Of a stretch of 64,000 nucleotides of DNA, positions 1 through 64,000 are shown piece by piece; positions within the stretch are counted from its first letter, which is position 1; the number at the start of each line of letters is the position of its first letter. Made by a program: the position numbers and the translations under genes. The stretch lies in assembly GCA_003210315.1 (NCBI GenBank), contig QCVQ01000003.1, positions 1-64,000 on the forward strand. The letters run 5' to 3'. A model generated the notes under the pieces. The model worked only from the letters and a program-made list of their open reading frames with translations, was not told the origin of the DNA and searched no databases. The stretch is from Synechococcus sp. AG-686-F08. GTDB taxonomy: Bacteria; Cyanobacteriota; Cyanobacteriia; PCC-6307; Cyanobiaceae.

Positions 1-104
1 AAATCCGCCAATGAACCGAACACGCGAAACGAGTCTGTTCTCGATACCCAATACGGATCGAACCGGGTCAATCTGGCTTTGCTGCTATTAAGCAGGCAAT
101 AAAA

Positions 105-128
105 AACCCCGCTCGTGGCGGGGCGTGA
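105..128 (-). terminator. Intrinsic terminator read on the minus strand (GCCCCGCCACGAGCGGGGTTTTTTATT)
   Basis: CCCCGC/GCGGGG stem followed by a T6 run on the minus strand. Confidence 0.65.
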
Positions 129-498
129 TGTTTTAGTTGCATGCCTTTGACTCAGATGTCGTCACCACCTGGATCTGAACTACCGGCTAGTCGGAACTCA
201 GGATGAACAATGCTCTTGCCTGCACCGAAAATGTCCTTGATGTCTTTCCAGATGAAGCGATCAGTGCATGTGCTGCCATCAGCTCCCATCGCGACCCCAC
301 CAGAAATAGCGGTGAGTTGATCAAGATTTTGTTCATTGTCTACTTTGCGTGTTTGCCTACCTGCTTGCCTCCGTTTTTGCTTTTGAGGGCATGAGTGACC
401 GTGTGTTGCTTGGTCTTTGTCAAGTCATAATGTTTTCTTTATTGTTGGATGACGATCCTGCGCAACTCGCTAATTTGAACCAAGTTTGAAAACCTTTT

Positions 499-1029
499 GT
501 GAATCTCAATCTCCTTTCGAAAGCCTGTCTGGTTGCCTCTTCTGCCTGTTTGATTTCAGCCTGTTCTGGTCAAGAATCATTAAATTCAACCAAAGGTTCT
601 CAGGAAGACCTTGCTGTTGCTGCAGCCAGCAAAGCCTTAACGCTCAAGGGTCATAAAGGCTTCAAGCCGACAGGAGAGATTCACAAGGTGGACAATTCTG
701 AAGGCGCATCTGCCTATGAAATTGTTTTTTCTAATGGCTCAAAAACTTTTGAAGTTGATGTTCTCTCTGATTCTTATACGGCTTATGAGATTGAAGAAGA
801 CATTGAGCTGAATGCTATTCCTCAAGATGTTCAAGCTGCTGCTGCAGCGACTGGTGAAGATATTCAGGCCTGTGGTCATTATCAGAAAGCTGTCAAATTG
901 GATTCAGGTGATGAGGTTTGGTTCGAGTTTGAAGAATGTAACAATGGCAAGATTGATATTGAAGTCAAGCAGGATGGGCTTCAAGTGGTGACCGATGAAA
1001 ATGATCAAACCGCAAGAGACATGTCATAG
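499..1029 (+). CDS. Hypothetical lipoprotein, PepSY-like repeat character
   Basis: GTG start; signal peptide with lipobox (CLISACSG); 176 aa ORF. Confidence 0.7.
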   Translation: MNLNLLSKACLVASSACLISACSGQESLNSTKGSQEDLAVAAASKALTLKGHKGFKPTGEIHKVDNSEGASAYEIVFSNGSKTFEVDVLSDSYTAYEIEEDIELNAIPQDVQAAAAATGEDIQACGHYQKAVKLDSGDEVWFEFEECNNGKIDIEVKQDGLQVVTDENDQTARDMS

Positions 1030-1281
1030 GTCTCTTCCCGATATTCTTCTAAGGCTTTTGATCTTCACTCGTGTTGATCCGGAGGTCTTCCGTAATAACC
1101 CTTTGATCAATGGAGGTGTATCCCATTCCTCGATGGAGTTTTGCCTGAGCCTGCACCCGAGGACAGGCTGACCACCACCCCGTAGCGGTATGGACCGCAC
1201 CAAGAGTTGCTGCGCATACATCTATGTCATCCAAATTGGCATTTGATCTTGTCGTTTGTACTGTGAAAAAACAATTGAACA

Positions 1282-1725
1282 ATGCTTAAAAAGACATCGC
1301 TTATCTCAGTTGCACTACTTTCAACAGCACTAGCCACTCCTAGTAAAGCTTTTGCTGACAACTGGCGAATAACCGACAAAATAATTAATCAACGGGAGGT
1401 AAGCATACAAATAGACAAAGACTCGATCAGGCGTGATGGCGAAAACTGGATCACTTTTACGCAAAGACTTCAAACCGATTAAAATCCGCCAGCAAAACCT
1501 TTCAAAGGAGAGGTGAATTGTATTAAAAAAATATTTGGCTCTGTATTTTCAAAGAACGAAAGGCAGGATCAATTCCGCCGTAACGGAAAATGGTTCATTG
1601 ACTTTGCACACAAAGACGATCCAAGCGATGTCATAAGTGTAGAAGTGGATCCAGAAGACGACCAATATAGAGAAAAGACATTTTCATGGATATGCAGCAA
1701 CTATAAAAAGCAAATCATCAATTAA
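1282..1725 (+). pseudogene. Small secreted protein (surface-adhesin-E-like character) interrupted by an in-frame TAA
   Basis: Signal peptide MLKKTSLISVALLSTALATPSKAFA; ORF 1282-1482 ends with TAA at 1480-1482 and the same frame continues to 1725 (NPPAKPFKGEVNCIKKIFG...FSWICSNYKK). Confidence 0.6.
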
Positions 1726-2092
1726 AAGTATTAATTTTATCTTACGCAACTTGTCGACTGCGTTCACCACTGCAAACAAGAGCAGCTTGGCGAGATTGCC
1801 TATTGGGTTCAGACCCACTCACTCGAAAGGATGCGTGACATTGCCCATTTGGATGAGCCCCGTTCCTTCAACAGAGACACCCAGGTGACCCTCAGCACAA
1901 ATGAGAAGCCATCCAGATCGTTACCAGTGATGGCTGAACAACCAGGTGATGGGCAGAGCCTGCTTGCACTGAAACCCCTCACAAGGAAACAGCCACACGG
2001 AACACAAATTATTTTGCAGATTAATTTGCGCATTAAAAAAGCAGCTTTTTCGGGCCGCCAAAAAACTCGTCAGTGACTGAGTTTATTTTTGG

Positions 2093-2145
2093 AATGGAGC
2101 CAAGCGGATTCGAACCGCTGACCCCCTGCATGCCATGCAGGTGCT
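2093..2145. repeat. Orphan attachment site: tRNA-Ala 3' fragment
   Basis: aatggagccaagcggattcgaaccgctgaccccctgcatgccatgcaggtgct, identical to 22230-22282; the sequence then diverges (taataact vs ctaccagc). Confidence 0.95.
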
Positions 2146-2198
2146 TAATAACTCAAATCAACTGATATAACAAGTCTAAAGGAGAATAAACATTTATT

Positions 2199-2217
2199 TA
2201 GAGCAGTTTTTAGAGCA
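2199..2217 (+). repeat. Two phased TAGAGCA(G) repeats, candidate integrase arm-type sites (left end)
   Basis: TAGAGCAG at 2199-2206 and TAGAGCA at 2211-2217, 12-bp spacing; matches the repeats at 22106-22136. Confidence 0.55.
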
Positions 2218-2832
2218 AAGATGATGGGAAGCGGATGTCCACAGCCCTTCCTCCCTTATCTCATGTGAGCTGACTCTGCCCAGCGCGTGGTTAATTTTCT
2301 GCCATCTCTGTTGTCGATCTAGATGGCTTCACGCTTGTGCTGAGGACTATGTGGTGTGCCTCATGCTCGGCATGGGTGAGCTTCGACGAGAAGTAGCTGC
2401 TGCGGGGAACCTGGGTGAATGTGTTTGCTTGGGCGATATGGCGAGTTTGGAAGAAGAACGGCTGAAGGAACAGGGCTAATTCAAAAGGGCAATGTCACTC
2501 ATCCTTTCGAGTGAATGGATGTCACCCCAAGAGGCAATCTCGCCAAACTTCTCTGATGTGGCAGCAGCAGCCTGATTACGCCCGACACAAGGAGAAGTCA
2601 GGCGGTGAAGGCTGGCTGCTGAACAGGCAAGAGGGAACGCTCATACAGATCAAGCCCGACGCACCAACCCAACATGCCCAGTTCGTATTGGTGAGCTACT
2701 ACCGATTATCAGCACGCATTGGGAAACCTGTTCGGCAGCACCGAATGCTCAGGCATCTTGGCATCGAAATGTGGATCAACTTGCAGAAGATCGGTTGGCA
2801 ACGATGCACGCCGCCTAACTGATTACCCCTTT

Positions 2833-2876
2833 GAGGGATAGGTCGGCAGCGAAGATCACTCGAATGGGGGATTCGG
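2833..2876 (+). repeat. Leader repeat copy A
   Basis: gagggataggtcggcagcgaagatcactcgaatgggggattcgg; matches copies C, D and E. Confidence 0.7.
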
Positions 2877-2935
2877 TATTTATGTATTTGGTAGATAGTA
2901 AATACATACAACCAAGCCTTCTCCTCTTCATCAAA

Positions 2936-3052
2936 ATGAATCAAAAACTAATTCTTTTTGGCTCGGTAATAGTTGTGGCTTTTGGAGCATTTATAGGTGT
3001 TGCCATCGATCTGCAAATGCAATCATTAATCACTATTTTTAGTGAATCATAA
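2936..3052 (+). CDS. 38-aa small membrane protein
   Basis: ATG after leader repeat A; hydrophobic MNQKLILFGSVIVVAFGAFIGVAIDL. Confidence 0.45.
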   Translation: MNQKLILFGSVIVVAFGAFIGVAIDLQMQSLITIFSES

Positions 3053-3096
3053 GACCACAAAGCATTTAAAAAACTACTAGTGCAACCATCACCAAA

Positions 3097-3357
3097 ATGA
3101 CAAAAAACGAATTAAAAGAAATCGTTCGCGATTGCATGCTAACAGAGAACATTAACTCCAACAAAATAGGCTTCACGTTAATCGAAATCACAAAACTTGT
3201 ATACAGCTCTCTCGTCAAACATGGAATAACGCCTGATGATGATATTTTCTATTCATACCAATATGATTTGCGTTGGTGCCTGCAAGAACTTCGTAATGAA
3301 GGTTTTACGAGCTTTAAAAAAATGGGAAAGTTCAATGTTCACTGTCTCTGCGAATAG
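3097..3357 (+). CDS. Hypothetical protein
   Basis: 86 aa ORF, AT-rich, coding-like composition. Confidence 0.55.
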   Translation: MTKNELKEIVRDCMLTENINSNKIGFTLIEITKLVYSSLVKHGITPDDDIFYSYQYDLRWCLQELRNEGFTSFKKMGKFNVHCLCE

Positions 3358-3410
3358 ATAATCATCTCCATACAACAACAACCATCACACTATTAAGGAA
3401 ACAATTACCA

Positions 3411-4289
3411 ATGTCATTACCCATCACTGACATCGTTACACCTAATGGCGTTAAACATCGAATGATAGACAAGGAGGACTGGTACATTGAAGTCCTCAAT
3501 GATACTGGTAAGGGCTGGGTAGAAACACAAAAACTACCTCGACTATTGTCAATATTTTCAACTGATGATAGTAATCCAATCTTTATGGATGAGTATCAAG
3601 TATTGAAATGCTATGACCTTAGTCAATTCTCCAATGACGCAATTCGTGTCTACGAGAATGGCAAGACTAAAGCCCCTATCAACTACAACGACTACCAGGA
3701 CAAAGACATCTTTCATTGTCACTTACTTCCTATAGGTACTTATTACATAGGTGACCCTGGTTATGTAATGCCTGAACAGGATTACGCAACATTCTTAGAA
3801 ACTTACTTTGCTTCTAAGGAGAGTAGTGGATTCTTTAAGTTTGAGGATAAGAAGATTCTAATCATCGATAACATGGGTGATGGATTCATTCCTATATACG
3901 ACGATTCTTACCCCGATAAGAAATGGAGTTCTCTTCCAATTGACCACGGTATGTTTGCATTTATCCCCTTCGATTACCTCACTCAAGAATGTGGATTAAC
4001 CAAGGAGTTTCTACTTGAGAAAGGTTGTGTCATGACTTTCAATTATGAAGGGATTGACTGGGGTGACGATGATGATAAACCCAGTGATAAAGAATTAGAA
4101 ACATATGAAGTTTATCTATGGGATTACACAATGTGCGAAGTAGACGGTTACACATTCTTTATGGATAGTGATGCGGAGGACGCTTATAATGCAATCGGCA
4201 AAGAAACCATCGGAATCAAATTCGTACACGCTATGAACACCACCGATTGCAACACAATCTTAGTTGAAACCGTTAAAGATGAAGAATGA
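3411..4289 (+). CDS. Hypothetical acidic protein
   Basis: 292 aa ORF with ATG start, acidic, contains LPIGTYYIGDPGYVMPEQDY. Confidence 0.75.
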   Translation: MSLPITDIVTPNGVKHRMIDKEDWYIEVLNDTGKGWVETQKLPRLLSIFSTDDSNPIFMDEYQVLKCYDLSQFSNDAIRVYENGKTKAPINYNDYQDKDIFHCHLLPIGTYYIGDPGYVMPEQDYATFLETYFASKESSGFFKFEDKKILIIDNMGDGFIPIYDDSYPDKKWSSLPIDHGMFAFIPFDYLTQECGLTKEFLLEKGCVMTFNYEGIDWGDDDDKPSDKELETYEVYLWDYTMCEVDGYTFFMDSDAEDAYNAIGKETIGIKFVHAMNTTDCNTILVETVKDEE

Positions 4290-4318
4290 ATCCATAGGAA
4301 GAATGACACACACGCATC

Positions 4319-4588
4319 ATGTGGGATTACAGTGCAACTCAACACTATTCAGATCTATCCCCCATTCCATTCAAGGAAGAATGGGAACATGAGGAAGCGG
4401 AAGCGAATGGAGAAAGCATATATAGAGATATGAAATATATCAACCTTCTAATGTTACCCAATGATGATAGGGACGAGTTAGAGATTGATCAAGAAATCGA
4501 ACCACGTGATACTGAATTAATATACATAGTGTGTGTAATATTATATATATTAATTCAGGCAAAGTTAAGTATTTTTACTAGAATTTAG
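4319..4588 (+). CDS. Hypothetical protein
   Basis: 89 aa ORF collinear with the preceding gene. Confidence 0.4.
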   Translation: MWDYSATQHYSDLSPIPFKEEWEHEEAEANGESIYRDMKYINLLMLPNDDRDELEIDQEIEPRDTELIYIVCVILYILIQAKLSIFTRI

Positions 4589-4719
4589 GCGAAGAGGAGA
4601 GAAACCATTCTCCTGGCACATCCACTAATAACTATCCAAATGAAGTACTCAATCATCCTCCAGCAATCAACGGGAGAGAATCAAACTGTTTACACATCAG
4701 AATAACTAGCTGCAGGTCC

Positions 4720-4890
4720 TGCTGATGGCACTAAGGGCTAATGACGCTGATGGCTATAAGTCTTGACTAGCCCTTGGCATTGAAGAGTTTGGAAGGGATG
4801 TAGCTGCTGATGTCGAATCTGAATGGATGGTGCCTTTGTTGATTGAAGATGAGAAAGACAGGTTGATGGCGAGGCAGCTGGGTGTGAGCC
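4720..4890 (+). pseudogene. Degenerate copy of the small ORF intact at 10375-10593
   Basis: Near-identical wording (atggcactaagggctaatgacgctgatggct...gatggtgcctttgttgattgaagatgagaaagacagg) with in-frame stops. Confidence 0.65.
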
Positions 4891-4902
4891 TTTGGCCCGA
4901 AT

Positions 4903-4945
4903 GGGGGATAGAACACCCACGAGAATCACTCTCATGGGGAATAAC
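4903..4945 (+). repeat. Leader repeat copy B (divergent)
   Basis: gggggatagaacacccacgagaatcactctcatggggaataac. Confidence 0.45.
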
Positions 4946-5008
4946 AGTTCCTAGTTACGAACATAAACTAACGACATCAAGAAACACACACACGACGGAG
5001 AACAACTA

Positions 5009-5554
5009 ATGAACAACAACAAACACAAGTTCTACGACTACGAACTAACAACAGAAGGACGCATTAAATGGTTCTCATACATACTTGATGACTTTGAAGA
5101 GTACATCAAAGAGTATTGGAACAAGACTCAATCAGAAGATTGGGATAATGTACCAGTACTTCCTGAATCATTCAGGGTTGAGTATGTTGAGAAACAGTTT
5201 GATTCTGACTTTGATACTGAAGACGCAAAGCGGTTAGAAGCATTCAATAATGGTGAAGATGAAGGTAATAATGAAGGATGGTTACCGATTTCATGTGTGA
5301 ACTGGATTTTAGTTAAGAACACACCTGAGAATTTAGAGAAACTCAAGGACGCAAAAGTTCTTTCATATGAAGTATGGGAAGACTTCCCTGAATTCGGAGA
5401 TGATTCTTGTATTCATGTAGAGACACTTGCTATTTGGTATTGGCGCTATTACAACGATAAACTTTATAGTGAAGAGACTAAAGAAAACTTTAGTGGCGAC
5501 ACTGATATTCCATTAGAAGAGATTCAAAAGGAGAATATACACGTAAACGAATAA
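5009..5554 (+). CDS. Hypothetical acidic protein
   Basis: 181 aa ORF with ATG start. Confidence 0.7.
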   Translation: MNNNKHKFYDYELTTEGRIKWFSYILDDFEEYIKEYWNKTQSEDWDNVPVLPESFRVEYVEKQFDSDFDTEDAKRLEAFNNGEDEGNNEGWLPISCVNWILVKNTPENLEKLKDAKVLSYEVWEDFPEFGDDSCIHVETLAIWYWRYYNDKLYSEETKENFSGDTDIPLEEIQKENIHVNE

Positions 5555-5689
5555 CTTTTGCATAACACTTACGAAGAAACGCTAATGTTCAACTGCTGGT
5601 CATTATCACCAGAACTACAGAAGATAATTGGTATGCAAAATTCACACGAGCACTGCCATGAGCGGGGTTTTTTAATGACTCACTCTTTT

Positions 5690-5733
5690 GGGGGATAGCT
5701 CAGCAGCAAAGACCGCTCGGATGGGGGATTCGG
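5690..5733 (+). repeat. Leader repeat copy C; homology with copy E extends to about 5832
   Basis: gggggatagctcagcagcaaagaccgctcggatgggggattcgg; long match 5685-5832 vs 10596-10745. Confidence 0.8.
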
Positions 5734-5797
5734 ATTCTTTGTGTTTCAGCGATTGTGAATACATCGAGGGGCGACCTTCATACAACACCTGAATCAA

Positions 5798-6157
5798 ATG
5801 AAACTTTCCTCCTTTGTCGCGATCGCTGCTGTTATTGGTGGTTCATTTCTGATTCCCATACCGGCTGAAGCAGATCAAGTGACAGATACCAAAGAGAAAT
5901 TAATTGGCCTTGCAGCATTTGCAGGATGCAAAATGACACGCCATGGGTACACAGTAGAACAGGCACGATCTATCATTGATGATGGAATAGTTAGCATGAA
6001 TGCTGAAGACTATAGAGTTTGGATGGATAGCAGCAAAGTTGCTAATGCAGTCCAGCTATTTGCTAAAGCGATGAATGACCAATGCACAACAGTTAACACT
6101 TCTAGTCCTTATCTTGAAAAGGCAATAAATGCTAGCCATAAAGCCACCACCTATTGA
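5798..6157 (+). CDS. Small secreted protein
   Basis: Signal peptide MKLSSFVAIAAVIGGSFLIPIPAEA; 119 aa. Confidence 0.7.
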   Translation: MKLSSFVAIAAVIGGSFLIPIPAEADQVTDTKEKLIGLAAFAGCKMTRHGYTVEQARSIIDDGIVSMNAEDYRVWMDSSKVANAVQLFAKAMNDQCTTVNTSSPYLEKAINASHKATTY

Positions 6158-6192
6158 TTGGGACAATAAACAACTTCTTTGCACTAAATTTA

Positions 6193-6543
6193 ATGACTGG
6201 AAAAGTGATCCCATTCTTGGCAATTCTTTTAGCATCTGCACTATCAAATCCTTACGCTGCTCATGCCAATGAGTGGGTTGAATTCAAAGAAAGTGATAAT
6301 ATGTACAAATACTTGCGCCTTGATTCTCAGTCGAATGGGATTTCTTATGTGTCAACCATGTTTTTTTTCAATTCCAAAAAGTTGTCCGAATCGGACTGGG
6401 TTGTGAACTGCAAGGAAAATGTAATGGTTAATAATTACGGCACAGAATGGATTAAAATTAGTGGTATTTGGAGGCTTCGAGATAATAACAAGGCTGGTAC
6501 TCCTGGTCTTGATCGACTATATGATTTCGCATGTTTAAATTAA
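6193..6543 (+). CDS. Small secreted protein, adhesin-E-like character
   Basis: Internal ATG start gives a signal peptide (MTGKVIPFLAILLASALSNPYAAHA); W-rich domain. Confidence 0.65.
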   Translation: MTGKVIPFLAILLASALSNPYAAHANEWVEFKESDNMYKYLRLDSQSNGISYVSTMFFFNSKKLSESDWVVNCKENVMVNNYGTEWIKISGIWRLRDNNKAGTPGLDRLYDFACLN

Positions 6544-6682
6544 AGAAAATAACTAGCTGAAACGTCGGGAAGCCTGAAGCCTTATGGCTGAAAGCAATAC
6601 AACACCCGCAAGGGAAAAGCAGGGGGCGTTTTGTATCGCTATCGATCTCCCAACAAATGTATTTCGTTTACTCCATAGTTAA

Positions 6683-7018
6683 ATGATTGAACAAAGTATT
6701 TTCATCAGTGAAGATGGTCGAAAATTTGACACCTCAGAGGAATGCCAAGAGTGGGAATCCTTGCTCGTTGTTATAAGAAAAGTCAGGCAGCGGTTATGGG
6801 AGCATGAATTCAAGACATCAGCCTTGGGACCAATATGGTGCAAAGAAAATATGGGAGAAAGGTGTACAGACGAATACCAGCTTCGTTCTTCCACTGACGA
6901 CGAACTTCTACACTTTGATGAAGATATATTCGAAGGAAGGCTAGAAGATGTCTGCATTGATGCAGTTCAGTTATACATGTACAGGTTAAGACAAGAATAT
7001 TCAATAGTGTTTGATTAG
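6683..7018 (+). CDS. Hypothetical protein
   Basis: 111 aa ORF, coding-like composition. Confidence 0.6.
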   Translation: MIEQSIFISEDGRKFDTSEECQEWESLLVVIRKVRQRLWEHEFKTSALGPIWCKENMGERCTDEYQLRSSTDDELLHFDEDIFEGRLEDVCIDAVQLYMYRLRQEYSIVFD

Positions 7019-7092
7019 CCTATAAATACTCAATGCAGGTTTTGAACGATCTCCAATCTGAATATCCACTACACCCGCCACGAGCTGAGTTT

Positions 7093-7845
7093 TTAAATGT
7101 CCGCTTCAATCAAGCCATGCGTCAAAGCAAAAACTGCTGCTTGTGTTCGATCTCTTACTCCAAGCTTGTGAATAGCTGTGCTGACATGACTTTTGACGGT
7201 TTCAGCAGAAACGAAAAGTGAATCAGCGATTTCAGTGTTCCTCATCCCTCGGATAATGCAGCGAATCACTTCTAGCTCTCGCTCAGATAATGGATCAACA
7301 AGTATTGGTGCAGGCTTCACCTTTGCTGTTGCAGCCTCTCGCACAGCCCTTGGGTAGTAGATGCCGCCGCTATTGGTCGTGCTTAAAGCGTGAATGAAGT
7401 CACCGTCACCAGTTCCTATGGATGACATGAACATCACACCATCAGCGCCTGCTTGCATTGCTTCCTGGACAACTTCAGGTGTCTCACGCTGGAGAAAGAT
7501 CAATGCCTTTAGATCAGGAGAATGATCCTTGGCTTTCTCTACCAGTCTTATTCCGTATCCCCGTTCAAGATCTTCACTGGTAATCAAAAGATCTGGATTG
7601 CTTTCAAGTTGTATTTGCAGTGCCTCATCTTCGGTTGTTGCACCACCAACTAACGATTGCAGGATTGGTGCAGCAAGGCTGAGTGCAGTAAGCGTGAGCC
7701 TATTTTTAGAGCAAACCAAGACTCTTTTTTTCTCCAGCATCGTTTTACAAGCATCAGAGGCTTGTTGGATTGCAGAGTCAGATGGGTTGATCCGCACGTA
7801 TTCGGTACAGGCAGCCACATCAGCATAGATGTGCCATGAATCCAC
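7093..7845 (-). CDS. NarL/LuxR-family regulator with receiver-like N-terminus
   Basis: C-terminal HTH LSERELEVIRCIIRGMRNTEIADSLFVSAETVKSHVSTAIHKLGVRDRTQA. Confidence 0.88.
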   Translation of the reverse strand: MDSWHIYADVAACTEYVRINPSDSAIQQASDACKTMLEKKRVLVCSKNRLTLTALSLAAPILQSLVGGATTEDEALQIQLESNPDLLITSEDLERGYGIRLVEKAKDHSPDLKALIFLQRETPEVVQEAMQAGADGVMFMSSIGTGDGDFIHALSTTNSGGIYYPRAVREAATAKVKPAPILVDPLSERELEVIRCIIRGMRNTEIADSLFVSAETVKSHVSTAIHKLGVRDRTQAAVFALTHGLIEADI

Positions 7846-7867
7846 GCCAGAAGCTAAACAGGGCTGC

Positions 7868-8029
7868 TCACATAAAGCTTTCTACGTTTTGATCGGTGAA
7901 GACAATTCCTTTTAGGTCTGACCTCTCTAGTTTCCTTTTGACTATTGCATCGTTTATATTAATAGCCAGTATCTGCTTGATTTTTATTTCGCCGTCCCGC
8001 CGAAGAATCAGATCGTAATTAGGTGTCAT
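7868..8029 (-). CDS. 53-aa small ORF upstream of the LuxR gene
   Basis: MTPNYDLILRRDGEIKIKQILAININDAIVKRKLERSDLKGIVFTDQNVESFM, same strand as the downstream regulator; below the ORF-track cutoff. Confidence 0.45.
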   Translation of the reverse strand: MTPNYDLILRRDGEIKIKQILAININDAIVKRKLERSDLKGIVFTDQNVESFM

Positions 8030-8076
8030 TATCAATATAACTTTGAATCATTTATCACTATTTGTCTAACTGAGGT

Positions 8077-8096
8077 GATCCCCCAAATGGGGGATC
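8077..8096. promoter_or_regulatory. Perfect inverted repeat GATCCCCC-AAAT-GGGGGATC
   Basis: 8-bp arms, 4-nt spacer, ~65 bp upstream of the protease start. Confidence 0.5.
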
Positions 8097-8162
8097 AAAA
8101 TCCTTGGAAAACTACCCAGGGGAGCGTTGTAGGGACTAAGAGACTTGGGATATAGTTAAAAG

Positions 8163-9272
8163 ATGGAAAACAAATTCATCAAGCCATTATCAATACTTGT
8201 TTTATTAGGTATGACTGGCTTAGCAGGCTGCTCTAGTGTCTCAACAAACACGACACAGTCTGCAAATGAAGCAGATGTGGGAATACCTTTACAAAAACTC
8301 CCAAAAGAGCATCCAGCAGAATGTACTATTCAAGAGTATTCAGCAGAAGAGTTGTTTGCAAACTCGAAGGATGGCATCGCCGTCGTTTTAACTGATTCTG
8401 GAGTTGGCAGTGCTTTTGTTGTCAAGCACGAGGGTAATTCAACTCTACTTGCAACTAATGCGCATGTGGTTGATGGAACGAAGCTTGTGACGTTGAAGTG
8501 GGCAAATGGTTCACAGGATCAGGCTGCAGTGGTGAAAATTGGAGATACTCAGAGTCGTGACAATGATTTAGCTTTACTTCAAGTAAATGGAAACAAAGGA
8601 ACACCCCTAAAGATAAAGCCGAGTAAAATAAATACTGGTGCTGATATTGTTGCTCTTGGAGCACCACATGGCCTGGACTTTACTATTACAAGGGGAATTG
8701 TTAGTGCACATCGAGAAGGAGGGCGTGTAATTCAGATTGATGCTCCTATTAACCCGGGGAATTCAGGTGGGGCAATTCTAGATAAGACAGGTTGTGTTGT
8801 TGGAGTGTCAACTTATATCCGTAAAGACAGCGAAGGACTTGGATTTGGAATTGCATCAAATCAGCTTCAGGCTTTTCTTGTTAGTGAGACCAAACCCACT
8901 CAGGAACCTAATAAGAAAGCTCAAGATATCGCTTATCACGCGCCTTCCTCTGCTCCCAGCTATCCGCAAACATGTTGGACTTCAGCACATCCCGATGCTC
9001 CTAAAGGAAAGCTAATTTCTTTGCCCTGCAAGGTATCGAATCCCAAGTCTGGCCTTATAGTTGTCAATTGGAGTGATGGTTACAACACCAAATTCCACAA
9101 CAATCGAGCTACTCGCGATGAGATTGAAGACGTAGATAGTGGAACTATTAAATACGGGGAAATTGGTGACAAATTAATTGAAAGTCGTGGGAACTATTAC
9201 CTCATTGTCAACGCTGACGATGGTGCCGAATCCTGGATTGCTAGTGATACGTTGAAAGACTGGCAGGAATGA
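8163..9272 (+). CDS. Trypsin-like (S1C/DegP-type) serine protease lipoprotein
   Basis: Lipobox LAGCSS; triad motifs TNAHVV, DNDLALL, GNSGGAI; extra C-terminal domain. Confidence 0.88.
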   Translation: MENKFIKPLSILVLLGMTGLAGCSSVSTNTTQSANEADVGIPLQKLPKEHPAECTIQEYSAEELFANSKDGIAVVLTDSGVGSAFVVKHEGNSTLLATNAHVVDGTKLVTLKWANGSQDQAAVVKIGDTQSRDNDLALLQVNGNKGTPLKIKPSKINTGADIVALGAPHGLDFTITRGIVSAHREGGRVIQIDAPINPGNSGGAILDKTGCVVGVSTYIRKDSEGLGFGIASNQLQAFLVSETKPTQEPNKKAQDIAYHAPSSAPSYPQTCWTSAHPDAPKGKLISLPCKVSNPKSGLIVVNWSDGYNTKFHNNRATRDEIEDVDSGTIKYGEIGDKLIESRGNYYLIVNADDGAESWIASDTLKDWQE

Positions 9273-9366
9273 GAATTTAAGCCTTAACTGCATTCTCAGG
9301 ATTTGTTCAAATCATTGCCACTTAGTTTGCAGTGTTTCCTTAATATATGAACCTCAAAAAACTACT

Positions 9367-9537
9367 TATGGCACTAAGGGCTAATAACGCTGATAGCTAC
9401 AAGTCGTAGCTGGCATTAGGAATTGAATAGCTTGGATGGGATGTGGCTGGTGAGGTTGAGTCTGAGTGGATGGTGCCTTTGTTTGTTGAAGAGAAGAGAG
9501 ACAGGGTGATTGCTTGGCAACTGGGTGTGAGCCTCTA
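9367..9537 (+). pseudogene. Second degenerate copy of the small ORF at 10375-10593
   Basis: atggcactaagggctaataacgctgatagctacaagtcgtag... with several in-frame stops. Confidence 0.65.
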
Positions 9538-9545
9538 GTTCTTTT

Positions 9546-9587
9546 GGGGGATAGTTCAGCAGCGAAGACCACTCGGATGGGGGATTC
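9546..9587 (+). repeat. Leader repeat copy D
   Basis: gggggatagttcagcagcgaagaccactcggatgggggattc. Confidence 0.75.
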
Positions 9588-9633
9588 ATGCTCTCTGCAC
9601 TTGAGCAAAAATAAATCCTATGAGGAATGAATC

Positions 9634-9807
9634 ATGAGTTCTTTTAAATGCCCCCGCTGCTCGTTCGATCCAGGTGCCCACGCCTGGTCAGCAATTACCT
9701 TGGCTGCCCATAAATGGAAAGAGCATCAAATTCCATCAAGGGGAGGACACAATGGAACTATGCGTTACTTCCCGAGTCAGGATGAATATGAAGCCGCACA
9801 CAAATGA
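9634..9807 (+). CDS. 57-aa zinc-finger-like small protein
   Basis: MSSFKCPRCSFDPGAHAWSAITLAAHKWKEHQIPS..., CxxC and HxxxxH pattern; TGA overlaps the ATG of the next ORF; below the ORF-track cutoff. Confidence 0.6.
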   Translation: MSSFKCPRCSFDPGAHAWSAITLAAHKWKEHQIPSRGGHNGTMRYFPSQDEYEAAHK

Positions 9808-10160
9808 AAAGCCTTCCGGTTGTTTCAACTCTTTCTTTGTTAGCTGTCCTCTCAAGCATTGTTGCTCGCCCTTCTCTAGCTAATGAATACACTCACTCTT
9901 GTTCATTCAATGGAGGCACCTGGACTCCAGTGCGCATTATCAATAATGGGCCAGCATTTACATATACATGGGCCGATGGTCCACAAATGACATACGTCTT
10001 TCGAGGCTCAATGGCGGACCGATGGAACATCACTGACAAGTTGGGCGGAAGATGGCAACTATTTGACTACAGAAATAGTCGCGACACTGTACTCACAAAT
10101 CTGGACAACGGAAATAAGATTAGATGCAGCAATCAAAATCAGTTTGGTCGACCCAAATAG
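9804..10160 (+). CDS. Small secreted protein
   Basis: Signal peptide MKSLPVVSTLSLLAVLSSIVARPSLA; two Cys in the mature part. Confidence 0.7.
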   Translation: MKSLPVVSTLSLLAVLSSIVARPSLANEYTHSCSFNGGTWTPVRIINNGPAFTYTWADGPQMTYVFRGSMADRWNITDKLGGRWQLFDYRNSRDTVLTNLDNGNKIRCSNQNQFGRPK

Positions 10161-10374
10161 CCCTTTGTTGGCTTGAAGCTAGAAATACATATTGAGATCT
10201 CTATTTGACTAATTGCAGCCTCCAGGGAGTGGAAATCAATCGCCAACTTGTAGCCATGCATGGACTAACTGAATAATTGATAGTTTGCTGCTTAAAAATC
10301 TAAGCTTTGACTGCGAGCTGGAATGGTCTGAAAAGTAATCACCGGGGAATGCTTTAAGCAGTAGTCCTCAGCCA

Positions 10375-10593
10375 ATGACCCTCGACACACAGATGACGCT
10401 GGCTCTGCTGCAGGAACTATTGATGGCACTAAGGGCTAAAGACGCTGATGGCTACAAGTCTTGGCTCACCCTTGGCATTGAAGAGCTTGGAAGAGATGTA
10501 GCAGCAGAGGTCGAGTCTGAGTGGATGGTGCCCCTGTTGGTTGAAAAGGAGAGAGACAGGCTTATGGCCTGGTCGCTGGGAGTCAGCCTCTAG
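10375..10593 (+). CDS. Small hypothetical protein (intact member of a 3-copy family)
   Basis: 72 aa MTLDTQMTLALLQELLMALRAKDADGYKSWLTLGIEELGRDVAAEVESEWMVPLLVEKERDRLMAWSLGVSL; degenerate copies at 4720 and 9367. Confidence 0.65.
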   Translation: MTLDTQMTLALLQELLMALRAKDADGYKSWLTLGIEELGRDVAAEVESEWMVPLLVEKERDRLMAWSLGVSL

Positions 10594-10601
10594 TCCTTTT
10601 A

Positions 10602-10644
10602 GGGGATAGGTCAGCAGCAAAGACCCCTCTGCTGGGGGATTCGG
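10602..10644 (+). repeat. Leader repeat copy E; homology with C extends to ~10745
   Basis: ggggataggtcagcagcaaagacccctctgctgggggattcgg. Confidence 0.8.
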
Positions 10645-10709
10645 AATCGTTCTGTTTCAGCGATGGTGAATAAATCGAGGGGGTGACCCCTAGACAACAC
10701 CTGAATCAA

Positions 10710-10760
10710 ATGAAACTTTCTACTTTTGTCGCTATCGATCTCCCGCCCAAAATTACTTAG
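10710..10760 (+). pseudogene. 16-codon remnant of the 5798-type secreted gene start
   Basis: MKLSTFVAIDLPPKIT* vs MKLSSFVAIAAV...; upstream ~110 bp also shared. Confidence 0.55.
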
Positions 10761-10784
10761 TAAATGCTCAGGAAGAAATTAATT

Positions 10785-10910
10785 ATGATTGAAACATTAC
10801 TAGGAATCGACACTTGGGAGTTTAACCGACTCGCCATTTCCACGATTGTCTGCGCCTCAGCCTGCACCATACTAATCAAACTATTCAGCAAAACCACTGA
10901 CTCCCAATGA
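10785..10910 (+). CDS. 41-aa small membrane protein
   Basis: MIETLLGIDTWEFNRLAISTIVCASACTILIKLFSKTTDSQ; ATGA overlap with the next ORF. Confidence 0.45.
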   Translation: MIETLLGIDTWEFNRLAISTIVCASACTILIKLFSKTTDSQ

Positions 10911-11089
10911 ACAAAACTCACGACATCCATCCAGCACTGATAGTTTCCTTCGTTTTAATTCTGGGACTTACAGTTGGTGCTGCCGTGTCAATGGAAAAGT
11001 TTGGATTCGCTCTGGGATTAGATACTACCGAACTCGAAATGGAGGATCTAATACCCGGTCGTTCAGACTTACTGCAACCTCGAAATTGA
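10907..11089 (+). CDS. 60-aa small membrane protein
   Basis: Hydrophobic segment ALIVSFVLILGLTVGAAVSM; start overlaps the preceding stop. Confidence 0.55.
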   Translation: MNKTHDIHPALIVSFVLILGLTVGAAVSMEKFGFALGLDTTELEMEDLIPGRSDLLQPRN

Positions 11090-11303
11090 AGCCAAATAGG
11101 TGGCTGCGATTATCGCTATCGATCTCACGGCTGAATATTCACCAGCACCGCCACGAGCGTGGTTTTTTATTTTCTTGGCTTATTCGAATGACTGCACGAC
11201 TAACAGGATCACTAATAGGAGTCAGAACTAATCCCTCAGGGATTAATATATAACGTACAAAGATCTCTTTGGTTATTTGCTCAAGATCATGACTTGATGG
11301 ATT

Positions 11304-11666
11304 ATGGCAAGAGCTACTGCATTAGAGACTTCTGAACGAGTCGATCACCTTCAAGTCATGATCTTGGAGGGTGAGTCAAACTCTTCATGTCTTGCTTTTG
11401 CCAGAAAGGAGTGGGGGATTAGCAGGGCTCGTGGGTACGAACTGCTTAAACGTGCCTGGACACAGATCAAGGCTGACGTTGATGAGACCGGTATCGATAG
11501 GCAAGAACTATTGGCATGGTCAATCCAGACGCTGATGGCTGCTGCTGGTCAGGCAAAACAACAGAAGAATCCAGGAGCTGTTGTTGCCTGCATCAAGCAG
11601 CTCGATTGGATGACGGGATTAGGGATTAACTCAATATCAGGAAGCAGTGCTCAGCGCAGACGTTGA
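11304..11666 (+). CDS. HTH protein, possible terminase-small-subunit-like
   Basis: 120 aa; EWGISRARGYELLKRAW plus helical AxQAKQQKNPGAVVACIKQLDWMTGL; aligns by eye with the ORF at 16942. Confidence 0.6.
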   Translation: MARATALETSERVDHLQVMILEGESNSSCLAFARKEWGISRARGYELLKRAWTQIKADVDETGIDRQELLAWSIQTLMAAAGQAKQQKNPGAVVACIKQLDWMTGLGINSISGSSAQRRR

Positions 11667-11807
11667 AGCGGTAGGCGCAATCAGCGAATTAGGCCCATTG
11701 TTGGGGATTGGAGTCGGCTGAGTAAAAACAATATCTAATTCTTTGATCTCCAATAGTTTTTAGTTACAACTTAAGCTAATTCAAATATCTTTTGTATTTG
11801 CTTGAAG

Positions 11808-14034
11808 CTACTTATAGGTTATCTGTCCGAAATCTGTTTCGTATTCTGAGCAAAATGATTCGTACTTCACACATCTTCTATTCATGGCTTTCTCGATCAG
11901 ATTGTATGCATTTTTAATTACTGAAAAGTGAGTTGGTGGCTGCTGCTTATCTGGCTGAACTAAAAGTAGTATCCAAAAGAAGTAGCCTCTTTCTTTAGCC
12001 ACATAAATTTCATTGTCCGTAATTCTAAACTCCTCTCCTATTGATTTTAATAGTTTGACTTCTATATAGATTTCTTGTCCTCCCATAGTGGTTTTATCTA
12101 TGCCGATAAGGTCGCAGCCAATGTTTCTCTTAGAAACATCTCTTGCCTCGATTTCAAGTGACTCTAAAATATCAATCGCCAATATTTCGGCTTTTCGCCA
12201 ATCTGGTTGGATCATTGCAGCACTACTGCTACTAATTGCATCCTGAATGCTTGATAGTTTCGAATTTACGACAATAGGTTCAAGCTTTTCCGCTTTGTGA
12301 AGTCTATTTTCAGCATCACGTGGCTCATCTTCTTGTTGGATAAATTGAAGCAAGGATTTATACCTCTGATCACCTTTTTTTATCATTTGATTTTGGTATC
12401 TGTTTATCAGACTGATTGGGAATTTTTTGGGATTTACACCGAGAAGTAAATACCAATCTATTGCACTTAGCCCTCCACAGCGTACGGCAATTGACTCAAA
12501 AGAAAAAATATCAATCTCTAAAGAAGGATCGCCATTTATCTCTCTGGCAGATCTAATGCCTTTATCTATGCAAGAGATTAGATTGGCATCTTCAAGCTCT
12601 GATGTTTCTAATGCTTGAAAAGCATTTAAATATCTAATATCACCATGTATATACCCAATCAGATTCATTGTGGACTGCAAAGAAAGCTGATTGTCTTGGA
12701 GCCATCCAAGAATATATAGGGGTCTCAAAATCGAAATCTCTGAAGCTCCTATCGATTTGAAAAAGAAATAGCCATCCTTGTGAGACAACTGGCCGAAGCA
12801 AAGAGGATTTTCACCATTAGTGCGGCAATATTTTTTATAGTCTTGCTCTGTCATCCAGGCTGGACAGATTAAGAACGAAGAAAAGTCAAATCCTTCTTCT
12901 TTAGATGATTTTTTAATTGTGCTGGCAATGATTGAAGGGGATATATCTAGTACGTCTGCTTTGTTGTAGGGGATGATAATCTCTAGAAGCTGATAATCTT
13001 CTAGGCTAAGTAATTGATTGCTGTGGAGTTGCAATAGTTTATTGAGAAGCTCAATTAAATCCTCCATTATGCTCTTTGTCTGATCGTCGGTTGCGATACG
13101 AGTTCTGGATGGATCTGTGCTGAAATCTCCATTAATTATCGCTCCTAGCCCAGTGACTGTAAGCATTGGAAGAAAAGCCTGTGCATATGCTTGATTTTTA
13201 GTAAGCCTTATGGGCATTTCATTTTCTAAATTCGAAGATATTGAAATCTTTTTGTATTGCCATACTCTTGAAATCTTCTGCTCATTAAATTCTTTTTCTC
13301 CTAGTTGGCTATTGAAGTTAATGTCAAAATCTTGATATGGAATATTCGCTTCTGATTGATAGGATTGTCTTTGATGTCTATTGAGTTTGGTATGAAATGC
13401 TTCTGAAATCTGTATAGTAATATCAGTAATTGACCTCAAAAATAATATTGCATTTGATTTAAGACCTTTCATATCTTCCAGAAGCTGCTCTTCTTTCACG
13501 TTTGCAAGAACAAAGCATGTGTTGCATCTATGTATCTCAGTAAGTTTATTAGCTCTTGTTGAGATTATGTCATTTATGCTTCCCCAATGTGGAACGCGAA
13601 GAAGGGGAACATCTGAATTGCTATTGAATAATTCTTTGGTCTTGGACTTTGAGAAATAGACCTCAAGATCTCCGCTATAGATCGCAATCTCTTCTGCTAC
13701 TCCCGATGTGGACTTGAAGCCAATACCTCTGTAGCCAATGTTTTCCCCCCTTTGCTTTGTAGAGAATGCGCTTCGGCAGATTGCTTCAAGGTCATCACAT
13801 GTAAAGACGTGCCCGTCATTCAAGAAGTAAAGGTCATTGCCTATCTTCTCAGCAACAAATATATTCGACTGGCAATCATCTGCATTTTGGATTAACTCAA
13901 AATACTCTTGAGATATAGGTTTCCGATATATATTTTTCTAAGCCTGCAATCTCCTCAATGATCTTTGTATTTGTCCTCGCCTCGTCTTGAATTTCGTTTA
14001 CTTTTGCTTGTAGTTTTAGCTTTAGATCGCTCAT
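11808..14034 (-). pseudogene. Sacsin/GHKL-type ATPase with C-terminal DUF3883-like domain, frameshifted near the N-terminus
   Basis: ORF 11808-13823 lacks the N-box; upstream frame encodes MSDLKLKLQAKVNEIQDEARTNTKIIEEIAGLE, then after a 1-nt shift at T5 13933-13937 NIYRKPISQEYFELIQNADDCQSNIFVAEKIGNDLYFLNDGHVF...; C-term IYIEVKLLKS...NEIYVAKERGYFFWILL. Confidence 0.7.
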
Positions 14035-14273
14035 GCTCTTCTATCCAGCCTCGGAGTGAATCAAATGACATTTCTTTGTAATTATATCCTTCGACTGTAT
14101 TTTTCCAGTCAGTGTGGCAAACCAATCTTATTTATGAAAGAAGGCTTCCGAAACCGTTGTTATGTCAGGGGTCGTCCATGAGTCAAAACATGTATATCGA
14201 CTCAGCATCTGGCTAAGACCTGCAAGCTCTGGGCCCATGAGATGGGGGAGATCCCCCGGATGGGGAAACACCA

Positions 14274-14291
14274 CTCACCCAGAAGGGTGAG
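14274..14291. promoter_or_regulatory. Perfect hairpin CTCACCC-AGAA-GGGTGAG upstream of the HNH-like gene
   Basis: 7-bp arms; preceded by GGGGG-AGAT-CCCCC at 14244-14257. Confidence 0.4.
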
Positions 14292-14313
14292 GGCTCAGTT
14301 CGATAATTGAGGC

Positions 14314-14754
14314 ATGGCTATTTCCTATGACCCGCCTGCATGGGTCAAGAGCGATCCAGATTCCTATAAGCGTTGGCTCAATCGCAAAGCCAACTCATTG
14401 ATGAAGCGCGACCGAAAGCGAGGAGGGACTTATCGGGTGAAGGAAGCCATGGATGCCATCCATGAAGCGATGCACCGGTCAGACGGAATTGATCCTTATG
14501 ACGGGCAAGCATTGGATTCAGAGTTGCTTGGCGTCTACGACAACACTCTGAGTAAAGAGAGAGGGGCTTCCTACAGAAGAGAGTTCTATCGACTTCCAAC
14601 GGTTGACCATCGAAACGCTGAGCCGGTGTGTGACTTTCAGATCGTCAGCTGGCAAACCAATGATGCAAAGGGCGACATGAGCCCTGAGGAATACCTTGCT
14701 CACTGCATTGCTGTGGTGAATCACCTGACTCATGGCTGCAGCTTGGACTCTTGA
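14314..14754 (+). CDS. HNH-endonuclease-like protein
   Basis: DPYDGQALDSELL...LPTVDHRNAEPVCDFQIVSWQTNDAKGDMSPEEYLAHC resembles an HNH fold. Confidence 0.65.
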   Translation: MAISYDPPAWVKSDPDSYKRWLNRKANSLMKRDRKRGGTYRVKEAMDAIHEAMHRSDGIDPYDGQALDSELLGVYDNTLSKERGASYRREFYRLPTVDHRNAEPVCDFQIVSWQTNDAKGDMSPEEYLAHCIAVVNHLTHGCSLDS

Positions 14755-14871
14755 AAAGGCCTGCACCACAAGCTTGAGCATCGCTGGTGGTGTTCTTGAT
14801 AACCGTGACGCTGCAGCTGACCTGCGTGATCGCCTGCAGCATCAACTAAGTGCGAGTGAGTTGCTTTGAAC

Positions 14872-15147
14872 TCAACCCCCCGTTCTTGTTTTTTTGATCA
14901 GTTTGCGGGCTGTATCACTGGGATCCGCCGGTTCTCTTTCTGCATAGCCCTGAGCTTCGGCCTGGAATCGCTGATAGCGCCGCAACTTTCGATCACTCAA
15001 TCCAGCAGCGGAGATCAACCCAATGGGTCCAAAGATAAATCCACCGAAAAACCAGGCGACGGCATCGTGATCTTTGTCATTGGCAACAGCAGAAGCAAAA
15101 AAGCCGCATGGCAGCCACAAGCACAGCAGGAATATAAAAATTTCCAA
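14872..15147 (-). CDS. Small membrane protein
   Basis: MEIFIFLLCLWLPCGFFASAVAN...VAWFFGGFIFGPIGLISAAGL, two hydrophobic segments. Confidence 0.55.
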   Translation of the reverse strand: MEIFIFLLCLWLPCGFFASAVANDKDHDAVAWFFGGFIFGPIGLISAAGLSDRKLRRYQRFQAEAQGYAEREPADPSDTARKLIKKTRTGG

Positions 15148-15179
15148 AAACGTTCGTTACCGCTTCTCCAGTACTAGCC

Positions 15180-15371
15180 ATGACCAATCTTCTTGATCAC
15201 ATTCAGCCTGGTCCAATCCTGGATGTCCATGACTTGCCTCGATCTGCCAGTCGTCAGGAATGGTTTGCGATCACACGGCGCATTATTCAAGCAACCATTG
15301 CTGATATGGATTTAGATCCTGACTCCTTGTCGCAGGTCGAGGAAGCGTTTATCTCTGCAGGACTGCTTTGA
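15180..15371 (+). CDS. Small hypothetical protein
   Basis: 63 aa ORF with ATG. Confidence 0.45.
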   Translation: MTNLLDHIQPGPILDVHDLPRSASRQEWFAITRRIIQATIADMDLDPDSLSQVEEAFISAGLL

Positions 15372-15422
15372 AGTGCTTGTAGCCCTCGAAGAAAGAACAG
15401 TTTTCAGGACTTCAATCCCAAT

Positions 15423-15440
15423 ATCCCCTAAACGGGGGAT
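15423..15440. promoter_or_regulatory. Inverted repeat ATCCCC-TAAACG-GGGGAT upstream of the zinc-ribbon gene
   Basis: Same CCCC/GGGGAT theme as 8077-8096 and the leader repeats. Confidence 0.4.
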
Positions 15441-15508
15441 GTCTCTTTGTTCAACCTTGGCGAAACTAAGGATCCACGGGTCCGCACACCTTTCGCAAGG
15501 TCGCCAAT

Positions 15509-16858
15509 ATGGGTAAATCTTCAACTACTGCAATCTTCAAGGAAAAGCTATTAAAAAAGCATTCTCATATAGTCCTTCTTGGAGAATACGTAGCAGCAAA
15601 AGAAAAAGTAAAGTGCCGATGCGATTCTTGTGGGAATATATGGGATACTTCTACGCCAGATAATTTACTTCGGGCGACAAAGTATGGGTGCCCTGAATGT
15701 GCTAAGAGGGCTCGCAATCAGGATTGGCAATCTGAAATTAGAGTCTGGCTTAATACATTTCGAAAGGATATTGTTCTTGATGGCGAGTTGGATAATGCAA
15801 GGTCAAAAACCTGGTTCAAATGCACAAATGAAGAATGCAGTCACCGATGGAAAACTACTTTTCGATCTATTCGAGGGGCGGATTCTGGCTGCCCTGAGTG
15901 TGCAATAAAAAGAAATGCCCAAGCCCTTACTCTTCCGGAAGGTGAATTTCGGGAATGGCTTTCTGCGAATCGACCTTATAGCGAACTTGTGAAATATTCA
16001 AGCTCTAGCGAAGAAGCAACTTTCAAGTGCTTAAATCCGAATCATGAAAGTGACAATCTAATATATTCCCAAGTGCCTGAGGTGATGAGACTGCAAGGGC
16101 GTGGACTGCACGGATGCCAGCAATGTGGATGGACTGAGAATGGTAAGCAATTTGTTGCAGATGAAAAAGAAAAACGTAACTGGATGGAGAAAAATAAGCC
16201 GACAATAATTATGGGAGATAACTATGTTGACACGAAAACTCGCTGCACATTTACATGCACTATTTGTGACTACTCTTGGGATACACAAATTGCGGTATTC
16301 ACCAATAATGATGCTGGTTGCCCAAGTTGCGCTGGCGTTGCTCGCGTCACCGAAGAGGAGTTCAAAGAGAGGCTTCTAGAGGTATCTAAAGGCAGTGTTC
16401 AGATTGATAGTGATTATCATGGATATGGACATAAAACCTGGTTTAAGTGCTTAAAAACTAGTTGTGGTCATCGTTGGGAAATTCAACCGGTGAGGCTTAC
16501 TAGTGCTAGCCCAACAGGTTGCCCTGCCTGCACGCCAAGCGGATTTAATCCCGACAAACCAGCTTGGTTTTATTTGATGCACAAATCACATGAGCAGCAA
16601 ATCGGTATCAGTAATAATCCTATCCAAAGATTGTCGACACATTATCGAGATGGATGGTCACTAATTGAGGTTCGTGGTCCTGGCTATGGAGGGAATGTTC
16701 TTCACTTTGAAAGATGTATCAAGAAGTGGTTGAGAGAAGAAATTGGACTGGTTGAGGGTAAGCTTGAAAATTGGTCAACTATTGATTTGCAAGTCAGTAG
16801 CATAGCTGAATTAGCAAAAAGATCTGATACTGAAAATCTATTAACTTTACTAGAATGA
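15509..16858 (+). CDS. Five-zinc-ribbon protein with possible C-terminal GIY-YIG-like domain
   Basis: Repeated F(K/T)C..C..W...GCP.C units; C-term AWFYLMHKSHEQQIGISNNPIQRLSTH...FERCIKKWL. Confidence 0.75.
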   Translation: MGKSSTTAIFKEKLLKKHSHIVLLGEYVAAKEKVKCRCDSCGNIWDTSTPDNLLRATKYGCPECAKRARNQDWQSEIRVWLNTFRKDIVLDGELDNARSKTWFKCTNEECSHRWKTTFRSIRGADSGCPECAIKRNAQALTLPEGEFREWLSANRPYSELVKYSSSSEEATFKCLNPNHESDNLIYSQVPEVMRLQGRGLHGCQQCGWTENGKQFVADEKEKRNWMEKNKPTIIMGDNYVDTKTRCTFTCTICDYSWDTQIAVFTNNDAGCPSCAGVARVTEEEFKERLLEVSKGSVQIDSDYHGYGHKTWFKCLKTSCGHRWEIQPVRLTSASPTGCPACTPSGFNPDKPAWFYLMHKSHEQQIGISNNPIQRLSTHYRDGWSLIEVRGPGYGGNVLHFERCIKKWLREEIGLVEGKLENWSTIDLQVSSIAELAKRSDTENLLTLLE

Positions 16859-16941
16859 TTCGTTCGGTTAATTGGCTTGATCTTTTCTGATTGCAGATGG
16901 CAGTCGAGGGCTCATAGTCAGATCCATAAAACTTGATTCTT

Positions 16942-17307
16942 ATGGCACGCACCACTTACAAAGAACGTCAGAAACGTCGTCATAGAGCTGCTGAACTGCT
17001 CGCTGAAGGTTTATGTCCTGCTGATGCTGCGTCACGCCTGACAGCGGAGTGGGGGTGCAGTCGTCGAACAAGCCTTAGGGACATAGATATTGGTCAGGAT
17101 GCGTTGTTAGAGAGCATCGACTCTCAAACGCATGCGCAATTAGCTGCATGGTGTGTGGCGTCTTATGCACGACTGATGAACAAGGCTGAGAAGGCACACC
17201 AATACGGTGCAGCGATTGGTGCATTGAACGGGTTGGTGAGATTGGTTGTGGAGCCGCAGATGCAGATCGCTAATAAGCGGACTTTCAATGGCAGCTCTAG
17301 GTACTGA
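16942..17307 (+). CDS. HTH protein related to the ORF at 11304, possible terminase-small-subunit-like
   Basis: MARTTYKERQKRRHRAAELLAEGLCPADAASRLTAEWGCSRRTSLRDIDIG... Confidence 0.6.
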   Translation: MARTTYKERQKRRHRAAELLAEGLCPADAASRLTAEWGCSRRTSLRDIDIGQDALLESIDSQTHAQLAAWCVASYARLMNKAEKAHQYGAAIGALNGLVRLVVEPQMQIANKRTFNGSSRY

Positions 17308-17552
17308 TCTTCATCGCTCTTCAAGGCTTTTAGGCCACGGTCTGGGCCACAGAAACCTGCGACGAGGAAACTGAGGCCAGTAGTGGCAATGGATCTGCTG
17401 GTGTCGACCATCTGCAACACAGGCAGTCAGTCAGGCCGGTCGGCCTTTCCAGTACGGGTCGTCCTCCCCAGAACCCCCAGGGTTGATGACTCATGGGAAG
17501 TAATTTCTGCTGATGCTCTGCGCTGCAGCGGGTCTGCTGCCATCCTTGGCGC

Positions 17553-17825
17553 ATGCTCAAGAACTTCAAGCAAGGCTTAGGTATCGGGGTCGGAGTTGCC
17601 GCTGGCATCGCCCTGTTTGGCTTTGGAGCGGTTTGCTTGAAGGAGCTGCCCCTCAGATTTCAGTGGGCGGCCTACAACTTCAGGCTCAGCGACCTTGAGA
17701 TCAAGAGGAACTGTCCCAGTCCCTCAGTCCAGTGCCGCAGCTTCGACAAAAGAGTTAAAGACTCGATCCAGGGGTTTTTCGCATCCAGCCAAGAGCTGGA
17801 GTGGATCAAACCAGTGCTGAAGTGA
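17553..17825 (+). CDS. Small membrane-anchored protein
   Basis: GIGVGVAAGIALFGFGAVCL segment; 90 aa. Confidence 0.5.
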   Translation: MLKNFKQGLGIGVGVAAGIALFGFGAVCLKELPLRFQWAAYNFRLSDLEIKRNCPSPSVQCRSFDKRVKDSIQGFFASSQELEWIKPVLK

Positions 17826-17848
17826 TTTCCCGTTGCCATCCTTGGCGC

Positions 17849-18175
17849 ATGAGAAAGCTCCTGCTCCTCCTGCCGCTGTTGTTCATTGCTGGCTGTGGCA
17901 AATAAGGCTCCTATGCGGAGGCGGCTTCAGCTTGCAACTCATGGAGATTTGAAAAGGGCAGGATCGACATCGCCAACTCCGTTCACAGCAAGGCGAAGAC
18001 CATTCCAATTCGGCTTTGTATGAACGAAGACGTCACCAGACAAATCCTTGGATATGAGTACCCCAAGGCAGAAGCAACCACGACCTACATCCGTAAAAGT
18101 GGCACCGGACTCGTCAACGAAAACGGCAACGTCTTGCCGACCCTCAGAGTGATCGCCAAGCGGTTCAAGTACTGA
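17849..18175 (+). pseudogene. Lipoprotein with in-frame TAA just after the lipobox
   Basis: MRKLLLLLPLLFIAGCGK*GSYAEAASACNSWRFEKGRIDIANSVHSKAKTIPIRLCMNEDVT...RVIAKRFKY*; TAA at 17903-17905. Confidence 0.6.
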
Positions 18176-18190
18176 TCAGCGCCACCGGAA

Positions 18191-18373
18191 CTAAACGTCG
18201 ATCACATTTGGTTCGGTGCCTTCCTCAAGAGCAGCGAGATGCTCCCTGATCTGAGCCATCTGCTTTAACTGACGACCCCTGATGGATTCGAACACTGGAC
18301 CGTTTGCGCGAGCAGCTAGCTGGTTGTCAGGCTGTTTTGCTTCTTGGCGGCTAATGCGGATCGTCTTCACCAC
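18191..18373 (-). CDS. Small hypothetical protein
   Basis: 60 aa, overlaps the end of the RepA-like gene on the same strand. Confidence 0.45.
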   Translation of the reverse strand: MVKTIRISRQEAKQPDNQLAARANGPVFESIRGRQLKQMAQIREHLAALEEGTEPNVIDV

Positions 18374-19418
18374 TTAGTACCGAAACAACAGGTTTAAGGG
18401 GTGTGTGCGTGGCACAGGAAAAATCACCAACGCCGTAGACGAAGGCAGGTCTACCCCGCCTTGGCGGGCCATTTGACGGCTTGTGATGGCGCTGCAGTTT
18501 GCCCTGGGTGAACAGGTCAACACAGCAAACGCGGATGTATTCCTCATCTGCTGCAAGAGCCTTGGTGAGGTCAGCAATCGAGCAGTAGCCGTGATGTGTG
18601 ACATGGCTCAGGATCCGATCTGAAAGCCGTTGCCGAACACCTGGCAGCTGCTGTTCCTGGTCCTCAATCAACCACCAATCAAAAGATTCAGGCTCACGAT
18701 CCAGCAGCCATTTAGTGCCCTCTTTGATGTTCCGTTTACCCAAGGCATGCAGGCTGAAGTACTGACCTGCCGGAGCCAAGCCCCAGCAGTCTTGAACTGC
18801 GGCGCTGATGGTTCCAAGCCCAGCGATGTCATCCCACTGCACTGTCTGACGACGCTGCCGAACACCATTGCCGTCCTTTGGAGCCTTGATGAGGTGTGCA
18901 GTCATCAGGATCAAGACGCCAGCATCAACCGCGGCCTTGTTCAACTCGTAGAGCAGGTCCACAAGTTCAGAATCAACCGTCCGTCTGTTCTCACTGCACA
19001 AAACAGTGGTCAAAGAGTCGATGCAGATTGCGTCGTACTGCTTTGACTCGATGGCCTTTAAGAGCAGTTCAACTGGGAATGGCTCTTTTGGATAGATGAC
19101 ATCCCAGTTTTGCTTGAGTTCTTGCTGCCTGTAGACAGCCTGAGCATGCTCTTTAGGCTCGTCGCCTTGGATCAAGAGGCACCTGCCCTTGGTGACTTTG
19201 AAAGCACCAAGGAAATCAACACCTTCTTCGATCGCCTCAAGGAACCGATTTACCAGCGTGGTCTTGCCGGTGCCACGTTCAGCAGCCAGAAGAACAATGC
19301 CACTGACAGCAATCAGGAAGACCCGCCAGATTTTTCCTAGTTCTTGCACACACCCCTGAGCACGCTTTTCGATCAGGTCATCAAGGGGGTTGAAGTCGTA
19401 TTCGCTCATGACAGCCAC
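18351..19418 (-). CDS. RepA/RecA-like ATPase (AAA_25 type)
   Basis: Walker A AERGTGKTTLV; Walker B YDAICIDSLTTVL. Confidence 0.82.
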   Translation of the reverse strand: MAVMSEYDFNPLDDLIEKRAQGCVQELGKIWRVFLIAVSGIVLLAAERGTGKTTLVNRFLEAIEEGVDFLGAFKVTKGRCLLIQGDEPKEHAQAVYRQQELKQNWDVIYPKEPFPVELLLKAIESKQYDAICIDSLTTVLCSENRRTVDSELVDLLYELNKAAVDAGVLILMTAHLIKAPKDGNGVRQRRQTVQWDDIAGLGTISAAVQDCWGLAPAGQYFSLHALGKRNIKEGTKWLLDREPESFDWWLIEDQEQQLPGVRQRLSDRILSHVTHHGYCSIADLTKALAADEEYIRVCCVDLFTQGKLQRHHKPSNGPPRRGRPAFVYGVGDFSCATHTPLKPVVSVLSGEDDPH

Positions 19419-20116
19419 CCGTTGAGTTCAGGGCAGCCGAGATCGTTTTTGCGGAAGCAATCAACGTCACGGCGTTGATACCGCAAGGTCTTCAGCTTGT
19501 GCTGCACGGCAATGACAAACCGCCGGTATTTGGCGTTGTGCCTGGCGGCATCAAACAACAGCGGCAGCAGCTGATCACCGTTGTATTCCGCCCGATAGAT
19601 GGCCTTGAAGTAGTGGCGCAGCTCATCAGGACTGCACAGTTCAAACTCAGGGCATGCCATTGCCTCGCGCCATTCAGCAATGAACTGAGGAAGCAGCCTT
19701 CGCCACCTGGTGCTGACGTGACGTTTTGGTTTTGGCCTTTGTTTGCAGCGTTGATCTGCTGGCGGCCATGGCTTGAAAAGCTTGCAAGCACCGGTGTGAA
19801 CACAGTTGGTGCGATGCAAGAACCACGTTTGACCATGCCAAGGGAATTGATCCGCCAGCGGTGAGTTGTGGCAGAACACCGTGGCGTCATTGAAGGCGCA
19901 GTCTTGGTCTTTGGTTCGACCACAGGCGCAGGGGTTGCGCCGACTGGAACGAGTGAGCTTCTGCTCTAACTTCCGCCCTAAATGGTGATTTGTGGGTCTA
20001 GACCTATTTGTCGTGCCAACCGATTTAGATGCACTGACAACCTGCATAGGCAGCAGGGTTTCACTTAACCTTGAGGTAACACGGGCCTCATGGCTGCTCA
20101 ATTTTTGGGCAGTCAT
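19406..20116 (-). CDS. Cys/His-rich (putative zinc-binding) replication-module protein
   Basis: NPCACGRTKDQDCAFNDATVFCHNS...NCVHTGACKLF; overlaps the RepA-like gene start. Confidence 0.6.
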   Translation of the reverse strand: MTAQKLSSHEARVTSRLSETLLPMQVVSASKSVGTTNRSRPTNHHLGRKLEQKLTRSSRRNPCACGRTKDQDCAFNDATVFCHNSPLADQFPWHGQTWFLHRTNCVHTGACKLFKPWPPADQRCKQRPKPKRHVSTRWRRLLPQFIAEWREAMACPEFELCSPDELRHYFKAIYRAEYNGDQLLPLLFDAARHNAKYRRFVIAVQHKLKTLRYQRRDVDCFRKNDLGCPELNGWLS

Positions 20117-20119
20117 TTT

Positions 20120-20395
20120 TTATACCCCCGCCAACTTCCGAAGTTGCTGCGCGGTGGTCGCCGTATTCATCTGACGAAGCTGGCCACGCTTGTGCAGCAG
20201 CTCCTGAATACGATCAACGCGCCAACGAATTGAGGCGTTACTTGAATCACCGAGGAAATAATGTTCACCGGCGACTAGGAAGCCACCATGGGTGTCTCGT
20301 TTTCGCTTCAGGTAGCTTTCGCTGACTTGAAGAAACTCTGCTGCATCTGGGGTCCGTAACAACAAGGGAAACGCTCCTGACGTATCCCCATGCAC
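20120..20395 (-). CDS. AlpA/Xis-like HTH protein
   Basis: LLRTPDAAEFLQVSESYLKRKRDTHGG...IRWRVDRIQELL; start may be internal. Confidence 0.7.
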   Translation of the reverse strand: MHGDTSGAFPLLLRTPDAAEFLQVSESYLKRKRDTHGGFLVAGEHYFLGDSSNASIRWRVDRIQELLHKRGQLRQMNTATTAQQLRKLAGV

Positions 20396-20598
20396 TGAGC
20401 AATGACCTGCACATAGCGAGGGAACTGGGTGAAGTCCCAGAGCATGTTGGGGTGCTTGTTAGCGACTAGGCATTGCAAGTTGGCCTCAACTTCAGGCACG
20501 CTAAGTTCTCCACACGGAACTCTGATCACAACACTGTGACCATTGACGGTGGCTTGCTTTCCCCGAGCTTTTTGCGAACGCGTTACCTTACGAGTCAT
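20308..20598 (-). CDS. Hypothetical protein of the xis operon
   Basis: 96 aa ORF overlapping the xis-like ORF by 88 nt. Confidence 0.5.
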   Translation of the reverse strand: MTRKVTRSQKARGKQATVNGHSVVIRVPCGELSVPEVEANLQCLVANKHPNMLWDFTQFPRYVQVIAQCMGIRQERFPCCYGPQMQQSFFKSAKAT

Positions 20599-20784
20599 TG
20601 ATGCATGAGGGTGTTTATTACCTCATCCCGCTAGACGCTAAATGCGAATCGGCCATGCTCGGGGAGAGCAGTTATGACGGGGGCCTGGTATCACCCAGCC
20701 GTTGTCCGTCAGATGTGATGCTGTGATCATATTGATTCAATCTGCGGTTGTCAACTACAGCCAGCCACAGCAGAGTGATGCACT

Positions 20785-20798
20785 GTTGGTATACCAAC
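20785..20798. promoter_or_regulatory. Candidate operator: 14-bp palindrome GTTGGTATACCAAC
   Basis: Perfect palindrome in the int-xis intergenic region, followed by GGCATACC half-site-like sequence. Confidence 0.4.
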
Positions 20799-20820
20799 GG
20801 CATACCATTTACCTCATTTT

Positions 20821-22089
20821 TCAGTTACCGACAGCTACTAATCCTTCGTTATATCGATCAACTGCCGCTTCCAGACTGGCTTCATCAACCCACGAGCCGT
20901 AGTTCTTCAGATGCACCGCAGTTGTGTGACCCATAAGTGCAGCTGCTTGCCTAACATGCAAACCATTATTTGAGCAAACGTGACAGCGCCAGGCCCAAGA
21001 ATGTCGAAGGCTATAAGGCGTGATGTCTGGATTACTCAGAACCAAATGCTTCCAAGGCTCATAACGATTCAGCAGCTGCCCAAACGAATGACCGACCTGT
21101 TGGAACGTGCCCTTAACTTCCACCTTTTCAATCTCATTTGCGATGGCAGTTGGCAACTTCACCAAGCCGCTGGAATAGAGCTTGAGCAAGCGTTTGCCTT
21201 CACCCTCACGGCCAGCAATGTCCAACGGCAAGCAACGCCGTGGTGACTTTGCTTTCTGAGCCAACGTCGCTGCATTTCTTTTGACGTGACCGGCATAAAG
21301 CTTGTCCCCTTTCACGCTCAATACAGCCAACTCAGCTGGCCTCAAACCAAACAATGCAATTAAGCCAGTCGCCAGACGCAAGTCATGGCGACCATCAGCC
21401 TCCATTTGATCCAATAGCCCAGCTAGCTGTTCTGGTTTGACCGGAGGCGTTAGCCGCTCCTCTGTAGAGGTTGCGGCTACGCCGATCAATTCATTGATGA
21501 ACGCCTTTTCTGGCGGCAACCAACGCTGTGGCGCTCCAGCTTTGATGACGGCGTAAGTCAAAAAAGCGCAGACATCACCCAAGTTTCGTTTCCGGCCCTG
21601 ACCACCTGATGCCATTTGGGTGAAGTGCAACTCAGCGAAACGCTTCAGTAGCGCCCTTGAGTCGCGTGGTTTTGGTCTTGATTCAAGGCAGACCAAAGCG
21701 CGGTCCAATCGCGTTTTCAGGTCAGCCAAAGTTGAACTTCGACGACCCTGTTTGGCTAGCAAATATTCCTCAACGACAGCTGGCCAACCTTGATCTGCGA
21801 TGCCTTTGTTGTCTTCAGGAACGGCAAGTGCCTCAGTATCTAGACGGACCGCTTCAGCAAGGCTGATGTTCCTGCTTTCAACCAACTCACGGCACCGTGT
21901 GACGGCGTTGAGGATCACCACGCTGTTGGTGGCCTTCCATTCAATCGACAGCACCTTGGCCGACTTAGTGCCGTCTTCGTAGACGCGGGTCAGCTTGGCT
22001 TTGCCGGACTGTGCGATGACGTTCCAGCCGCGGCCATGGTTGTCCTTGATCTGTCGCCTGAGCGTTTGTTCCCACTTCTGTGGAGGCAT
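20821..22089 (-). CDS. int: Tyrosine recombinase/integrase
   Basis: Catalytic motifs GLRPAEL, SLRHSW, GHTT...LKNYGSW; adjacent to the tRNA 3' end. Confidence 0.92.
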   Translation of the reverse strand: MPPQKWEQTLRRQIKDNHGRGWNVIAQSGKAKLTRVYEDGTKSAKVLSIEWKATNSVVILNAVTRCRELVESRNISLAEAVRLDTEALAVPEDNKGIADQGWPAVVEEYLLAKQGRRSSTLADLKTRLDRALVCLESRPKPRDSRALLKRFAELHFTQMASGGQGRKRNLGDVCAFLTYAVIKAGAPQRWLPPEKAFINELIGVAATSTEERLTPPVKPEQLAGLLDQMEADGRHDLRLATGLIALFGLRPAELAVLSVKGDKLYAGHVKRNAATLAQKAKSPRRCLPLDIAGREGEGKRLLKLYSSGLVKLPTAIANEIEKVEVKGTFQQVGHSFGQLLNRYEPWKHLVLSNPDITPYSLRHSWAWRCHVCSNNGLHVRQAAALMGHTTAVHLKNYGSWVDEASLEAAVDRYNEGLVAVGN

Positions 22090-22105
22090 GACTGCTTCCT
22101 GGGTC

Positions 22106-22136
22106 TAGAGCAGTTCTAGAGCAGAATTTAGAGCAG
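22106..22136 (+). repeat. Three phased TAGAGCAG repeats, candidate integrase arm-type sites (right end)
   Basis: TAGAGCAG at 22106-22113, 22117-22124, 22129-22136 (11 and 12 bp spacing). Confidence 0.6.
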
Positions 22137-22231
22137 AACAGCCCTAACAGGCCGTAGCAGGCTGTAGCCAGGCAACAAAAAAGCGGCCTTGCGACCGCTG
22201 AAAACCTTGTCTGCGACTGGGATTCAATCAA

Positions 22232-22304
22232 TGGAGCCAAGCGGATTCGAACCGCTGACCCCCTGCATGCCATGCAGGTGCTCTACCAGCTGAGCTATGG
22301 CCCC
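22232..22304 (-). tRNA. tRNA-Ala (anticodon GGC)
   Basis: GGGGCCATAGCTCAGCTGGTAGAGCACCTGCATGGCATGCAGGGGGTCAGCGGTTCGAATCCGCTTGGCTCCA; complete cloverleaf, loop ATGGCAT. Confidence 0.95.
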
Positions 22305-22368
22305 ATCAACAACGACAAAGCCCGCAAGCCTTTTCGTTGTCGAGGCGAAGCATACACCGCCACGGAGC

Positions 22369-22986
22369 TCAAACTTGGCGCCACACCGCCATTAATTTGC
22401 CCTGAACCTGCACCTGCTCCGCTGGCAACTCAATGGGGTCGTAAGCAGGGTTCGCCGCTTCCAAGCGCACCACACTTCCATCCAGGTGGAAATGCTTGAG
22501 CGTTGTGCCACTCCCTGCCACCAAAGCACTCACAATCGTCCCCTGACGCAGGCGACCCGGCTCTTGAACCGGCTGCATGAGCACAACATCACCATCGGCA
22601 ATGTGAGCATCGACCATCGAGTCACCATTCACCGTGAGCGCAAACAAACCACGGGTTTCGAGCACTGGAGCCAAATCAAGATGCTCTTGCACATCATCAA
22701 AGGTTTCCACCAAACCACCTGCCGCAACAGCGCCAAGCACGGGAATTCCAGACGCCACATCCCCCAACAATTGCAAGGTGCGCGCTTGACCCTCCTGCCA
22801 AGTGAGCCATCCCTTCTGCTGCAAATGGCGCAATCGGCTTTGCACAGGAGCAGGTGATCGCAGCCCCATCGCCTGCATCATCTGACGAATGGAGGGGCTA
22901 TGGCGATGGCTACCGATGTAGTCCGACAGCCAGTCGTACAGCTCCTGCTGAGCAGTGGTGAGAGGCTCGGGGGATCCAGTGGTCAC
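22369..22986 (-). CDS. lexA: LexA repressor
   Basis: N-terminal wHTH; AVAAGG cleavage region; VNGDSMVDAHIADGDVVLM. Confidence 0.95.
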   Translation of the reverse strand: MTTGSPEPLTTAQQELYDWLSDYIGSHRHSPSIRQMMQAMGLRSPAPVQSRLRHLQQKGWLTWQEGQARTLQLLGDVASGIPVLGAVAAGGLVETFDDVQEHLDLAPVLETRGLFALTVNGDSMVDAHIADGDVVLMQPVQEPGRLRQGTIVSALVAGSGTTLKHFHLDGSVVRLEAANPAYDPIELPAEQVQVQGKLMAVWRQV

Positions 22987-23006
22987 CGGGATGATCCAAT
23001 TTAGTC

Positions 23007-23020
23007 AATACATTTGTACC
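23007..23020. promoter_or_regulatory. Candidate LexA autoregulatory box
   Basis: GGTACAAATGTATT on the minus strand upstream of lexA, near match to the cyanobacterial RGTACNNNDGTWCB consensus. Confidence 0.45.
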
Positions 23021-23045
23021 TATTCAATAGGGATTTGGCAAGGCC

Positions 23046-23516
23046 TTAGGGCTTAGGAGCTTGTGCGCAGATCCAATTCACCTTGGAAGCCGTTCCCTTT
23101 CGCCCTGGATAAGGGCTCCAGCGCCCCTCCTGATCCTGCCGCTCCAACACCCCATCAACACACTGGGCGCGCATGGATAACTGCCGCATTCCCCAGGGAT
23201 TGTCCTCACCTTTGCGCATCAACAACAAAGCCTGAAAGGTCACCGTCTGATCCTCACGGCGAGGATCACGCAAATATTCAGCGGCGTCGATTTTGGGGGA
23301 TTGCATCGCCTCCATAAACATCCAACCAGCCTGGGATGCCGTCTCCTGATCACTCATTTGCAGGCGCACCTCACTCCAAAACTTGGGCTCAGGTTTTGGC
23401 GCCCATCTGGCATCGCTTGGCAACGCAGAGGCAACCGACACAACAGCCGCGGTGGATCCGGTGATCACGATGGTTCGCAATCCAACCGACGTCCTCAGAA
23501 TGGAAAGAACGCTCAT
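23046..23516 (-). CDS. Hypothetical secreted protein
   Basis: 156 aa; hydrophobic N-terminus; conserved-looking composition. Confidence 0.75.
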   Translation of the reverse strand: MSVLSILRTSVGLRTIVITGSTAAVVSVASALPSDARWAPKPEPKFWSEVRLQMSDQETASQAGWMFMEAMQSPKIDAAEYLRDPRREDQTVTFQALLLMRKGEDNPWGMRQLSMRAQCVDGVLERQDQEGRWSPYPGRKGTASKVNWICAQAPKP

Positions 23517-23761
23517 GACTTCTCCTTATCGACGTTTTTTTGCTTGATCAATTCCGCCAACATTTCCAATTTGGCGTTTTCGGATTCGGAGGCGCGAGAC
23601 GCCATCCAGGCACTAGACGCCTTGAGCTGAGCCAGTTGCTGAACCAAAGACAACGCCGTTTCTCTCAGAGTTTCGATGTCATCGCACTCCCGGATGAAGC
23701 GGCCCCACTTCTCGAGCTCAAAGGATTGTTCCAGGCCTCGCTCAATTGGATTGATGCTCAT
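23513..23761 (-). CDS. Hypothetical protein
   Basis: 82 aa; 4-nt overlaps with both neighbours. Confidence 0.7.
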   Translation of the reverse strand: MSINPIERGLEQSFELEKWGRFIRECDDIETLRETALSLVQQLAQLKASSAWMASRASESENAKLEMLAELIKQKNVDKEKS

Positions 23762-23928
23762 GCGCTCTGCTCCCTCTGTTCCTGATCCTTCTGCTCCTGC
23801 TCCAGCAAAGGGTCTGGCTCACCATTGCAGATGGCTTGAGCCCTGAGATAAAAGCCGCTGTCGCGATCACCCGCCGCCTCTAGGGCTTCGAGAACCCTCT
23901 TCCAGTTGTCGCGTTCGACTTGATCCAT
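23758..23928 (-). CDS. 56-aa small hypothetical protein
   Basis: MDQVERDNWKRVLEALEAAGDRDSGFYLRAQAICNGEPDPLLEQEQKDQEQREQSA; ATGA overlap; below the ORF-track cutoff. Confidence 0.65.
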   Translation of the reverse strand: MDQVERDNWKRVLEALEAAGDRDSGFYLRAQAICNGEPDPLLEQEQKDQEQREQSA

Positions 23929-23931
23929 GCT

Positions 23932-24684
23932 TCAAGTTGACGTTGAAAAAATCTTACGTAGAAATTTGAGACTGAGGTCACGCACCGCTGTCCATTCAGC
24001 ATCCACGGTGATCGCATGACCACTGCGCTCTAACCAGTGAAGCTCTCGAGGAGAAGACTGCACGTTGCGCATCAACAGCGCAATTCCACTGGCTGAAATA
24101 ACCTTGTCGCGACGACTCGCAATGGCCAACAGCGGTTGCTGAACCTGGGTGAGCTGCTTGCGCGTGCGAGAGATGAGATCAAGCACGCGAGCGCTGGTTG
24201 CCACGGGATAGCGGTCGTAAGACCACAGCCGCTTTGCGGCGCCTTGATCAAAGAAATCAGAGGCCGGCTTTGGCAACGATTCCGTGAAACGGATGAGCAA
24301 AGGGGCCAAAAAACGGCGCGGATCTCCGCTGCGTATGGGTGGTGAATACAGCAGGAGAGCCTTGATTTGTGGATAGCGCAACGCCAATTGCAAGCTCAAA
24401 ATCGATCCCAACGACAGACCTCCCACCACCACACTCTGACCTTCTGACAACAGGCGGGTGATCAAGGCATCGAGAGGGGCAATCCACTGCTGCGGATGCA
24501 CTTCCATCAGATCCTTGAGGGTGGTTCCATGACCCGCGAGCAGGGGAACTTCAATGCCATAACCCTCGGCGTTCAAAGACTCAGCGAGCAGCTGCATCTC
24601 AGAGGGCGAACCTGTAAATCCATGAATGAGAACGACAGTCACTGCCCCACCAGGCAGTGAAAACGCCTGGGGCGAAGCACTCAC
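23932..24684 (-). CDS. Alpha/beta hydrolase (carboxylesterase/lipase-like)
   Basis: VVLIHGFTGSP; nucleophile GGLSLGS; terminal RSGHAIT. Confidence 0.9.
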   Translation of the reverse strand: MSASPQAFSLPGGAVTVVLIHGFTGSPSEMQLLAESLNAEGYGIEVPLLAGHGTTLKDLMEVHPQQWIAPLDALITRLLSEGQSVVVGGLSLGSILSLQLALRYPQIKALLLYSPPIRSGDPRRFLAPLLIRFTESLPKPASDFFDQGAAKRLWSYDRYPVATSARVLDLISRTRKQLTQVQQPLLAIASRRDKVISASGIALLMRNVQSSPRELHWLERSGHAITVDAEWTAVRDLSLKFLRKIFSTST

Positions 24685-25628
24685 AAACCACCAAGCAACA
24701 CAGCCAGGAGGGCCTGCTGGGCATGCAAACGATTCTCCGCTTGGTCAAAGATCCGGCTTGAGGCACTCTCCATCACCCCAGCGCTGATCTCCTCGTCTCG
24801 GTGGGCAGGCAAACAGTGCAGAACAATCGCTTTCGGATCAGCTTCTGCTAGCAGGGCCTCATCCAAGCAAAAACCTTTAAAGGCCTGTTCGCGCTCCGCT
24901 TGCTCCTGTTCCTGACCCATCGACGCCCATACATCCGTGTACAGCGCCTGGGCGCCACGAACCGCCGCCACTGGATCACTGGTGACCTCAATCTGGGCTC
25001 CAGACACGGCAAGAGCACGGGCTTGATCCAGAACCCCAGGTAGCGGCTCAAAACCATCGGGACAGCCGATGCGCACATTCACGCCCAGAAGCGCACCGCA
25101 GAGCATTAAGGAGTGGGCCACGTTGTTGCCATCACCGACATAAGCCAGGGTTTGGCCTTGCAAATCACCGAAGGCCTCCTGCATCGTGAGGAAATCAGCC
25201 AAGGCCTGACATGGATGTTCCAGGTCCGTGAGGGCATTGATGACAGGAATGGAAGCCCAGTAGGCGTAATCCACGAGCTCCTGTTGGGCATAGGTGCGCA
25301 CTGCGAGAGCGTCACAAAAACGGCTCAACACCCTGGCCGTATCTTCCAGAGGTTCACCACGACCGAGCTGGGTGACCTGGGGATTGAGATCCACGGTTTG
25401 ACCACCGAGCCGGGCCATCGCTACTTGAAAACTCACCCTGGTGCGTGTGGACGCTTTGGTGAAGATCAACCCGAGCACCCGATTGCCGAGGTCGATGCGA
25501 CGGTCACCCGACTTCAGTTGGCGCGCAAGGTCGAGCAGGGCCTGAGTTTCTTGCGCAGAAACGTCTGCAGACGACAGGTAATCACGCCCGCTCAGGGAGG
25601 TGAGAACAGCAGCAACGCCCTTATCCAT
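24681..25628 (-). CDS. argF: Ornithine carbamoyltransferase
   Basis: FTKASTRTRVSF, HPCQALADF, HCLPAHRDEEI. Confidence 0.97.
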   Translation of the reverse strand: MDKGVAAVLTSLSGRDYLSSADVSAQETQALLDLARQLKSGDRRIDLGNRVLGLIFTKASTRTRVSFQVAMARLGGQTVDLNPQVTQLGRGEPLEDTARVLSRFCDALAVRTYAQQELVDYAYWASIPVINALTDLEHPCQALADFLTMQEAFGDLQGQTLAYVGDGNNVAHSLMLCGALLGVNVRIGCPDGFEPLPGVLDQARALAVSGAQIEVTSDPVAAVRGAQALYTDVWASMGQEQEQAEREQAFKGFCLDEALLAEADPKAIVLHCLPAHRDEEISAGVMESASSRIFDQAENRLHAQQALLAVLLGGL

Positions 25629-25732
25629 GCCAGCGGCTTCAAAGGAGTGTTATCGGGGATGAAAGGGCTGCTCGTCAAGCCTTCTTGAGCCCGCGTGCTG
25701 GAAACGTTGCGATTGGGGACGCCAAATGCTTC

Positions 25733-25762
25733 AAAAAAAACTGCCCCCATAAGGGGGCAGTT
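25733..25762 (-). terminator. Intrinsic terminator of ftsH
   Basis: CTGCCCCC/GGGGGCAG stem followed by T8 on the minus strand. Confidence 0.85.
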
Positions 25763-25814
25763 GATGCAATGCGTGAAGGCAGAACAGACATCTGCCCCTT
25801 AAAAATGCGCGACG

Positions 25815-27713
25815 TTATGCAGCAACAGAGTGCTCATCAGGCATCACACTGGCTGAGAGCATCTCTCGAAGATCATCCCCTTCGATCACTTCCTTTTCAA
25901 GAATTTTCTGGGAGATCGTTTCGAGCAAAGCCATGTTTTGACGAAGGATCGAGAGAGCTTGATCATGGGCGCGGTCCACTAAACCCCGCACTTCGCGATC
26001 GATCGCTTGGGCTGTGGCATCACTCACCGCACGGCGGGGGTTGTTGTTGCCACCAAGGAAACGGCCGCCACCTTGCTTGTCATAGGCAAGCGGTCCGAGG
26101 GTGTCGCTCATCCCGTAGGTGCCAACCATTTGCTCGGCGATATCGGTGGCGCGCTGGAGGTCATTGGCTGCGCCGGTGGTGATTTTGCCGAAAACGATTT
26201 CCTCTGCAGAACGACCGCCTAGAAGGGTGGCAATTTGACCTTCTAAATCCTCGCGAGAATTGAGGAAGCGCTCTTCCGTGGGAAGTTGCAGCGTGTAGCC
26301 AAGGGCGCTCATGCCGCGGGGCACGATCGAAATTTTGGCCACCTTGCTGCCGCCGGGCATCAGGTGACCCACGATCGCGTGACCAACCTCGTGATAAGCA
26401 ACGACCTTTTTCTCGTCGTCTTGCATCACCCGGCTCTTTTTCTCCAGGCCGGCAACAACTCGCTCGATTGCTTCATTGAGGTCGCCCTGTACGACTTCTT
26501 TCTTGTAATTACGGGCCGCGAGGAGGGCTGCTTCATTCACCAAATTGGCGAGATCGGCACCGGCAAAACCACTGGTGGCTTGAGCAATTTTGTCTAAATC
26601 AACCTCTTCAGCAAGTTTTACTTTTTTGGCGTAGATATCGAGAATCGTTTTACGACCTGAAAGGTCTGGACGATCCACCAACACCTGACGGTCGAAACGA
26701 CCGGGACGAAGCAACGCTGCATCCAAAACTTCAGGTTGGTTGGTGGCGGCCAACACGATCACAGGCTTGTCTTTGGAGGCAAAACCATCCATTTCTGTGA
26801 GCAGTTGATTCAGGGTTTGCTCACGCTCATCGTTACCCCCAACCACGCCCATGGAGCCGGAACGGCTCTTACCAATCGCATCAAGTTCGTCGATAAAGAT
26901 GATGCAAGGAGCATTCTTCTTGGCTTGTTCGAACAAGTCACGAACGCGAGCAGCACCAGCTCCTACGAAGAGTTCTACAAATTCAGAACCACTGATGATG
27001 AAGAAAGGAACACCCGCCTCACCAGCCACGGCCTTAGAGAGCAAGGTTTTACCTGTACCCGGAGGACCAACAAGCAAGACCCCTTTGGGAATTCGTGCTC
27101 CGATATCGGTATAACGCTCAGGAGTTTTTAAGAAATCAACAATTTCATTGAGCTCATCCTTGGCTTCATCGACACCTGCCACGTCGGCAAACGTGACCCG
27201 AGATTGCTCATCAGGCACATAAACCTTGGCTTTGCTCTTTGTGAAATTGAGTGCACCTTGTGCACCACCGCCACCCATGGAGCGGCGCGCAAAGAATTGC
27301 AGCACCAGGATGAAAATTAGCGGCGGCACCACCCAACTCAAGATGGTGGTGAAAATATTGGGCTTCTTCGGAGGAGCAGCAGCAAACTCAACTCCCTTGC
27401 TCTCAAGGCGCTGAGGCAGATCCATGTCGAAGATCGGCGTGGTCGCGAGCACGGAAGGGGCACCTTCCTCAACCTCACTGAGCTCGTAGCGAATTTGATC
27501 TTGGGTAATGAAGGCGCGCTTCACCGCTCCATCATTCACTTGATCGATAAAGAGTGAATAGGGCACCCGAGGCACCTGCTGCATGCCCTGATTAGGGATG
27601 AAGCTGCTGAGAAGCAGCAGCACTCCGAAGCCAATCAGCACCAGATTGATGATCCCGAAGCGCCGATTAGGGCGATTGTCATCTTCTCGAATCGCCATGA
27701 AGCTGATTCCCAA
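25815..27713 (-). CDS. ftsH: ATP-dependent zinc metalloprotease FtsH
   Basis: [13 protein letters not shown] region, HEVGHA zinc motif, N-terminal TM segments. Confidence 0.97.
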
Positions 27714-27749
27714 TTGCGCACCAAACTAAGTCGGTTGTTTCCCTGATGG

Positions 27750-28637
27750 GTGCACGTGCTGGGAGGAGAACCGAACGCCTGGAGCTCAAGCGAAAGTCTG
27801 CGTCCCTATTGGCGTAGTTCCCTCGGGACCAGTGCATGGCTCCATCCCCTTGGTATTTGGACCAGCAGGCGCCTTCGCAAGGGCCATGGACCTCTCAAAC
27901 AAAGGCATTACCAATCCCTCAATTTCATTCAGATCCTTCGCGCTTTGCTTAGGCCAAAGCACTTGAAGCGCCTCGAAACACGGACAGCCCTGGCCTTCAT
28001 CTTTGGCCCTCTGCTCTTTGCACTTGGATCCTGGTTGCAACTCCACACCAGCCAATCGCCATCCTTAGCCCTTGGTTTGTTGGCAATTGGGTCTGTGTTC
28101 TTCACAGCAGGTAGTTGGTGGCAACTCCAGCAAGCACGTATTGGAGATCGAGCGCTGCCAAAAAATGGACCGCTCTGGGAATGGTGTGGCCTGCGTTGCG
28201 CCCTCACCCAGAGCGTTGGCACGGTGTTGTTCAACATCGGCACCTTTTTCAGTTGGAATCAGCAGCAACCCAATGCTGAGCTCTGGCTATTGCTGGGCAT
28301 CCTCCCCAATCTGATCGGATCCATCCTCTTTCTGATCTCTGCCGCCTATGGAATGCAAGAGGTGGGGCACGGCAGGCTGCTGGTCTTCGAACCAGATCAC
28401 CTCGGCTGGTGGATTTCAATCGTGAATGCGTTGGGTTGTGTCTGGTTCATGCAATCGGCAATCGCAGGGTGGCCGACAAGCGTGCCCCTGGAACAGGTGC
28501 TCGACAGCACAATGTCCATGCGAACCACCTTGCTCGGCTCGCTGGCGTTCGCGATTGTTGGAATCCTGAGCCTGGCGGAATGCTCTGAAGATGAAATCAG
28601 ACCGATCGAAGCGCCGTCATCGAGACAAAATTTATGA
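27750..28637 (+). CDS. Multi-TM protein, YrhK-like repeats
   Basis: Repeated TM pairs GSWLQL...GSVFFTAGSWWQLQQ; start codon uncertain. Confidence 0.7.
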   Translation: MHVLGGEPNAWSSSESLRPYWRSSLGTSAWLHPLGIWTSRRLRKGHGPLKQRHYQSLNFIQILRALLRPKHLKRLETRTALAFIFGPLLFALGSWLQLHTSQSPSLALGLLAIGSVFFTAGSWWQLQQARIGDRALPKNGPLWEWCGLRCALTQSVGTVLFNIGTFFSWNQQQPNAELWLLLGILPNLIGSILFLISAAYGMQEVGHGRLLVFEPDHLGWWISIVNALGCVWFMQSAIAGWPTSVPLEQVLDSTMSMRTTLLGSLAFAIVGILSLAECSEDEIRPIEAPSSRQNL

Positions 28638-29331
28638 GCTGCTCTTAAGCCTCTGCTTAATGGTGCTGGTGAGCTTTGCCTTTCCGCGCCTGAGCTGGAT
28701 CGGCCTGCTTGGCTACGCCTTGATCGCCTTGCTGCTCACGCAATTGGTGATGATCCGCAAAGAAACGCTCACCCTGGGAGATCGTTTGTACCAGCTCCTA
28801 GGTCTTGGAGCTCTTAGTGCCCTGCTTCTGTGGCAAATCACCCCTATCCGCTGGGTGGTGAGCGGCGTTCCACTCGTGCTCACCTGGAGTGTGTTGGTGG
28901 GTTGGAGCGTGATCCGCTTGGTGGAACGATTGTCCCAGGAACGGAGAGTCACCTCTGGGTTGCTGATGGGAGCTGCCGCTGGCTATTTGCTGTTGGGGCT
29001 CACAGCTGGCTTGGTGATGAGTGCGGTGGAAACCATTCAACCGGGCAGTTTCGCGCCACTCAACATGCTTCAAGAATCCGCCAGTGGGGCCAACGCAACC
29101 GTGCTGATGAAGCTGAATGACTTCTCTCAAATCAATTATTTCGCCTTCATTTGCTTAACCACGGTGGGCTTAGGCGACATCCAACCCGTGCTGCCTGCCT
29201 CGCGGATACTGGCGGTCATCACAGGAATCATTGGTCCGCTCTATCTAGCGGTGGTGATGGGAGTTCTGATCGGTCGCTATACCAACCAAGTGGAAGAGAA
29301 AGACATTTTTAAGCACGAAGACCGACGGTGA
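28591..29331 (+). CDS. Ion channel (K+ channel family)
   Basis: Selectivity-filter-like LTTVGLGDIQP between TM segments. Confidence 0.88.
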   Translation: MKSDRSKRRHRDKIYELLLSLCLMVLVSFAFPRLSWIGLLGYALIALLLTQLVMIRKETLTLGDRLYQLLGLGALSALLLWQITPIRWVVSGVPLVLTWSVLVGWSVIRLVERLSQERRVTSGLLMGAAAGYLLLGLTAGLVMSAVETIQPGSFAPLNMLQESASGANATVLMKLNDFSQINYFAFICLTTVGLGDIQPVLPASRILAVITGIIGPLYLAVVMGVLIGRYTNQVEEKDIFKHEDRR

Positions 29332-29382
29332 GTCGAGACCTCAGCACTAGCGTGAACCCTCATTAAAGACGTAACAACCACC

Positions 29383-30339
29383 ATGCAATACGCATCCCTA
29401 TCCAACGGTGACCGGATGCCGTTGTTAGGTCTAGGCACCTGGAAGTCCGAATCAAGGCAGGTCTATACAGCAGTAAGAGAAGCGATCAAGATTGGATACC
29501 GCCACATTGATTGCGCAAGTATTTATGGCAATGAGAAGGAAGTAGGTGATGCCATTCAGGACGCAATTCACAATCATGAGGTCACAAGATCAGAGCTTTG
29601 GATCACATCCAAGCTCTGGTCGAATTGCCATGGCAAGGATGATGCAGAAGCAGCACTTAGACAATCACTTCAGAATCTCGGAGTGGACTATCTCAATCTT
29701 TATCTGATTCATTGGCCGGTGAGCATCAGACCAGAGAAGACTTTTGCAGAGTCGGTTGATGATCTACTCACACCGGAACAAAGTCCGATCAGCGAAACAT
29801 GGGAGGCGATGGAATCAGTGCGCGATCAAGGTCTTACAAAACACATTGGTGTTAGCAACTTTTCAATTAAAAAATTGCAAAAGCTGATCTCCCATTGCAA
29901 GCAGAAACCAGAGGTAAATCAAGTGGAGCACCATCCCCTGTTGCAACAACCACAGCTTGTTCAGTACTGCGCTTTAGAGGGGATTTTGATCACCGCCTAT
30001 TCCCCACTTGGATCGATGGACCGGCCTCAATCTCTCAAGGTGAAAGACGCTCCAGTTGTGCTCGACAATCCCGTGATTCGTTCGATTGCCGAGACACGCG
30101 GCTGTTCGCCGGCCCAGGTGGTATTGGCATGGGATGTACAACGGGGCATTTCAGCGATTCCTAAATCCGTGAAACCGTCACGGTTGCTTGAAAATCTCCA
30201 AGCTGCGGACATCCAACTCAGCGACACCGAGCTGCAAAAGATTGAAGCGCTCGATCAAAACGTTCGCCTTGTAAATGGAGCGTTTTGGGTGATGGAGGGC
30301 GGCCCTTGGACGCTTCAATCGCTCTGGGACTCCCCTTAA
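29383..30339 (+). CDS. Aldo/keto reductase
   Basis: LGLGTWKS, HIDCASIYGNE, IGVSNFS, IPKSVKPSRL. Confidence 0.95.
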   Translation: MQYASLSNGDRMPLLGLGTWKSESRQVYTAVREAIKIGYRHIDCASIYGNEKEVGDAIQDAIHNHEVTRSELWITSKLWSNCHGKDDAEAALRQSLQNLGVDYLNLYLIHWPVSIRPEKTFAESVDDLLTPEQSPISETWEAMESVRDQGLTKHIGVSNFSIKKLQKLISHCKQKPEVNQVEHHPLLQQPQLVQYCALEGILITAYSPLGSMDRPQSLKVKDAPVVLDNPVIRSIAETRGCSPAQVVLAWDVQRGISAIPKSVKPSRLLENLQAADIQLSDTELQKIEALDQNVRLVNGAFWVMEGGPWTLQSLWDSP

Positions 30340-31467
30340 CCAGCTGGATCAAGGGGAGGCGTTAACGCTCCAAGCAACAGATCACACCCCAACCACTCTG
30401 CCGTCAGCGCGGACAGAGGAATCACCTGATCCATGGCCGAGAAGCCCAGGTCGCCAAGCGACGTGCGAGCCAATGTGCCCCCAAGCAGCTTGGGGGCAAT
30501 CACCACCGCTAACTCCTGCACACAACCCTGCTGGACTGCTGCAGCCGCTAAGGCCGGGCCGCATTCCCAAAGAACACGGTTGCAGCCTCTTGCAGCCAAG
30601 GCATGTAAAAGATCCAACGGCTCGCTTGCCAGAAGCTCGAGGCATTCCGGACCCTCAGGCAGGGGACGATCAGCGCAGCCTGGTCCATGGGCAAGAAGCG
30701 TTGACGCCAGGCGTGTATCCCAAAGCTGAGCTTGGGTTGGGAGGTCAAGACTGCGACTCAGCACCACACGCAAGGGTTCGGGCGAACGGGCTCCACGGCT
30801 CGTGAGCAGAGGGTTATCAGCGCGCACGGTGCCGCCTCCCACAATCACCGCATCACAACCAGCCCGCAACTGATGCACCCAAGCGCGAGCTGGAGGGGCA
30901 CTAATCCACTGACTTTCGCCATTCGTAAGCGCGGTGCGGCCATCCAAGCTCATCGCCCACTTGAGAAGGCCCCAGGGACGGCCGGTTTGAACGCGATGCA
31001 CGAAGGCACGGTTTTGATGGGCTGCTTCAGCCTCGAGCACGCCGGTGATCACCTCCAAACCGGCATCCCGCAAACGCTGAATGCCACCACCAGCCACACG
31101 CGGATCAGGATCTTTGAGTGCCACAACCACGCGCTGAATGCCGGCCTGAATCACAGCCTCCGAGCAGGGGGGGGGTGCGGCCCTGATGGCAACAGGGCTC
31201 GAGCGTGACGATGATCGTGCCGCCCTTGGCGCGCCCACCGGCTTGAGCAAGCGCACCCACCTCGGCATGGGCTTGACCTGCCTTGGCGTGAAAGCCTTCG
31301 CCCGCCAGCGCTCCTTGAGCATCCAGCACCACCGCTCCCACCAAGGGATTGGGGCTGGTTTGGCCTCCCGCCAAGGCCGCAAGCTGCAGCGCCCGGCGCA
31401 TCCAAAGGGTCCAGCGGTCGGAGCCGGCCTGCATCAGCTCAGCGGCTGGGTTTGCACATCGCGCCAT
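30336..31467 (-). pseudogene. ribD: Riboflavin biosynthesis protein RibD, split by a +1 frameshift at a G9 tract
   Basis: Deaminase half in one frame (SPNPLVGAVV...HAEVGAL...EPCCHQGRTPP), continuation in another (CSEAVIQAGIQRVVVALKDPDPRVAGGG...); one extra C in the run at 31167-31175. Confidence 0.85.
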
Positions 31468-31931
31468 TCACCCACTACGTAAGGGGGAACAGGCAACTCA
31501 TTGAAGACTCCTGGCAGGAACAAACGCAAAGGCCGGTTGTTGCTCAGATCGCCAAGAAGTGGATCGAGGGCGAATTCCGCGGCAGCCTCACGGCCATCAC
31601 TGACGAGCGCAGGATTATCGAGGGTGATGTCGTCTAGTTCCCATTTCTTCACTCCGGCCTGAACGCCCATCGAAACCGGATGGTCAAGCCGAACCTTGCC
31701 GGGGTAGCCCACGATTCTCAGAACCACGGGATTGCCTGGCTCGCCTTTGCGATAGACCACGGCTTGCCAGCTGTCGTAATCAAGGTCGCGCAAACTTTCA
31801 AGGCTGCGCAGCATCGGAGCGCCGGCCTCGTCGTTGTGCTGGTGCACCTGCGCCAGGGCTGCATTGGGAGTGACCAGAAGCAGAAGCAACGCAGCCAACA
31901 AGGAGACCAACAGTCGACGCAGCACGCCCAT
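31434..31931 (-). CDS. DUF3122-like exported protein
   Basis: Signal peptide; SWQAVVYRKGEPGNPVVLRIVGYPG. Confidence 0.75.
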   Translation of the reverse strand: MGVLRRLLVSLLAALLLLLVTPNAALAQVHQHNDEAGAPMLRSLESLRDLDYDSWQAVVYRKGEPGNPVVLRIVGYPGKVRLDHPVSMGVQAGVKKWELDDITLDNPALVSDGREAAAEFALDPLLGDLSNNRPLRLFLPGVFNELPVPPYVVGEWRDVQTQPLS

Positions 31932-32102
31932 TCGCTCAAACCAATCGATGCAGCCATCATCGGCGTTGCCTGCAAGGACTGCGGAACTTACAGGCCTCAG
32001 AAAGACAAAAACAAAATGATCCTCTCCCCCCTACAAGGAGGAAGATTCAGTTAAGCCATGGGCCCTTATATCAAATTTTAACAGCAATGAGCAGAAATAG
32101 AC

Positions 32103-35100
32103 TTAAACCAAAGCCGTAAAATCACTGATACTAAATTCACCATTACCTCCAAGAATAGAATCAAACTCTGGGGCATTCTCAATCGCTTCCGAAGAAGAAA
32201 CACCCTGACGAAGAATGTCATCAGCTGCTTCCACTAAACTGAGATCACCTTCAGCATCATTGCTCAAGGCCCAGAACATCATTCCGCCAAGATCTTTCTC
32301 TTGCACGTAAGCGGCTTTTCCAGCAATCGTGGCGGTCGTTTCAATCGAACTCCATTCATCACCGTCATAGGCAAAGGCCGCTTTGCTGTTGTCATCCCAG
32401 TAGAGATTGGTCTGCCCCGTGATGACATCAGACACGATGTCTTTGTAGTCATAAACCCCAGCCTCAAACGACCCTTGCGCCGCAGCACCCGTGCCTGATT
32501 GTTGATAACCAAAGGTGCCACCATCCTCAACACCACCCCAAGCCCGGGTATAAGCAGGAGCTCCTAAAACAACCTTGTTGAGGGCAACCCCAGCCTCTTC
32601 AAAGACAGACACCGCAGACGTGACATCGTAATTGTTGGCATCCCCTGTCATCGCAGATTGATGCCCCGTTTGATTCTCCCAACCTCCATGGAAGTCGTAG
32701 GTCATTACATTATAAAAATCAACGTAAGGATCGATCCCAGCAAGATTGAGATTGGCAAGTTTTTCTGCGCCACCTGCCGTAGCGATAGACACCTCATAGT
32801 TGCCACCAGTTTGCGATTCGAGTGCATCAAGCTCACTGCGCAACTGCTCAAGCACTAGGGCAAAATTTGCCCCATCATTGGCACTCGATGCATTGCCCGC
32901 ATCACCACCACCACCGGGATATTCCCAATCAAAATCCACAACACTGAAGAAGTCATAGGTTTTGAAAATATCCACCACATCACTCGTGAACTGATCACGG
33001 CCTGCTTGCGTTGCTAAGGCCGTGCTGAACTCATCAGAGAGCGTCCATCCACCAAGGGCAAAACCAAGATCAACATTGGGGTTGAGCTCCTTAAAGCGGC
33101 TCAGTTGCTCGAAGTTACCGGCATCTTGAGGTCCAGCATCATTCCAACCAACGGGAACACTGGTGACCGTGACAGAGTCAGCCGTTTCAGTGATGGTGTA
33201 GCGATCTGAGTTGTAAGCAGCAATCAGAACTGGATCAACAGCCTGATACTCAGCTGTTGTGAAGGTTCGACTCACTTGATCAGCTGCATCAAAGCGCTTC
33301 TCCTGTGCTGCATAGGTATCAAAAAGCTCCACAGAGCCATCGGCCTTCACATCAAAGAAGCTGTAGTTGAGATGGGTCATCGCTTGCCCATTCACATCAG
33401 ACAGATTGACATCGCGCTCATACACCCCCCATTCCTCGAAATAGGTGACAATGCGCTTATCACTACCACCATTCGGAGTCTGAAAATCAACCAAGGTTGC
33501 AACAGTGAGTTCAATAGAGGGCTCAACCATTGGCGTTGAAGCTGTGCTTTGTGCAGCAACCAAATCAGCGGCGGCAGAGGAATGATCAACAACACCTCCA
33601 GCAACAGCACTCTCCGTGAAATCAAACACCTGAGCAGGGTCGATGAACTCACCAGCTGCCTGGTAATAGGACGCCTGCGAGGCACCTGGAGCCAATGGAG
33701 CAGCCCATGACTTCGGAGAAATGGAGACGTCGTAGCGACTATCGCTACGCAGCGCAGACGTCACTTCAAAGTTGCTAACCATTGTGAGTGGAGCATCCAT
33801 CACAACATCCACAGTCCAGTCGTCTCCGGCAGAACCATCTCCAACATTGGTCACGGTGATTTCGCCCGCGAAGATCCCAGACCATCCACCGGTGATCGTG
33901 GCCGATACAGAGAGTCCCTGGGAATCGGCCATCACCGGCGATGACTCAGAAGCTGGCGGTGACTCAACGACTGGCGTTACTTCAACAATGGGCAGTGGCT
34001 CAGCAATGGGCGCTGCTTGATCAGGAGCCACAACATCGGCCCCAGAAGCAGCAACAAAAAACAGCGCATTGCTGAGCTCGCCTGAATCCGGTAATCCCAC
34101 GCTGTTGGCATTAAAGGAGAGATCAACAGATTCACCAGCTGGAATCTCGAGGCCCCAGGCGGGAGGCGTAATCAACACCTGATAGACACCACCACCGAGA
34201 TCGTTCACGGAGGATTCAGCCGACCAACTCTCAAAATCGGGTTGATTGGTCAAAAAACTGAACGACCAATCCTTGAGTGCAACATTCGATGCGTTCGAGA
34301 GCGTGAGGGTTCCACCTATCCCTCCGGAATAGAGATTGCCAGCAACCGAGGCCTGCAGTTCGCCCGAGCTCGATGGCATCGGATGGTTGTGCATGGAGTG
34401 GTCAGTCATGGACTGAGACCCGTCCATCGCCATCACGATGGAATCGGGATTCACCATCAGCCCAGCGCGCACTTGGTTGCCATCGGTGGAGGCTCCACCG
34501 AGAGCTTGGGGTGTGAGGAGATCAGCCCGGCTCACCAGAGAAACCTCATCAGCCGTGAATCCAAAGGGAACCTCGAGGTTGTCCTCCATCACCTGATCGT
34601 GATGAAACTCGAGATTGGCCCCGATCAAATCACTGCGCTGAACTCCTGTTAACAGAACACTTTGATTCGTGGGCTCAAACTGAATCAATAGTCCCTGATC
34701 CGTATCAACAACAGACAGACGTTCGCGCGTACCTGTGTAGAGAAAATTCAGCTTTTGGGTTTGAGGGTCAAAGCCATTAATCACCTCTTGAACACCAAAT
34801 TGATGGGAGCGCACATACACAGTCCCAAGTTCACGGGAACCGATGCCTTGCTCCCAAGACAGCACCGCCCCAATATCTTGACGGAGATGTTCATTACCAA
34901 CAACACCAAGGTTATTGAGGCTTAGATCACTCCAGCTCAAACCCTGAAGCGCTTGCACTTGATCGGCCCAGGGATTAACAATCGCAGCTATGCCATCAGG
35001 CAATGCACCAAGAATCAAGCCATGGACGGAAATCTCTCCAAAATCAAGGCGATCTGTAGTGGGATTGAATTCGGTGATATCAGATCCTGCAGGGTTGACC

Positions 35101-35138
35101 TGATAGGTCACACCATTGGCGAAGGAATCAGTCATCAT
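32103..35138 (-). CDS. GH18 chitinase, multidomain with two CBM2-like modules
   Basis: Catalytic motif FFSVVDFDWEYPGGGG; MTYDFHGGW; two beta-rich modules (GELQASVAGNLYSGGIGGTLTLSN..., LSVSATITGGWSGIFAGEITVTN...). Confidence 0.9.
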   Translation of the reverse strand: MMTDSFANGVTYQVNPAGSDITEFNPTTDRLDFGEISVHGLILGALPDGIAAIVNPWADQVQALQGLSWSDLSLNNLGVVGNEHLRQDIGAVLSWEQGIGSRELGTVYVRSHQFGVQEVINGFDPQTQKLNFLYTGTRERLSVVDTDQGLLIQFEPTNQSVLLTGVQRSDLIGANLEFHHDQVMEDNLEVPFGFTADEVSLVSRADLLTPQALGGASTDGNQVRAGLMVNPDSIVMAMDGSQSMTDHSMHNHPMPSSSGELQASVAGNLYSGGIGGTLTLSNASNVALKDWSFSFLTNQPDFESWSAESSVNDLGGGVYQVLITPPAWGLEIPAGESVDLSFNANSVGLPDSGELSNALFFVAASGADVVAPDQAAPIAEPLPIVEVTPVVESPPASESSPVMADSQGLSVSATITGGWSGIFAGEITVTNVGDGSAGDDWTVDVVMDAPLTMVSNFEVTSALRSDSRYDVSISPKSWAAPLAPGASQASYYQAAGEFIDPAQVFDFTESAVAGGVVDHSSAAADLVAAQSTASTPMVEPSIELTVATLVDFQTPNGGSDKRIVTYFEEWGVYERDVNLSDVNGQAMTHLNYSFFDVKADGSVELFDTYAAQEKRFDAADQVSRTFTTAEYQAVDPVLIAAYNSDRYTITETADSVTVTSVPVGWNDAGPQDAGNFEQLSRFKELNPNVDLGFALGGWTLSDEFSTALATQAGRDQFTSDVVDIFKTYDFFSVVDFDWEYPGGGGDAGNASSANDGANFALVLEQLRSELDALESQTGGNYEVSIATAGGAEKLANLNLAGIDPYVDFYNVMTYDFHGGWENQTGHQSAMTGDANNYDVTSAVSVFEEAGVALNKVVLGAPAYTRAWGGVEDGGTFGYQQSGTGAAAQGSFEAGVYDYKDIVSDVITGQTNLYWDDNSKAAFAYDGDEWSSIETTATIAGKAAYVQEKDLGGMMFWALSNDAEGDLSLVEAADDILRQGVSSSEAIENAPEFDSILGGNGEFSISDFTALV

Positions 35139-35461
35139 TCAGACATGAAGAACAAAAACAAGAGCAAAGATAAGTAGTTACTGAATCAGATTCAAACGAT
35201 CATCTGAGGCAACAAAGCAAGCACCAGAACAAAGCAAATCCTGAAGCATTACACTATCGAGATGAACGTCAAACCCAGATTATTAGACTCCATTTAGGAG
35301 ACCAATCATCCAAAGATCTTCCCTTAGGCAAGTAAAGGAAGATCTATCCAGAAGCACAAACCCTGAACTCTAAAACTACTTTTGCAAATCAACTACACGC
35401 AACCATGACTCAACTGCTGAGCGCCTATGACTAACTGCATCTGAACAGGAACTCAAACCAC

Positions 35462-35487
35462 AAAAAAGCTCGCCATTACTGGCGAGC
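35462..35487 (-). terminator. Intrinsic terminator of the 35570-37477 gene
   Basis: GCTCGCC/GGCGAGC stem then T-run on the minus strand. Confidence 0.75.
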
Positions 35488-35569
35488 CAAAAACTAACAA
35501 TCGTGAATAAGGACCTTTCAAAGCCCCCCCTAGAGCAACAGAGCTAGCGCATCCGAGGAAGCAGAGAGA

Positions 35570-37477
35570 TCAGAAGCGGAAGGTCACACCGCCACTTGCT
35601 CTCCAATCAGCAGACTTACTGAACCAAATCTTGGCGCCACCTTTGGCATACAGCATCCAAGACGATGATTCACCCCCAAAGATCGAGTAATCAACTCCTC
35701 CTTCTAACAACACTCCGTTTTCCATCTCTTGATTGGATGGAATCTTGGCCGTTGTTGGATTCTCTGCATTAGCCCTTTGATATGAGACATCACCGTTGTT
35801 GGTGTTCCAATCGGCAAGCCAGGCAACACGCAATGACGGCGTCAACAAATTGCCGTTGTCATAGGGAATCGGCCATGAAAACTTGGATCCCAGCGCTGTT
35901 TGCAGAAATTGATCGGAATAAGACTTGACCTTTAATGCCAACGCGTCATACCGGCCTGATTCCTTGTAAGACGCATCGTTGTTGCCGTTCCACGTTGCCG
36001 TTAGCTGTGGGTCAACAATCACTCCACCCCACAGCACAGGAGCTCCAACACGCAAAGCGCCAACATAAGAGGTGGTGTTTTTTGTGGCGGTGTACGTTTC
36101 ATCGATCACACCACCCAACAAAACCTGGCGTTTGTTGTCACCTGAAAAAGATGTGGCACCGAAAAGGCCTTGGACATAAAAGCCCTTATCCACGTAAGAA
36201 GCCGTTAAACCACCGCCCCAGCCCGAGGGATTCCAAGAACCATTCCCTGTGTATTCACCAGCAAACTGATTCAGCGAGATACTTCCATAGTGACCAAAAA
36301 CACCAACTTCAACCTTATCGGCAACCGGTGCATCCACACCAACAACAACACCACCGTGCGTTGAATAAAAATCGTTATAAACATCAGGATAATAAATACC
36401 ATTCTTCTCAAGACCGCCGGTACTAAACGGAGACATGCTTCCTGCAAACCCTTTCACCCAGGCACGCATTCCACCATTGAGATAAATACTTCTTGGATCT
36501 TGATCCTCCACATAATTAAGTCCTCCAATCTCTAACACATCAGTGGATTGACTCGCTGATGCAATCAGCGTTTTATCAAGATAATCAGAGGCTTGGGCAT
36601 CATCCAGCTCTCCATCCTTCATCCACAGGCCTCGCACAGGCTCACGAGAAGGAACAACATCTTCCTCTGTTTCGACTTTGTCGATCTCAACAACAACCTC
36701 TTCTTCTACTTCCATCAAATATCGCGTTGGCAACTGCTCTAAAATCGTGTCTGCAAGATCATTACTGAAGGCTTGCGTAGCCAAACCACCTGCTGCAATG
36801 ACATTACGTGGAATAAGAAGTGTACTGACAAGCTCACCCAACCTGGCTTGGCGCTCTGACTTACTTAAACCTGTAAGTCTTGAGAGAATTCCAGCATCGA
36901 TATCTGAAGGGGTTTCATCAAGAATGTCTATAAAATCGTCAATATTTCCGGGGCCAGACTCTTCACAATTGCCCGAGAAATCTTCTCCTGCATAGAACTG
37001 AATTTTATAAGTATCACTATTGCTTCCAGCTGCTGTTGTGTAATGCAACTGTTCACTATTCTGGTAATAAAAAATTCCATTACCTGAATTTTTTTTGGGC
37101 GTTGCCAGTACGTATGTTGCAGTACCAGTTTTACCATCATAGTAATAAGCAGGGTCAGCAAGAAATGCATAGGACCCGTATTTTGAAGCCAAAGAAGGAG
37201 AGTCTCCATTTGGAGCCCAAGGGGTATTCACAAAGCCCCTGTCTTCTTCAGCTTTCCCCCAACTTGCTTGAGACGCAGGCAACAAAGTGTAGGAAGTAAT
37301 CAAATAACAATTAGCCCCTACCTCAGCCTTAATCGAGTTTGGCAGAGGCGCAGTTCCGAGCTCTGTCGGATTCGCAATTGAAGATAATGGAACACCCAAC
37401 AACAGAATGGAAGCCCCAACAAAACAAGCTAAGGATTCAGAAAAGACACTTTCCGAAGTGGTGGAACGATTCATCAA
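35570..37477 (-). CDS. Autotransporter-like outer-membrane beta-barrel protein
   Basis: Signal peptide; C-terminal alternating strands ending ASGGVTFRF. Confidence 0.75.
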   Translation of the reverse strand: MMNRSTTSESVFSESLACFVGASILLLGVPLSSIANPTELGTAPLPNSIKAEVGANCYLITSYTLLPASQASWGKAEEDRGFVNTPWAPNGDSPSLASKYGSYAFLADPAYYYDGKTGTATYVLATPKKNSGNGIFYYQNSEQLHYTTAAGSNSDTYKIQFYAGEDFSGNCEESGPGNIDDFIDILDETPSDIDAGILSRLTGLSKSERQARLGELVSTLLIPRNVIAAGGLATQAFSNDLADTILEQLPTRYLMEVEEEVVVEIDKVETEEDVVPSREPVRGLWMKDGELDDAQASDYLDKTLIASASQSTDVLEIGGLNYVEDQDPRSIYLNGGMRAWVKGFAGSMSPFSTGGLEKNGIYYPDVYNDFYSTHGGVVVGVDAPVADKVEVGVFGHYGSISLNQFAGEYTGNGSWNPSGWGGGLTASYVDKGFYVQGLFGATSFSGDNKRQVLLGGVIDETYTATKNTTSYVGALRVGAPVLWGGVIVDPQLTATWNGNNDASYKESGRYDALALKVKSYSDQFLQTALGSKFSWPIPYDNGNLLTPSLRVAWLADWNTNNGDVSYQRANAENPTTAKIPSNQEMENGVLLEGGVDYSIFGGESSSWMLYAKGGAKIWFSKSADWRASGGVTFRF

Positions 37478-37604
37478 ACCAAATAATTTATCTCAAATAT
37501 TTTAATTAAAAAAATAAACCCTGAAATAAAATTGGGATTTTTTGCACTTTTCGAACCATTGCTAATTAAGCAAGTCTAATGAGCCAAACAGAAATTATTA
37601 TATT

Positions 37605-40106
37605 TCAACTATTACTAGCCCCAGGAATCGTTTCCCAATCGGTGTGCGTGGCCCAAAGGCCCCAAATCGCCATCGCCCGCAGGTAGTGGCAAGCCCTGAA
37701 GGTGTTCACGGCCGTGATCGCTTCCGGGGTGCGGAATTGCAAGCCCCCCGAATACACCTGTGTCACCACCGCTGAGCAGATCGCTTCTGCGGTTTTGCTT
37801 TCACCCATCAAGCGGTAATAGCTGGCAATTCCAAAGTTGATCCCCGTCCACACCTCCAAGGGGTGGGTGCCATTTGGATCCAAGGGCGTGCCATCACGGC
37901 GCAAGCCATTGGCCACCCCGAGCGATCCGCCAGCAAAGTTGTCAAAACAGGCCTCCTTCACCGCGTTCAAGGTGCTGCGGCTGTTGGCCTCACTCACCAC
38001 CGGCGGTAATTCCAGCAAGCGCGCATAGAAATCACCGCAGAGCTGATCGGCCATCACCACCGGCGTACCGCTTTCAGCATCGATGTCGTAGTACTCACCG
38101 TTCCAAAGCAGCGTGTCGAAATTGGCGCGCGATTGCTCCAGCCAACCACTGAAAGTGTGCTGCTCATCGCCGGTCTCCAATCCCAGCTCCAGCTGCAGCC
38201 GTTGCGCCATCGCTAAGGCCGCTTCCAAGGCCGCGATCCAGAGCGCACCGCAATACGCACTCACCCCCTTGAGCGGCCAATCATCAAAGGTTTGATCGGG
38301 GGCGCCGCCGTTATCGGGCAGGCCATCGTCATTCACATCAAATTGCTTGAGGTAATGCAGGGCCTGCACCGCCGCAGGCCAGCACTCCGCCAGAAAGCTC
38401 AGGTCTTCTCCGGTGGGAGCCAATTTGAACGTGCGCCACACCTGCAGCACGTAATCGCTGGCGAGATCCTTCCAGAGATTGCAGTCCTGATAGGCGGTGT
38501 AGTTGGTGGCATCAAATGGCACTTCATTCGGTGCCCCCAAATCGTGGGGTGTGGCCCCTTTCACCTTTCGGTCTGCTTCCACCCGGCCGCGGCCCTGGGT
38601 GAAATACCAACCGATCGGTCGTTGGGTGGCATCCGCCGCTGGAATCGCTCGGGCAAAGCTGCGAATCACCGCCTTATCGAGCTCTGGCCAAAGCTGGAGC
38701 AACGCAAAGGAACCGTACAAACGCACATCAAGGCTTTCGTACCAGGCGTAATCGAGGCACTCGAGCACGCCAAAGCGGCCATAGGGATCCTTGGAGCTGG
38801 CAGCCGTCCAGAGGCTGCCGCCACTGGCGAGGTCGTAGAGCTCGTTGAACAGCGCCATGCGCAGCTCCTCGGGAAGCTCCTTGCGCGCCAACACCGGCGC
38901 TTGCCAGGCTTCGATTTGTTCATGCCAAGACGTCCAATCGCGCAGGGCTTCCGCCGCAATCGCTGCCGCGTGGCAACCATCAACGCCATAAAAGTCGGTG
39001 TAGCGGCGCAGGTCGCGCACCCCCGTCGCAAAGCTCGTGACCGGCAGATCCCAGCTGATCGCCACCGGAATCTCTCGGGTTTCACCCGGCGCCAGGGTGA
39101 GTTTCACGGCGATCGCCGCACTGGCATGTTCGCCCTTTCGGCTGGCGCGATCGTTGTTGCTATCGGGGATCACCCCGTCCGTGGCAAAGGGCTGCCAGAG
39201 CTCGGCACCATCACTGCTGGGATCCCAGCGGCTGCAGCGCATCAGCTCCACCCCTTCCAGCGTGTCTGGCAGAGCCAGACACCACTGCCCTTGTCCTTCC
39301 GCCACCGGCGTTGAGCGCTTGCCATCGAGCAGCACCCCGCTCAGGCCATCAGCATCGATCCAACGGTTGCTCTGACCCTCGCCGTCTCCAATCGCTGGGG
39401 CGTAGTTGTGCTCTGGGCTGCCGTCATCGCGAAAGTGCACCTCCGCCGCTGCATCGGTGTTGGTGAACCAACCCACCGTGTTGCGCCAACTCAGCAGCAG
39501 CGACAGCTCTAAAGGCTTTTTGGTGGGATTGGTGAGGGTCCAGCGGAACACCGCCACCGGATAACTGCTGCGTTGGTAATCACCAGGAAGGATCGGGCTG
39601 AACGCCTCGCAACTCACCTCAGCGCGAAACACCCCTTCGTAGTGGTTCCAGCTCAGGGGGTAGCGAGCGGCATAGGTGCCGGTGCTGTTCTCCTCCGTAC
39701 TGGCGGGATACCACTGCCAGCTGCTCAGCGGCTTGCCTGACTCCGGCCTGGAATCATCGCGCGTTGGCTCCGTCGCTAAGGCATGAACGCGCACCTGATC
39801 GCCTTGCTTTTCCCAAAGCGCGAATTGGCAATCGGGGATGCTGCCGTACCAATGCTCACCGCCATCGAGGTGCCAAAGATTGAAATCACCACGGGAGCTA
39901 CGACCAAGACAACCGGCACCAAACCCACCAAGGGGCATCCCATGCCAAGGGCCATCGTCGAGGTTGCTGGCGTAGCGCACCGTAAACGGGGTCTGCCAAC
40001 CCAAGCCAAAGGAGCGACTCCAGCTGGCTTCTGGTGGTTGCCAACCCTTGCCTGATGAGCCGCGGCTCAGCCGTGAACGCAATGCGGACAGTCCGAGCGG
40101 TGCCAT
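37605..40106 (-). CDS. GH116 family glycosidase (GBA2-like)
   Basis: GMPLGGFGAGCLGRSSRGDFNLWHLDGGEH; DDWPLKGVSAYCGALWIAAL; catalytic-region wording. Confidence 0.9.
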   Translation of the reverse strand: MAPLGLSALRSRLSRGSSGKGWQPPEASWSRSFGLGWQTPFTVRYASNLDDGPWHGMPLGGFGAGCLGRSSRGDFNLWHLDGGEHWYGSIPDCQFALWEKQGDQVRVHALATEPTRDDSRPESGKPLSSWQWYPASTEENSTGTYAARYPLSWNHYEGVFRAEVSCEAFSPILPGDYQRSSYPVAVFRWTLTNPTKKPLELSLLLSWRNTVGWFTNTDAAAEVHFRDDGSPEHNYAPAIGDGEGQSNRWIDADGLSGVLLDGKRSTPVAEGQGQWCLALPDTLEGVELMRCSRWDPSSDGAELWQPFATDGVIPDSNNDRASRKGEHASAAIAVKLTLAPGETREIPVAISWDLPVTSFATGVRDLRRYTDFYGVDGCHAAAIAAEALRDWTSWHEQIEAWQAPVLARKELPEELRMALFNELYDLASGGSLWTAASSKDPYGRFGVLECLDYAWYESLDVRLYGSFALLQLWPELDKAVIRSFARAIPAADATQRPIGWYFTQGRGRVEADRKVKGATPHDLGAPNEVPFDATNYTAYQDCNLWKDLASDYVLQVWRTFKLAPTGEDLSFLAECWPAAVQALHYLKQFDVNDDGLPDNGGAPDQTFDDWPLKGVSAYCGALWIAALEAALAMAQRLQLELGLETGDEQHTFSGWLEQSRANFDTLLWNGEYYDIDAESGTPVVMADQLCGDFYARLLELPPVVSEANSRSTLNAVKEACFDNFAGGSLGVANGLRRDGTPLDPNGTHPLEVWTGINFGIASYYRLMGESKTAEAICSAVVTQVYSGGLQFRTPEAITAVNTFRACHYLRAMAIWGLWATHTDWETIPGASNS

Positions 40107-40278
40107 GCAAAGGCCGAAAGTGGCTCCAGATTGCCAGAGCTGGCCAGAAGAGCCAGGGCCTTGCTATTAGCTAGGCGACTGAACCCTTTGCAACTGCAGC
40201 CTTTAAACGCTCACTGGCAGCCAAGCCCCCACCCCTTCGCCGCTGGCGATGCCCTGATGGAGAACGCGTGAGAACCCA

Positions 40279-41817
40279 GTGAGAGTAGGCAATTTAAGGG
40301 AATTGCAATCGCTAGCTTGCATCCCCTTTTTGGGCATCCTTGCCAGCCTGCAGCTGATCGATCCCAGCGTGGCCAATATCGCCTTGGTGAAAGCCAGTGA
40401 TGCCTTGCAGATGCATGGCGCTGTGTTGGCCCTAGGCGCCAGCGTTTCCACCCTGGCCCAAGCCGCATCGGTGCTGGTGATGGGCTTTTTCGGCGACCGT
40501 TTTGGCCGGCGGCGGGTGCTGGCGGCCTCGCTGCTCCTGGCCCTATTGGGGAACCTGCTGTCGATGCTGTCCGGCGAGGCGGGCCTATTCCTAGTCGGCC
40601 GTGCTCTCACCGGCATCGCCCTCGGCTCAGTGCTCACCAGCACTTTTGCCAGCGTGCGCTTCGTCACCCCGGCCGCTGGCGTGAGCGCCGCCCTCGGCCT
40701 CTGGAACCTGCTGATCGTGGTGGGCTTCATCAGCGGCTCCCTGATCGGTGGCTGGATGGCCACGATCCATTGGCGCCTGTCTTTTTTACTGGTGCCGATC
40801 ATTTGCAGCGCAAGCCTGCTGCTCCTACCCGCACTGCTGCCTGCCATTCCAGGCAATCGCTCCCTCAAGCCCGACCTCCCCGGCCTAGCGAGTATTGCGG
40901 TCGCCATGGTGCTGTTTTTATTTGGCATTAACCACGCCGCCTTAGGGCTGCGCAGCCCCAGCTTCTGGCTGCCGGCCTCTAGTGGATTGCTGTTGTTTGT
41001 GCTGCACATCACGATTGAGCGCCGCAGCCATAAGCCAATCTTTCCGCCCCGGCTCTACCTGCGCGGTTTCTTTGCCGCAGCAGTGATCAACGGAATCGGC
41101 TGGAATGTGGCGCAAGCGGTGGTGCAACTGCAAACCAGCAACTTCTGGCAACTGGTGCAGGGGTACAGCACCAGTGCGGTGGCCTTCGCTCAGCTGCCCT
41201 TTCTGATCTGCTTTGGCGTGGCGGGGATCTACGCCGGACGCTGGATGGGTCCAGGCCGGCGCACCTTGAGTTTGATGGCAGGCGGCAGCCTGGCGTTGGT
41301 GCTTGGCCTCGCTCTATTCGCGATCGTGCAAGTGCAAACGCCCTATTGGCAGCTGCTGCCGGCGTTGATGCTGGCGGGCCTCGGGCTCGCCTTTGTGGCG
41401 GTGCCGCAGTCCGCCTTGTTTGTGCAAGAAGCACCGGAGGATTGCTTTGGATCGGTGTTGGCTTTCCGCACCACCAGCGGGCAGCTGGGCTTTGCCTTTG
41501 GGCTCGCCGCTAGCGGAACGATGATCAGCGGCTTTGGCTTCCATGATCTCCACAGCCGCATGCAGGCCGCCGGACTGGGCTTGGAGCATCTGCCCCAACT
41601 CGACGAGCAGATTCGTCTGTTTTTACGCAATAGCCCGATATCGCTTGAAGGATCGGCGTCTCAGCAACTGCTCAAGCTGTTGCGGGAGGCCTACACCCAG
41701 GGGCTAGCGGGAACGATGGTGGTCGTGGCGGTGATCACCGGGCTGCTGTTTGCGATCAGCTTGCTGCTGCTGATCATTGGCCGTGAACAGCAACTGCTCC
41801 ATCAAGAGGGTTCCTGA
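40279..41817 (+). CDS. MFS transporter
   Basis: Multiple TM segments; GFFGDRFGRRRVL motif. Confidence 0.9.
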   Translation: MRVGNLRELQSLACIPFLGILASLQLIDPSVANIALVKASDALQMHGAVLALGASVSTLAQAASVLVMGFFGDRFGRRRVLAASLLLALLGNLLSMLSGEAGLFLVGRALTGIALGSVLTSTFASVRFVTPAAGVSAALGLWNLLIVVGFISGSLIGGWMATIHWRLSFLLVPIICSASLLLLPALLPAIPGNRSLKPDLPGLASIAVAMVLFLFGINHAALGLRSPSFWLPASSGLLLFVLHITIERRSHKPIFPPRLYLRGFFAAAVINGIGWNVAQAVVQLQTSNFWQLVQGYSTSAVAFAQLPFLICFGVAGIYAGRWMGPGRRTLSLMAGGSLALVLGLALFAIVQVQTPYWQLLPALMLAGLGLAFVAVPQSALFVQEAPEDCFGSVLAFRTTSGQLGFAFGLAASGTMISGFGFHDLHSRMQAAGLGLEHLPQLDEQIRLFLRNSPISLEGSASQQLLKLLREAYTQGLAGTMVVVAVITGLLFAISLLLLIIGREQQLLHQEGS

Positions 41818-42134
41818 GCGATGCCGTCTTCCGCATCGAGCAAGGCATCGAGCGTGACCGCTGTGCGCACCAGCGCTTGATAGCGCTGCAGCACCCGTCG
41901 ATTGCGCTCCAACCAACGCGCGGCATCGGCGGGCGTATCTCGGCTTCCCCCACTCACCAAGCCGGAGGGATTATCCACATCCATCAGCTCTAAATCACCC
42001 TGTTGGGCCAGGAGTGCAAGAAGGATGTCGTGCAGGCGTTGACGGCGCTCCTTGATCCCATTGGTGCACATTTCAATCACACCGCGAGCGTTGTGGCCAT
42101 CTTGAAGGGATGGAGGTCTCATGCCTCCGCGCAT
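41802..42134 (-). CDS. Hypothetical protein
   Basis: 110 aa ORF, converges with the MFS gene. Confidence 0.6.
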   Translation of the reverse strand: MRGGMRPPSLQDGHNARGVIEMCTNGIKERRQRLHDILLALLAQQGDLELMDVDNPSGLVSGGSRDTPADAARWLERNRRVLQRYQALVRTAVTLDALLDAEDGIAQEPS

Positions 42135-42145
42135 CCACCATTTTC

Positions 42146-42646
42146 ATGCTTGTTTCCAAACGAAGCAAGGTGCTGACAGCTCTGCTTGCGCTCTGCAGCG
42201 GCCTTGGCGCTCCAGCGGTTCTCGCCGAGGAGCTTTACGTACTCGACACCACCTGCAGCACCCCAACCTCCCCCAACTTTTCCTGCCAAGTGAAGGCCGT
42301 TGATGTGGATGACACCACGGAATATCGCCATCGCTTTGGATCACGCACCGTGAGCTACCGCGTGATTGAAGACCCCTACGTCCGCATCGAAGGACAGGCC
42401 TATCCGGGCGCACCGTGGACATCGGTGAAAAACGCCAACATCAATTTCAAAACCGAACAGCTTTGCTTCAACAGCAAGGCGTTTTGTGTCAACAACCCCA
42501 CCTTCCTGGCCGATGTGCTGACCCAAGGCGGGCATGCCTTTCAAGGCCGGACCCGCATCGGTTTGGCCTTTGCCAGCAACGGCCGTGTGGATGTGTCTTG
42601 CTTCGACAACGGCTGCGATCGCCTCATGGAGGCCATTCAAAAATGA
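42146..42646 (+). CDS. Hypothetical secreted protein
   Basis: Internal ATG gives signal peptide MLVSKRSKVLTALLALCSGLGAPAVLAEE; ATGA overlap with the next gene. Confidence 0.75.
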   Translation: MLVSKRSKVLTALLALCSGLGAPAVLAEELYVLDTTCSTPTSPNFSCQVKAVDVDDTTEYRHRFGSRTVSYRVIEDPYVRIEGQAYPGAPWTSVKNANINFKTEQLCFNSKAFCVNNPTFLADVLTQGGHAFQGRTRIGLAFASNGRVDVSCFDNGCDRLMEAIQK

Positions 42647-43605
42647 CAAACAAAGTCCAAAAAACCGGCCTGGCAGGAGCGATCGGCGTCTTGCTGATGC
42701 TGCAACCGGCCGCAGCCCTGTCCGCCTTTGAGCACAATGGTGGTCTCAGCGTTGAGGCGGCACCAACGTCTGCCACAGAAGAGCTCCTGATCAGCCAACG
42801 CGGCGGACGCGGCGGTGGCGGCTCGAGAGGCGGTGGCGGCTCAAGAGGTGGCGGCTCCAGAAGTGGAGGATCGCGCTCCAGCAGTCGCTCCAGCAGCGGA
42901 CGCACCGGGTTTAGTTCCTACAGCGGCAGCCGCCAGGGCACGCGCCAGTCCACCCGCAGCAACCGCCAAACGACGCGCAGCAGCACGAGCGGCAATCGCC
43001 AAAGCGCGCGTACCGGCACCCGTGATACGCGTCAAACCAGCCGCACCGACAACCGGGGAACACGCCAAAACACCCGCAACAGCAACATTGATTCCCGTCA
43101 GCAGGGACGCACGAGCCGCACAGATGTACGCCAAAGCGGCCGCAATGATCGGGTCAACAACCGCTCAAACACCCGCCGCGATGCAGTGAACAACTGGGAT
43201 CGCTACGGCAATGGTTGGTACAGCGGATCGAGCTGGTCGAACAACCGCCCCTGGAACAACGGCTGGTACGGAGGGTCTTACTACAACAATTGGGGTTGGT
43301 ATCCAGGCCAAGCAGCCGCCTGGGGTCTTGCTGGCATGGCCACCTTTGGCACCATCAACAGCTTGGTGAATTCAGCTCAATCCAACCAAGTGAGCTACAT
43401 CGAAGTTCCAAACTCCGATTACTCGCTCTATTACCCAAGCGTGACGGCCACTGGGGATGTGGTGAGTTTTGAAGCCGACAACGGCTACGACACCGTGCGC
43501 TTCAACGCCAACTGCCGCAACGGCACCCTCAACGGCGGAACCCCAAGGAACGCCAATGAGGCCCAATTGCTGAATGCGGCCTGTCAGGTGGCCTTCGGGG
43601 AATAA
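42643..43605 (+). CDS. Secreted Gly/Ser/Arg-rich low-complexity protein
   Basis: MTNKVQKTGLAGAIGVLLMLQPAAALS; RGGRGGGGSRGGGG..., tandem TRQ(S/T/N)(S/T)R. Confidence 0.8.
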   Translation: MTNKVQKTGLAGAIGVLLMLQPAAALSAFEHNGGLSVEAAPTSATEELLISQRGGRGGGGSRGGGGSRGGGSRSGGSRSSSRSSSGRTGFSSYSGSRQGTRQSTRSNRQTTRSSTSGNRQSARTGTRDTRQTSRTDNRGTRQNTRNSNIDSRQQGRTSRTDVRQSGRNDRVNNRSNTRRDAVNNWDRYGNGWYSGSSWSNNRPWNNGWYGGSYYNNWGWYPGQAAAWGLAGMATFGTINSLVNSAQSNQVSYIEVPNSDYSLYYPSVTATGDVVSFEADNGYDTVRFNANCRNGTLNGGTPRNANEAQLLNAACQVAFGE

Positions 43606-43619
43606 CAGACACCAACGGC

Positions 43620-44690
43620 TCAGCTGAGCAAGGCCTGCAGGCGTTGCTCAGCCTCCGGCTCCAAGACAACAGGCTCGGCTTGATAGGCCGTGCCCTTGGC
43701 AATGCGCGCCGCAATCGCCTCGCGCGCAGAGTCCCATCCACTGATCTGAAGAGCGCTGTAGATCCGCTGCAGCGTGATCAGAGGTGACTGCACCAAGTCG
43801 TCGTAGGCAATCTCAACCAGCTGCCCCTTGGGGATCAAAGGCCGCGAGCGCGCAAAGGCCTCCTGCAATTGGTCATGGGCTGCCGCTGTTTGCTCCACTT
43901 GCTGAAGGCTGGATGGAGGCTCTTGCAGACCCACCAAATGAGCCAGGCGCTGCTTCACTTGCACCAATGAACGAACCGAATCGATCGGCCGCCGATGCAG
44001 ATAAACAAAACGAGCCCGCGGAAACAGACGTAGCAGCAAAACAATCCGTGCGGTGTGCGCAGAATTTTTGATCACCAGGTGGGTTTTACCAGCTCCCTCA
44101 TGCAACCAGGTGAGCTGTGTGAACCGAAGCAACGTCTGCTCAAACTCGGGCGTGCTGTTGAGCACAGCGCGGCGGAAATGCCTGGGGTAATTCTGAGGGA
44201 AAGCAACGCCAACCATGTTGGTGTCCATGGTGAGCCGGGCCAACCCCACCTCGTCTTCCTGGGGATCCTCTGCCCCCCAGGGCACAGCATCGATTGGGCG
44301 ATGCTGTGTCATCACCCACTTCAACAAGGGCGTCAGCACCGGTTTCAGGACCAAAGCGGCCTGCGGAGCAATGGTGAAGTGGTTGCGAGCGGTGGCGGCA
44401 GCTGGATCAGCAGCCAACAACTGATGCAGATAGGTGGTCCCACTGCGCCAGTGACCAATCACCACCACTGGGTCATCAGGGCAAGCGCAAGTCTTCATCC
44501 TGCGCTGAAACCAAAGGGTTTGCAGCCAAGCGAACGGTTCCACCATCAAGCCGCTGGCCGTAAGCAGCAGGGCCACAGGGAAGCGCCTGGGCGAGACGGT
44601 GCCATGCCTTAAACCGGCAAGCAACGTAGTGGGACGAATGCATCCCCCGGCAACTAACGCGTCAGAAAGACTGGATAAGGGCAACACCAC
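43620..44690 (-). CDS. Sulfotransferase family protein
   Basis: PAPS-binding-like IGHWRSGTTYLHQLL; FVYLHRRPIDSVRSLV. Confidence 0.88.
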   Translation of the reverse strand: MVLPLSSLSDALVAGGCIRPTTLLAGLRHGTVSPRRFPVALLLTASGLMVEPFAWLQTLWFQRRMKTCACPDDPVVVIGHWRSGTTYLHQLLAADPAAATARNHFTIAPQAALVLKPVLTPLLKWVMTQHRPIDAVPWGAEDPQEDEVGLARLTMDTNMVGVAFPQNYPRHFRRAVLNSTPEFEQTLLRFTQLTWLHEGAGKTHLVIKNSAHTARIVLLLRLFPRARFVYLHRRPIDSVRSLVQVKQRLAHLVGLQEPPSSLQQVEQTAAAHDQLQEAFARSRPLIPKGQLVEIAYDDLVQSPLITLQRIYSALQISGWDSAREAIAARIAKGTAYQAEPVVLEPEAEQRLQALLS

Positions 44691-44834
44691 GTCTGGGAAC
44701 AGCAGTAGACAGCTGGCAAAAAGCAGCTAGTTTCGAAAGCTCAATGTTTCGCAAATCTCCACTTGCGGGAGCCATTCGCCAGACATTGAAAAATTTATGC
44801 ATAATCTGCAACGACGTTGAAGGAGGCGCAAAGC

Positions 44835-45851
44835 ATGTTGGAGGCGCCAAGCGCAACGCTCAGCCAATTTTCCATACCCTCCGTAACCTCATCAAGCTTC
44901 CGCTGGAGCACGGACTTCCATAGTGCTAGTGAGTTAGCAGCCTCCCTATCGAGGCTGGGAAAAACCTTTGATGTCCTGCAACTGTCACCAGGCCCTCTGG
45001 AAGGCCACTTCTCAGTGGTCCACCTCGAAGACCTCAGCATCCTCAGCATTCAGACCAATCAGCTTCTCCTACTGAATGGTGAACGCGGGAACGATTGCAT
45101 CTGTTTTAGTTTAGAAATCAGCGGCAATCACAATGATCATCGTGTTTTTTGCCAAACAATAGAACCATATTCCTTGCATGGATTTAAACCAGATCTCACA
45201 GAAAGCCACTTCCAAGTAACAGCAGGATCAACCACTTTGATTGCGGTCGCATCTGCCAAGAGATTCAGCGGATTCCTTGGGAGATGCGGACATCATGAAT
45301 TGCTAGAAAATCTCCATACCAGCAATTCGTTGCAGTTAAAGCCAAACCTTTACGCAAAGATCAGCCAACAATTTTCTTGGTATTTCAACAATCCATTAAT
45401 CAATTCAGAGCTGCGCTCACTACACACTGGTCATATTTTCACGTTGATGCTAGAAGCCTTTACGGGCACAAATGATCAACACTTCAAATCATTCGAAATC
45501 GCACCACGCCAACATCTTGTACACGAATTAATCAATTGGGGATTTGAAAACAGCACCAACCCTCTCAAGCTTGATGACATCAGCAATGTTTTATTTAGCT
45601 CACGCCGAACACTGATACAAGGCTGCAAGGAAAATTTCAAGATGGGGCCGATGGAGCTTCTTCGGTTAATTCGCTTAGAACAGGTTAATTGCGTGCTCAG
45701 ATCAAATGAATTACGCAAATCACTCGAACTTAACAATGTAGGTGATGTCGCCAATTACTTTGGATTCGTAAGTCGAGGACACTTTTCAGCTGCTTATCAA
45801 AGCCAATATGGCGAAACCCCTAGACAAACCCTATACAAGGCCAAGAGCTAA
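44835..45851 (+). CDS. AraC-family regulator (paralog 1)
   Basis: AAGGAGG ahead of ATG 44835; C-terminal AraC HTH LFSSRRTLIQGCKENFKMGPMELLRLIRLEQVN...YFGFVSRGHFSAAYQSQYGETP. Confidence 0.88.
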   Translation: MLEAPSATLSQFSIPSVTSSSFRWSTDFHSASELAASLSRLGKTFDVLQLSPGPLEGHFSVVHLEDLSILSIQTNQLLLLNGERGNDCICFSLEISGNHNDHRVFCQTIEPYSLHGFKPDLTESHFQVTAGSTTLIAVASAKRFSGFLGRCGHHELLENLHTSNSLQLKPNLYAKISQQFSWYFNNPLINSELRSLHTGHIFTLMLEAFTGTNDQHFKSFEIAPRQHLVHELINWGFENSTNPLKLDDISNVLFSSRRTLIQGCKENFKMGPMELLRLIRLEQVNCVLRSNELRKSLELNNVGDVANYFGFVSRGHFSAAYQSQYGETPRQTLYKAKS

Positions 45852-45989
45852 TTTCAAGCCATCGCTTGTTCGCCATCCACAGCAGCTTGATCGCTCATGA
45901 ACTCAGCAATGAACCACCCCTAAGAGAGGTACACAAAATCACTTCAGGCGCGGAAAAACAGATATCCTGAAATGGTCTAGTCAACGATT

Positions 45990-47018
45990 GTGTCCTCCAG
46001 CTTCCCTAGTATTGCCAGCCCTGGAAGAGCTGCACTACGAACAATTGGTACTCAAGAAAAGAACAGCAGAACGACCACATTTCGCTCTGCTAGCGAACTG
46101 AAGCAGCGGTTTAAAGAGATTGGCAAAACATTTGATGCCGTTCAATTAAGCCAAGGACCACTTAATGGAAAATTTACTTTAACAAACTTAGGCAGCATAT
46201 TTTTGCTCAAAATCCACACTAATCAGAGACTACTTCTGAATGGAGATAGGGGATTCGACTGCATGAGTTTTTGCCTTGAAGCCACTGGCTTGGCCGATCA
46301 GCACTTATTGCATAACAAACCAATTGAGCCATATTCCCTCAATGGATTTCGTCAGGGACAAAAAGAATCACACTTCCAACTCACAGCCAATACCACCACT
46401 TTTCTGGCAATCCTGTCGATCAGTCGCTTCAATGCTTTCATCTCCCATTGCGAACGAGACGACTTAATCGAAGAGCTTGAAGGACACAATGAGTTGCAGA
46501 TGAAGCCTGCAATGCATGCAAAGATTAGGAAACAACTTCAGAGCCTGATCCCCAACCCAGCGCTTACAATGCAGCAGAGCCGACAAATCACCAATCATCT
46601 CTACAGTTCATTCCTAAGCGCTCTGATTGATAAGTCCAATGTTGATTACCTCGCCTATACTCCATCTCCCCGTCAGGAGCTAGTGAAAGATTTTGTGGAT
46701 TGGGCCTTCAAGAATTCACGCAATAACTACAATCTCGATCAAATCAGCGAATTATTGTTCGCATCTAGACGAACCCTGATCCAGGGCAGCAAAGAAGCCT
46801 TAGGGATGGGTCCGATGGAAATGATGAAACGTGTACGCCTTGAGCAAGTGAATTGGATCTTGCGATCAACCGAAGCACGTGAAGACGCAAGGTTTACAAC
46901 AATCACCCAAGTTGCTCAGCATTATGGATTTCAAAGCCGCGGTCACTTCGCCAAGGCCTACCAAAACCTGTTTGCAGAAACCCCAAGCGAGACCTGGCTG
47001 AAGTCAATGATTCGCTGA
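45990..47018 (+). CDS. AraC-family regulator (paralog 2)
   Basis: GTG start; LFASRRTLIQGSKEALGMGPMEMMKRVRLEQVNW...HYGFQSRGHFAKAYQ. Confidence 0.88.
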   Translation: MSSSFPSIASPGRAALRTIGTQEKNSRTTTFRSASELKQRFKEIGKTFDAVQLSQGPLNGKFTLTNLGSIFLLKIHTNQRLLLNGDRGFDCMSFCLEATGLADQHLLHNKPIEPYSLNGFRQGQKESHFQLTANTTTFLAILSISRFNAFISHCERDDLIEELEGHNELQMKPAMHAKIRKQLQSLIPNPALTMQQSRQITNHLYSSFLSALIDKSNVDYLAYTPSPRQELVKDFVDWAFKNSRNNYNLDQISELLFASRRTLIQGSKEALGMGPMEMMKRVRLEQVNWILRSTEAREDARFTTITQVAQHYGFQSRGHFAKAYQNLFAETPSETWLKSMIR

Positions 47019-47127
47019 TCGTTGCCACAGGTCCCATCCGTGCAGGTTTGAGTTCCCGAGCCGAGTCAAAGACTGAACCTGCAGTTAGCAAGTAATGGTC
47101 AGCTAACGCACGACTGGTTTCTCATCC

Positions 47128-49446
47128 ATGGGCAACAATCCACACGTCGACGGTTCAATCCTGCCGTTTCCTGCCAAGCCGTCGGGCAGCAAGGCCGGAA
47201 CGACGATGCAGGAGTCGACATACAGTCCGCTACCCGAACCCCAAAGGCTTCCAGACGATGCACCCAATATTCTTGTGGTGCTGATTGATGATGCAGGTCC
47301 GGCAATGCCGGAGTGCCTTGGCGGTGATATCCATACGCCCACATTGCAGAACGTGAAAGACGGCGGCGTGGGCTTCAATCGCTTCCACACCACAGCGATG
47401 TGTTCTCCAACACGCTCCTCGCTGCTATGCGGTCGCAACCACACCTTCGTGGGCAATGGCCAGATCTGTGAATTCGCGAACGACTGGGACGGTTATTCAG
47501 GACGGATTCCAGAAAGTTGTGCACTCCAGGCCGACGTGCTGCGCAATTACGGCTACTCAACCGGTGCATGGGGCAAGTGGCACAACACACCGTCCACCGA
47601 AACCACGGCCGCAGGTCCCTTTGAGAACTGGCCAACGGGTCTGGGATTCGAATACTTCTACGGCTTCCTCGCAGGTGAGGCCTCTCAATATGAGCCGCAT
47701 CTGGTGCGCAACACCACAGTGGTGTTGCCACCGAAAACGCCAGCGGAGGGTTATCACATCAGTGAGGATCTAGCCGATGACGCCATCAATTGGCTGCAGA
47801 CCCACAAAGCCCTGAGTCCTGACAAGCCCTTCTACATGTACTGGGCATCAGGAGCCCTGCATGGCCCGCACCATGTGAACAAGGAATGGGCTGATAAGTA
47901 CAAAGGCAAGTTTGATGAAGGCTGGGACGCCTACCGCGAGCGTGCCTTCAAGAATGCCAAAGCCAAAGGCTGGATTCCGGAGAACGCCCAGCTCACTCCT
48001 CGCCATCCCCGTTTAGCAGCCTGGGATTCCATCCCCGAGCACCAGAAACCCTTCCAGTCGCGTTTGATGGAAGTGCTGGCAGGCTTTGCCGAACACACGG
48101 ACCATCAGGTTGGCCGTATCGTCTCCGAAATTGAACGACTGGGATACGAGGAAAACACCCTGGTTGTTTACATCTGGGGCGACAACGGCTCCTCCGGTGA
48201 GGGCCAGGACGGCACGATCTCTGAGCTACTGGCTCAAAACTCCATTGCCACAGAGATCGATGAGCACATCAAAGTGCTCGACGAATTAGGCGGGCTGGAT
48301 GCGCTTGGCTCACCGCTCGTGGACAACATGTATCACGCGGGCTGGGCCTGGGCTGGAAGTACGCCTTATCAAGGCATGAAGCTGATGGCCTCCTACCTCG
48401 GCGGCACTCGCAATCCAATGGCGATCAAATGGCCGAAGGGCATCAAGCCAGATCCCAAACCTCGGTCGCAGTTCCACCACTGCAACGATCTAGTGCCAAC
48501 GATCTACGAGCTGGTAGGAATCACTCCTCCCAAGATGGTGAATGGTGTCACTCAGGACCCGATTCACGGCACCAGCTTTGCCTATGCCTTTAATGCGCCG
48601 GATGCACCGGGTGAACTCAAAACCCAATTCTTCGACATCATGGGCTCTCGATCCATCTACCACAATGGCTGGATGGCTGGAGCCGTGGGGCCACGCCTGC
48701 CTTGGGTGAAAGGCGTGGATCCCGAGATTCTCACCTGGTCGCCGGACACCGACGTTTGGGAGCTCTACAACCTCGACGAGGATTTCAGTCAGAGCAAGAA
48801 CGTCGCGGATGAGTATCCAGAGAAGCTGCAGATGCTCAAGAATCTGTTCCTGGTGGAATCGGCGAAGTACAAAAACATGCCGATTGGTGGTGGGCTCTGG
48901 ACCATCATCTTCCACCCCGAACTGAAGGTGGCCCCGGAAGCAACGTCCTGGGAGTTGCCAGGCACCATCACCCGCATTCCTGAGCCCTGCGCTCCACGAC
49001 TTGGTTGCCTAAACAACAAAGTCACGATCGACATGGACATTCCAGAGAATGCCAGTGGCGTGCTCTACAAACTCGGTGCCAATTCAGGTGGTCTCACCCT
49101 CTACATGGATGAAGGGATTCTCACCTATGAATACAACCTGTTCATCGTTGAACGCACCAAGCTGCGCTCTGATCAGCCACTACCCGCTGGCAGACACAAG
49201 CTGGAGGTGGTCACCGAACACACCGACGACAATCCAAGGGGCTCGCTCTCGATCAAGGTGTCCCTCAATGGCACACAGATGATCGAAGGCATTGTTCCAA
49301 GGGTGGCAGCTGTGTTGTTCACTGCTAATGACTGCCTGGATGTTGGTCAAGCGCTCGGGTCTCCAGTCTCCCTGGATTACCACGAGCGGGCACCATTCAA
49401 ATTCAACGGAACGATTCACACCATGCACGTGGAATATCTCGAATAG
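47128..49446 (+). CDS. Arylsulfatase, no evident signal peptide
   Basis: NILVVLIDDAG; FGly motif CSPTRSSLLCGR (Cys codon 47401-47403); GKWHNTPSTE. Confidence 0.93.
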   Translation: MGNNPHVDGSILPFPAKPSGSKAGTTMQESTYSPLPEPQRLPDDAPNILVVLIDDAGPAMPECLGGDIHTPTLQNVKDGGVGFNRFHTTAMCSPTRSSLLCGRNHTFVGNGQICEFANDWDGYSGRIPESCALQADVLRNYGYSTGAWGKWHNTPSTETTAAGPFENWPTGLGFEYFYGFLAGEASQYEPHLVRNTTVVLPPKTPAEGYHISEDLADDAINWLQTHKALSPDKPFYMYWASGALHGPHHVNKEWADKYKGKFDEGWDAYRERAFKNAKAKGWIPENAQLTPRHPRLAAWDSIPEHQKPFQSRLMEVLAGFAEHTDHQVGRIVSEIERLGYEENTLVVYIWGDNGSSGEGQDGTISELLAQNSIATEIDEHIKVLDELGGLDALGSPLVDNMYHAGWAWAGSTPYQGMKLMASYLGGTRNPMAIKWPKGIKPDPKPRSQFHHCNDLVPTIYELVGITPPKMVNGVTQDPIHGTSFAYAFNAPDAPGELKTQFFDIMGSRSIYHNGWMAGAVGPRLPWVKGVDPEILTWSPDTDVWELYNLDEDFSQSKNVADEYPEKLQMLKNLFLVESAKYKNMPIGGGLWTIIFHPELKVAPEATSWELPGTITRIPEPCAPRLGCLNNKVTIDMDIPENASGVLYKLGANSGGLTLYMDEGILTYEYNLFIVERTKLRSDQPLPAGRHKLEVVTEHTDDNPRGSLSIKVSLNGTQMIEGIVPRVAAVLFTANDCLDVGQALGSPVSLDYHERAPFKFNGTIHTMHVEYLE

Positions 49447-49750
49447 AGAAACAAAGCCAACACAAATGCAGCACATCTTTGAGCAGATCTCTTTAAGAGG
49501 TCTGCTCTTTATCTTTAAGTTCCAAACTCAAAAAGCAATTCAAGAATGTACGCACTAATGCCACTGCTCCAAGCTGAAATTCAAGAGCCAAGGCAATCCA
49601 TCCGTCATTTGCGTAAGGCCTCATACAATTGTGATATCGGAACAAGAAAATAAACAAACCATCTACAGCAAAATGCAGAAATTCAGCACAAACGGGATCA
49701 TTGATTAAGGCCCGAATTTGAAATTATTTCTAGTCTTGTAATAGAGGCCA

Positions 49751-50146
49751 ATGATGTCAGCACAGATGTCCAATACCAGCACGGAATTGGCCAAAACACG
49801 CAACCGAGCTGCCGCAGAGCGAACAACCCTGGCTTGGATCCGCACGGCCCTCGCTCTGATCAGTTTCGGATTCGGGCTGGACAAGATCATCAGTGCGATC
49901 CGGAATGCAGGAGGCGAGGGAAACACAAGTCAAGACGTTGGCGTACAACTGATGTCGATGGGATTCATCGGGGTCGGGATCTTCACATTGCTGATTGCCA
50001 TGCGCCAACACAAACGTGAACTCATTCGGTTACGCAGCGACCCCTACCTCTACCGAGACGAGCCTTCCCTTTCGATTGCCACAGCAACAGCTGTTCTGGT
50101 GATCGGAGTCTTGGCATTCCTATTGCTGCTTTCAGGATTTATCTGA
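49751..50146 (+). CDS. DUF202-like membrane protein
   Basis: LAKTRNRAAAERTTLAWIRTALALISFGFGLDK. Confidence 0.85.
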   Translation: MMSAQMSNTSTELAKTRNRAAAERTTLAWIRTALALISFGFGLDKIISAIRNAGGEGNTSQDVGVQLMSMGFIGVGIFTLLIAMRQHKRELIRLRSDPYLYRDEPSLSIATATAVLVIGVLAFLLLLSGFI

Positions 50147-50191
50147 GCCAATAACCATTTTCCCTTTGCCAAAACATCTTTCCCTATTCCG

Positions 50192-51046
50192 ATGTCACTC
50201 CTGATTTCACTGGTCCTCTTTTTCATCATGGTGTCACTGGGCCTCAACCTGCCCAGCATGCAATTCGGGCTTCTAAAGCAAAGGCCTGCTTTGCTCATTC
50301 GCGTGTTGCTTGCCACCTGCGTTGCCATGCCACTCGCAGCACTTCTGCTATTGCAATCTCCTCTGGGAGATGGTCTTTCGCCTGCGATCAAAACAGCAGT
50401 GATGCTGATGGCAATCTGCCCAAGCGCTCCCATGATCGCCTTGAAAAGTAGACAACTAGCAGATAACCCTGAATTAGCGACAAGGCTGCAATTTTGGTCA
50501 GCTTGTGCAGCAATCATCAGCGTCCCGATTTGGGTCAGTCAGCTGCCAAGCGAAGCAGGAGAAACCGTGTGGAGTATTCCCAGTCAAGACGTTGCCTTCC
50601 AGATCTTCACCGTGCAGTTGATTCCACTCCTGGTAGGAGTGTCACTCCGTCGATGGCGAAGTGAGTGGGCCGAACGCTGGAATGCGCTTGTGCAAAAAAT
50701 CGCAACGGTGTTGCTATTAGCCCTCTTGATCTTAATCCTGATCGTGGCTCTACCACAAGCAGCGCCGATGCTGATCGGCAACCTCAAAGGTGCCTTATTG
50801 ATGCTGATCCTGACCTGGATCGCCCTCGCTCTAGGGTTTGCGATTGCAGGCGAAGATAGCGTCGAACGCAGCACGCTGCCGCTGGTCCTTTCCATGCGGA
50901 ATCCAGGCCTGGCGTTGTTGATCATTTCACAGATGGCTCCCAGCGCGATGGACATCAAGGCTGCTGTCGTGGGCTACGTCGTGATCACAGCAATCGGATC
51001 TGCACCCTTCATGAAATGGCGCAAAAAAACCACAGCACAGGCTTAA
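50192..51046 (+). CDS. BASS-like Na+-dependent transporter family
   Basis: About 9 TM segments; ICPSAPMIALKSRQL; LPLVLSMRNPGLALLI. Confidence 0.7.
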   Translation: MSLLISLVLFFIMVSLGLNLPSMQFGLLKQRPALLIRVLLATCVAMPLAALLLLQSPLGDGLSPAIKTAVMLMAICPSAPMIALKSRQLADNPELATRLQFWSACAAIISVPIWVSQLPSEAGETVWSIPSQDVAFQIFTVQLIPLLVGVSLRRWRSEWAERWNALVQKIATVLLLALLILILIVALPQAAPMLIGNLKGALLMLILTWIALALGFAIAGEDSVERSTLPLVLSMRNPGLALLIISQMAPSAMDIKAAVVGYVVITAIGSAPFMKWRKKTTAQA

Positions 51047-51073
51047 CTCCTCGAAAACAACTCAGTCACACCC

Positions 51074-51679
51074 ATGCAAAACGATCCAAGCAATGAAACC
51101 CCGCTCAAGTTAAAGCCCCATAGAGGATCGGACTTGAGCACTTTATTTATTTCCGCTACGATCGGCTATGTTGTCACACTTATAGCACCATTATTTGCAG
51201 GCTTAATCATAAGCTGTCTTTTGTTAATCTTGCTGAGCAGACTGCGAAATCGCTTGCATCAACCTTTGCTCTGGTGGTCTTCGATTGGACTCTGCAGCGG
51301 AAGTTTCCTTGGAACAGCGTCATCGATGGTGAACAATATTCATCAACATGGGGCTACGCCAGCCAATACGACCTTGGAGCGCCTTCTCTTTATTGTTGTC
51401 TTAGGCATCACTGGTTTTTTTTCAGGCAGTCGGGTCGGCATCAATCCAGATGCTGTTGAAGGGCGATCCATTGGAGACTTGTTGCGCACCCTCAGTGGAA
51501 CGTTTACCGGTGTATTCGGTGTCTTAGTTGGCATCGCCTTTGTATTGGGCGGCCTGGAAGAAGCACGAACACTCTCAAGCCGGCTCACCGCCTCACTCAC
51601 CATCATCGTTCTTGGCCTATTGGGCCCTGGATGGATCAGCCACCAGCTCAGAATGTATCAACGCAATCACTCGCATTAA
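51074..51679 (+). CDS. Hypothetical membrane protein
   Basis: Multiple TM segments, 201 aa. Confidence 0.7.
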   Translation: MQNDPSNETPLKLKPHRGSDLSTLFISATIGYVVTLIAPLFAGLIISCLLLILLSRLRNRLHQPLLWWSSIGLCSGSFLGTASSMVNNIHQHGATPANTTLERLLFIVVLGITGFFSGSRVGINPDAVEGRSIGDLLRTLSGTFTGVFGVLVGIAFVLGGLEEARTLSSRLTASLTIIVLGLLGPGWISHQLRMYQRNHSH

Positions 51680-51758
51680 TCCAATCAACACACAAAAGAA
51701 ATGGTGGTGTTTCTCTAAAAAGGAAACATCACCGCTAGGCAATCAGTGATTCATTCAA

Positions 51759-54176
51759 TCAGCTTTTTGCATCACTCGGCTTGGGATAAATCTCAAGCGT
51801 GACCTTATCGATCTGGCCGCCGTAGGCGCTATAGCGACGAGGTCCCACCGATTGAATTGTGACCGCAGAGCCACGGTCAAGACCGACATCAGCACCTTCA
51901 TCAATGGAGAAGCGCGATGCAATCGTCTTCTCCAAACGGCCCTCCGCGACCACATCGCCGTTAAGTTTCAATCGAACATCAGCACCTTTGCCGGTACCAC
52001 CACCGTCGTAGTCGAGCTCGAAACGAATCTCGGACTTACCAGACGGCAATGACTTATTGCTCGTGAACGTAAACAGCTCTCCCATGTAGTTGTAGGTGTA
52101 GGAGGGCTTTTTGTTTTCAACATAAAGCGACCAACCGCCAAATCGACCACCCTGCGAGAAGATCACGCCATCCTCATCGCCCCCTTTCACATCAACAAAA
52201 GCGGTCACACTATTCGACACGTTCTTCACATTGAGGATCGAGTCTTCGACCATGTTCCAGGCATAGGGATACAAATCCATGGAGGTTCGATCACCTAAAA
52301 GCGTTGGCCGCCCGGCAACAGAAGGTACAAGACGCTCGAGAAGACGATCATCCAGTGGCAACACCTGATTCTCAATCGCCTCCTCCATAAACTTCGCCTT
52401 CATGGCCTCAAGACGATCAGGATATTGCGCAGCAAGATCATTCGAAAGGCTGAAATCAACAGTGGTGTCATACAGCTGCCAACCATCATCTGCCGCGACC
52501 GTGTTCATTCTCTTCGGCGCCATCCAGGGATACATGATGGTTGTCCGCGCCATCCAACCATTGTGATAAATGCCGCGATTACCAATAATCTCGAAATACT
52601 GTGTGTTGTGCCTTTCTTTAGCGCCTGGATTATCGAATGTGTAAAGCAGGCTGGTTCCCTGCATTGGGATCTGCGGAATGCCATTAATCATGGTTGGCAT
52701 CGGCAGATTGGCCGCCTCAAGAATCGTGGGGGCCACATCATTCACATGCGAAAACTGAGTTCGAACACCACCACCTGTATTGATGCGTTTCGGCCAATGA
52801 ATCACTGTGCCATTGCGTGTTCCTCCGAAATCACCAGCAACCTGTTTGGAGAGAGCAAATGGCGAATTGAATGCGATTGCCCAGCCCATGTGATACATGG
52901 GATAAGTCGTCGGACCACCCCACTCATCAAGCTTGGCTTCCTGTTCGTCAGGCGTTTCTCCAACGCCATTGAGGTAATGGTTCCAATTCCAATGTCCACT
53001 TCGATCGCCTTCAACACTGGCGCCATTGTCACCAGTGATGTAGATCACCAATGTGTTGTCTAGCTCGCCAAGATCTTCGATCGCCTGGATCAAACGCCCG
53101 GCTTCGTAATCAGAGTGCTCAGTAAAGGCAGCAAAAACTTCTGCTTGACGGGCATAGATTCGCTTCTGCTGAGGCGTGAGGCTATCCCATTTGGGAATAC
53201 TGTCTGGCGCCTTGGCCATCTGAGTACCTTCGGGAACAATCCCTGCCTTAATTTGATTCTCGAGATTGCGCTCTCGAAGAACATCCCAGCCCTCATCAAA
53301 CTTGCCTTTGTATTTGGCAATCCACTCGGGACCGACATGATGCGGGGAGTGTGCACCAGCTGAGGAGTAATAGACAAAAAATGGCTTGTCAGGCTTGATT
53401 GACTTCTGTTGGCGAACCCAGCCGATCGCCTGATCGGTCATGTCTTCTGTGAAGTGATACCGATCTTTCTTCGGAGCATCAACAACGGTGACACCATCGT
53501 GAATGGTGGGTTCCCACATATTGTCTTCCGCACCAACAAAGCCGTAGAACTTTTCAAAGCCCTGGCGCGTTGGCCAACGGGTCTGAGGGCCGGCGGCAGT
53601 GGTCTCACGGCCTGGTGTTTCATGCCACTTCCCGAACGCCGCTGTGTTGTAGCCATTGAGCCTCAGAATTTCTGCAACTGGCACGGCATAATCCGGCACC
53701 ACGGTGGAATTGCCTGCATAACCCGTTGCAATCTCTGGGATCGATCCCGTATTGACCTTGTGGTGATTGCGTCCGGATTTCAACGCCGCCCGCGTCGGCG
53801 CACAGAGGGCTGTGGTGTGGAATTTGTTGTAGCGCAGGCCATTATTGGCAAGCTTTTCCGCCGTCGGCATGTTCACCGCACCGCCAAAGGCGGAGGGTGC
53901 TGCATAGCCCACATCATCAAGAAGAATGATCACCACGTTGGGGGCATCGGCTGGTGCCGTCACCTCCCACTGAGGAGGCAATGGCACCTCTGAAGGGAGA
54001 ACCTTGGTGACTTTTTCAGGCTTTGGCTCGGCAATCGGGAGCTTGGTTCGATTAAAAGCTGTCCTGGAATTTTGATTTGGTGCGGCTTGGGTGATCGATG
54101 CTGTTGAAAGAATCAAAACTCCTCCACCCAAAGCAACCTGTCGGGAGAGGCGAGTGAAACGGGATCGAACAGACAT
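51759..54176 (-). CDS. Exported arylsulfatase
   Basis: Signal peptide; NVVIILLDDVGYAAPS; FGly motif CAPTRAALKSGR (Cys codon 53802-53804). Confidence 0.94.
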   Translation of the reverse strand: MSVRSRFTRLSRQVALGGGVLILSTASITQAAPNQNSRTAFNRTKLPIAEPKPEKVTKVLPSEVPLPPQWEVTAPADAPNVVIILLDDVGYAAPSAFGGAVNMPTAEKLANNGLRYNKFHTTALCAPTRAALKSGRNHHKVNTGSIPEIATGYAGNSTVVPDYAVPVAEILRLNGYNTAAFGKWHETPGRETTAAGPQTRWPTRQGFEKFYGFVGAEDNMWEPTIHDGVTVVDAPKKDRYHFTEDMTDQAIGWVRQQKSIKPDKPFFVYYSSAGAHSPHHVGPEWIAKYKGKFDEGWDVLRERNLENQIKAGIVPEGTQMAKAPDSIPKWDSLTPQQKRIYARQAEVFAAFTEHSDYEAGRLIQAIEDLGELDNTLVIYITGDNGASVEGDRSGHWNWNHYLNGVGETPDEQEAKLDEWGGPTTYPMYHMGWAIAFNSPFALSKQVAGDFGGTRNGTVIHWPKRINTGGGVRTQFSHVNDVAPTILEAANLPMPTMINGIPQIPMQGTSLLYTFDNPGAKERHNTQYFEIIGNRGIYHNGWMARTTIMYPWMAPKRMNTVAADDGWQLYDTTVDFSLSNDLAAQYPDRLEAMKAKFMEEAIENQVLPLDDRLLERLVPSVAGRPTLLGDRTSMDLYPYAWNMVEDSILNVKNVSNSVTAFVDVKGGDEDGVIFSQGGRFGGWSLYVENKKPSYTYNYMGELFTFTSNKSLPSGKSEIRFELDYDGGGTGKGADVRLKLNGDVVAEGRLEKTIASRFSIDEGADVGLDRGSAVTIQSVGPRRYSAYGGQIDKVTLEIYPKPSDAKS

Positions 54177-54445
54177 GACGAAGGGGAATGAAATGGTTAG
54201 ATCAACTCAGTTGAATCTCTGAAACAGCTAGAAAACCGGCCAATCAAAATCCACCTGAATACAGGTTGGTCCCGTTAACTGGATGCGAAATCATCCACCC
54301 AACCCAGACACAACCTCCCTTAATCCACTGCGGACATAAGGGTTTTGGTGTGCTTTGTTTCTAGAGAAGATAGAGAGATGTTGGTCCAACGACCCACGCA
54401 AACTTGCACTAACAGGACCACCCTCTTGTTCCAAACTCAGGCCGT

Positions 54446-56005
54446 TCAGGACCTCAAGTTGATCGGATCAGGATCTGCATCCAGCCATCCCTTGCTGTCT
54501 CGGCACGACACCAATGGCGTTAGACGGATGGTTAAGGGGCGACCGCCGGCAACGTCGACACGCAAACCGCTGTAGCCATCGCGGGCCCCTGCATCAGTCC
54601 AGTTTCGCCCAATAAACAGCTCGCTCGTTGCCACCACCCTGGTCTTTCCATCCACTGTTTGTTCCGTGAGCTCAGCACCTTCCCGCCGCTGTGCTCGTAA
54701 TCCATAGCCACTGCCACCACAAATCACCCAGTTGATGTTGCTGTCTGCATGTCCAGTGTCATGGGTGCGAAGCACCTCCAGGCAATGGGCGTGCCCACTG
54801 AGCACAAGATCCACTGGGCGAGAGGTACCGAGTTCCTCCCCCAGGGCCTTCGAAACGGCATCGAAAACACCGCGCAATTGCCTGCGAATCGCATGCGTAT
54901 CAGCCTGGTTGCATTTTGTTTTCTCGGTGACATAGGCCGGGTGATGCATCGTCAAAATCCTGCCCCTGACCGCTGGATCGCGATGGGATGCGATTAGCCC
55001 CTCCTTGAGCCATTGCAGTTGTTCATGATCAACTAGTGCTGCTTGATTGGTCTGATTGATTTGCTTGATTTGACGTTGAAGATCGAAGCATTCCTCCTGG
55101 AGCGTTTCCAACGCATCAAACAGTTCATCCCGGTGGGTTTCATCAAGGTTGCTACTCGCCAATGTTTTGTAGAGAGTGGTTCGACGTTCTTCAAGACTGC
55201 GCAAATCTCCCCGCAGGTTGCGAAGATTATTTGTTGGTTTTTCGGGCGTAATCAGGGTGTTCGAATCGATCGCAAAAACATCAACACCAGCCTGTCGGAA
55301 ACGGAAATAACGATTGGGGAGGCGCGTGTTCACACCTGGCCTATATCGCAAACATCGCTTTCCATCCCAAACGGCGTCGTAATGCAACGCGAGATGGTCC
55401 ATCAGCCGGGCTGGGGGAATTTGATTTAGAACATCCAAAAACACACGGGCATAGGCCTCACCCTGCCGAGAGCCGCGCCAGCCTGCGTCGACATCATCAA
55501 ACCATTGCAAATAGCGGCGCAACGGAAGGGTGAGACCGGCAAGTAAGGCCACAGGCCATGAAAGGTCGTAGTAGTCGTGATTGCCAGGAACTGGCAAAAA
55601 TGGCTGATTAAAGACCAGACCTTCAGGGCTCATCATTTTCCAAGCATCGCCCTGATCAAGCCACTCCCGGTAAGGCCTGAGAAAATTGGCGCGGTACTGA
55701 TCTAAAGCGCCTACGAGGTAGACCACATCTCCGGTATGCAGCAGAAAAGCTGCATTCGCTTTATGGGGTAGTAGTCGTTCAGCAATCCGACGGGGAGGAC
55801 TCTGGAAGCGATGACGACCAGTACCACTATCGCCAAGAACCAAAAAGTGAAAGGCATCGTCGCTCCCAGGGTTGTCATTCCCCCGGTCAATCACGAGTCG
55901 GGTCTGATCAATCCCTGCGCGAATCAGTTCTGGATGGTTCCAGCGCACGCGAGCGGACATCTTGCTGATCTTCCGCTGGATGCTGGGATCACTGGCGAAG
56001 TTCAA
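54446..56005 (-). CDS. Metallophosphoesterase
   Basis: LVLGDSGTG, HTGDVVY, PVPGNHDYYD, LSGHAHCLE. Confidence 0.92.
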   Translation of the reverse strand: MNFASDPSIQRKISKMSARVRWNHPELIRAGIDQTRLVIDRGNDNPGSDDAFHFLVLGDSGTGRHRFQSPPRRIAERLLPHKANAAFLLHTGDVVYLVGALDQYRANFLRPYREWLDQGDAWKMMSPEGLVFNQPFLPVPGNHDYYDLSWPVALLAGLTLPLRRYLQWFDDVDAGWRGSRQGEAYARVFLDVLNQIPPARLMDHLALHYDAVWDGKRCLRYRPGVNTRLPNRYFRFRQAGVDVFAIDSNTLITPEKPTNNLRNLRGDLRSLEERRTTLYKTLASSNLDETHRDELFDALETLQEECFDLQRQIKQINQTNQAALVDHEQLQWLKEGLIASHRDPAVRGRILTMHHPAYVTEKTKCNQADTHAIRRQLRGVFDAVSKALGEELGTSRPVDLVLSGHAHCLEVLRTHDTGHADSNINWVICGGSGYGLRAQRREGAELTEQTVDGKTRVVATSELFIGRNWTDAGARDGYSGLRVDVAGGRPLTIRLTPLVSCRDSKGWLDADPDPINLRS

Positions 56006-57318
56006 GATTTCAGTGGGATTGGAGCGACCACCTGCAGGGCTCCAGGATTCACACTCAAAGTAATCGTTTTCGCATCAAGAACTTCACCATCGATCACCAG
56101 TTTCTGAACATCATCCAGTTCAATTTGTAGTTCTTTGGTTCGGAAACAAGCAATGTTGTTGTTGTGGTTGGCGCTACTGCTACTGCTCATGATTGCTGAC
56201 CAAGCAAGACTTGAGAGCACAGAAAGCCCACTCATGCGGTCTTTCGGAGAAGCAACGATCACTTCGAGCAATCCATCATCCGGAATCACCTCTCCAAATC
56301 CCTGGGCCATCACGGATGTGGCTGGAGCGGCGTTGGCCATCGTGATCGCACTGGCATCAAGCCTGTATTCCTTTCCATCAATCTGCATTGTGGCGTGGAA
56401 AGGTTGTTGATCCACGAGCTGCCGTGCACCTGAAAAAATGTAGGCCATGGGTCCGAGAATGTTCTTTAATTCGCGGCTTGCTTTATCAACCATTCCCGCC
56501 TCAAAGCCGAGGCCAGCCAACAAGATCATCGGTCTGTTATTGCACAGAGCAACATCAACCCGACGAAGGTTGCCAAGGAGCAAATTGGTGCAAGCGGCCT
56601 TCAATCCCGTAGGAATTCCCAGCGCAACCGAGAAGGCATTGGCGGTGCCACGGGGAATGATGCCAAGGGGAATATTGCTGTTTTGAAGGGCGCTAGCAAC
56701 GGCACCAACCGTGCCATCGCCGCCCGAGGCAATGATGATCGAATCTCCTTCCCCTTCAGCATCGAAGGCATTGATCTCCTTGATCAAGTCCTTGGCTTGT
56801 TCCGCCGGATCTCGATCGGGTCGCGTCTTCCAAATCTGCAGCATGAACTGCGGTTCGAGATGGGCGCGGATTTCGGCCAGTTCCATTTCAGGATCTCCCT
56901 GACCGGAAACTGGATTAAAAATCAGATATCCCCGTCGACTCCTTTTAACGCCCTGCATCAGTGCAGATGCCGTGGCTGGATTCAGGGCGATGGGTAGGTC
57001 TTGGAGCAGTGCTGCACGAACCAACGGCTCAGACAGCACATCCCTGGCTTGACGTTCAGGTGGAGAGGGGAAGTGGATGAGTCCACTGATCTCACCGTTG
57101 AGGATCGTGGCGGCCATCGCAATGTCTCCGCCTTGGCGAATCGCCCGAGCCTTAACGATCGATAAGCCCTGCAAGGAATGTCGCTTAGCGAGCTCCTGCA
57201 GCACGTCTTCGGCGATGAAGAGTGAAAACCCAGATAGCAGTTGGGTGTTGTTGATGATCCACGTCCCAAGGGCTGGGCAGACGTCTAAATCAGCGTTCAG
57301 GACAAGGGTTGAGGGCAT
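56002..57318 (-). CDS. Methylglyoxal-synthase-like domain fused to diacylglycerol/lipid kinase
   Basis: DagK motif IIASGGDGTVGAVASAL, GIIPRGTANAFSVALGIP; N-terminal MGS-like region with GGDIAMAATILNGEISGLIHFPSP. Confidence 0.85.
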   Translation of the reverse strand: MPSTLVLNADLDVCPALGTWIINNTQLLSGFSLFIAEDVLQELAKRHSLQGLSIVKARAIRQGGDIAMAATILNGEISGLIHFPSPPERQARDVLSEPLVRAALLQDLPIALNPATASALMQGVKRSRRGYLIFNPVSGQGDPEMELAEIRAHLEPQFMLQIWKTRPDRDPAEQAKDLIKEINAFDAEGEGDSIIIASGGDGTVGAVASALQNSNIPLGIIPRGTANAFSVALGIPTGLKAACTNLLLGNLRRVDVALCNNRPMILLAGLGFEAGMVDKASRELKNILGPMAYIFSGARQLVDQQPFHATMQIDGKEYRLDASAITMANAAPATSVMAQGFGEVIPDDGLLEVIVASPKDRMSGLSVLSSLAWSAIMSSSSSANHNNNIACFRTKELQIELDDVQKLVIDGEVLDAKTITLSVNPGALQVVAPIPLKS

Positions 57319-57343
57319 GGCTTGGTCATGGGGTAAGTCGTCA

Positions 57344-57377
57344 AGCCCTGAAGGAAGCAATTGCTTCCTTCAGGGCT
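57344..57377. repeat. Perfect 34-bp palindrome
   Basis: AGCCCTGAAGGAAGCAA/TTGCTTCCTTCAGGGCT, just beyond the PAP2 stop codon. Confidence 0.85.
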
Positions 57378-57378
57378 A

Positions 57379-58233
57379 TTAGGGACGCAACGCTTGTTGC
57401 TCGAGCTCGCAGTCGATGCCGTTTGCGTTTGGATTCAGTGCTTGTTGCGCCTTGACTTCTGCTGCTGCTGCTCGCAGATCAGCGCGAAAGACGGGGTTGG
57501 CCTGCAGTTGGGCCACGGTTGCTGAGCCCATCAACAGACCAGCCTGAACGTCGCTGTGCCAGTGCACATTGCAGACATTTCGGCTCTTGCCGTACTCCCT
57601 ACCCCTCTGGAGGATTTGATCCTGTCGATTCGGAACGATTTCACTGAGGATCAGAGCCCAGGCCCAACCCACTGAGGTATGGCCAGAGGGATAGGACCAA
57701 TCGGTGGTGAGTTCCACCTCATCATCAGGTGAGCAAATCGGCTGCTCATTTTTCAAAAACGGTCTTAGTCGCTGGTAATGCTCCTTCGCTTTGTAGGTCG
57801 CAAGCCCCGCATCGGTCAGTGTTCGTCGCAGGAGTGTGTAAAGCCTGGGGGTGTCCTCTTCGGAAATACGAATCCCCGACGCGCACGCAAAGATTCCTGC
57901 AGCTGCTGGGAAGTGAAGGTCGGCATCACGGGCCGCCAATTGCCAACGAGAACCTCCCTGCACAGCAAAAGTCGCCTGAGCAACGGCTTCATCCAGAGCA
58001 AAGGCTGCCGATCCTGGTGAGGGAGGCGGATCGACCAGTTTCAGGGAATCGGGCCGTGCATCTTGTGCCAGATATCCCTCTAGAAGACCACGTTTCAATT
58101 CCTTCAGAACGGGAGGGGATCCAACGTTGGATTCGCAGTGGGGTGCTGGTTCCGCAGCTTGAACAGGACCGCCAAGGGGGAGCCCCCCGCCAAGCAAAGC
58201 CAATATCAACAGACTGATTTCAAGCCGGGGCAT
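57379..58233 (-). CDS. PAP2/class A acid phosphatase-like exported protein
   Basis: KEHYQRLRPF; SYPSGHTSVGWAW; HWHSDVQAG; signal peptide. Confidence 0.92.
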   Translation of the reverse strand: MPRLEISLLILALLGGGLPLGGPVQAAEPAPHCESNVGSPPVLKELKRGLLEGYLAQDARPDSLKLVDPPPSPGSAAFALDEAVAQATFAVQGGSRWQLAARDADLHFPAAAGIFACASGIRISEEDTPRLYTLLRRTLTDAGLATYKAKEHYQRLRPFLKNEQPICSPDDEVELTTDWSYPSGHTSVGWAWALILSEIVPNRQDQILQRGREYGKSRNVCNVHWHSDVQAGLLMGSATVAQLQANPVFRADLRAAAAEVKAQQALNPNANGIDCELEQQALRP

Positions 58234-58326
58234 CAGAGAACAAGAACTCCCTTAAGCGTTAGCAACTTGATTCGAGAGCAGCCATTGGAGCGTGTTAATT
58301 GAGCACGAATCAGATCAACTCACATC

Positions 58327-59175
58327 TCAGGCTGAATCAGCTGCACAACGGAATCCCATATGGCAGGTTGCTGTATCGGTCGTTTGTCCCATCAAAGCCG
58401 CTGGCCTAAAGCGATGGCAGTAGTTCTCAGCACAAAGGAAAGATCCACCTTTGATGATCCGACGCTCCTGCTCACCCTTAGGAACAGGAAACAATGTGGA
58501 GGTCCACTCCCAAACATTGCCGCACATGTCGACAAGACCGTAGCCATTAGCTGGGAACGATCCCACCGGAGACGTCCAGAACCATCCGTCCGTCTGTTCG
58601 TTTGTCCAAGGGAAAAGTCCTTGCCAGACATTGGCAAGCCACTGACCATCAGGAGTCATCTCCGCACCCCAGGCATAGTTCTGCTGAACCAGGCCGCCTC
58701 TGGCAGCAACCTCCCATTCATCAGCAGTCGGTAAACGTTTGCCAATCCATTGGGCAAAGGCAAGCGTGTCTTCGTAGGCGAGATGAACGACAGGGTGATC
58801 CATCATGTCGGCGATGGTGGAATCAGGTCCCTGGGGATGCCGCCAATCGGCTCCTTCAATCAAGGCCCACCAAGACATCGGTTGATTTCGATCAACCGAT
58901 GGAGGCGGCGGAATGAAGACCGCTGATTCTGGCTTTTGTTGATCAGGCGGCAGGTTTGGATATAGGACAGGATCGGGCGGCTTTTCTGAGACCGTGACAT
59001 ATCCAGTCTCAGAAACAAAACGGGCAAACTCGGCATTGGTAACGGGAGATTTGTCGATCCCGAAAGACTTGATTTGAATGGAACGAACAGGCGCTTCTTC
59101 AGGATAAAAAGAATCAGAGCCAACGATGTATTCACCTGACGGAATGATGATCATCTGATCATGTTGATGGTTCAT
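58327..59175 (-). CDS. Formylglycine-generating enzyme (sulfatase-modifying factor)
   Basis: FGE-sulfatase domain: PVTNAEFARFV, RLPTADEWEVAARGG, DMCGNVWEWT, GGSFLCAENYCHRFRPAAL with the two active-site Cys. Confidence 0.93.
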   Translation of the reverse strand: MNHQHDQMIIIPSGEYIVGSDSFYPEEAPVRSIQIKSFGIDKSPVTNAEFARFVSETGYVTVSEKPPDPVLYPNLPPDQQKPESAVFIPPPPSVDRNQPMSWWALIEGADWRHPQGPDSTIADMMDHPVVHLAYEDTLAFAQWIGKRLPTADEWEVAARGGLVQQNYAWGAEMTPDGQWLANVWQGLFPWTNEQTDGWFWTSPVGSFPANGYGLVDMCGNVWEWTSTLFPVPKGEQERRIIKGGSFLCAENYCHRFRPAALMGQTTDTATCHMGFRCAADSA

Positions 59176-59324
59176 AGAAACAAGGAAACATTTTTAGTGA
59201 CTAAAAAAAGGCAGCGTCGTCAGAACCTACAAATCACCTAACCCTTCATACATGCCGCGAAGGGATGGACAAGCCAAGCATCATCCCTTTTAAACGCAAT
59301 AGAATGATCCGCACTCAAGCAAAT

Positions 59325-60338
59325 TCAACTACCTGTGGGGAAAAGGAATTGCATTTGAGCGCGAAATGTCCAATCTCCCATAAGAGTTTGTCCAGCAACT
59401 TCAGGTTTCACAGCATTGTAGTAAGCGCTAAGAGAAGCATTGATTGGCTGAGTGCCAACGACAAATACCCTGCCAAAACCGGCCCCAACAGGAACAGTCC
59501 AGCCTTTGTTATCAGGGGTATTCCAATCTGCCGTAATGATTGGAGAGCTCGTCAAATACCAACCCTTAGGAAGGTTGTAATTCAGAAAAGGTTGAATCAG
59601 CATTTTATTAACATCATTCTTCTTACCATCGCCAGCAAATGACCAAACATTATTAATCAAACCGCCAGCAACAACTTTTCCTTTCGTATAAACCAAAACA
59701 CCCGTTGGACCAGCACTCCACTGCCCGGAACTAAGCCTGCTGTCGGTGGCGGTTGGCAGCACCATGGTGGGGCCCACACCAACAGTGAAATTCCCTTTCA
59801 AGGTTGGCACAAAGAACACAGAAGGATTGACGTCTCCAAGTGCTTGGATCGAAGTACCACCAACCCAAGGCTGGGAGATCAAAGGAACAACAGTCCGTGT
59901 CACCAATGTCAAGCCATCGCTCACCTTGAAAGGAACGACAGGCTGCACATTGACAACATTTTGAGTCTGATTCCGCTTCGCTTTAGGGTCTAAAAGATTT
60001 GGTGCCCATTGCGTATTTGGAGTGCTGTTCCACTGAATAGGAAGGCTGATCAAGCTGGCAATCGGATTTTGTGCCGCCTTGGCCAATGATCCTTCCTCCT
60101 CGGCAACCGATTCGCCTGGGGTCACCGTGACCGGTTGATTATCCGTACCAGGAGGTTGACTATCTGCAGTGGCCTGAGCCAGCTCACTATGGACAAGTGG
60201 TGTGAAATCAAAATCAATGGGATCAGCCACCAGAAACTGAGCCTGGTCTTGCGCTTCAGCAACTGAAGGGGCCAGAAGGGCAGCACATCCAAGCAGCCAC
60301 GACAGGCCAACACATCCACCGAAACGCGAAGTCATCAA
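59325..60338 (-). CDS. Outer-membrane beta-barrel transporter-like protein
   Basis: Signal peptide; beta-strand pattern to the end; TWNxx/VQPVVPFKVSDGLTLVTRTVVPL. Confidence 0.75.
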   Translation of the reverse strand: MMTSRFGGCVGLSWLLGCAALLAPSVAEAQDQAQFLVADPIDFDFTPLVHSELAQATADSQPPGTDNQPVTVTPGESVAEEEGSLAKAAQNPIASLISLPIQWNSTPNTQWAPNLLDPKAKRNQTQNVVNVQPVVPFKVSDGLTLVTRTVVPLISQPWVGGTSIQALGDVNPSVFFVPTLKGNFTVGVGPTMVLPTATDSRLSSGQWSAGPTGVLVYTKGKVVAGGLINNVWSFAGDGKKNDVNKMLIQPFLNYNLPKGWYLTSSPIITADWNTPDNKGWTVPVGAGFGRVFVVGTQPINASLSAYYNAVKPEVAGQTLMGDWTFRAQMQFLFPTGS

Positions 60339-60366
60339 TCTGATCTAAAAAACCAAGCGAGTTTTA

Positions 60367-61554
60367 TTGCATCAAATTGATTCGCCAAGGGGATTCCACA
60401 AAAACCAGCACGAATGGGATCAGATTCAGCGGCAAGAACAAATGGCCCCGCCTAAATTTCAGCGAATCTCAACTCCTCAAGTGACACGCTTTCTGCCCCT
60501 GGCTCTCATCGCAACACTGAGCACGTTGTGCGTTGAAGCGTCGATGAGACCAATGAATGCAGAAGAAATGACTGATAACAATGAAACTCAGATTGAGACT
60601 GACATAGCGGCAAACAGCGACAGTGAAATCAACCAGACCGAAGAGATAGCTCCCCTGGTACTCAGTCAAGCGAGTGATCAAGACACGCAACTCGAACAGG
60701 AAAAAGACGAGGAAGACAGCTGGCGTGTCTACCTCGATCTCTATGCCTTTTTGGTGCCAACCACTTACAGCTCAACAACCATCAACGGCAATAAAAACGA
60801 TGCCGCGCTTCCCCTCTCCGATGTGATCAACACCATCGACGAAGCGCTCACCTTTAAAGCCCAGGTTGAATATGGCCGATTGGGTTTTATGGCCGGGGTT
60901 TATCACGGGAGCCTATCCACGAGCGGATCCAAATCCTTTTTCAAGGAAACAACAAACCCTCTACGCAATCGACTAGGCCTTCCTTCCGCACTCAGACAGC
61001 GCACAATTCGTGTCAACGGAGATCTAGATGTCGACGTTGATGCCAATCAGACCATCGTGGATCTGGCATTCCGCTACCGAGCAGGCGCGATTCAGAAACC
61101 ACGGATGGAAAAGGGAAGCACCAGTTTCATTGGCCTGCTTGGAGCCCGAGTGATCGATGCCAACATCAACACCAGCTGGTCCGTTCGCAATGAGTCCACC
61201 GTTTCCGTGGAGGGGCGGGTCGTAAGCCGCGAGAACACTCGCGAACTCGAGAGAGCATCGAGTGAAAGCTTCGGCAACACCTGGGTGCAGCCGCTGATCG
61301 GTGCCTTCGGCACGTATGCCATCAGCGAAGACTGGCAAGCGTTTGCCTATCTCGACGCCGGCGGATTGGGTTTGAGCGGAGAGCAAGATCTGAGTGGCAC
61401 GGCGCAGGCGGGGATTGCCTATGCCTTGGGAAACTCAGCCCAAATCTCACTCTCTTACAAGTATTTCGGACTTGATTACGCCGGAGGCGGTGGCAATGCC
61501 TACAGCGTGGATCAAAGCGGCGTGAACTTAGGACTGCGCTGGTTGTTCGACTGA
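60367..61554 (+). CDS. Outer-membrane beta-barrel protein
   Basis: C-terminal barrel ending GVNLGLRWLFD; start possibly internal (60442). Confidence 0.7.
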   Translation: MHQIDSPRGFHKNQHEWDQIQRQEQMAPPKFQRISTPQVTRFLPLALIATLSTLCVEASMRPMNAEEMTDNNETQIETDIAANSDSEINQTEEIAPLVLSQASDQDTQLEQEKDEEDSWRVYLDLYAFLVPTTYSSTTINGNKNDAALPLSDVINTIDEALTFKAQVEYGRLGFMAGVYHGSLSTSGSKSFFKETTNPLRNRLGLPSALRQRTIRVNGDLDVDVDANQTIVDLAFRYRAGAIQKPRMEKGSTSFIGLLGARVIDANINTSWSVRNESTVSVEGRVVSRENTRELERASSESFGNTWVQPLIGAFGTYAISEDWQAFAYLDAGGLGLSGEQDLSGTAQAGIAYALGNSAQISLSYKYFGLDYAGGGGNAYSVDQSGVNLGLRWLFD

Positions 61555-61575
61555 TAGCAAGTGCGCTCTTGCCGT

Positions 61576-62883
61576 TCAAGTGCTGAGGCTTTCAGCAACT
61601 TGAACGGCGGTACGCGATCCACTGGCAATCGCTCCCTCAATAAATCCACGCCATCCCTGGGCATGATCACCAGATGCAAAGAACAGATGACCTTCCTGGC
61701 GTGGTAATTCGTCTGTGAATCGTGCAACCGTTCCGGGGCGATAGGTGCACCAGCTACCTTGCGAGAGATCGTCTCCACCCCAATCGTGGCCAAAGGTGGA
61801 GAGCACTTTGACCCCTGGAATAAATTCCTCCAAAACGGGCTGCCACTCATCAACCGATTTTTCCAGCGCATCAGGTTCAAGGCTGAACCCAGCGAGCACC
61901 GAGTGCTTCTCACCACGCTTGTAAGTGAAGCTGCCGATCAGGGGTGAATCCGTTGAACGGGACAGGGTCATCACCGCACCAGGGTCACCCTCCACTTCAA
62001 AAAACACCTTGCAGCCACCACCAACATGCTTGAGGCGTGATGCCTCCAGTTTCACATCGGCAAGAGGTGGTTCAAAGTCCACGTTGTGAAGCACATTCAA
62101 AGGAACAGTCACCACTGCACGCTGTGCCGTTATCCGCTCTCCAGACTCCGTCGTGACGCTCACCCCTTCGCTGGTGTGTTGCACGGAGCGCACTGCAGTG
62201 CTGAGCGCCACCTCAAAATCACCATCTCGAGTGATTGCCTCCACGAGTGCAGCTGTGCCTTTTGTGAGTTTGTAGCGGGCCGCTGTGTCGTTAAACAACG
62301 CGTAGTTCCAACCCGTTAGTGACCAGGTGCGCATCATCTCCACATAGGAGGCATTCTGCGGTTGATTCATGGAGAGGATCTCTAAGAACCCACCAAGACT
62401 GGTGCGCTGCAAAGGGGTGAGATCAAGAGCATTGAGACGGTCAGCAACCGTGAGAGCATCCCGTTCGCATACAGCCTCCCAGCAGTGGTGAATGTCATAG
62501 GGGCGCTCCCACACGCCCTTTGACTCGGCAAAGAAACGCTCGAACCCTTCAACGAATTCACCCAGTTGGGCCTCCTGCAGCTCCTGAACCTTTCCATCGA
62601 TCTTGATCGCGATGCGCTCAGCAACACATCCTGGTGTTTCCTGAACCTCAAGCCCATAGCGTTCTTTCTCAGCCCATACAAACGGCTGAGTCCAGTGAAT
62701 CCATGTGCCACCAAGTTCAACATGAAAGCCATTGCGCTCTTCATAAAAGGTGCGACCTCCCAAGCGATCTCGCGCCTCGAGCACAATGGTGCTCAGCCCT
62801 CTCTTCTGAAGATCTCGCGCCGCAGTTACGCCGGCAAATCCACCTCCGATGATCACAACATCGTATGAAGTCTTGGCAGCCAT
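61576..62883 (-). CDS. Flavin monoamine oxidase
   Basis: VVIIGGGFAGVTAARDLQKRG; EARDRLGGRT; C-terminal FASGDHAQGWRGFIEGAIASG. Confidence 0.94.
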   Translation of the reverse strand: MAAKTSYDVVIIGGGFAGVTAARDLQKRGLSTIVLEARDRLGGRTFYEERNGFHVELGGTWIHWTQPFVWAEKERYGLEVQETPGCVAERIAIKIDGKVQELQEAQLGEFVEGFERFFAESKGVWERPYDIHHCWEAVCERDALTVADRLNALDLTPLQRTSLGGFLEILSMNQPQNASYVEMMRTWSLTGWNYALFNDTAARYKLTKGTAALVEAITRDGDFEVALSTAVRSVQHTSEGVSVTTESGERITAQRAVVTVPLNVLHNVDFEPPLADVKLEASRLKHVGGGCKVFFEVEGDPGAVMTLSRSTDSPLIGSFTYKRGEKHSVLAGFSLEPDALEKSVDEWQPVLEEFIPGVKVLSTFGHDWGGDDLSQGSWCTYRPGTVARFTDELPRQEGHLFFASGDHAQGWRGFIEGAIASGSRTAVQVAESLST

Positions 62884-63129
62884 TAGATCTCTTAAAATAT
62901 ATTAGCCACCAACAATTTTAAAGAAACAAACACTTCATTCCCACGGTCAGGCCATAGATTTTGCACGCACGGGACCAGACAATGGGGACAGCATGACAGG
63001 CTTCGCGAAACATCTATCTGTGGCTATTACCAGACAGTCATGATTAGCAAGTCTCCTACAACAACAATCCATAAAAAATCAGGAACCAAAACCTTGGTTC
63101 CTGACGATCAAACTGAAAAATTACCTCAC

Positions 63130-63987
63130 TTAAAGCTTATCGATCGGACCCAGCTTCCAGGCCCGGTCGAACCAAGCTTGCTCAGGTCCATACAAACGGA
63201 AGATTCCAAACCAACCTTTACCAGGAACGGTTTTCACCCAATTCGCCTCCTGGCCCGCTGGAGGCTCTGGACCAAAATAGAGGTCAACGCTGCCATCAGC
63301 GTTGCTCACCATGTCCTGATTGCGCTTGTTGTTTTTGCTTGGATAGGGCGATTCCTTGCTTTGCAACATCGAACGGGTCTGGGGGTCATAGACGACAAAC
63401 GACCAGAAACGTCTCGCCGGAACGTTTGCCGGCACCGTGAGTTTGTAGGTGTTCGCTCCATCGAGATAGGCGCCATTGCCATCGCGAGAGGTGAACGCAT
63501 ATTGCGACCCCACTCCTGGAAGCTCGAGGGCCATTGCCGGTGTATTCACCGTGGCGAGATAGAAGAACAGGGTGCGTCCATCCATATCGCGCCCACCATT
63601 TCCTTTGTCCACGAGATACTCGTGACTGCCTCCTGGAAAGCCTGTTTGCCAATAACCAGCTTTACCTGGGTAGATATAAGCCTTGGGATCCTGAGGAGAA
63701 AATAGGATCGAACGCGCCGTGGCATTACCAATCGCTACAGATTCTGTAAGCAGTGCTTTTTGCTCCGCATTCGGGGCAAATGGTTTTCCTTTTTGAATTC
63801 CAATAGCTGACGCCATCCCTAGAAGCTCTGGAGAGAACATCTCAGAGGGCTCGCGCTGAATCACATCATTGAGTTCTTCATAGAACCTAAAATTGTTTGC
63901 ATGAATCGTGTTGACTGTCCAGTCAGTAAGATTTTTGAAAGAGTTGGCCTGAGGATTAGCCCGCATCGCATAGGGATACACCTTCAA
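63130..63987 (-). CDS. DUF1254-like protein (continues past the window edge)
   Basis: YLATVNTPAM...GANTYKLTVPANVPARRFWSFVVYDPQTRSML...YFGPEPPAGQEANWVKT. Confidence 0.85.
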   Translation of the reverse strand: MKVYPYAMRANPQANSFKNLTDWTVNTIHANNFRFYEELNDVIQREPSEMFSPELLGMASAIGIQKGKPFAPNAEQKALLTESVAIGNATARSILFSPQDPKAYIYPGKAGYWQTGFPGGSHEYLVDKGNGGRDMDGRTLFFYLATVNTPAMALELPGVGSQYAFTSRDGNGAYLDGANTYKLTVPANVPARRFWSFVVYDPQTRSMLQSKESPYPSKNNKRNQDMVSNADGSVDLYFGPEPPAGQEANWVKTVPGKGWFGIFRLYGPEQAWFDRAWKLGPIDKL

Positions 63988-64000
63988 GCCATTTTTAAAG

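Follow-up and report, generated by a model that had tools for sequence, protein, structure and literature searches.

A probable phage-satellite-like integrative element in the tRNA-Ala gene of a marine Synechococcus

The 20-kb island between positions 2093 and 22282 of the window, the 64,000-nucleotide stretch of DNA analysed here (positions 1-64,000 of contig QCVQ01000003.1; source genome of 1.58 Mb in 64 contigs, about 59% complete), is probably a phage-satellite-like integrative element of marine picocyanobacteria. It looks like a satellite that could be excised, copied and packed into helper-virus particles, given its genes related to the DNA-packaging subunit of known cyanobacterial viruses. 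The observations behind this reading are a matched att pair, arm-type repeats, the homologies of the genes, the adjacency of small (TerS) and large (TerL) terminase genes in phages, an empty integration site and relatives in several tRNA genes. The first-pass annotation had left the choice between an integrative conjugative element (ICE), a satellite and a tycheposon. Its tRNA-targeted tyrosine-recombinase element, Xis-like gene and AAA/RepA-like ATPase stand, while the conjugative side falls away, nothing conjugative having been found; two TerS homologues and the arm-type repeats, missed at first, shift the reading to a satellite-like element. The ends of the element are as follows.

22231-22305, minus strand: complete tRNA-Ala(GGC), called by ARAGORN
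22230-22282, minus strand: attL core, the tRNA-Ala 3' half plus flanking nucleotides, identical to 2093-2145 at 53/53 positions
22105-22136, minus strand: left arm repeats, three copies of TGCTCTA (minus-strand reading) spaced 11-12 bp
2198-2217, minus strand: right arm repeats, two copies of TGCTCTA spaced 12 bp
2146-2524, no strand: right terminus kept in genome G012 (432-bp alignment including att, 84% identity)
2093-2145, minus strand: attR core, orphan copy; same orphan att and conserved inner flank in G012
1877-2092, no strand: outer flank, found directly after tRNA-Ala in genome G027 (empty site)

The 53-bp repeats proposed earlier are thus exact, one completing the tRNA-Ala(GGC) gene, which is the sole tRNA of the window (ARAGORN), and the other lying orphaned at the far end. 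Two relatives back the proposed boundaries. When the lexA-tRNA side was fused in silico to the left flank, an unbroken alignment to G027 was obtained (query 1-976, with att at 709-761), presenting an identity of 86.9% overall and of about 72% over the flank-containing part; an empty tRNA-Ala locus in a relative, suggested as a check by the first-pass annotation, was accordingly found once. Beyond attR the outer-flank match, to the single relative G027, covers only about 215 bp, and the contig ends 2092 bp outside attR. The second relative, G012, retains 379 bp at the inner side of attR together with the orphan att, at 84% identity; there, the same right end flanks cargo encoding a ureohydrolase, HypB and an ABC transporter. 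The GC content is about 45% on either side of 2093, and attR therefore bounds the element but not the hypervariable zone. A step in GC occurs instead at about 17 kb, the mobility module having 51-55% and the rest 37-50%. A 60% "third att copy" returned by a repeat finder at 20009-20061 was rejected as chance, and no att-like sequence was found between the two copies when up to 8 substitutions were allowed. The tRNA-Ala/lexA region is kept in nearly all other searched genomes of the genus with different neighbours beside the tRNA, so the locus is a hotspot; extra att copies occur at 4-36 kb in G012, G021, G025, G011, G016, G019, G008, G018 and others. With an att pair around an intact tRNA, a full-length recombinase and an empty site all found, the island is, on sequence grounds, a tRNA-targeted tyrosine-recombinase integrative element.

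The mobility module lies at the tRNA end, on one strand.

20821-22089, minus strand: tyrosine recombinase, 422 aa (phrog_1, 4.8e-10; R250, K270, R362, H388 and Y397 present)
20308-20598, minus strand: 96-aa ORF of family F11, present in the window and the two closest elements (L034b, L085); overlaps the next gene
20120-20395, minus strand: AlpA/Xis-like small winged-helix protein, 91 aa, candidate excisionase
19406-20116, minus strand: Cys-rich protein with a zinc-finger-like motif, 236 aa (81% identity in L085, 58% in L034b)
18351-19418, minus strand: AAA_25 (RepA/RecA-like) ATPase, 355 aa (Pfam PF13481, 4.5e-11; 56% identity in L085)

As first proposed, the recombinase gene sits beside the tRNA 3' end, beginning 141 bp from it, and the AlpA/Xis-like, Cys-rich and ATPase genes share its strand. 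The recombinase matches Pfam Phage_integrase at 8.8e-4, under the cut-off of that model, and its five catalytic residues are invariant across 21 aligned recombinases. These residues, and genes that are full length by comparison with the element of genome G139, agree with the earlier view that the island is intact enough to excise, and excision is predicted. Homologues of the 91-aa protein occur in most related elements, its matches to PHROG excisionases being weak. The Cys-rich protein is probably a replication accessory, as its gene position suggests; kinship with a primase-like protein of element L086 was considered and found no support in BLASTP. The ATPase, which displays 25% identity to the RecA-family ATPase of phage S-CBS4, is a probable replicative helicase by homology. 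Across different elements the replication position holds AAA_25 ATPases, a VapE-like helicase, a DUF3987 helicase or a primase-type protein, a variation that resembles the module swapping of other satellites. Replication genes of the VapE-like, DUF3987 and primase types are usual in satellites.

Relatives of the recombinase were found in 97 of 201 family genomes (E ≤ 1e-10), and in a phylum-wide draw all matches at E ≤ 1e-20 fell within the family; the element family is, in the sequences searched, seen only in marine picocyanobacteria. The nearest named relative of the integrase belongs to Synechococcus sp. AG-670-B23. No relative of the recombinase was found among 50,697 phage records or by a pattern scan of IMG/VR, and the core DNA of the element matched no phage. 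The surroundings of about 25 relatives were examined, and 22 elements, including that of the window, possess an att pair. They measure 2.8-20 kb and occupy tRNA-Ala(GGC), tRNA-Val(TAC), tRNA-Arg(TCT) and probably a second tRNA-Val. Closest to the window element are L034b (8.07 kb, in tandem array with another element in L034), which has most of the module, and L085 (7.06 kb, in the tRNA-Val of G139), which has the module full length inside its own att pair. Identities of L085 to the window element are 72% for the integrase, 73% for the AlpA-like 91-aa protein, 81% for the Cys-rich protein, 56% for the ATPase and 44% for TerS; with a 72%-identical recombinase residing in tRNA-Val, a close recombinase evidently uses a different tRNA. 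The integrase gene adjoins the tRNA-like end in 10 of the 22 elements and the orphan end in 12 (the polarity of L097, with its palindromic T-loop, was read by eye), so the integrase-beside-tRNA layout is not diagnostic. In L086 the att copies differ in the T-stem (GCGG..CCGC and GGAG..CTCC), as expected if the element had imported the tRNA-Ala allele of another host.

Both ends of 18 of the 22 elements carry element-specific direct repeats of 7-9 bp with a 12-bp period, defined here as one 7-mer occurring at least twice at 9-14-bp spacing inside both att sites. Measured inward from the att sites, the 7-mers lie at 88-141 bp on the left and at 38-107 bp on the right. Dinucleotide shuffling never produced the pattern (expected number 0.0), and by eye most of the remaining four elements show it with one mismatch. 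The repeated word varies from element to element (TGCTCTA; TTTGGCGCA; TTCTGCGCA; AATCAGACT; TTGAGCACA; others), and close recombinases tend to have the same word: TGCTCTA is common to the window element, L034b and L085, although L085 occupies tRNA-Val, and a right-arm block, GCTCTAAAAACTGCTCTAAA, is common to the window element and that of G139. Since TGCTCTA stands three times at attL and twice at attR, both window ends suit one recombinase. In the simplest reading, the repeats are probably arm-type binding sites of a two-domain recombinase, predicted by analogy. Such sites are established for the lambda and Tn916 integrases.

The remainder of the island comprises two TerS homologues and a varied cargo.

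16933-17307, plus strand: TerS homologue 1, 124 aa (phage-only TerS HMM, 3.8e-9; family alignment; structural model)
15509-16858, plus strand: zinc-finger/CapR-domain endonuclease-like protein, 449 aa (phrog_681, 1.5e-44; Pfam CapR)
14314-14754, plus strand: endonuclease-VII-like protein, 146 aa (phrog_1035, 6.6e-4; homologues in L088, 53%, and L054, 54%)
11808-13823, minus strand: sacsin-type ATPase with a NOV_C domain, 671 aa, apparently 5'-truncated; candidate decayed defence gene
11304-11666, plus strand: TerS homologue 2, 120 aa (phage-only TerS HMM, 3e-7)
2525-11303, no strand: AT-rich cargo with small secreted or uncharacterized proteins, an HtrA-like protease, a LuxR-type regulator and dispersed repeats

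The sister elements measure 7-8 kb, 12 kb less than the window element, and the approximately 12 kb from TerS 1 to attR are best read as extra, partly decayed AT-rich material that may include remnants of a second element. The length of 20 kb, the additional TerS, a truncated ATPase gene and AT-rich cargo all hint at partial decay or at fusion; a merger with a decayed second element and simple growth of the cargo are about as likely, and the conclusion that the ends match is unaffected by the choice. Taken further, the island would be a composite and partly dead one, in which the satellite is the tRNA-side module of about 5 kb and the rest is an older resident of the hotspot with its own TerS relic and attR, the halves having fused through loss of an internal att, so that the 20-kb unit may still excise whole without being the unit that evolved. 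This account, which concerns the history of the right half and overlaps with the satellite-like reading, has an even chance of being correct. The two TerS genes come from different subgroups, and relatives of TerS 2 (87% and 74% identity) adjoin attR in elements L100 and L049, respectively, while the window copy lies 9 kb away from it. The GC step falls between the supposed halves, the segment 10602-11329 matches genome G001, which lacks an att duplication, at 91-94%, and tandem arrays occupy the tRNA-Ala locus in L034 and G021. Against a composite stand the same arm-repeat type at attL and attR, which lets both ends serve one integrase, and the failure to find an internal att remnant in the search described above.

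The two TerS genes are part of a diverse protein family with lengths of 105-152 aa. Members were found in 49 of 121 genomes; 13 of 21 elements have them, in every case on the strand opposite to the integrase. One member of this protein family matches a protein of the siphophages P-HS2, MED4-184 and MED4-117 (36%, 3e-15). In MED4-117 the gene of this TerS homologue and the annotated large terminase gene share 4 bp, the portal gene coming next, and the phage homologue is followed directly by the large terminase in 80 of 80 IMG/VR contigs. An HMM built from the phage proteins alone and run over 509 window ORFs matched exactly the two TerS genes, and profile-profile comparison gave an E-value of 4e-22. 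The small terminase of these cyanosiphophages is thereby homologous to both window copies and to those of the 13 elements, but the phage proteins form their own branch, far from the window copies, which fall in two separate satellite branches; the latter are read as deep, not as recent captures from phage. With the phage TerS as query IMG/VR did give matches, whereas no relatives were found there, or for the TerS genes in the phage records, of either window TerS gene or of F8, which together with F7 forms the small proteins that accompany TerS in five relatives and are absent from the window. An AlphaFold model of TerS 1 is all-helical and confident (pLDDT 87). Among PDB entries ranked by Foldseek, small terminases come first (G20C, E 0.9) and fourth, these matches being weak (E 0.9-1.6), as are those to BFVD, and the predicted structure is only compatible with a small terminase. 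On homology and synteny, TerS would supply the packaging-redirecting gene characteristic of phage satellites.

That the small genes are instead ordinary helix-turn-helix regulators, making the island a tycheposon-like cargo island with no link to phage packaging, is unlikely. The weak fold-search results would allow it, and some family members have weak hits to phrog_836, a family of late transcriptional activators (0.0044), and to general HTH families. Small terminases themselves, however, carry an N-terminal HTH domain, and the matches of the independent phage-only profile speak against a regulator, as does the place that the homologue strictly keeps in phages, next to terL and portal. Descent from a prophage that lost its structural genes is very improbable and was rejected. 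The island does have phage-type genes, namely those for the integrase, the replication ATPase, TerS and the endonucleases. But its gene set is also that of compact relatives of 7-8 kb, which have intact att pairs and turn up in several tRNA genes and several genera, and the small state is therefore the one that was inherited. The window proteins searched against Pfam and PHROGs included no capsid, tail, portal or large terminase. Having putative integration and replication genes and no virion genes among these proteins, the element conforms to a satellite. An integrative conjugative or mobilizable element, a class that often integrates at tRNA genes and often carries a Xis-like gene, is scarcely credible and was dismissed, with no relaxase, coupling protein, secretion or other conjugation gene found among the searched window proteins (Pfam, PHROGs) or the scanned proteins of representative relatives.

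Compared with known systems, the satellite-like element is tycheposon-like in host and target. The tycheposons of Prochlorococcus, said to have been described by Hackl in 2023, reportedly use a tyrosine recombinase and a tRNA target with a partial tRNA copy, and some are described as viral satellites. By description, the likeness extends to marine picocyanobacteria, the tyrosine recombinase, the tRNA with its partial copy and, in the window, the recombinase gene directly beside the tRNA, a gene that lies at the orphan end in 12 of the 22 elements; the difference is the target, here tRNA-Ala(GGC), with relatives in tRNA-Val and tRNA-Arg. PICIs and SaPIs resemble the element in having an integrase, an AlpA-like gene, a replication module, a small terminase and no virion genes. 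In contrast, the window has no divergent repressor/AlpA switch by the integrase gene, no repressor being found and the integrase, AlpA-like, Cys-rich and ATPase genes being co-directional; the recombinase is another one, TerS is convergent with the integrase block, and F7/F8 companions occur in relatives. VEIMEs, compared by description, and PICMIs are likewise marine, small and integrative with minimal gene sets (PMC10803314), although the PICMIs of Vibrionaceae integrate at fis and lack terS (PMC10803314), unlike the present element with its tRNA-Ala site and TerS. Variable islands of Prochlorococcus and Synechococcus at tRNA-Phe and tRNA-Cys carry near the tRNA a novel tyrosine integrase stated to be distinct from tycheposon integrases, often with a small serine recombinase nearby (PMC10187409); by description alone, those other tRNAs and the serine recombinase set them apart.

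The gene content would predict the following course from arm binding to transfer. The recombinase would join the tRNA gene to an attP core that has the sequence of the tRNA-Ala(GGC) 3' half; because core and 3' half are identical, the tRNA would stay whole and an orphan half-copy would mark the far end. The catalytic part of the enzyme probably grips the core, and its N-terminal part the TGCTCTA repeats of both arms. The AlpA/Xis-like protein may direct excision, and the Cys-rich protein and AAA_25 ATPase may begin replication of the excised circle. One or both TerS homologues could then guide the element DNA to the large terminase that an infecting siphophage supplies, to be packed in the particles of that phage. 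We tentatively propose that the family is built on three exchangeable codes, namely the tRNA target, an element-specific arm word and a TerS of the P-HS2-type siphophage lineage, such siphophages being the likely helpers; the arm word would stand at both ends with a 12-bp period and be kept by close integrases that switched between tRNA-Ala and tRNA-Val.

The coordinates of attL, attR and the arm sites are given exactly, and the two features to follow are the arm-word code and the candidate helper lineage named here, siphophages with a P-HS2-type small terminase. From the cargo beside the G012 right end, such ends may also carry nutrient genes. If the satellite-like reading is true, the most abundant marine phototrophs would have a route by which their island genes could travel inside virus particles.

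The island integrated at tRNA-Ala(GGC) in the window and the sequence around its attR display the following features:

11808-13823, minus strand: 671-aa open reading frame encoding a sacsin-type ATPase with a NOV_C domain
4717-4944, 9360-9587 and 10415-10642: copies of a 228-nt repeat family, at 76-82% to the reference copy
1779-1870 and 2463-2554: 92-nt inverted repeat (86%), with its arms on either side of attR

The ATPase gene looks 5'-truncated or frameshifted because stops close the frames upstream of it, and TmtA defence models resemble the protein from about profile position 80 onward. Many copies of the 228-nt family are scattered through the tRNA-Ala region of related picocyanobacterial genomes, including G001, G007 and G027.

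Locus L038 (1416-9746, genome G012) comprises an orphan att and a right terminus as in the window element (84% across 432 bp), the latter carrying two repeats of the arm-type word TGCTCTA. No integrase was found in this interval. The stretch from tRNA-Ala to the right end holds genes that encode a ureohydrolase, HypB, an ABC transporter and a Rieske protein, and these may form a nitrogen cassette of the guanidine type.

In relatives, tRNA-Ala at locus L034 (1226-17930) is followed by a tandem array of two elements, first a and then b, each ending in an att; the middle att is common to both elements and is flanked by their two integrases, arranged back to back. The T-stem differs between attL and attR of L086 (505-589 and 8988-9071), which may reflect an imported tRNA-Ala allele. 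F7 (112-122 aa) and F8 (132-203 aa), both families of small coiled-coil-like proteins, co-occur near the small-terminase homologue TerS in L034, L044, L046, L086 and L104; database searches returned no match for either, and both are candidate packaging or capsid-interference genes.
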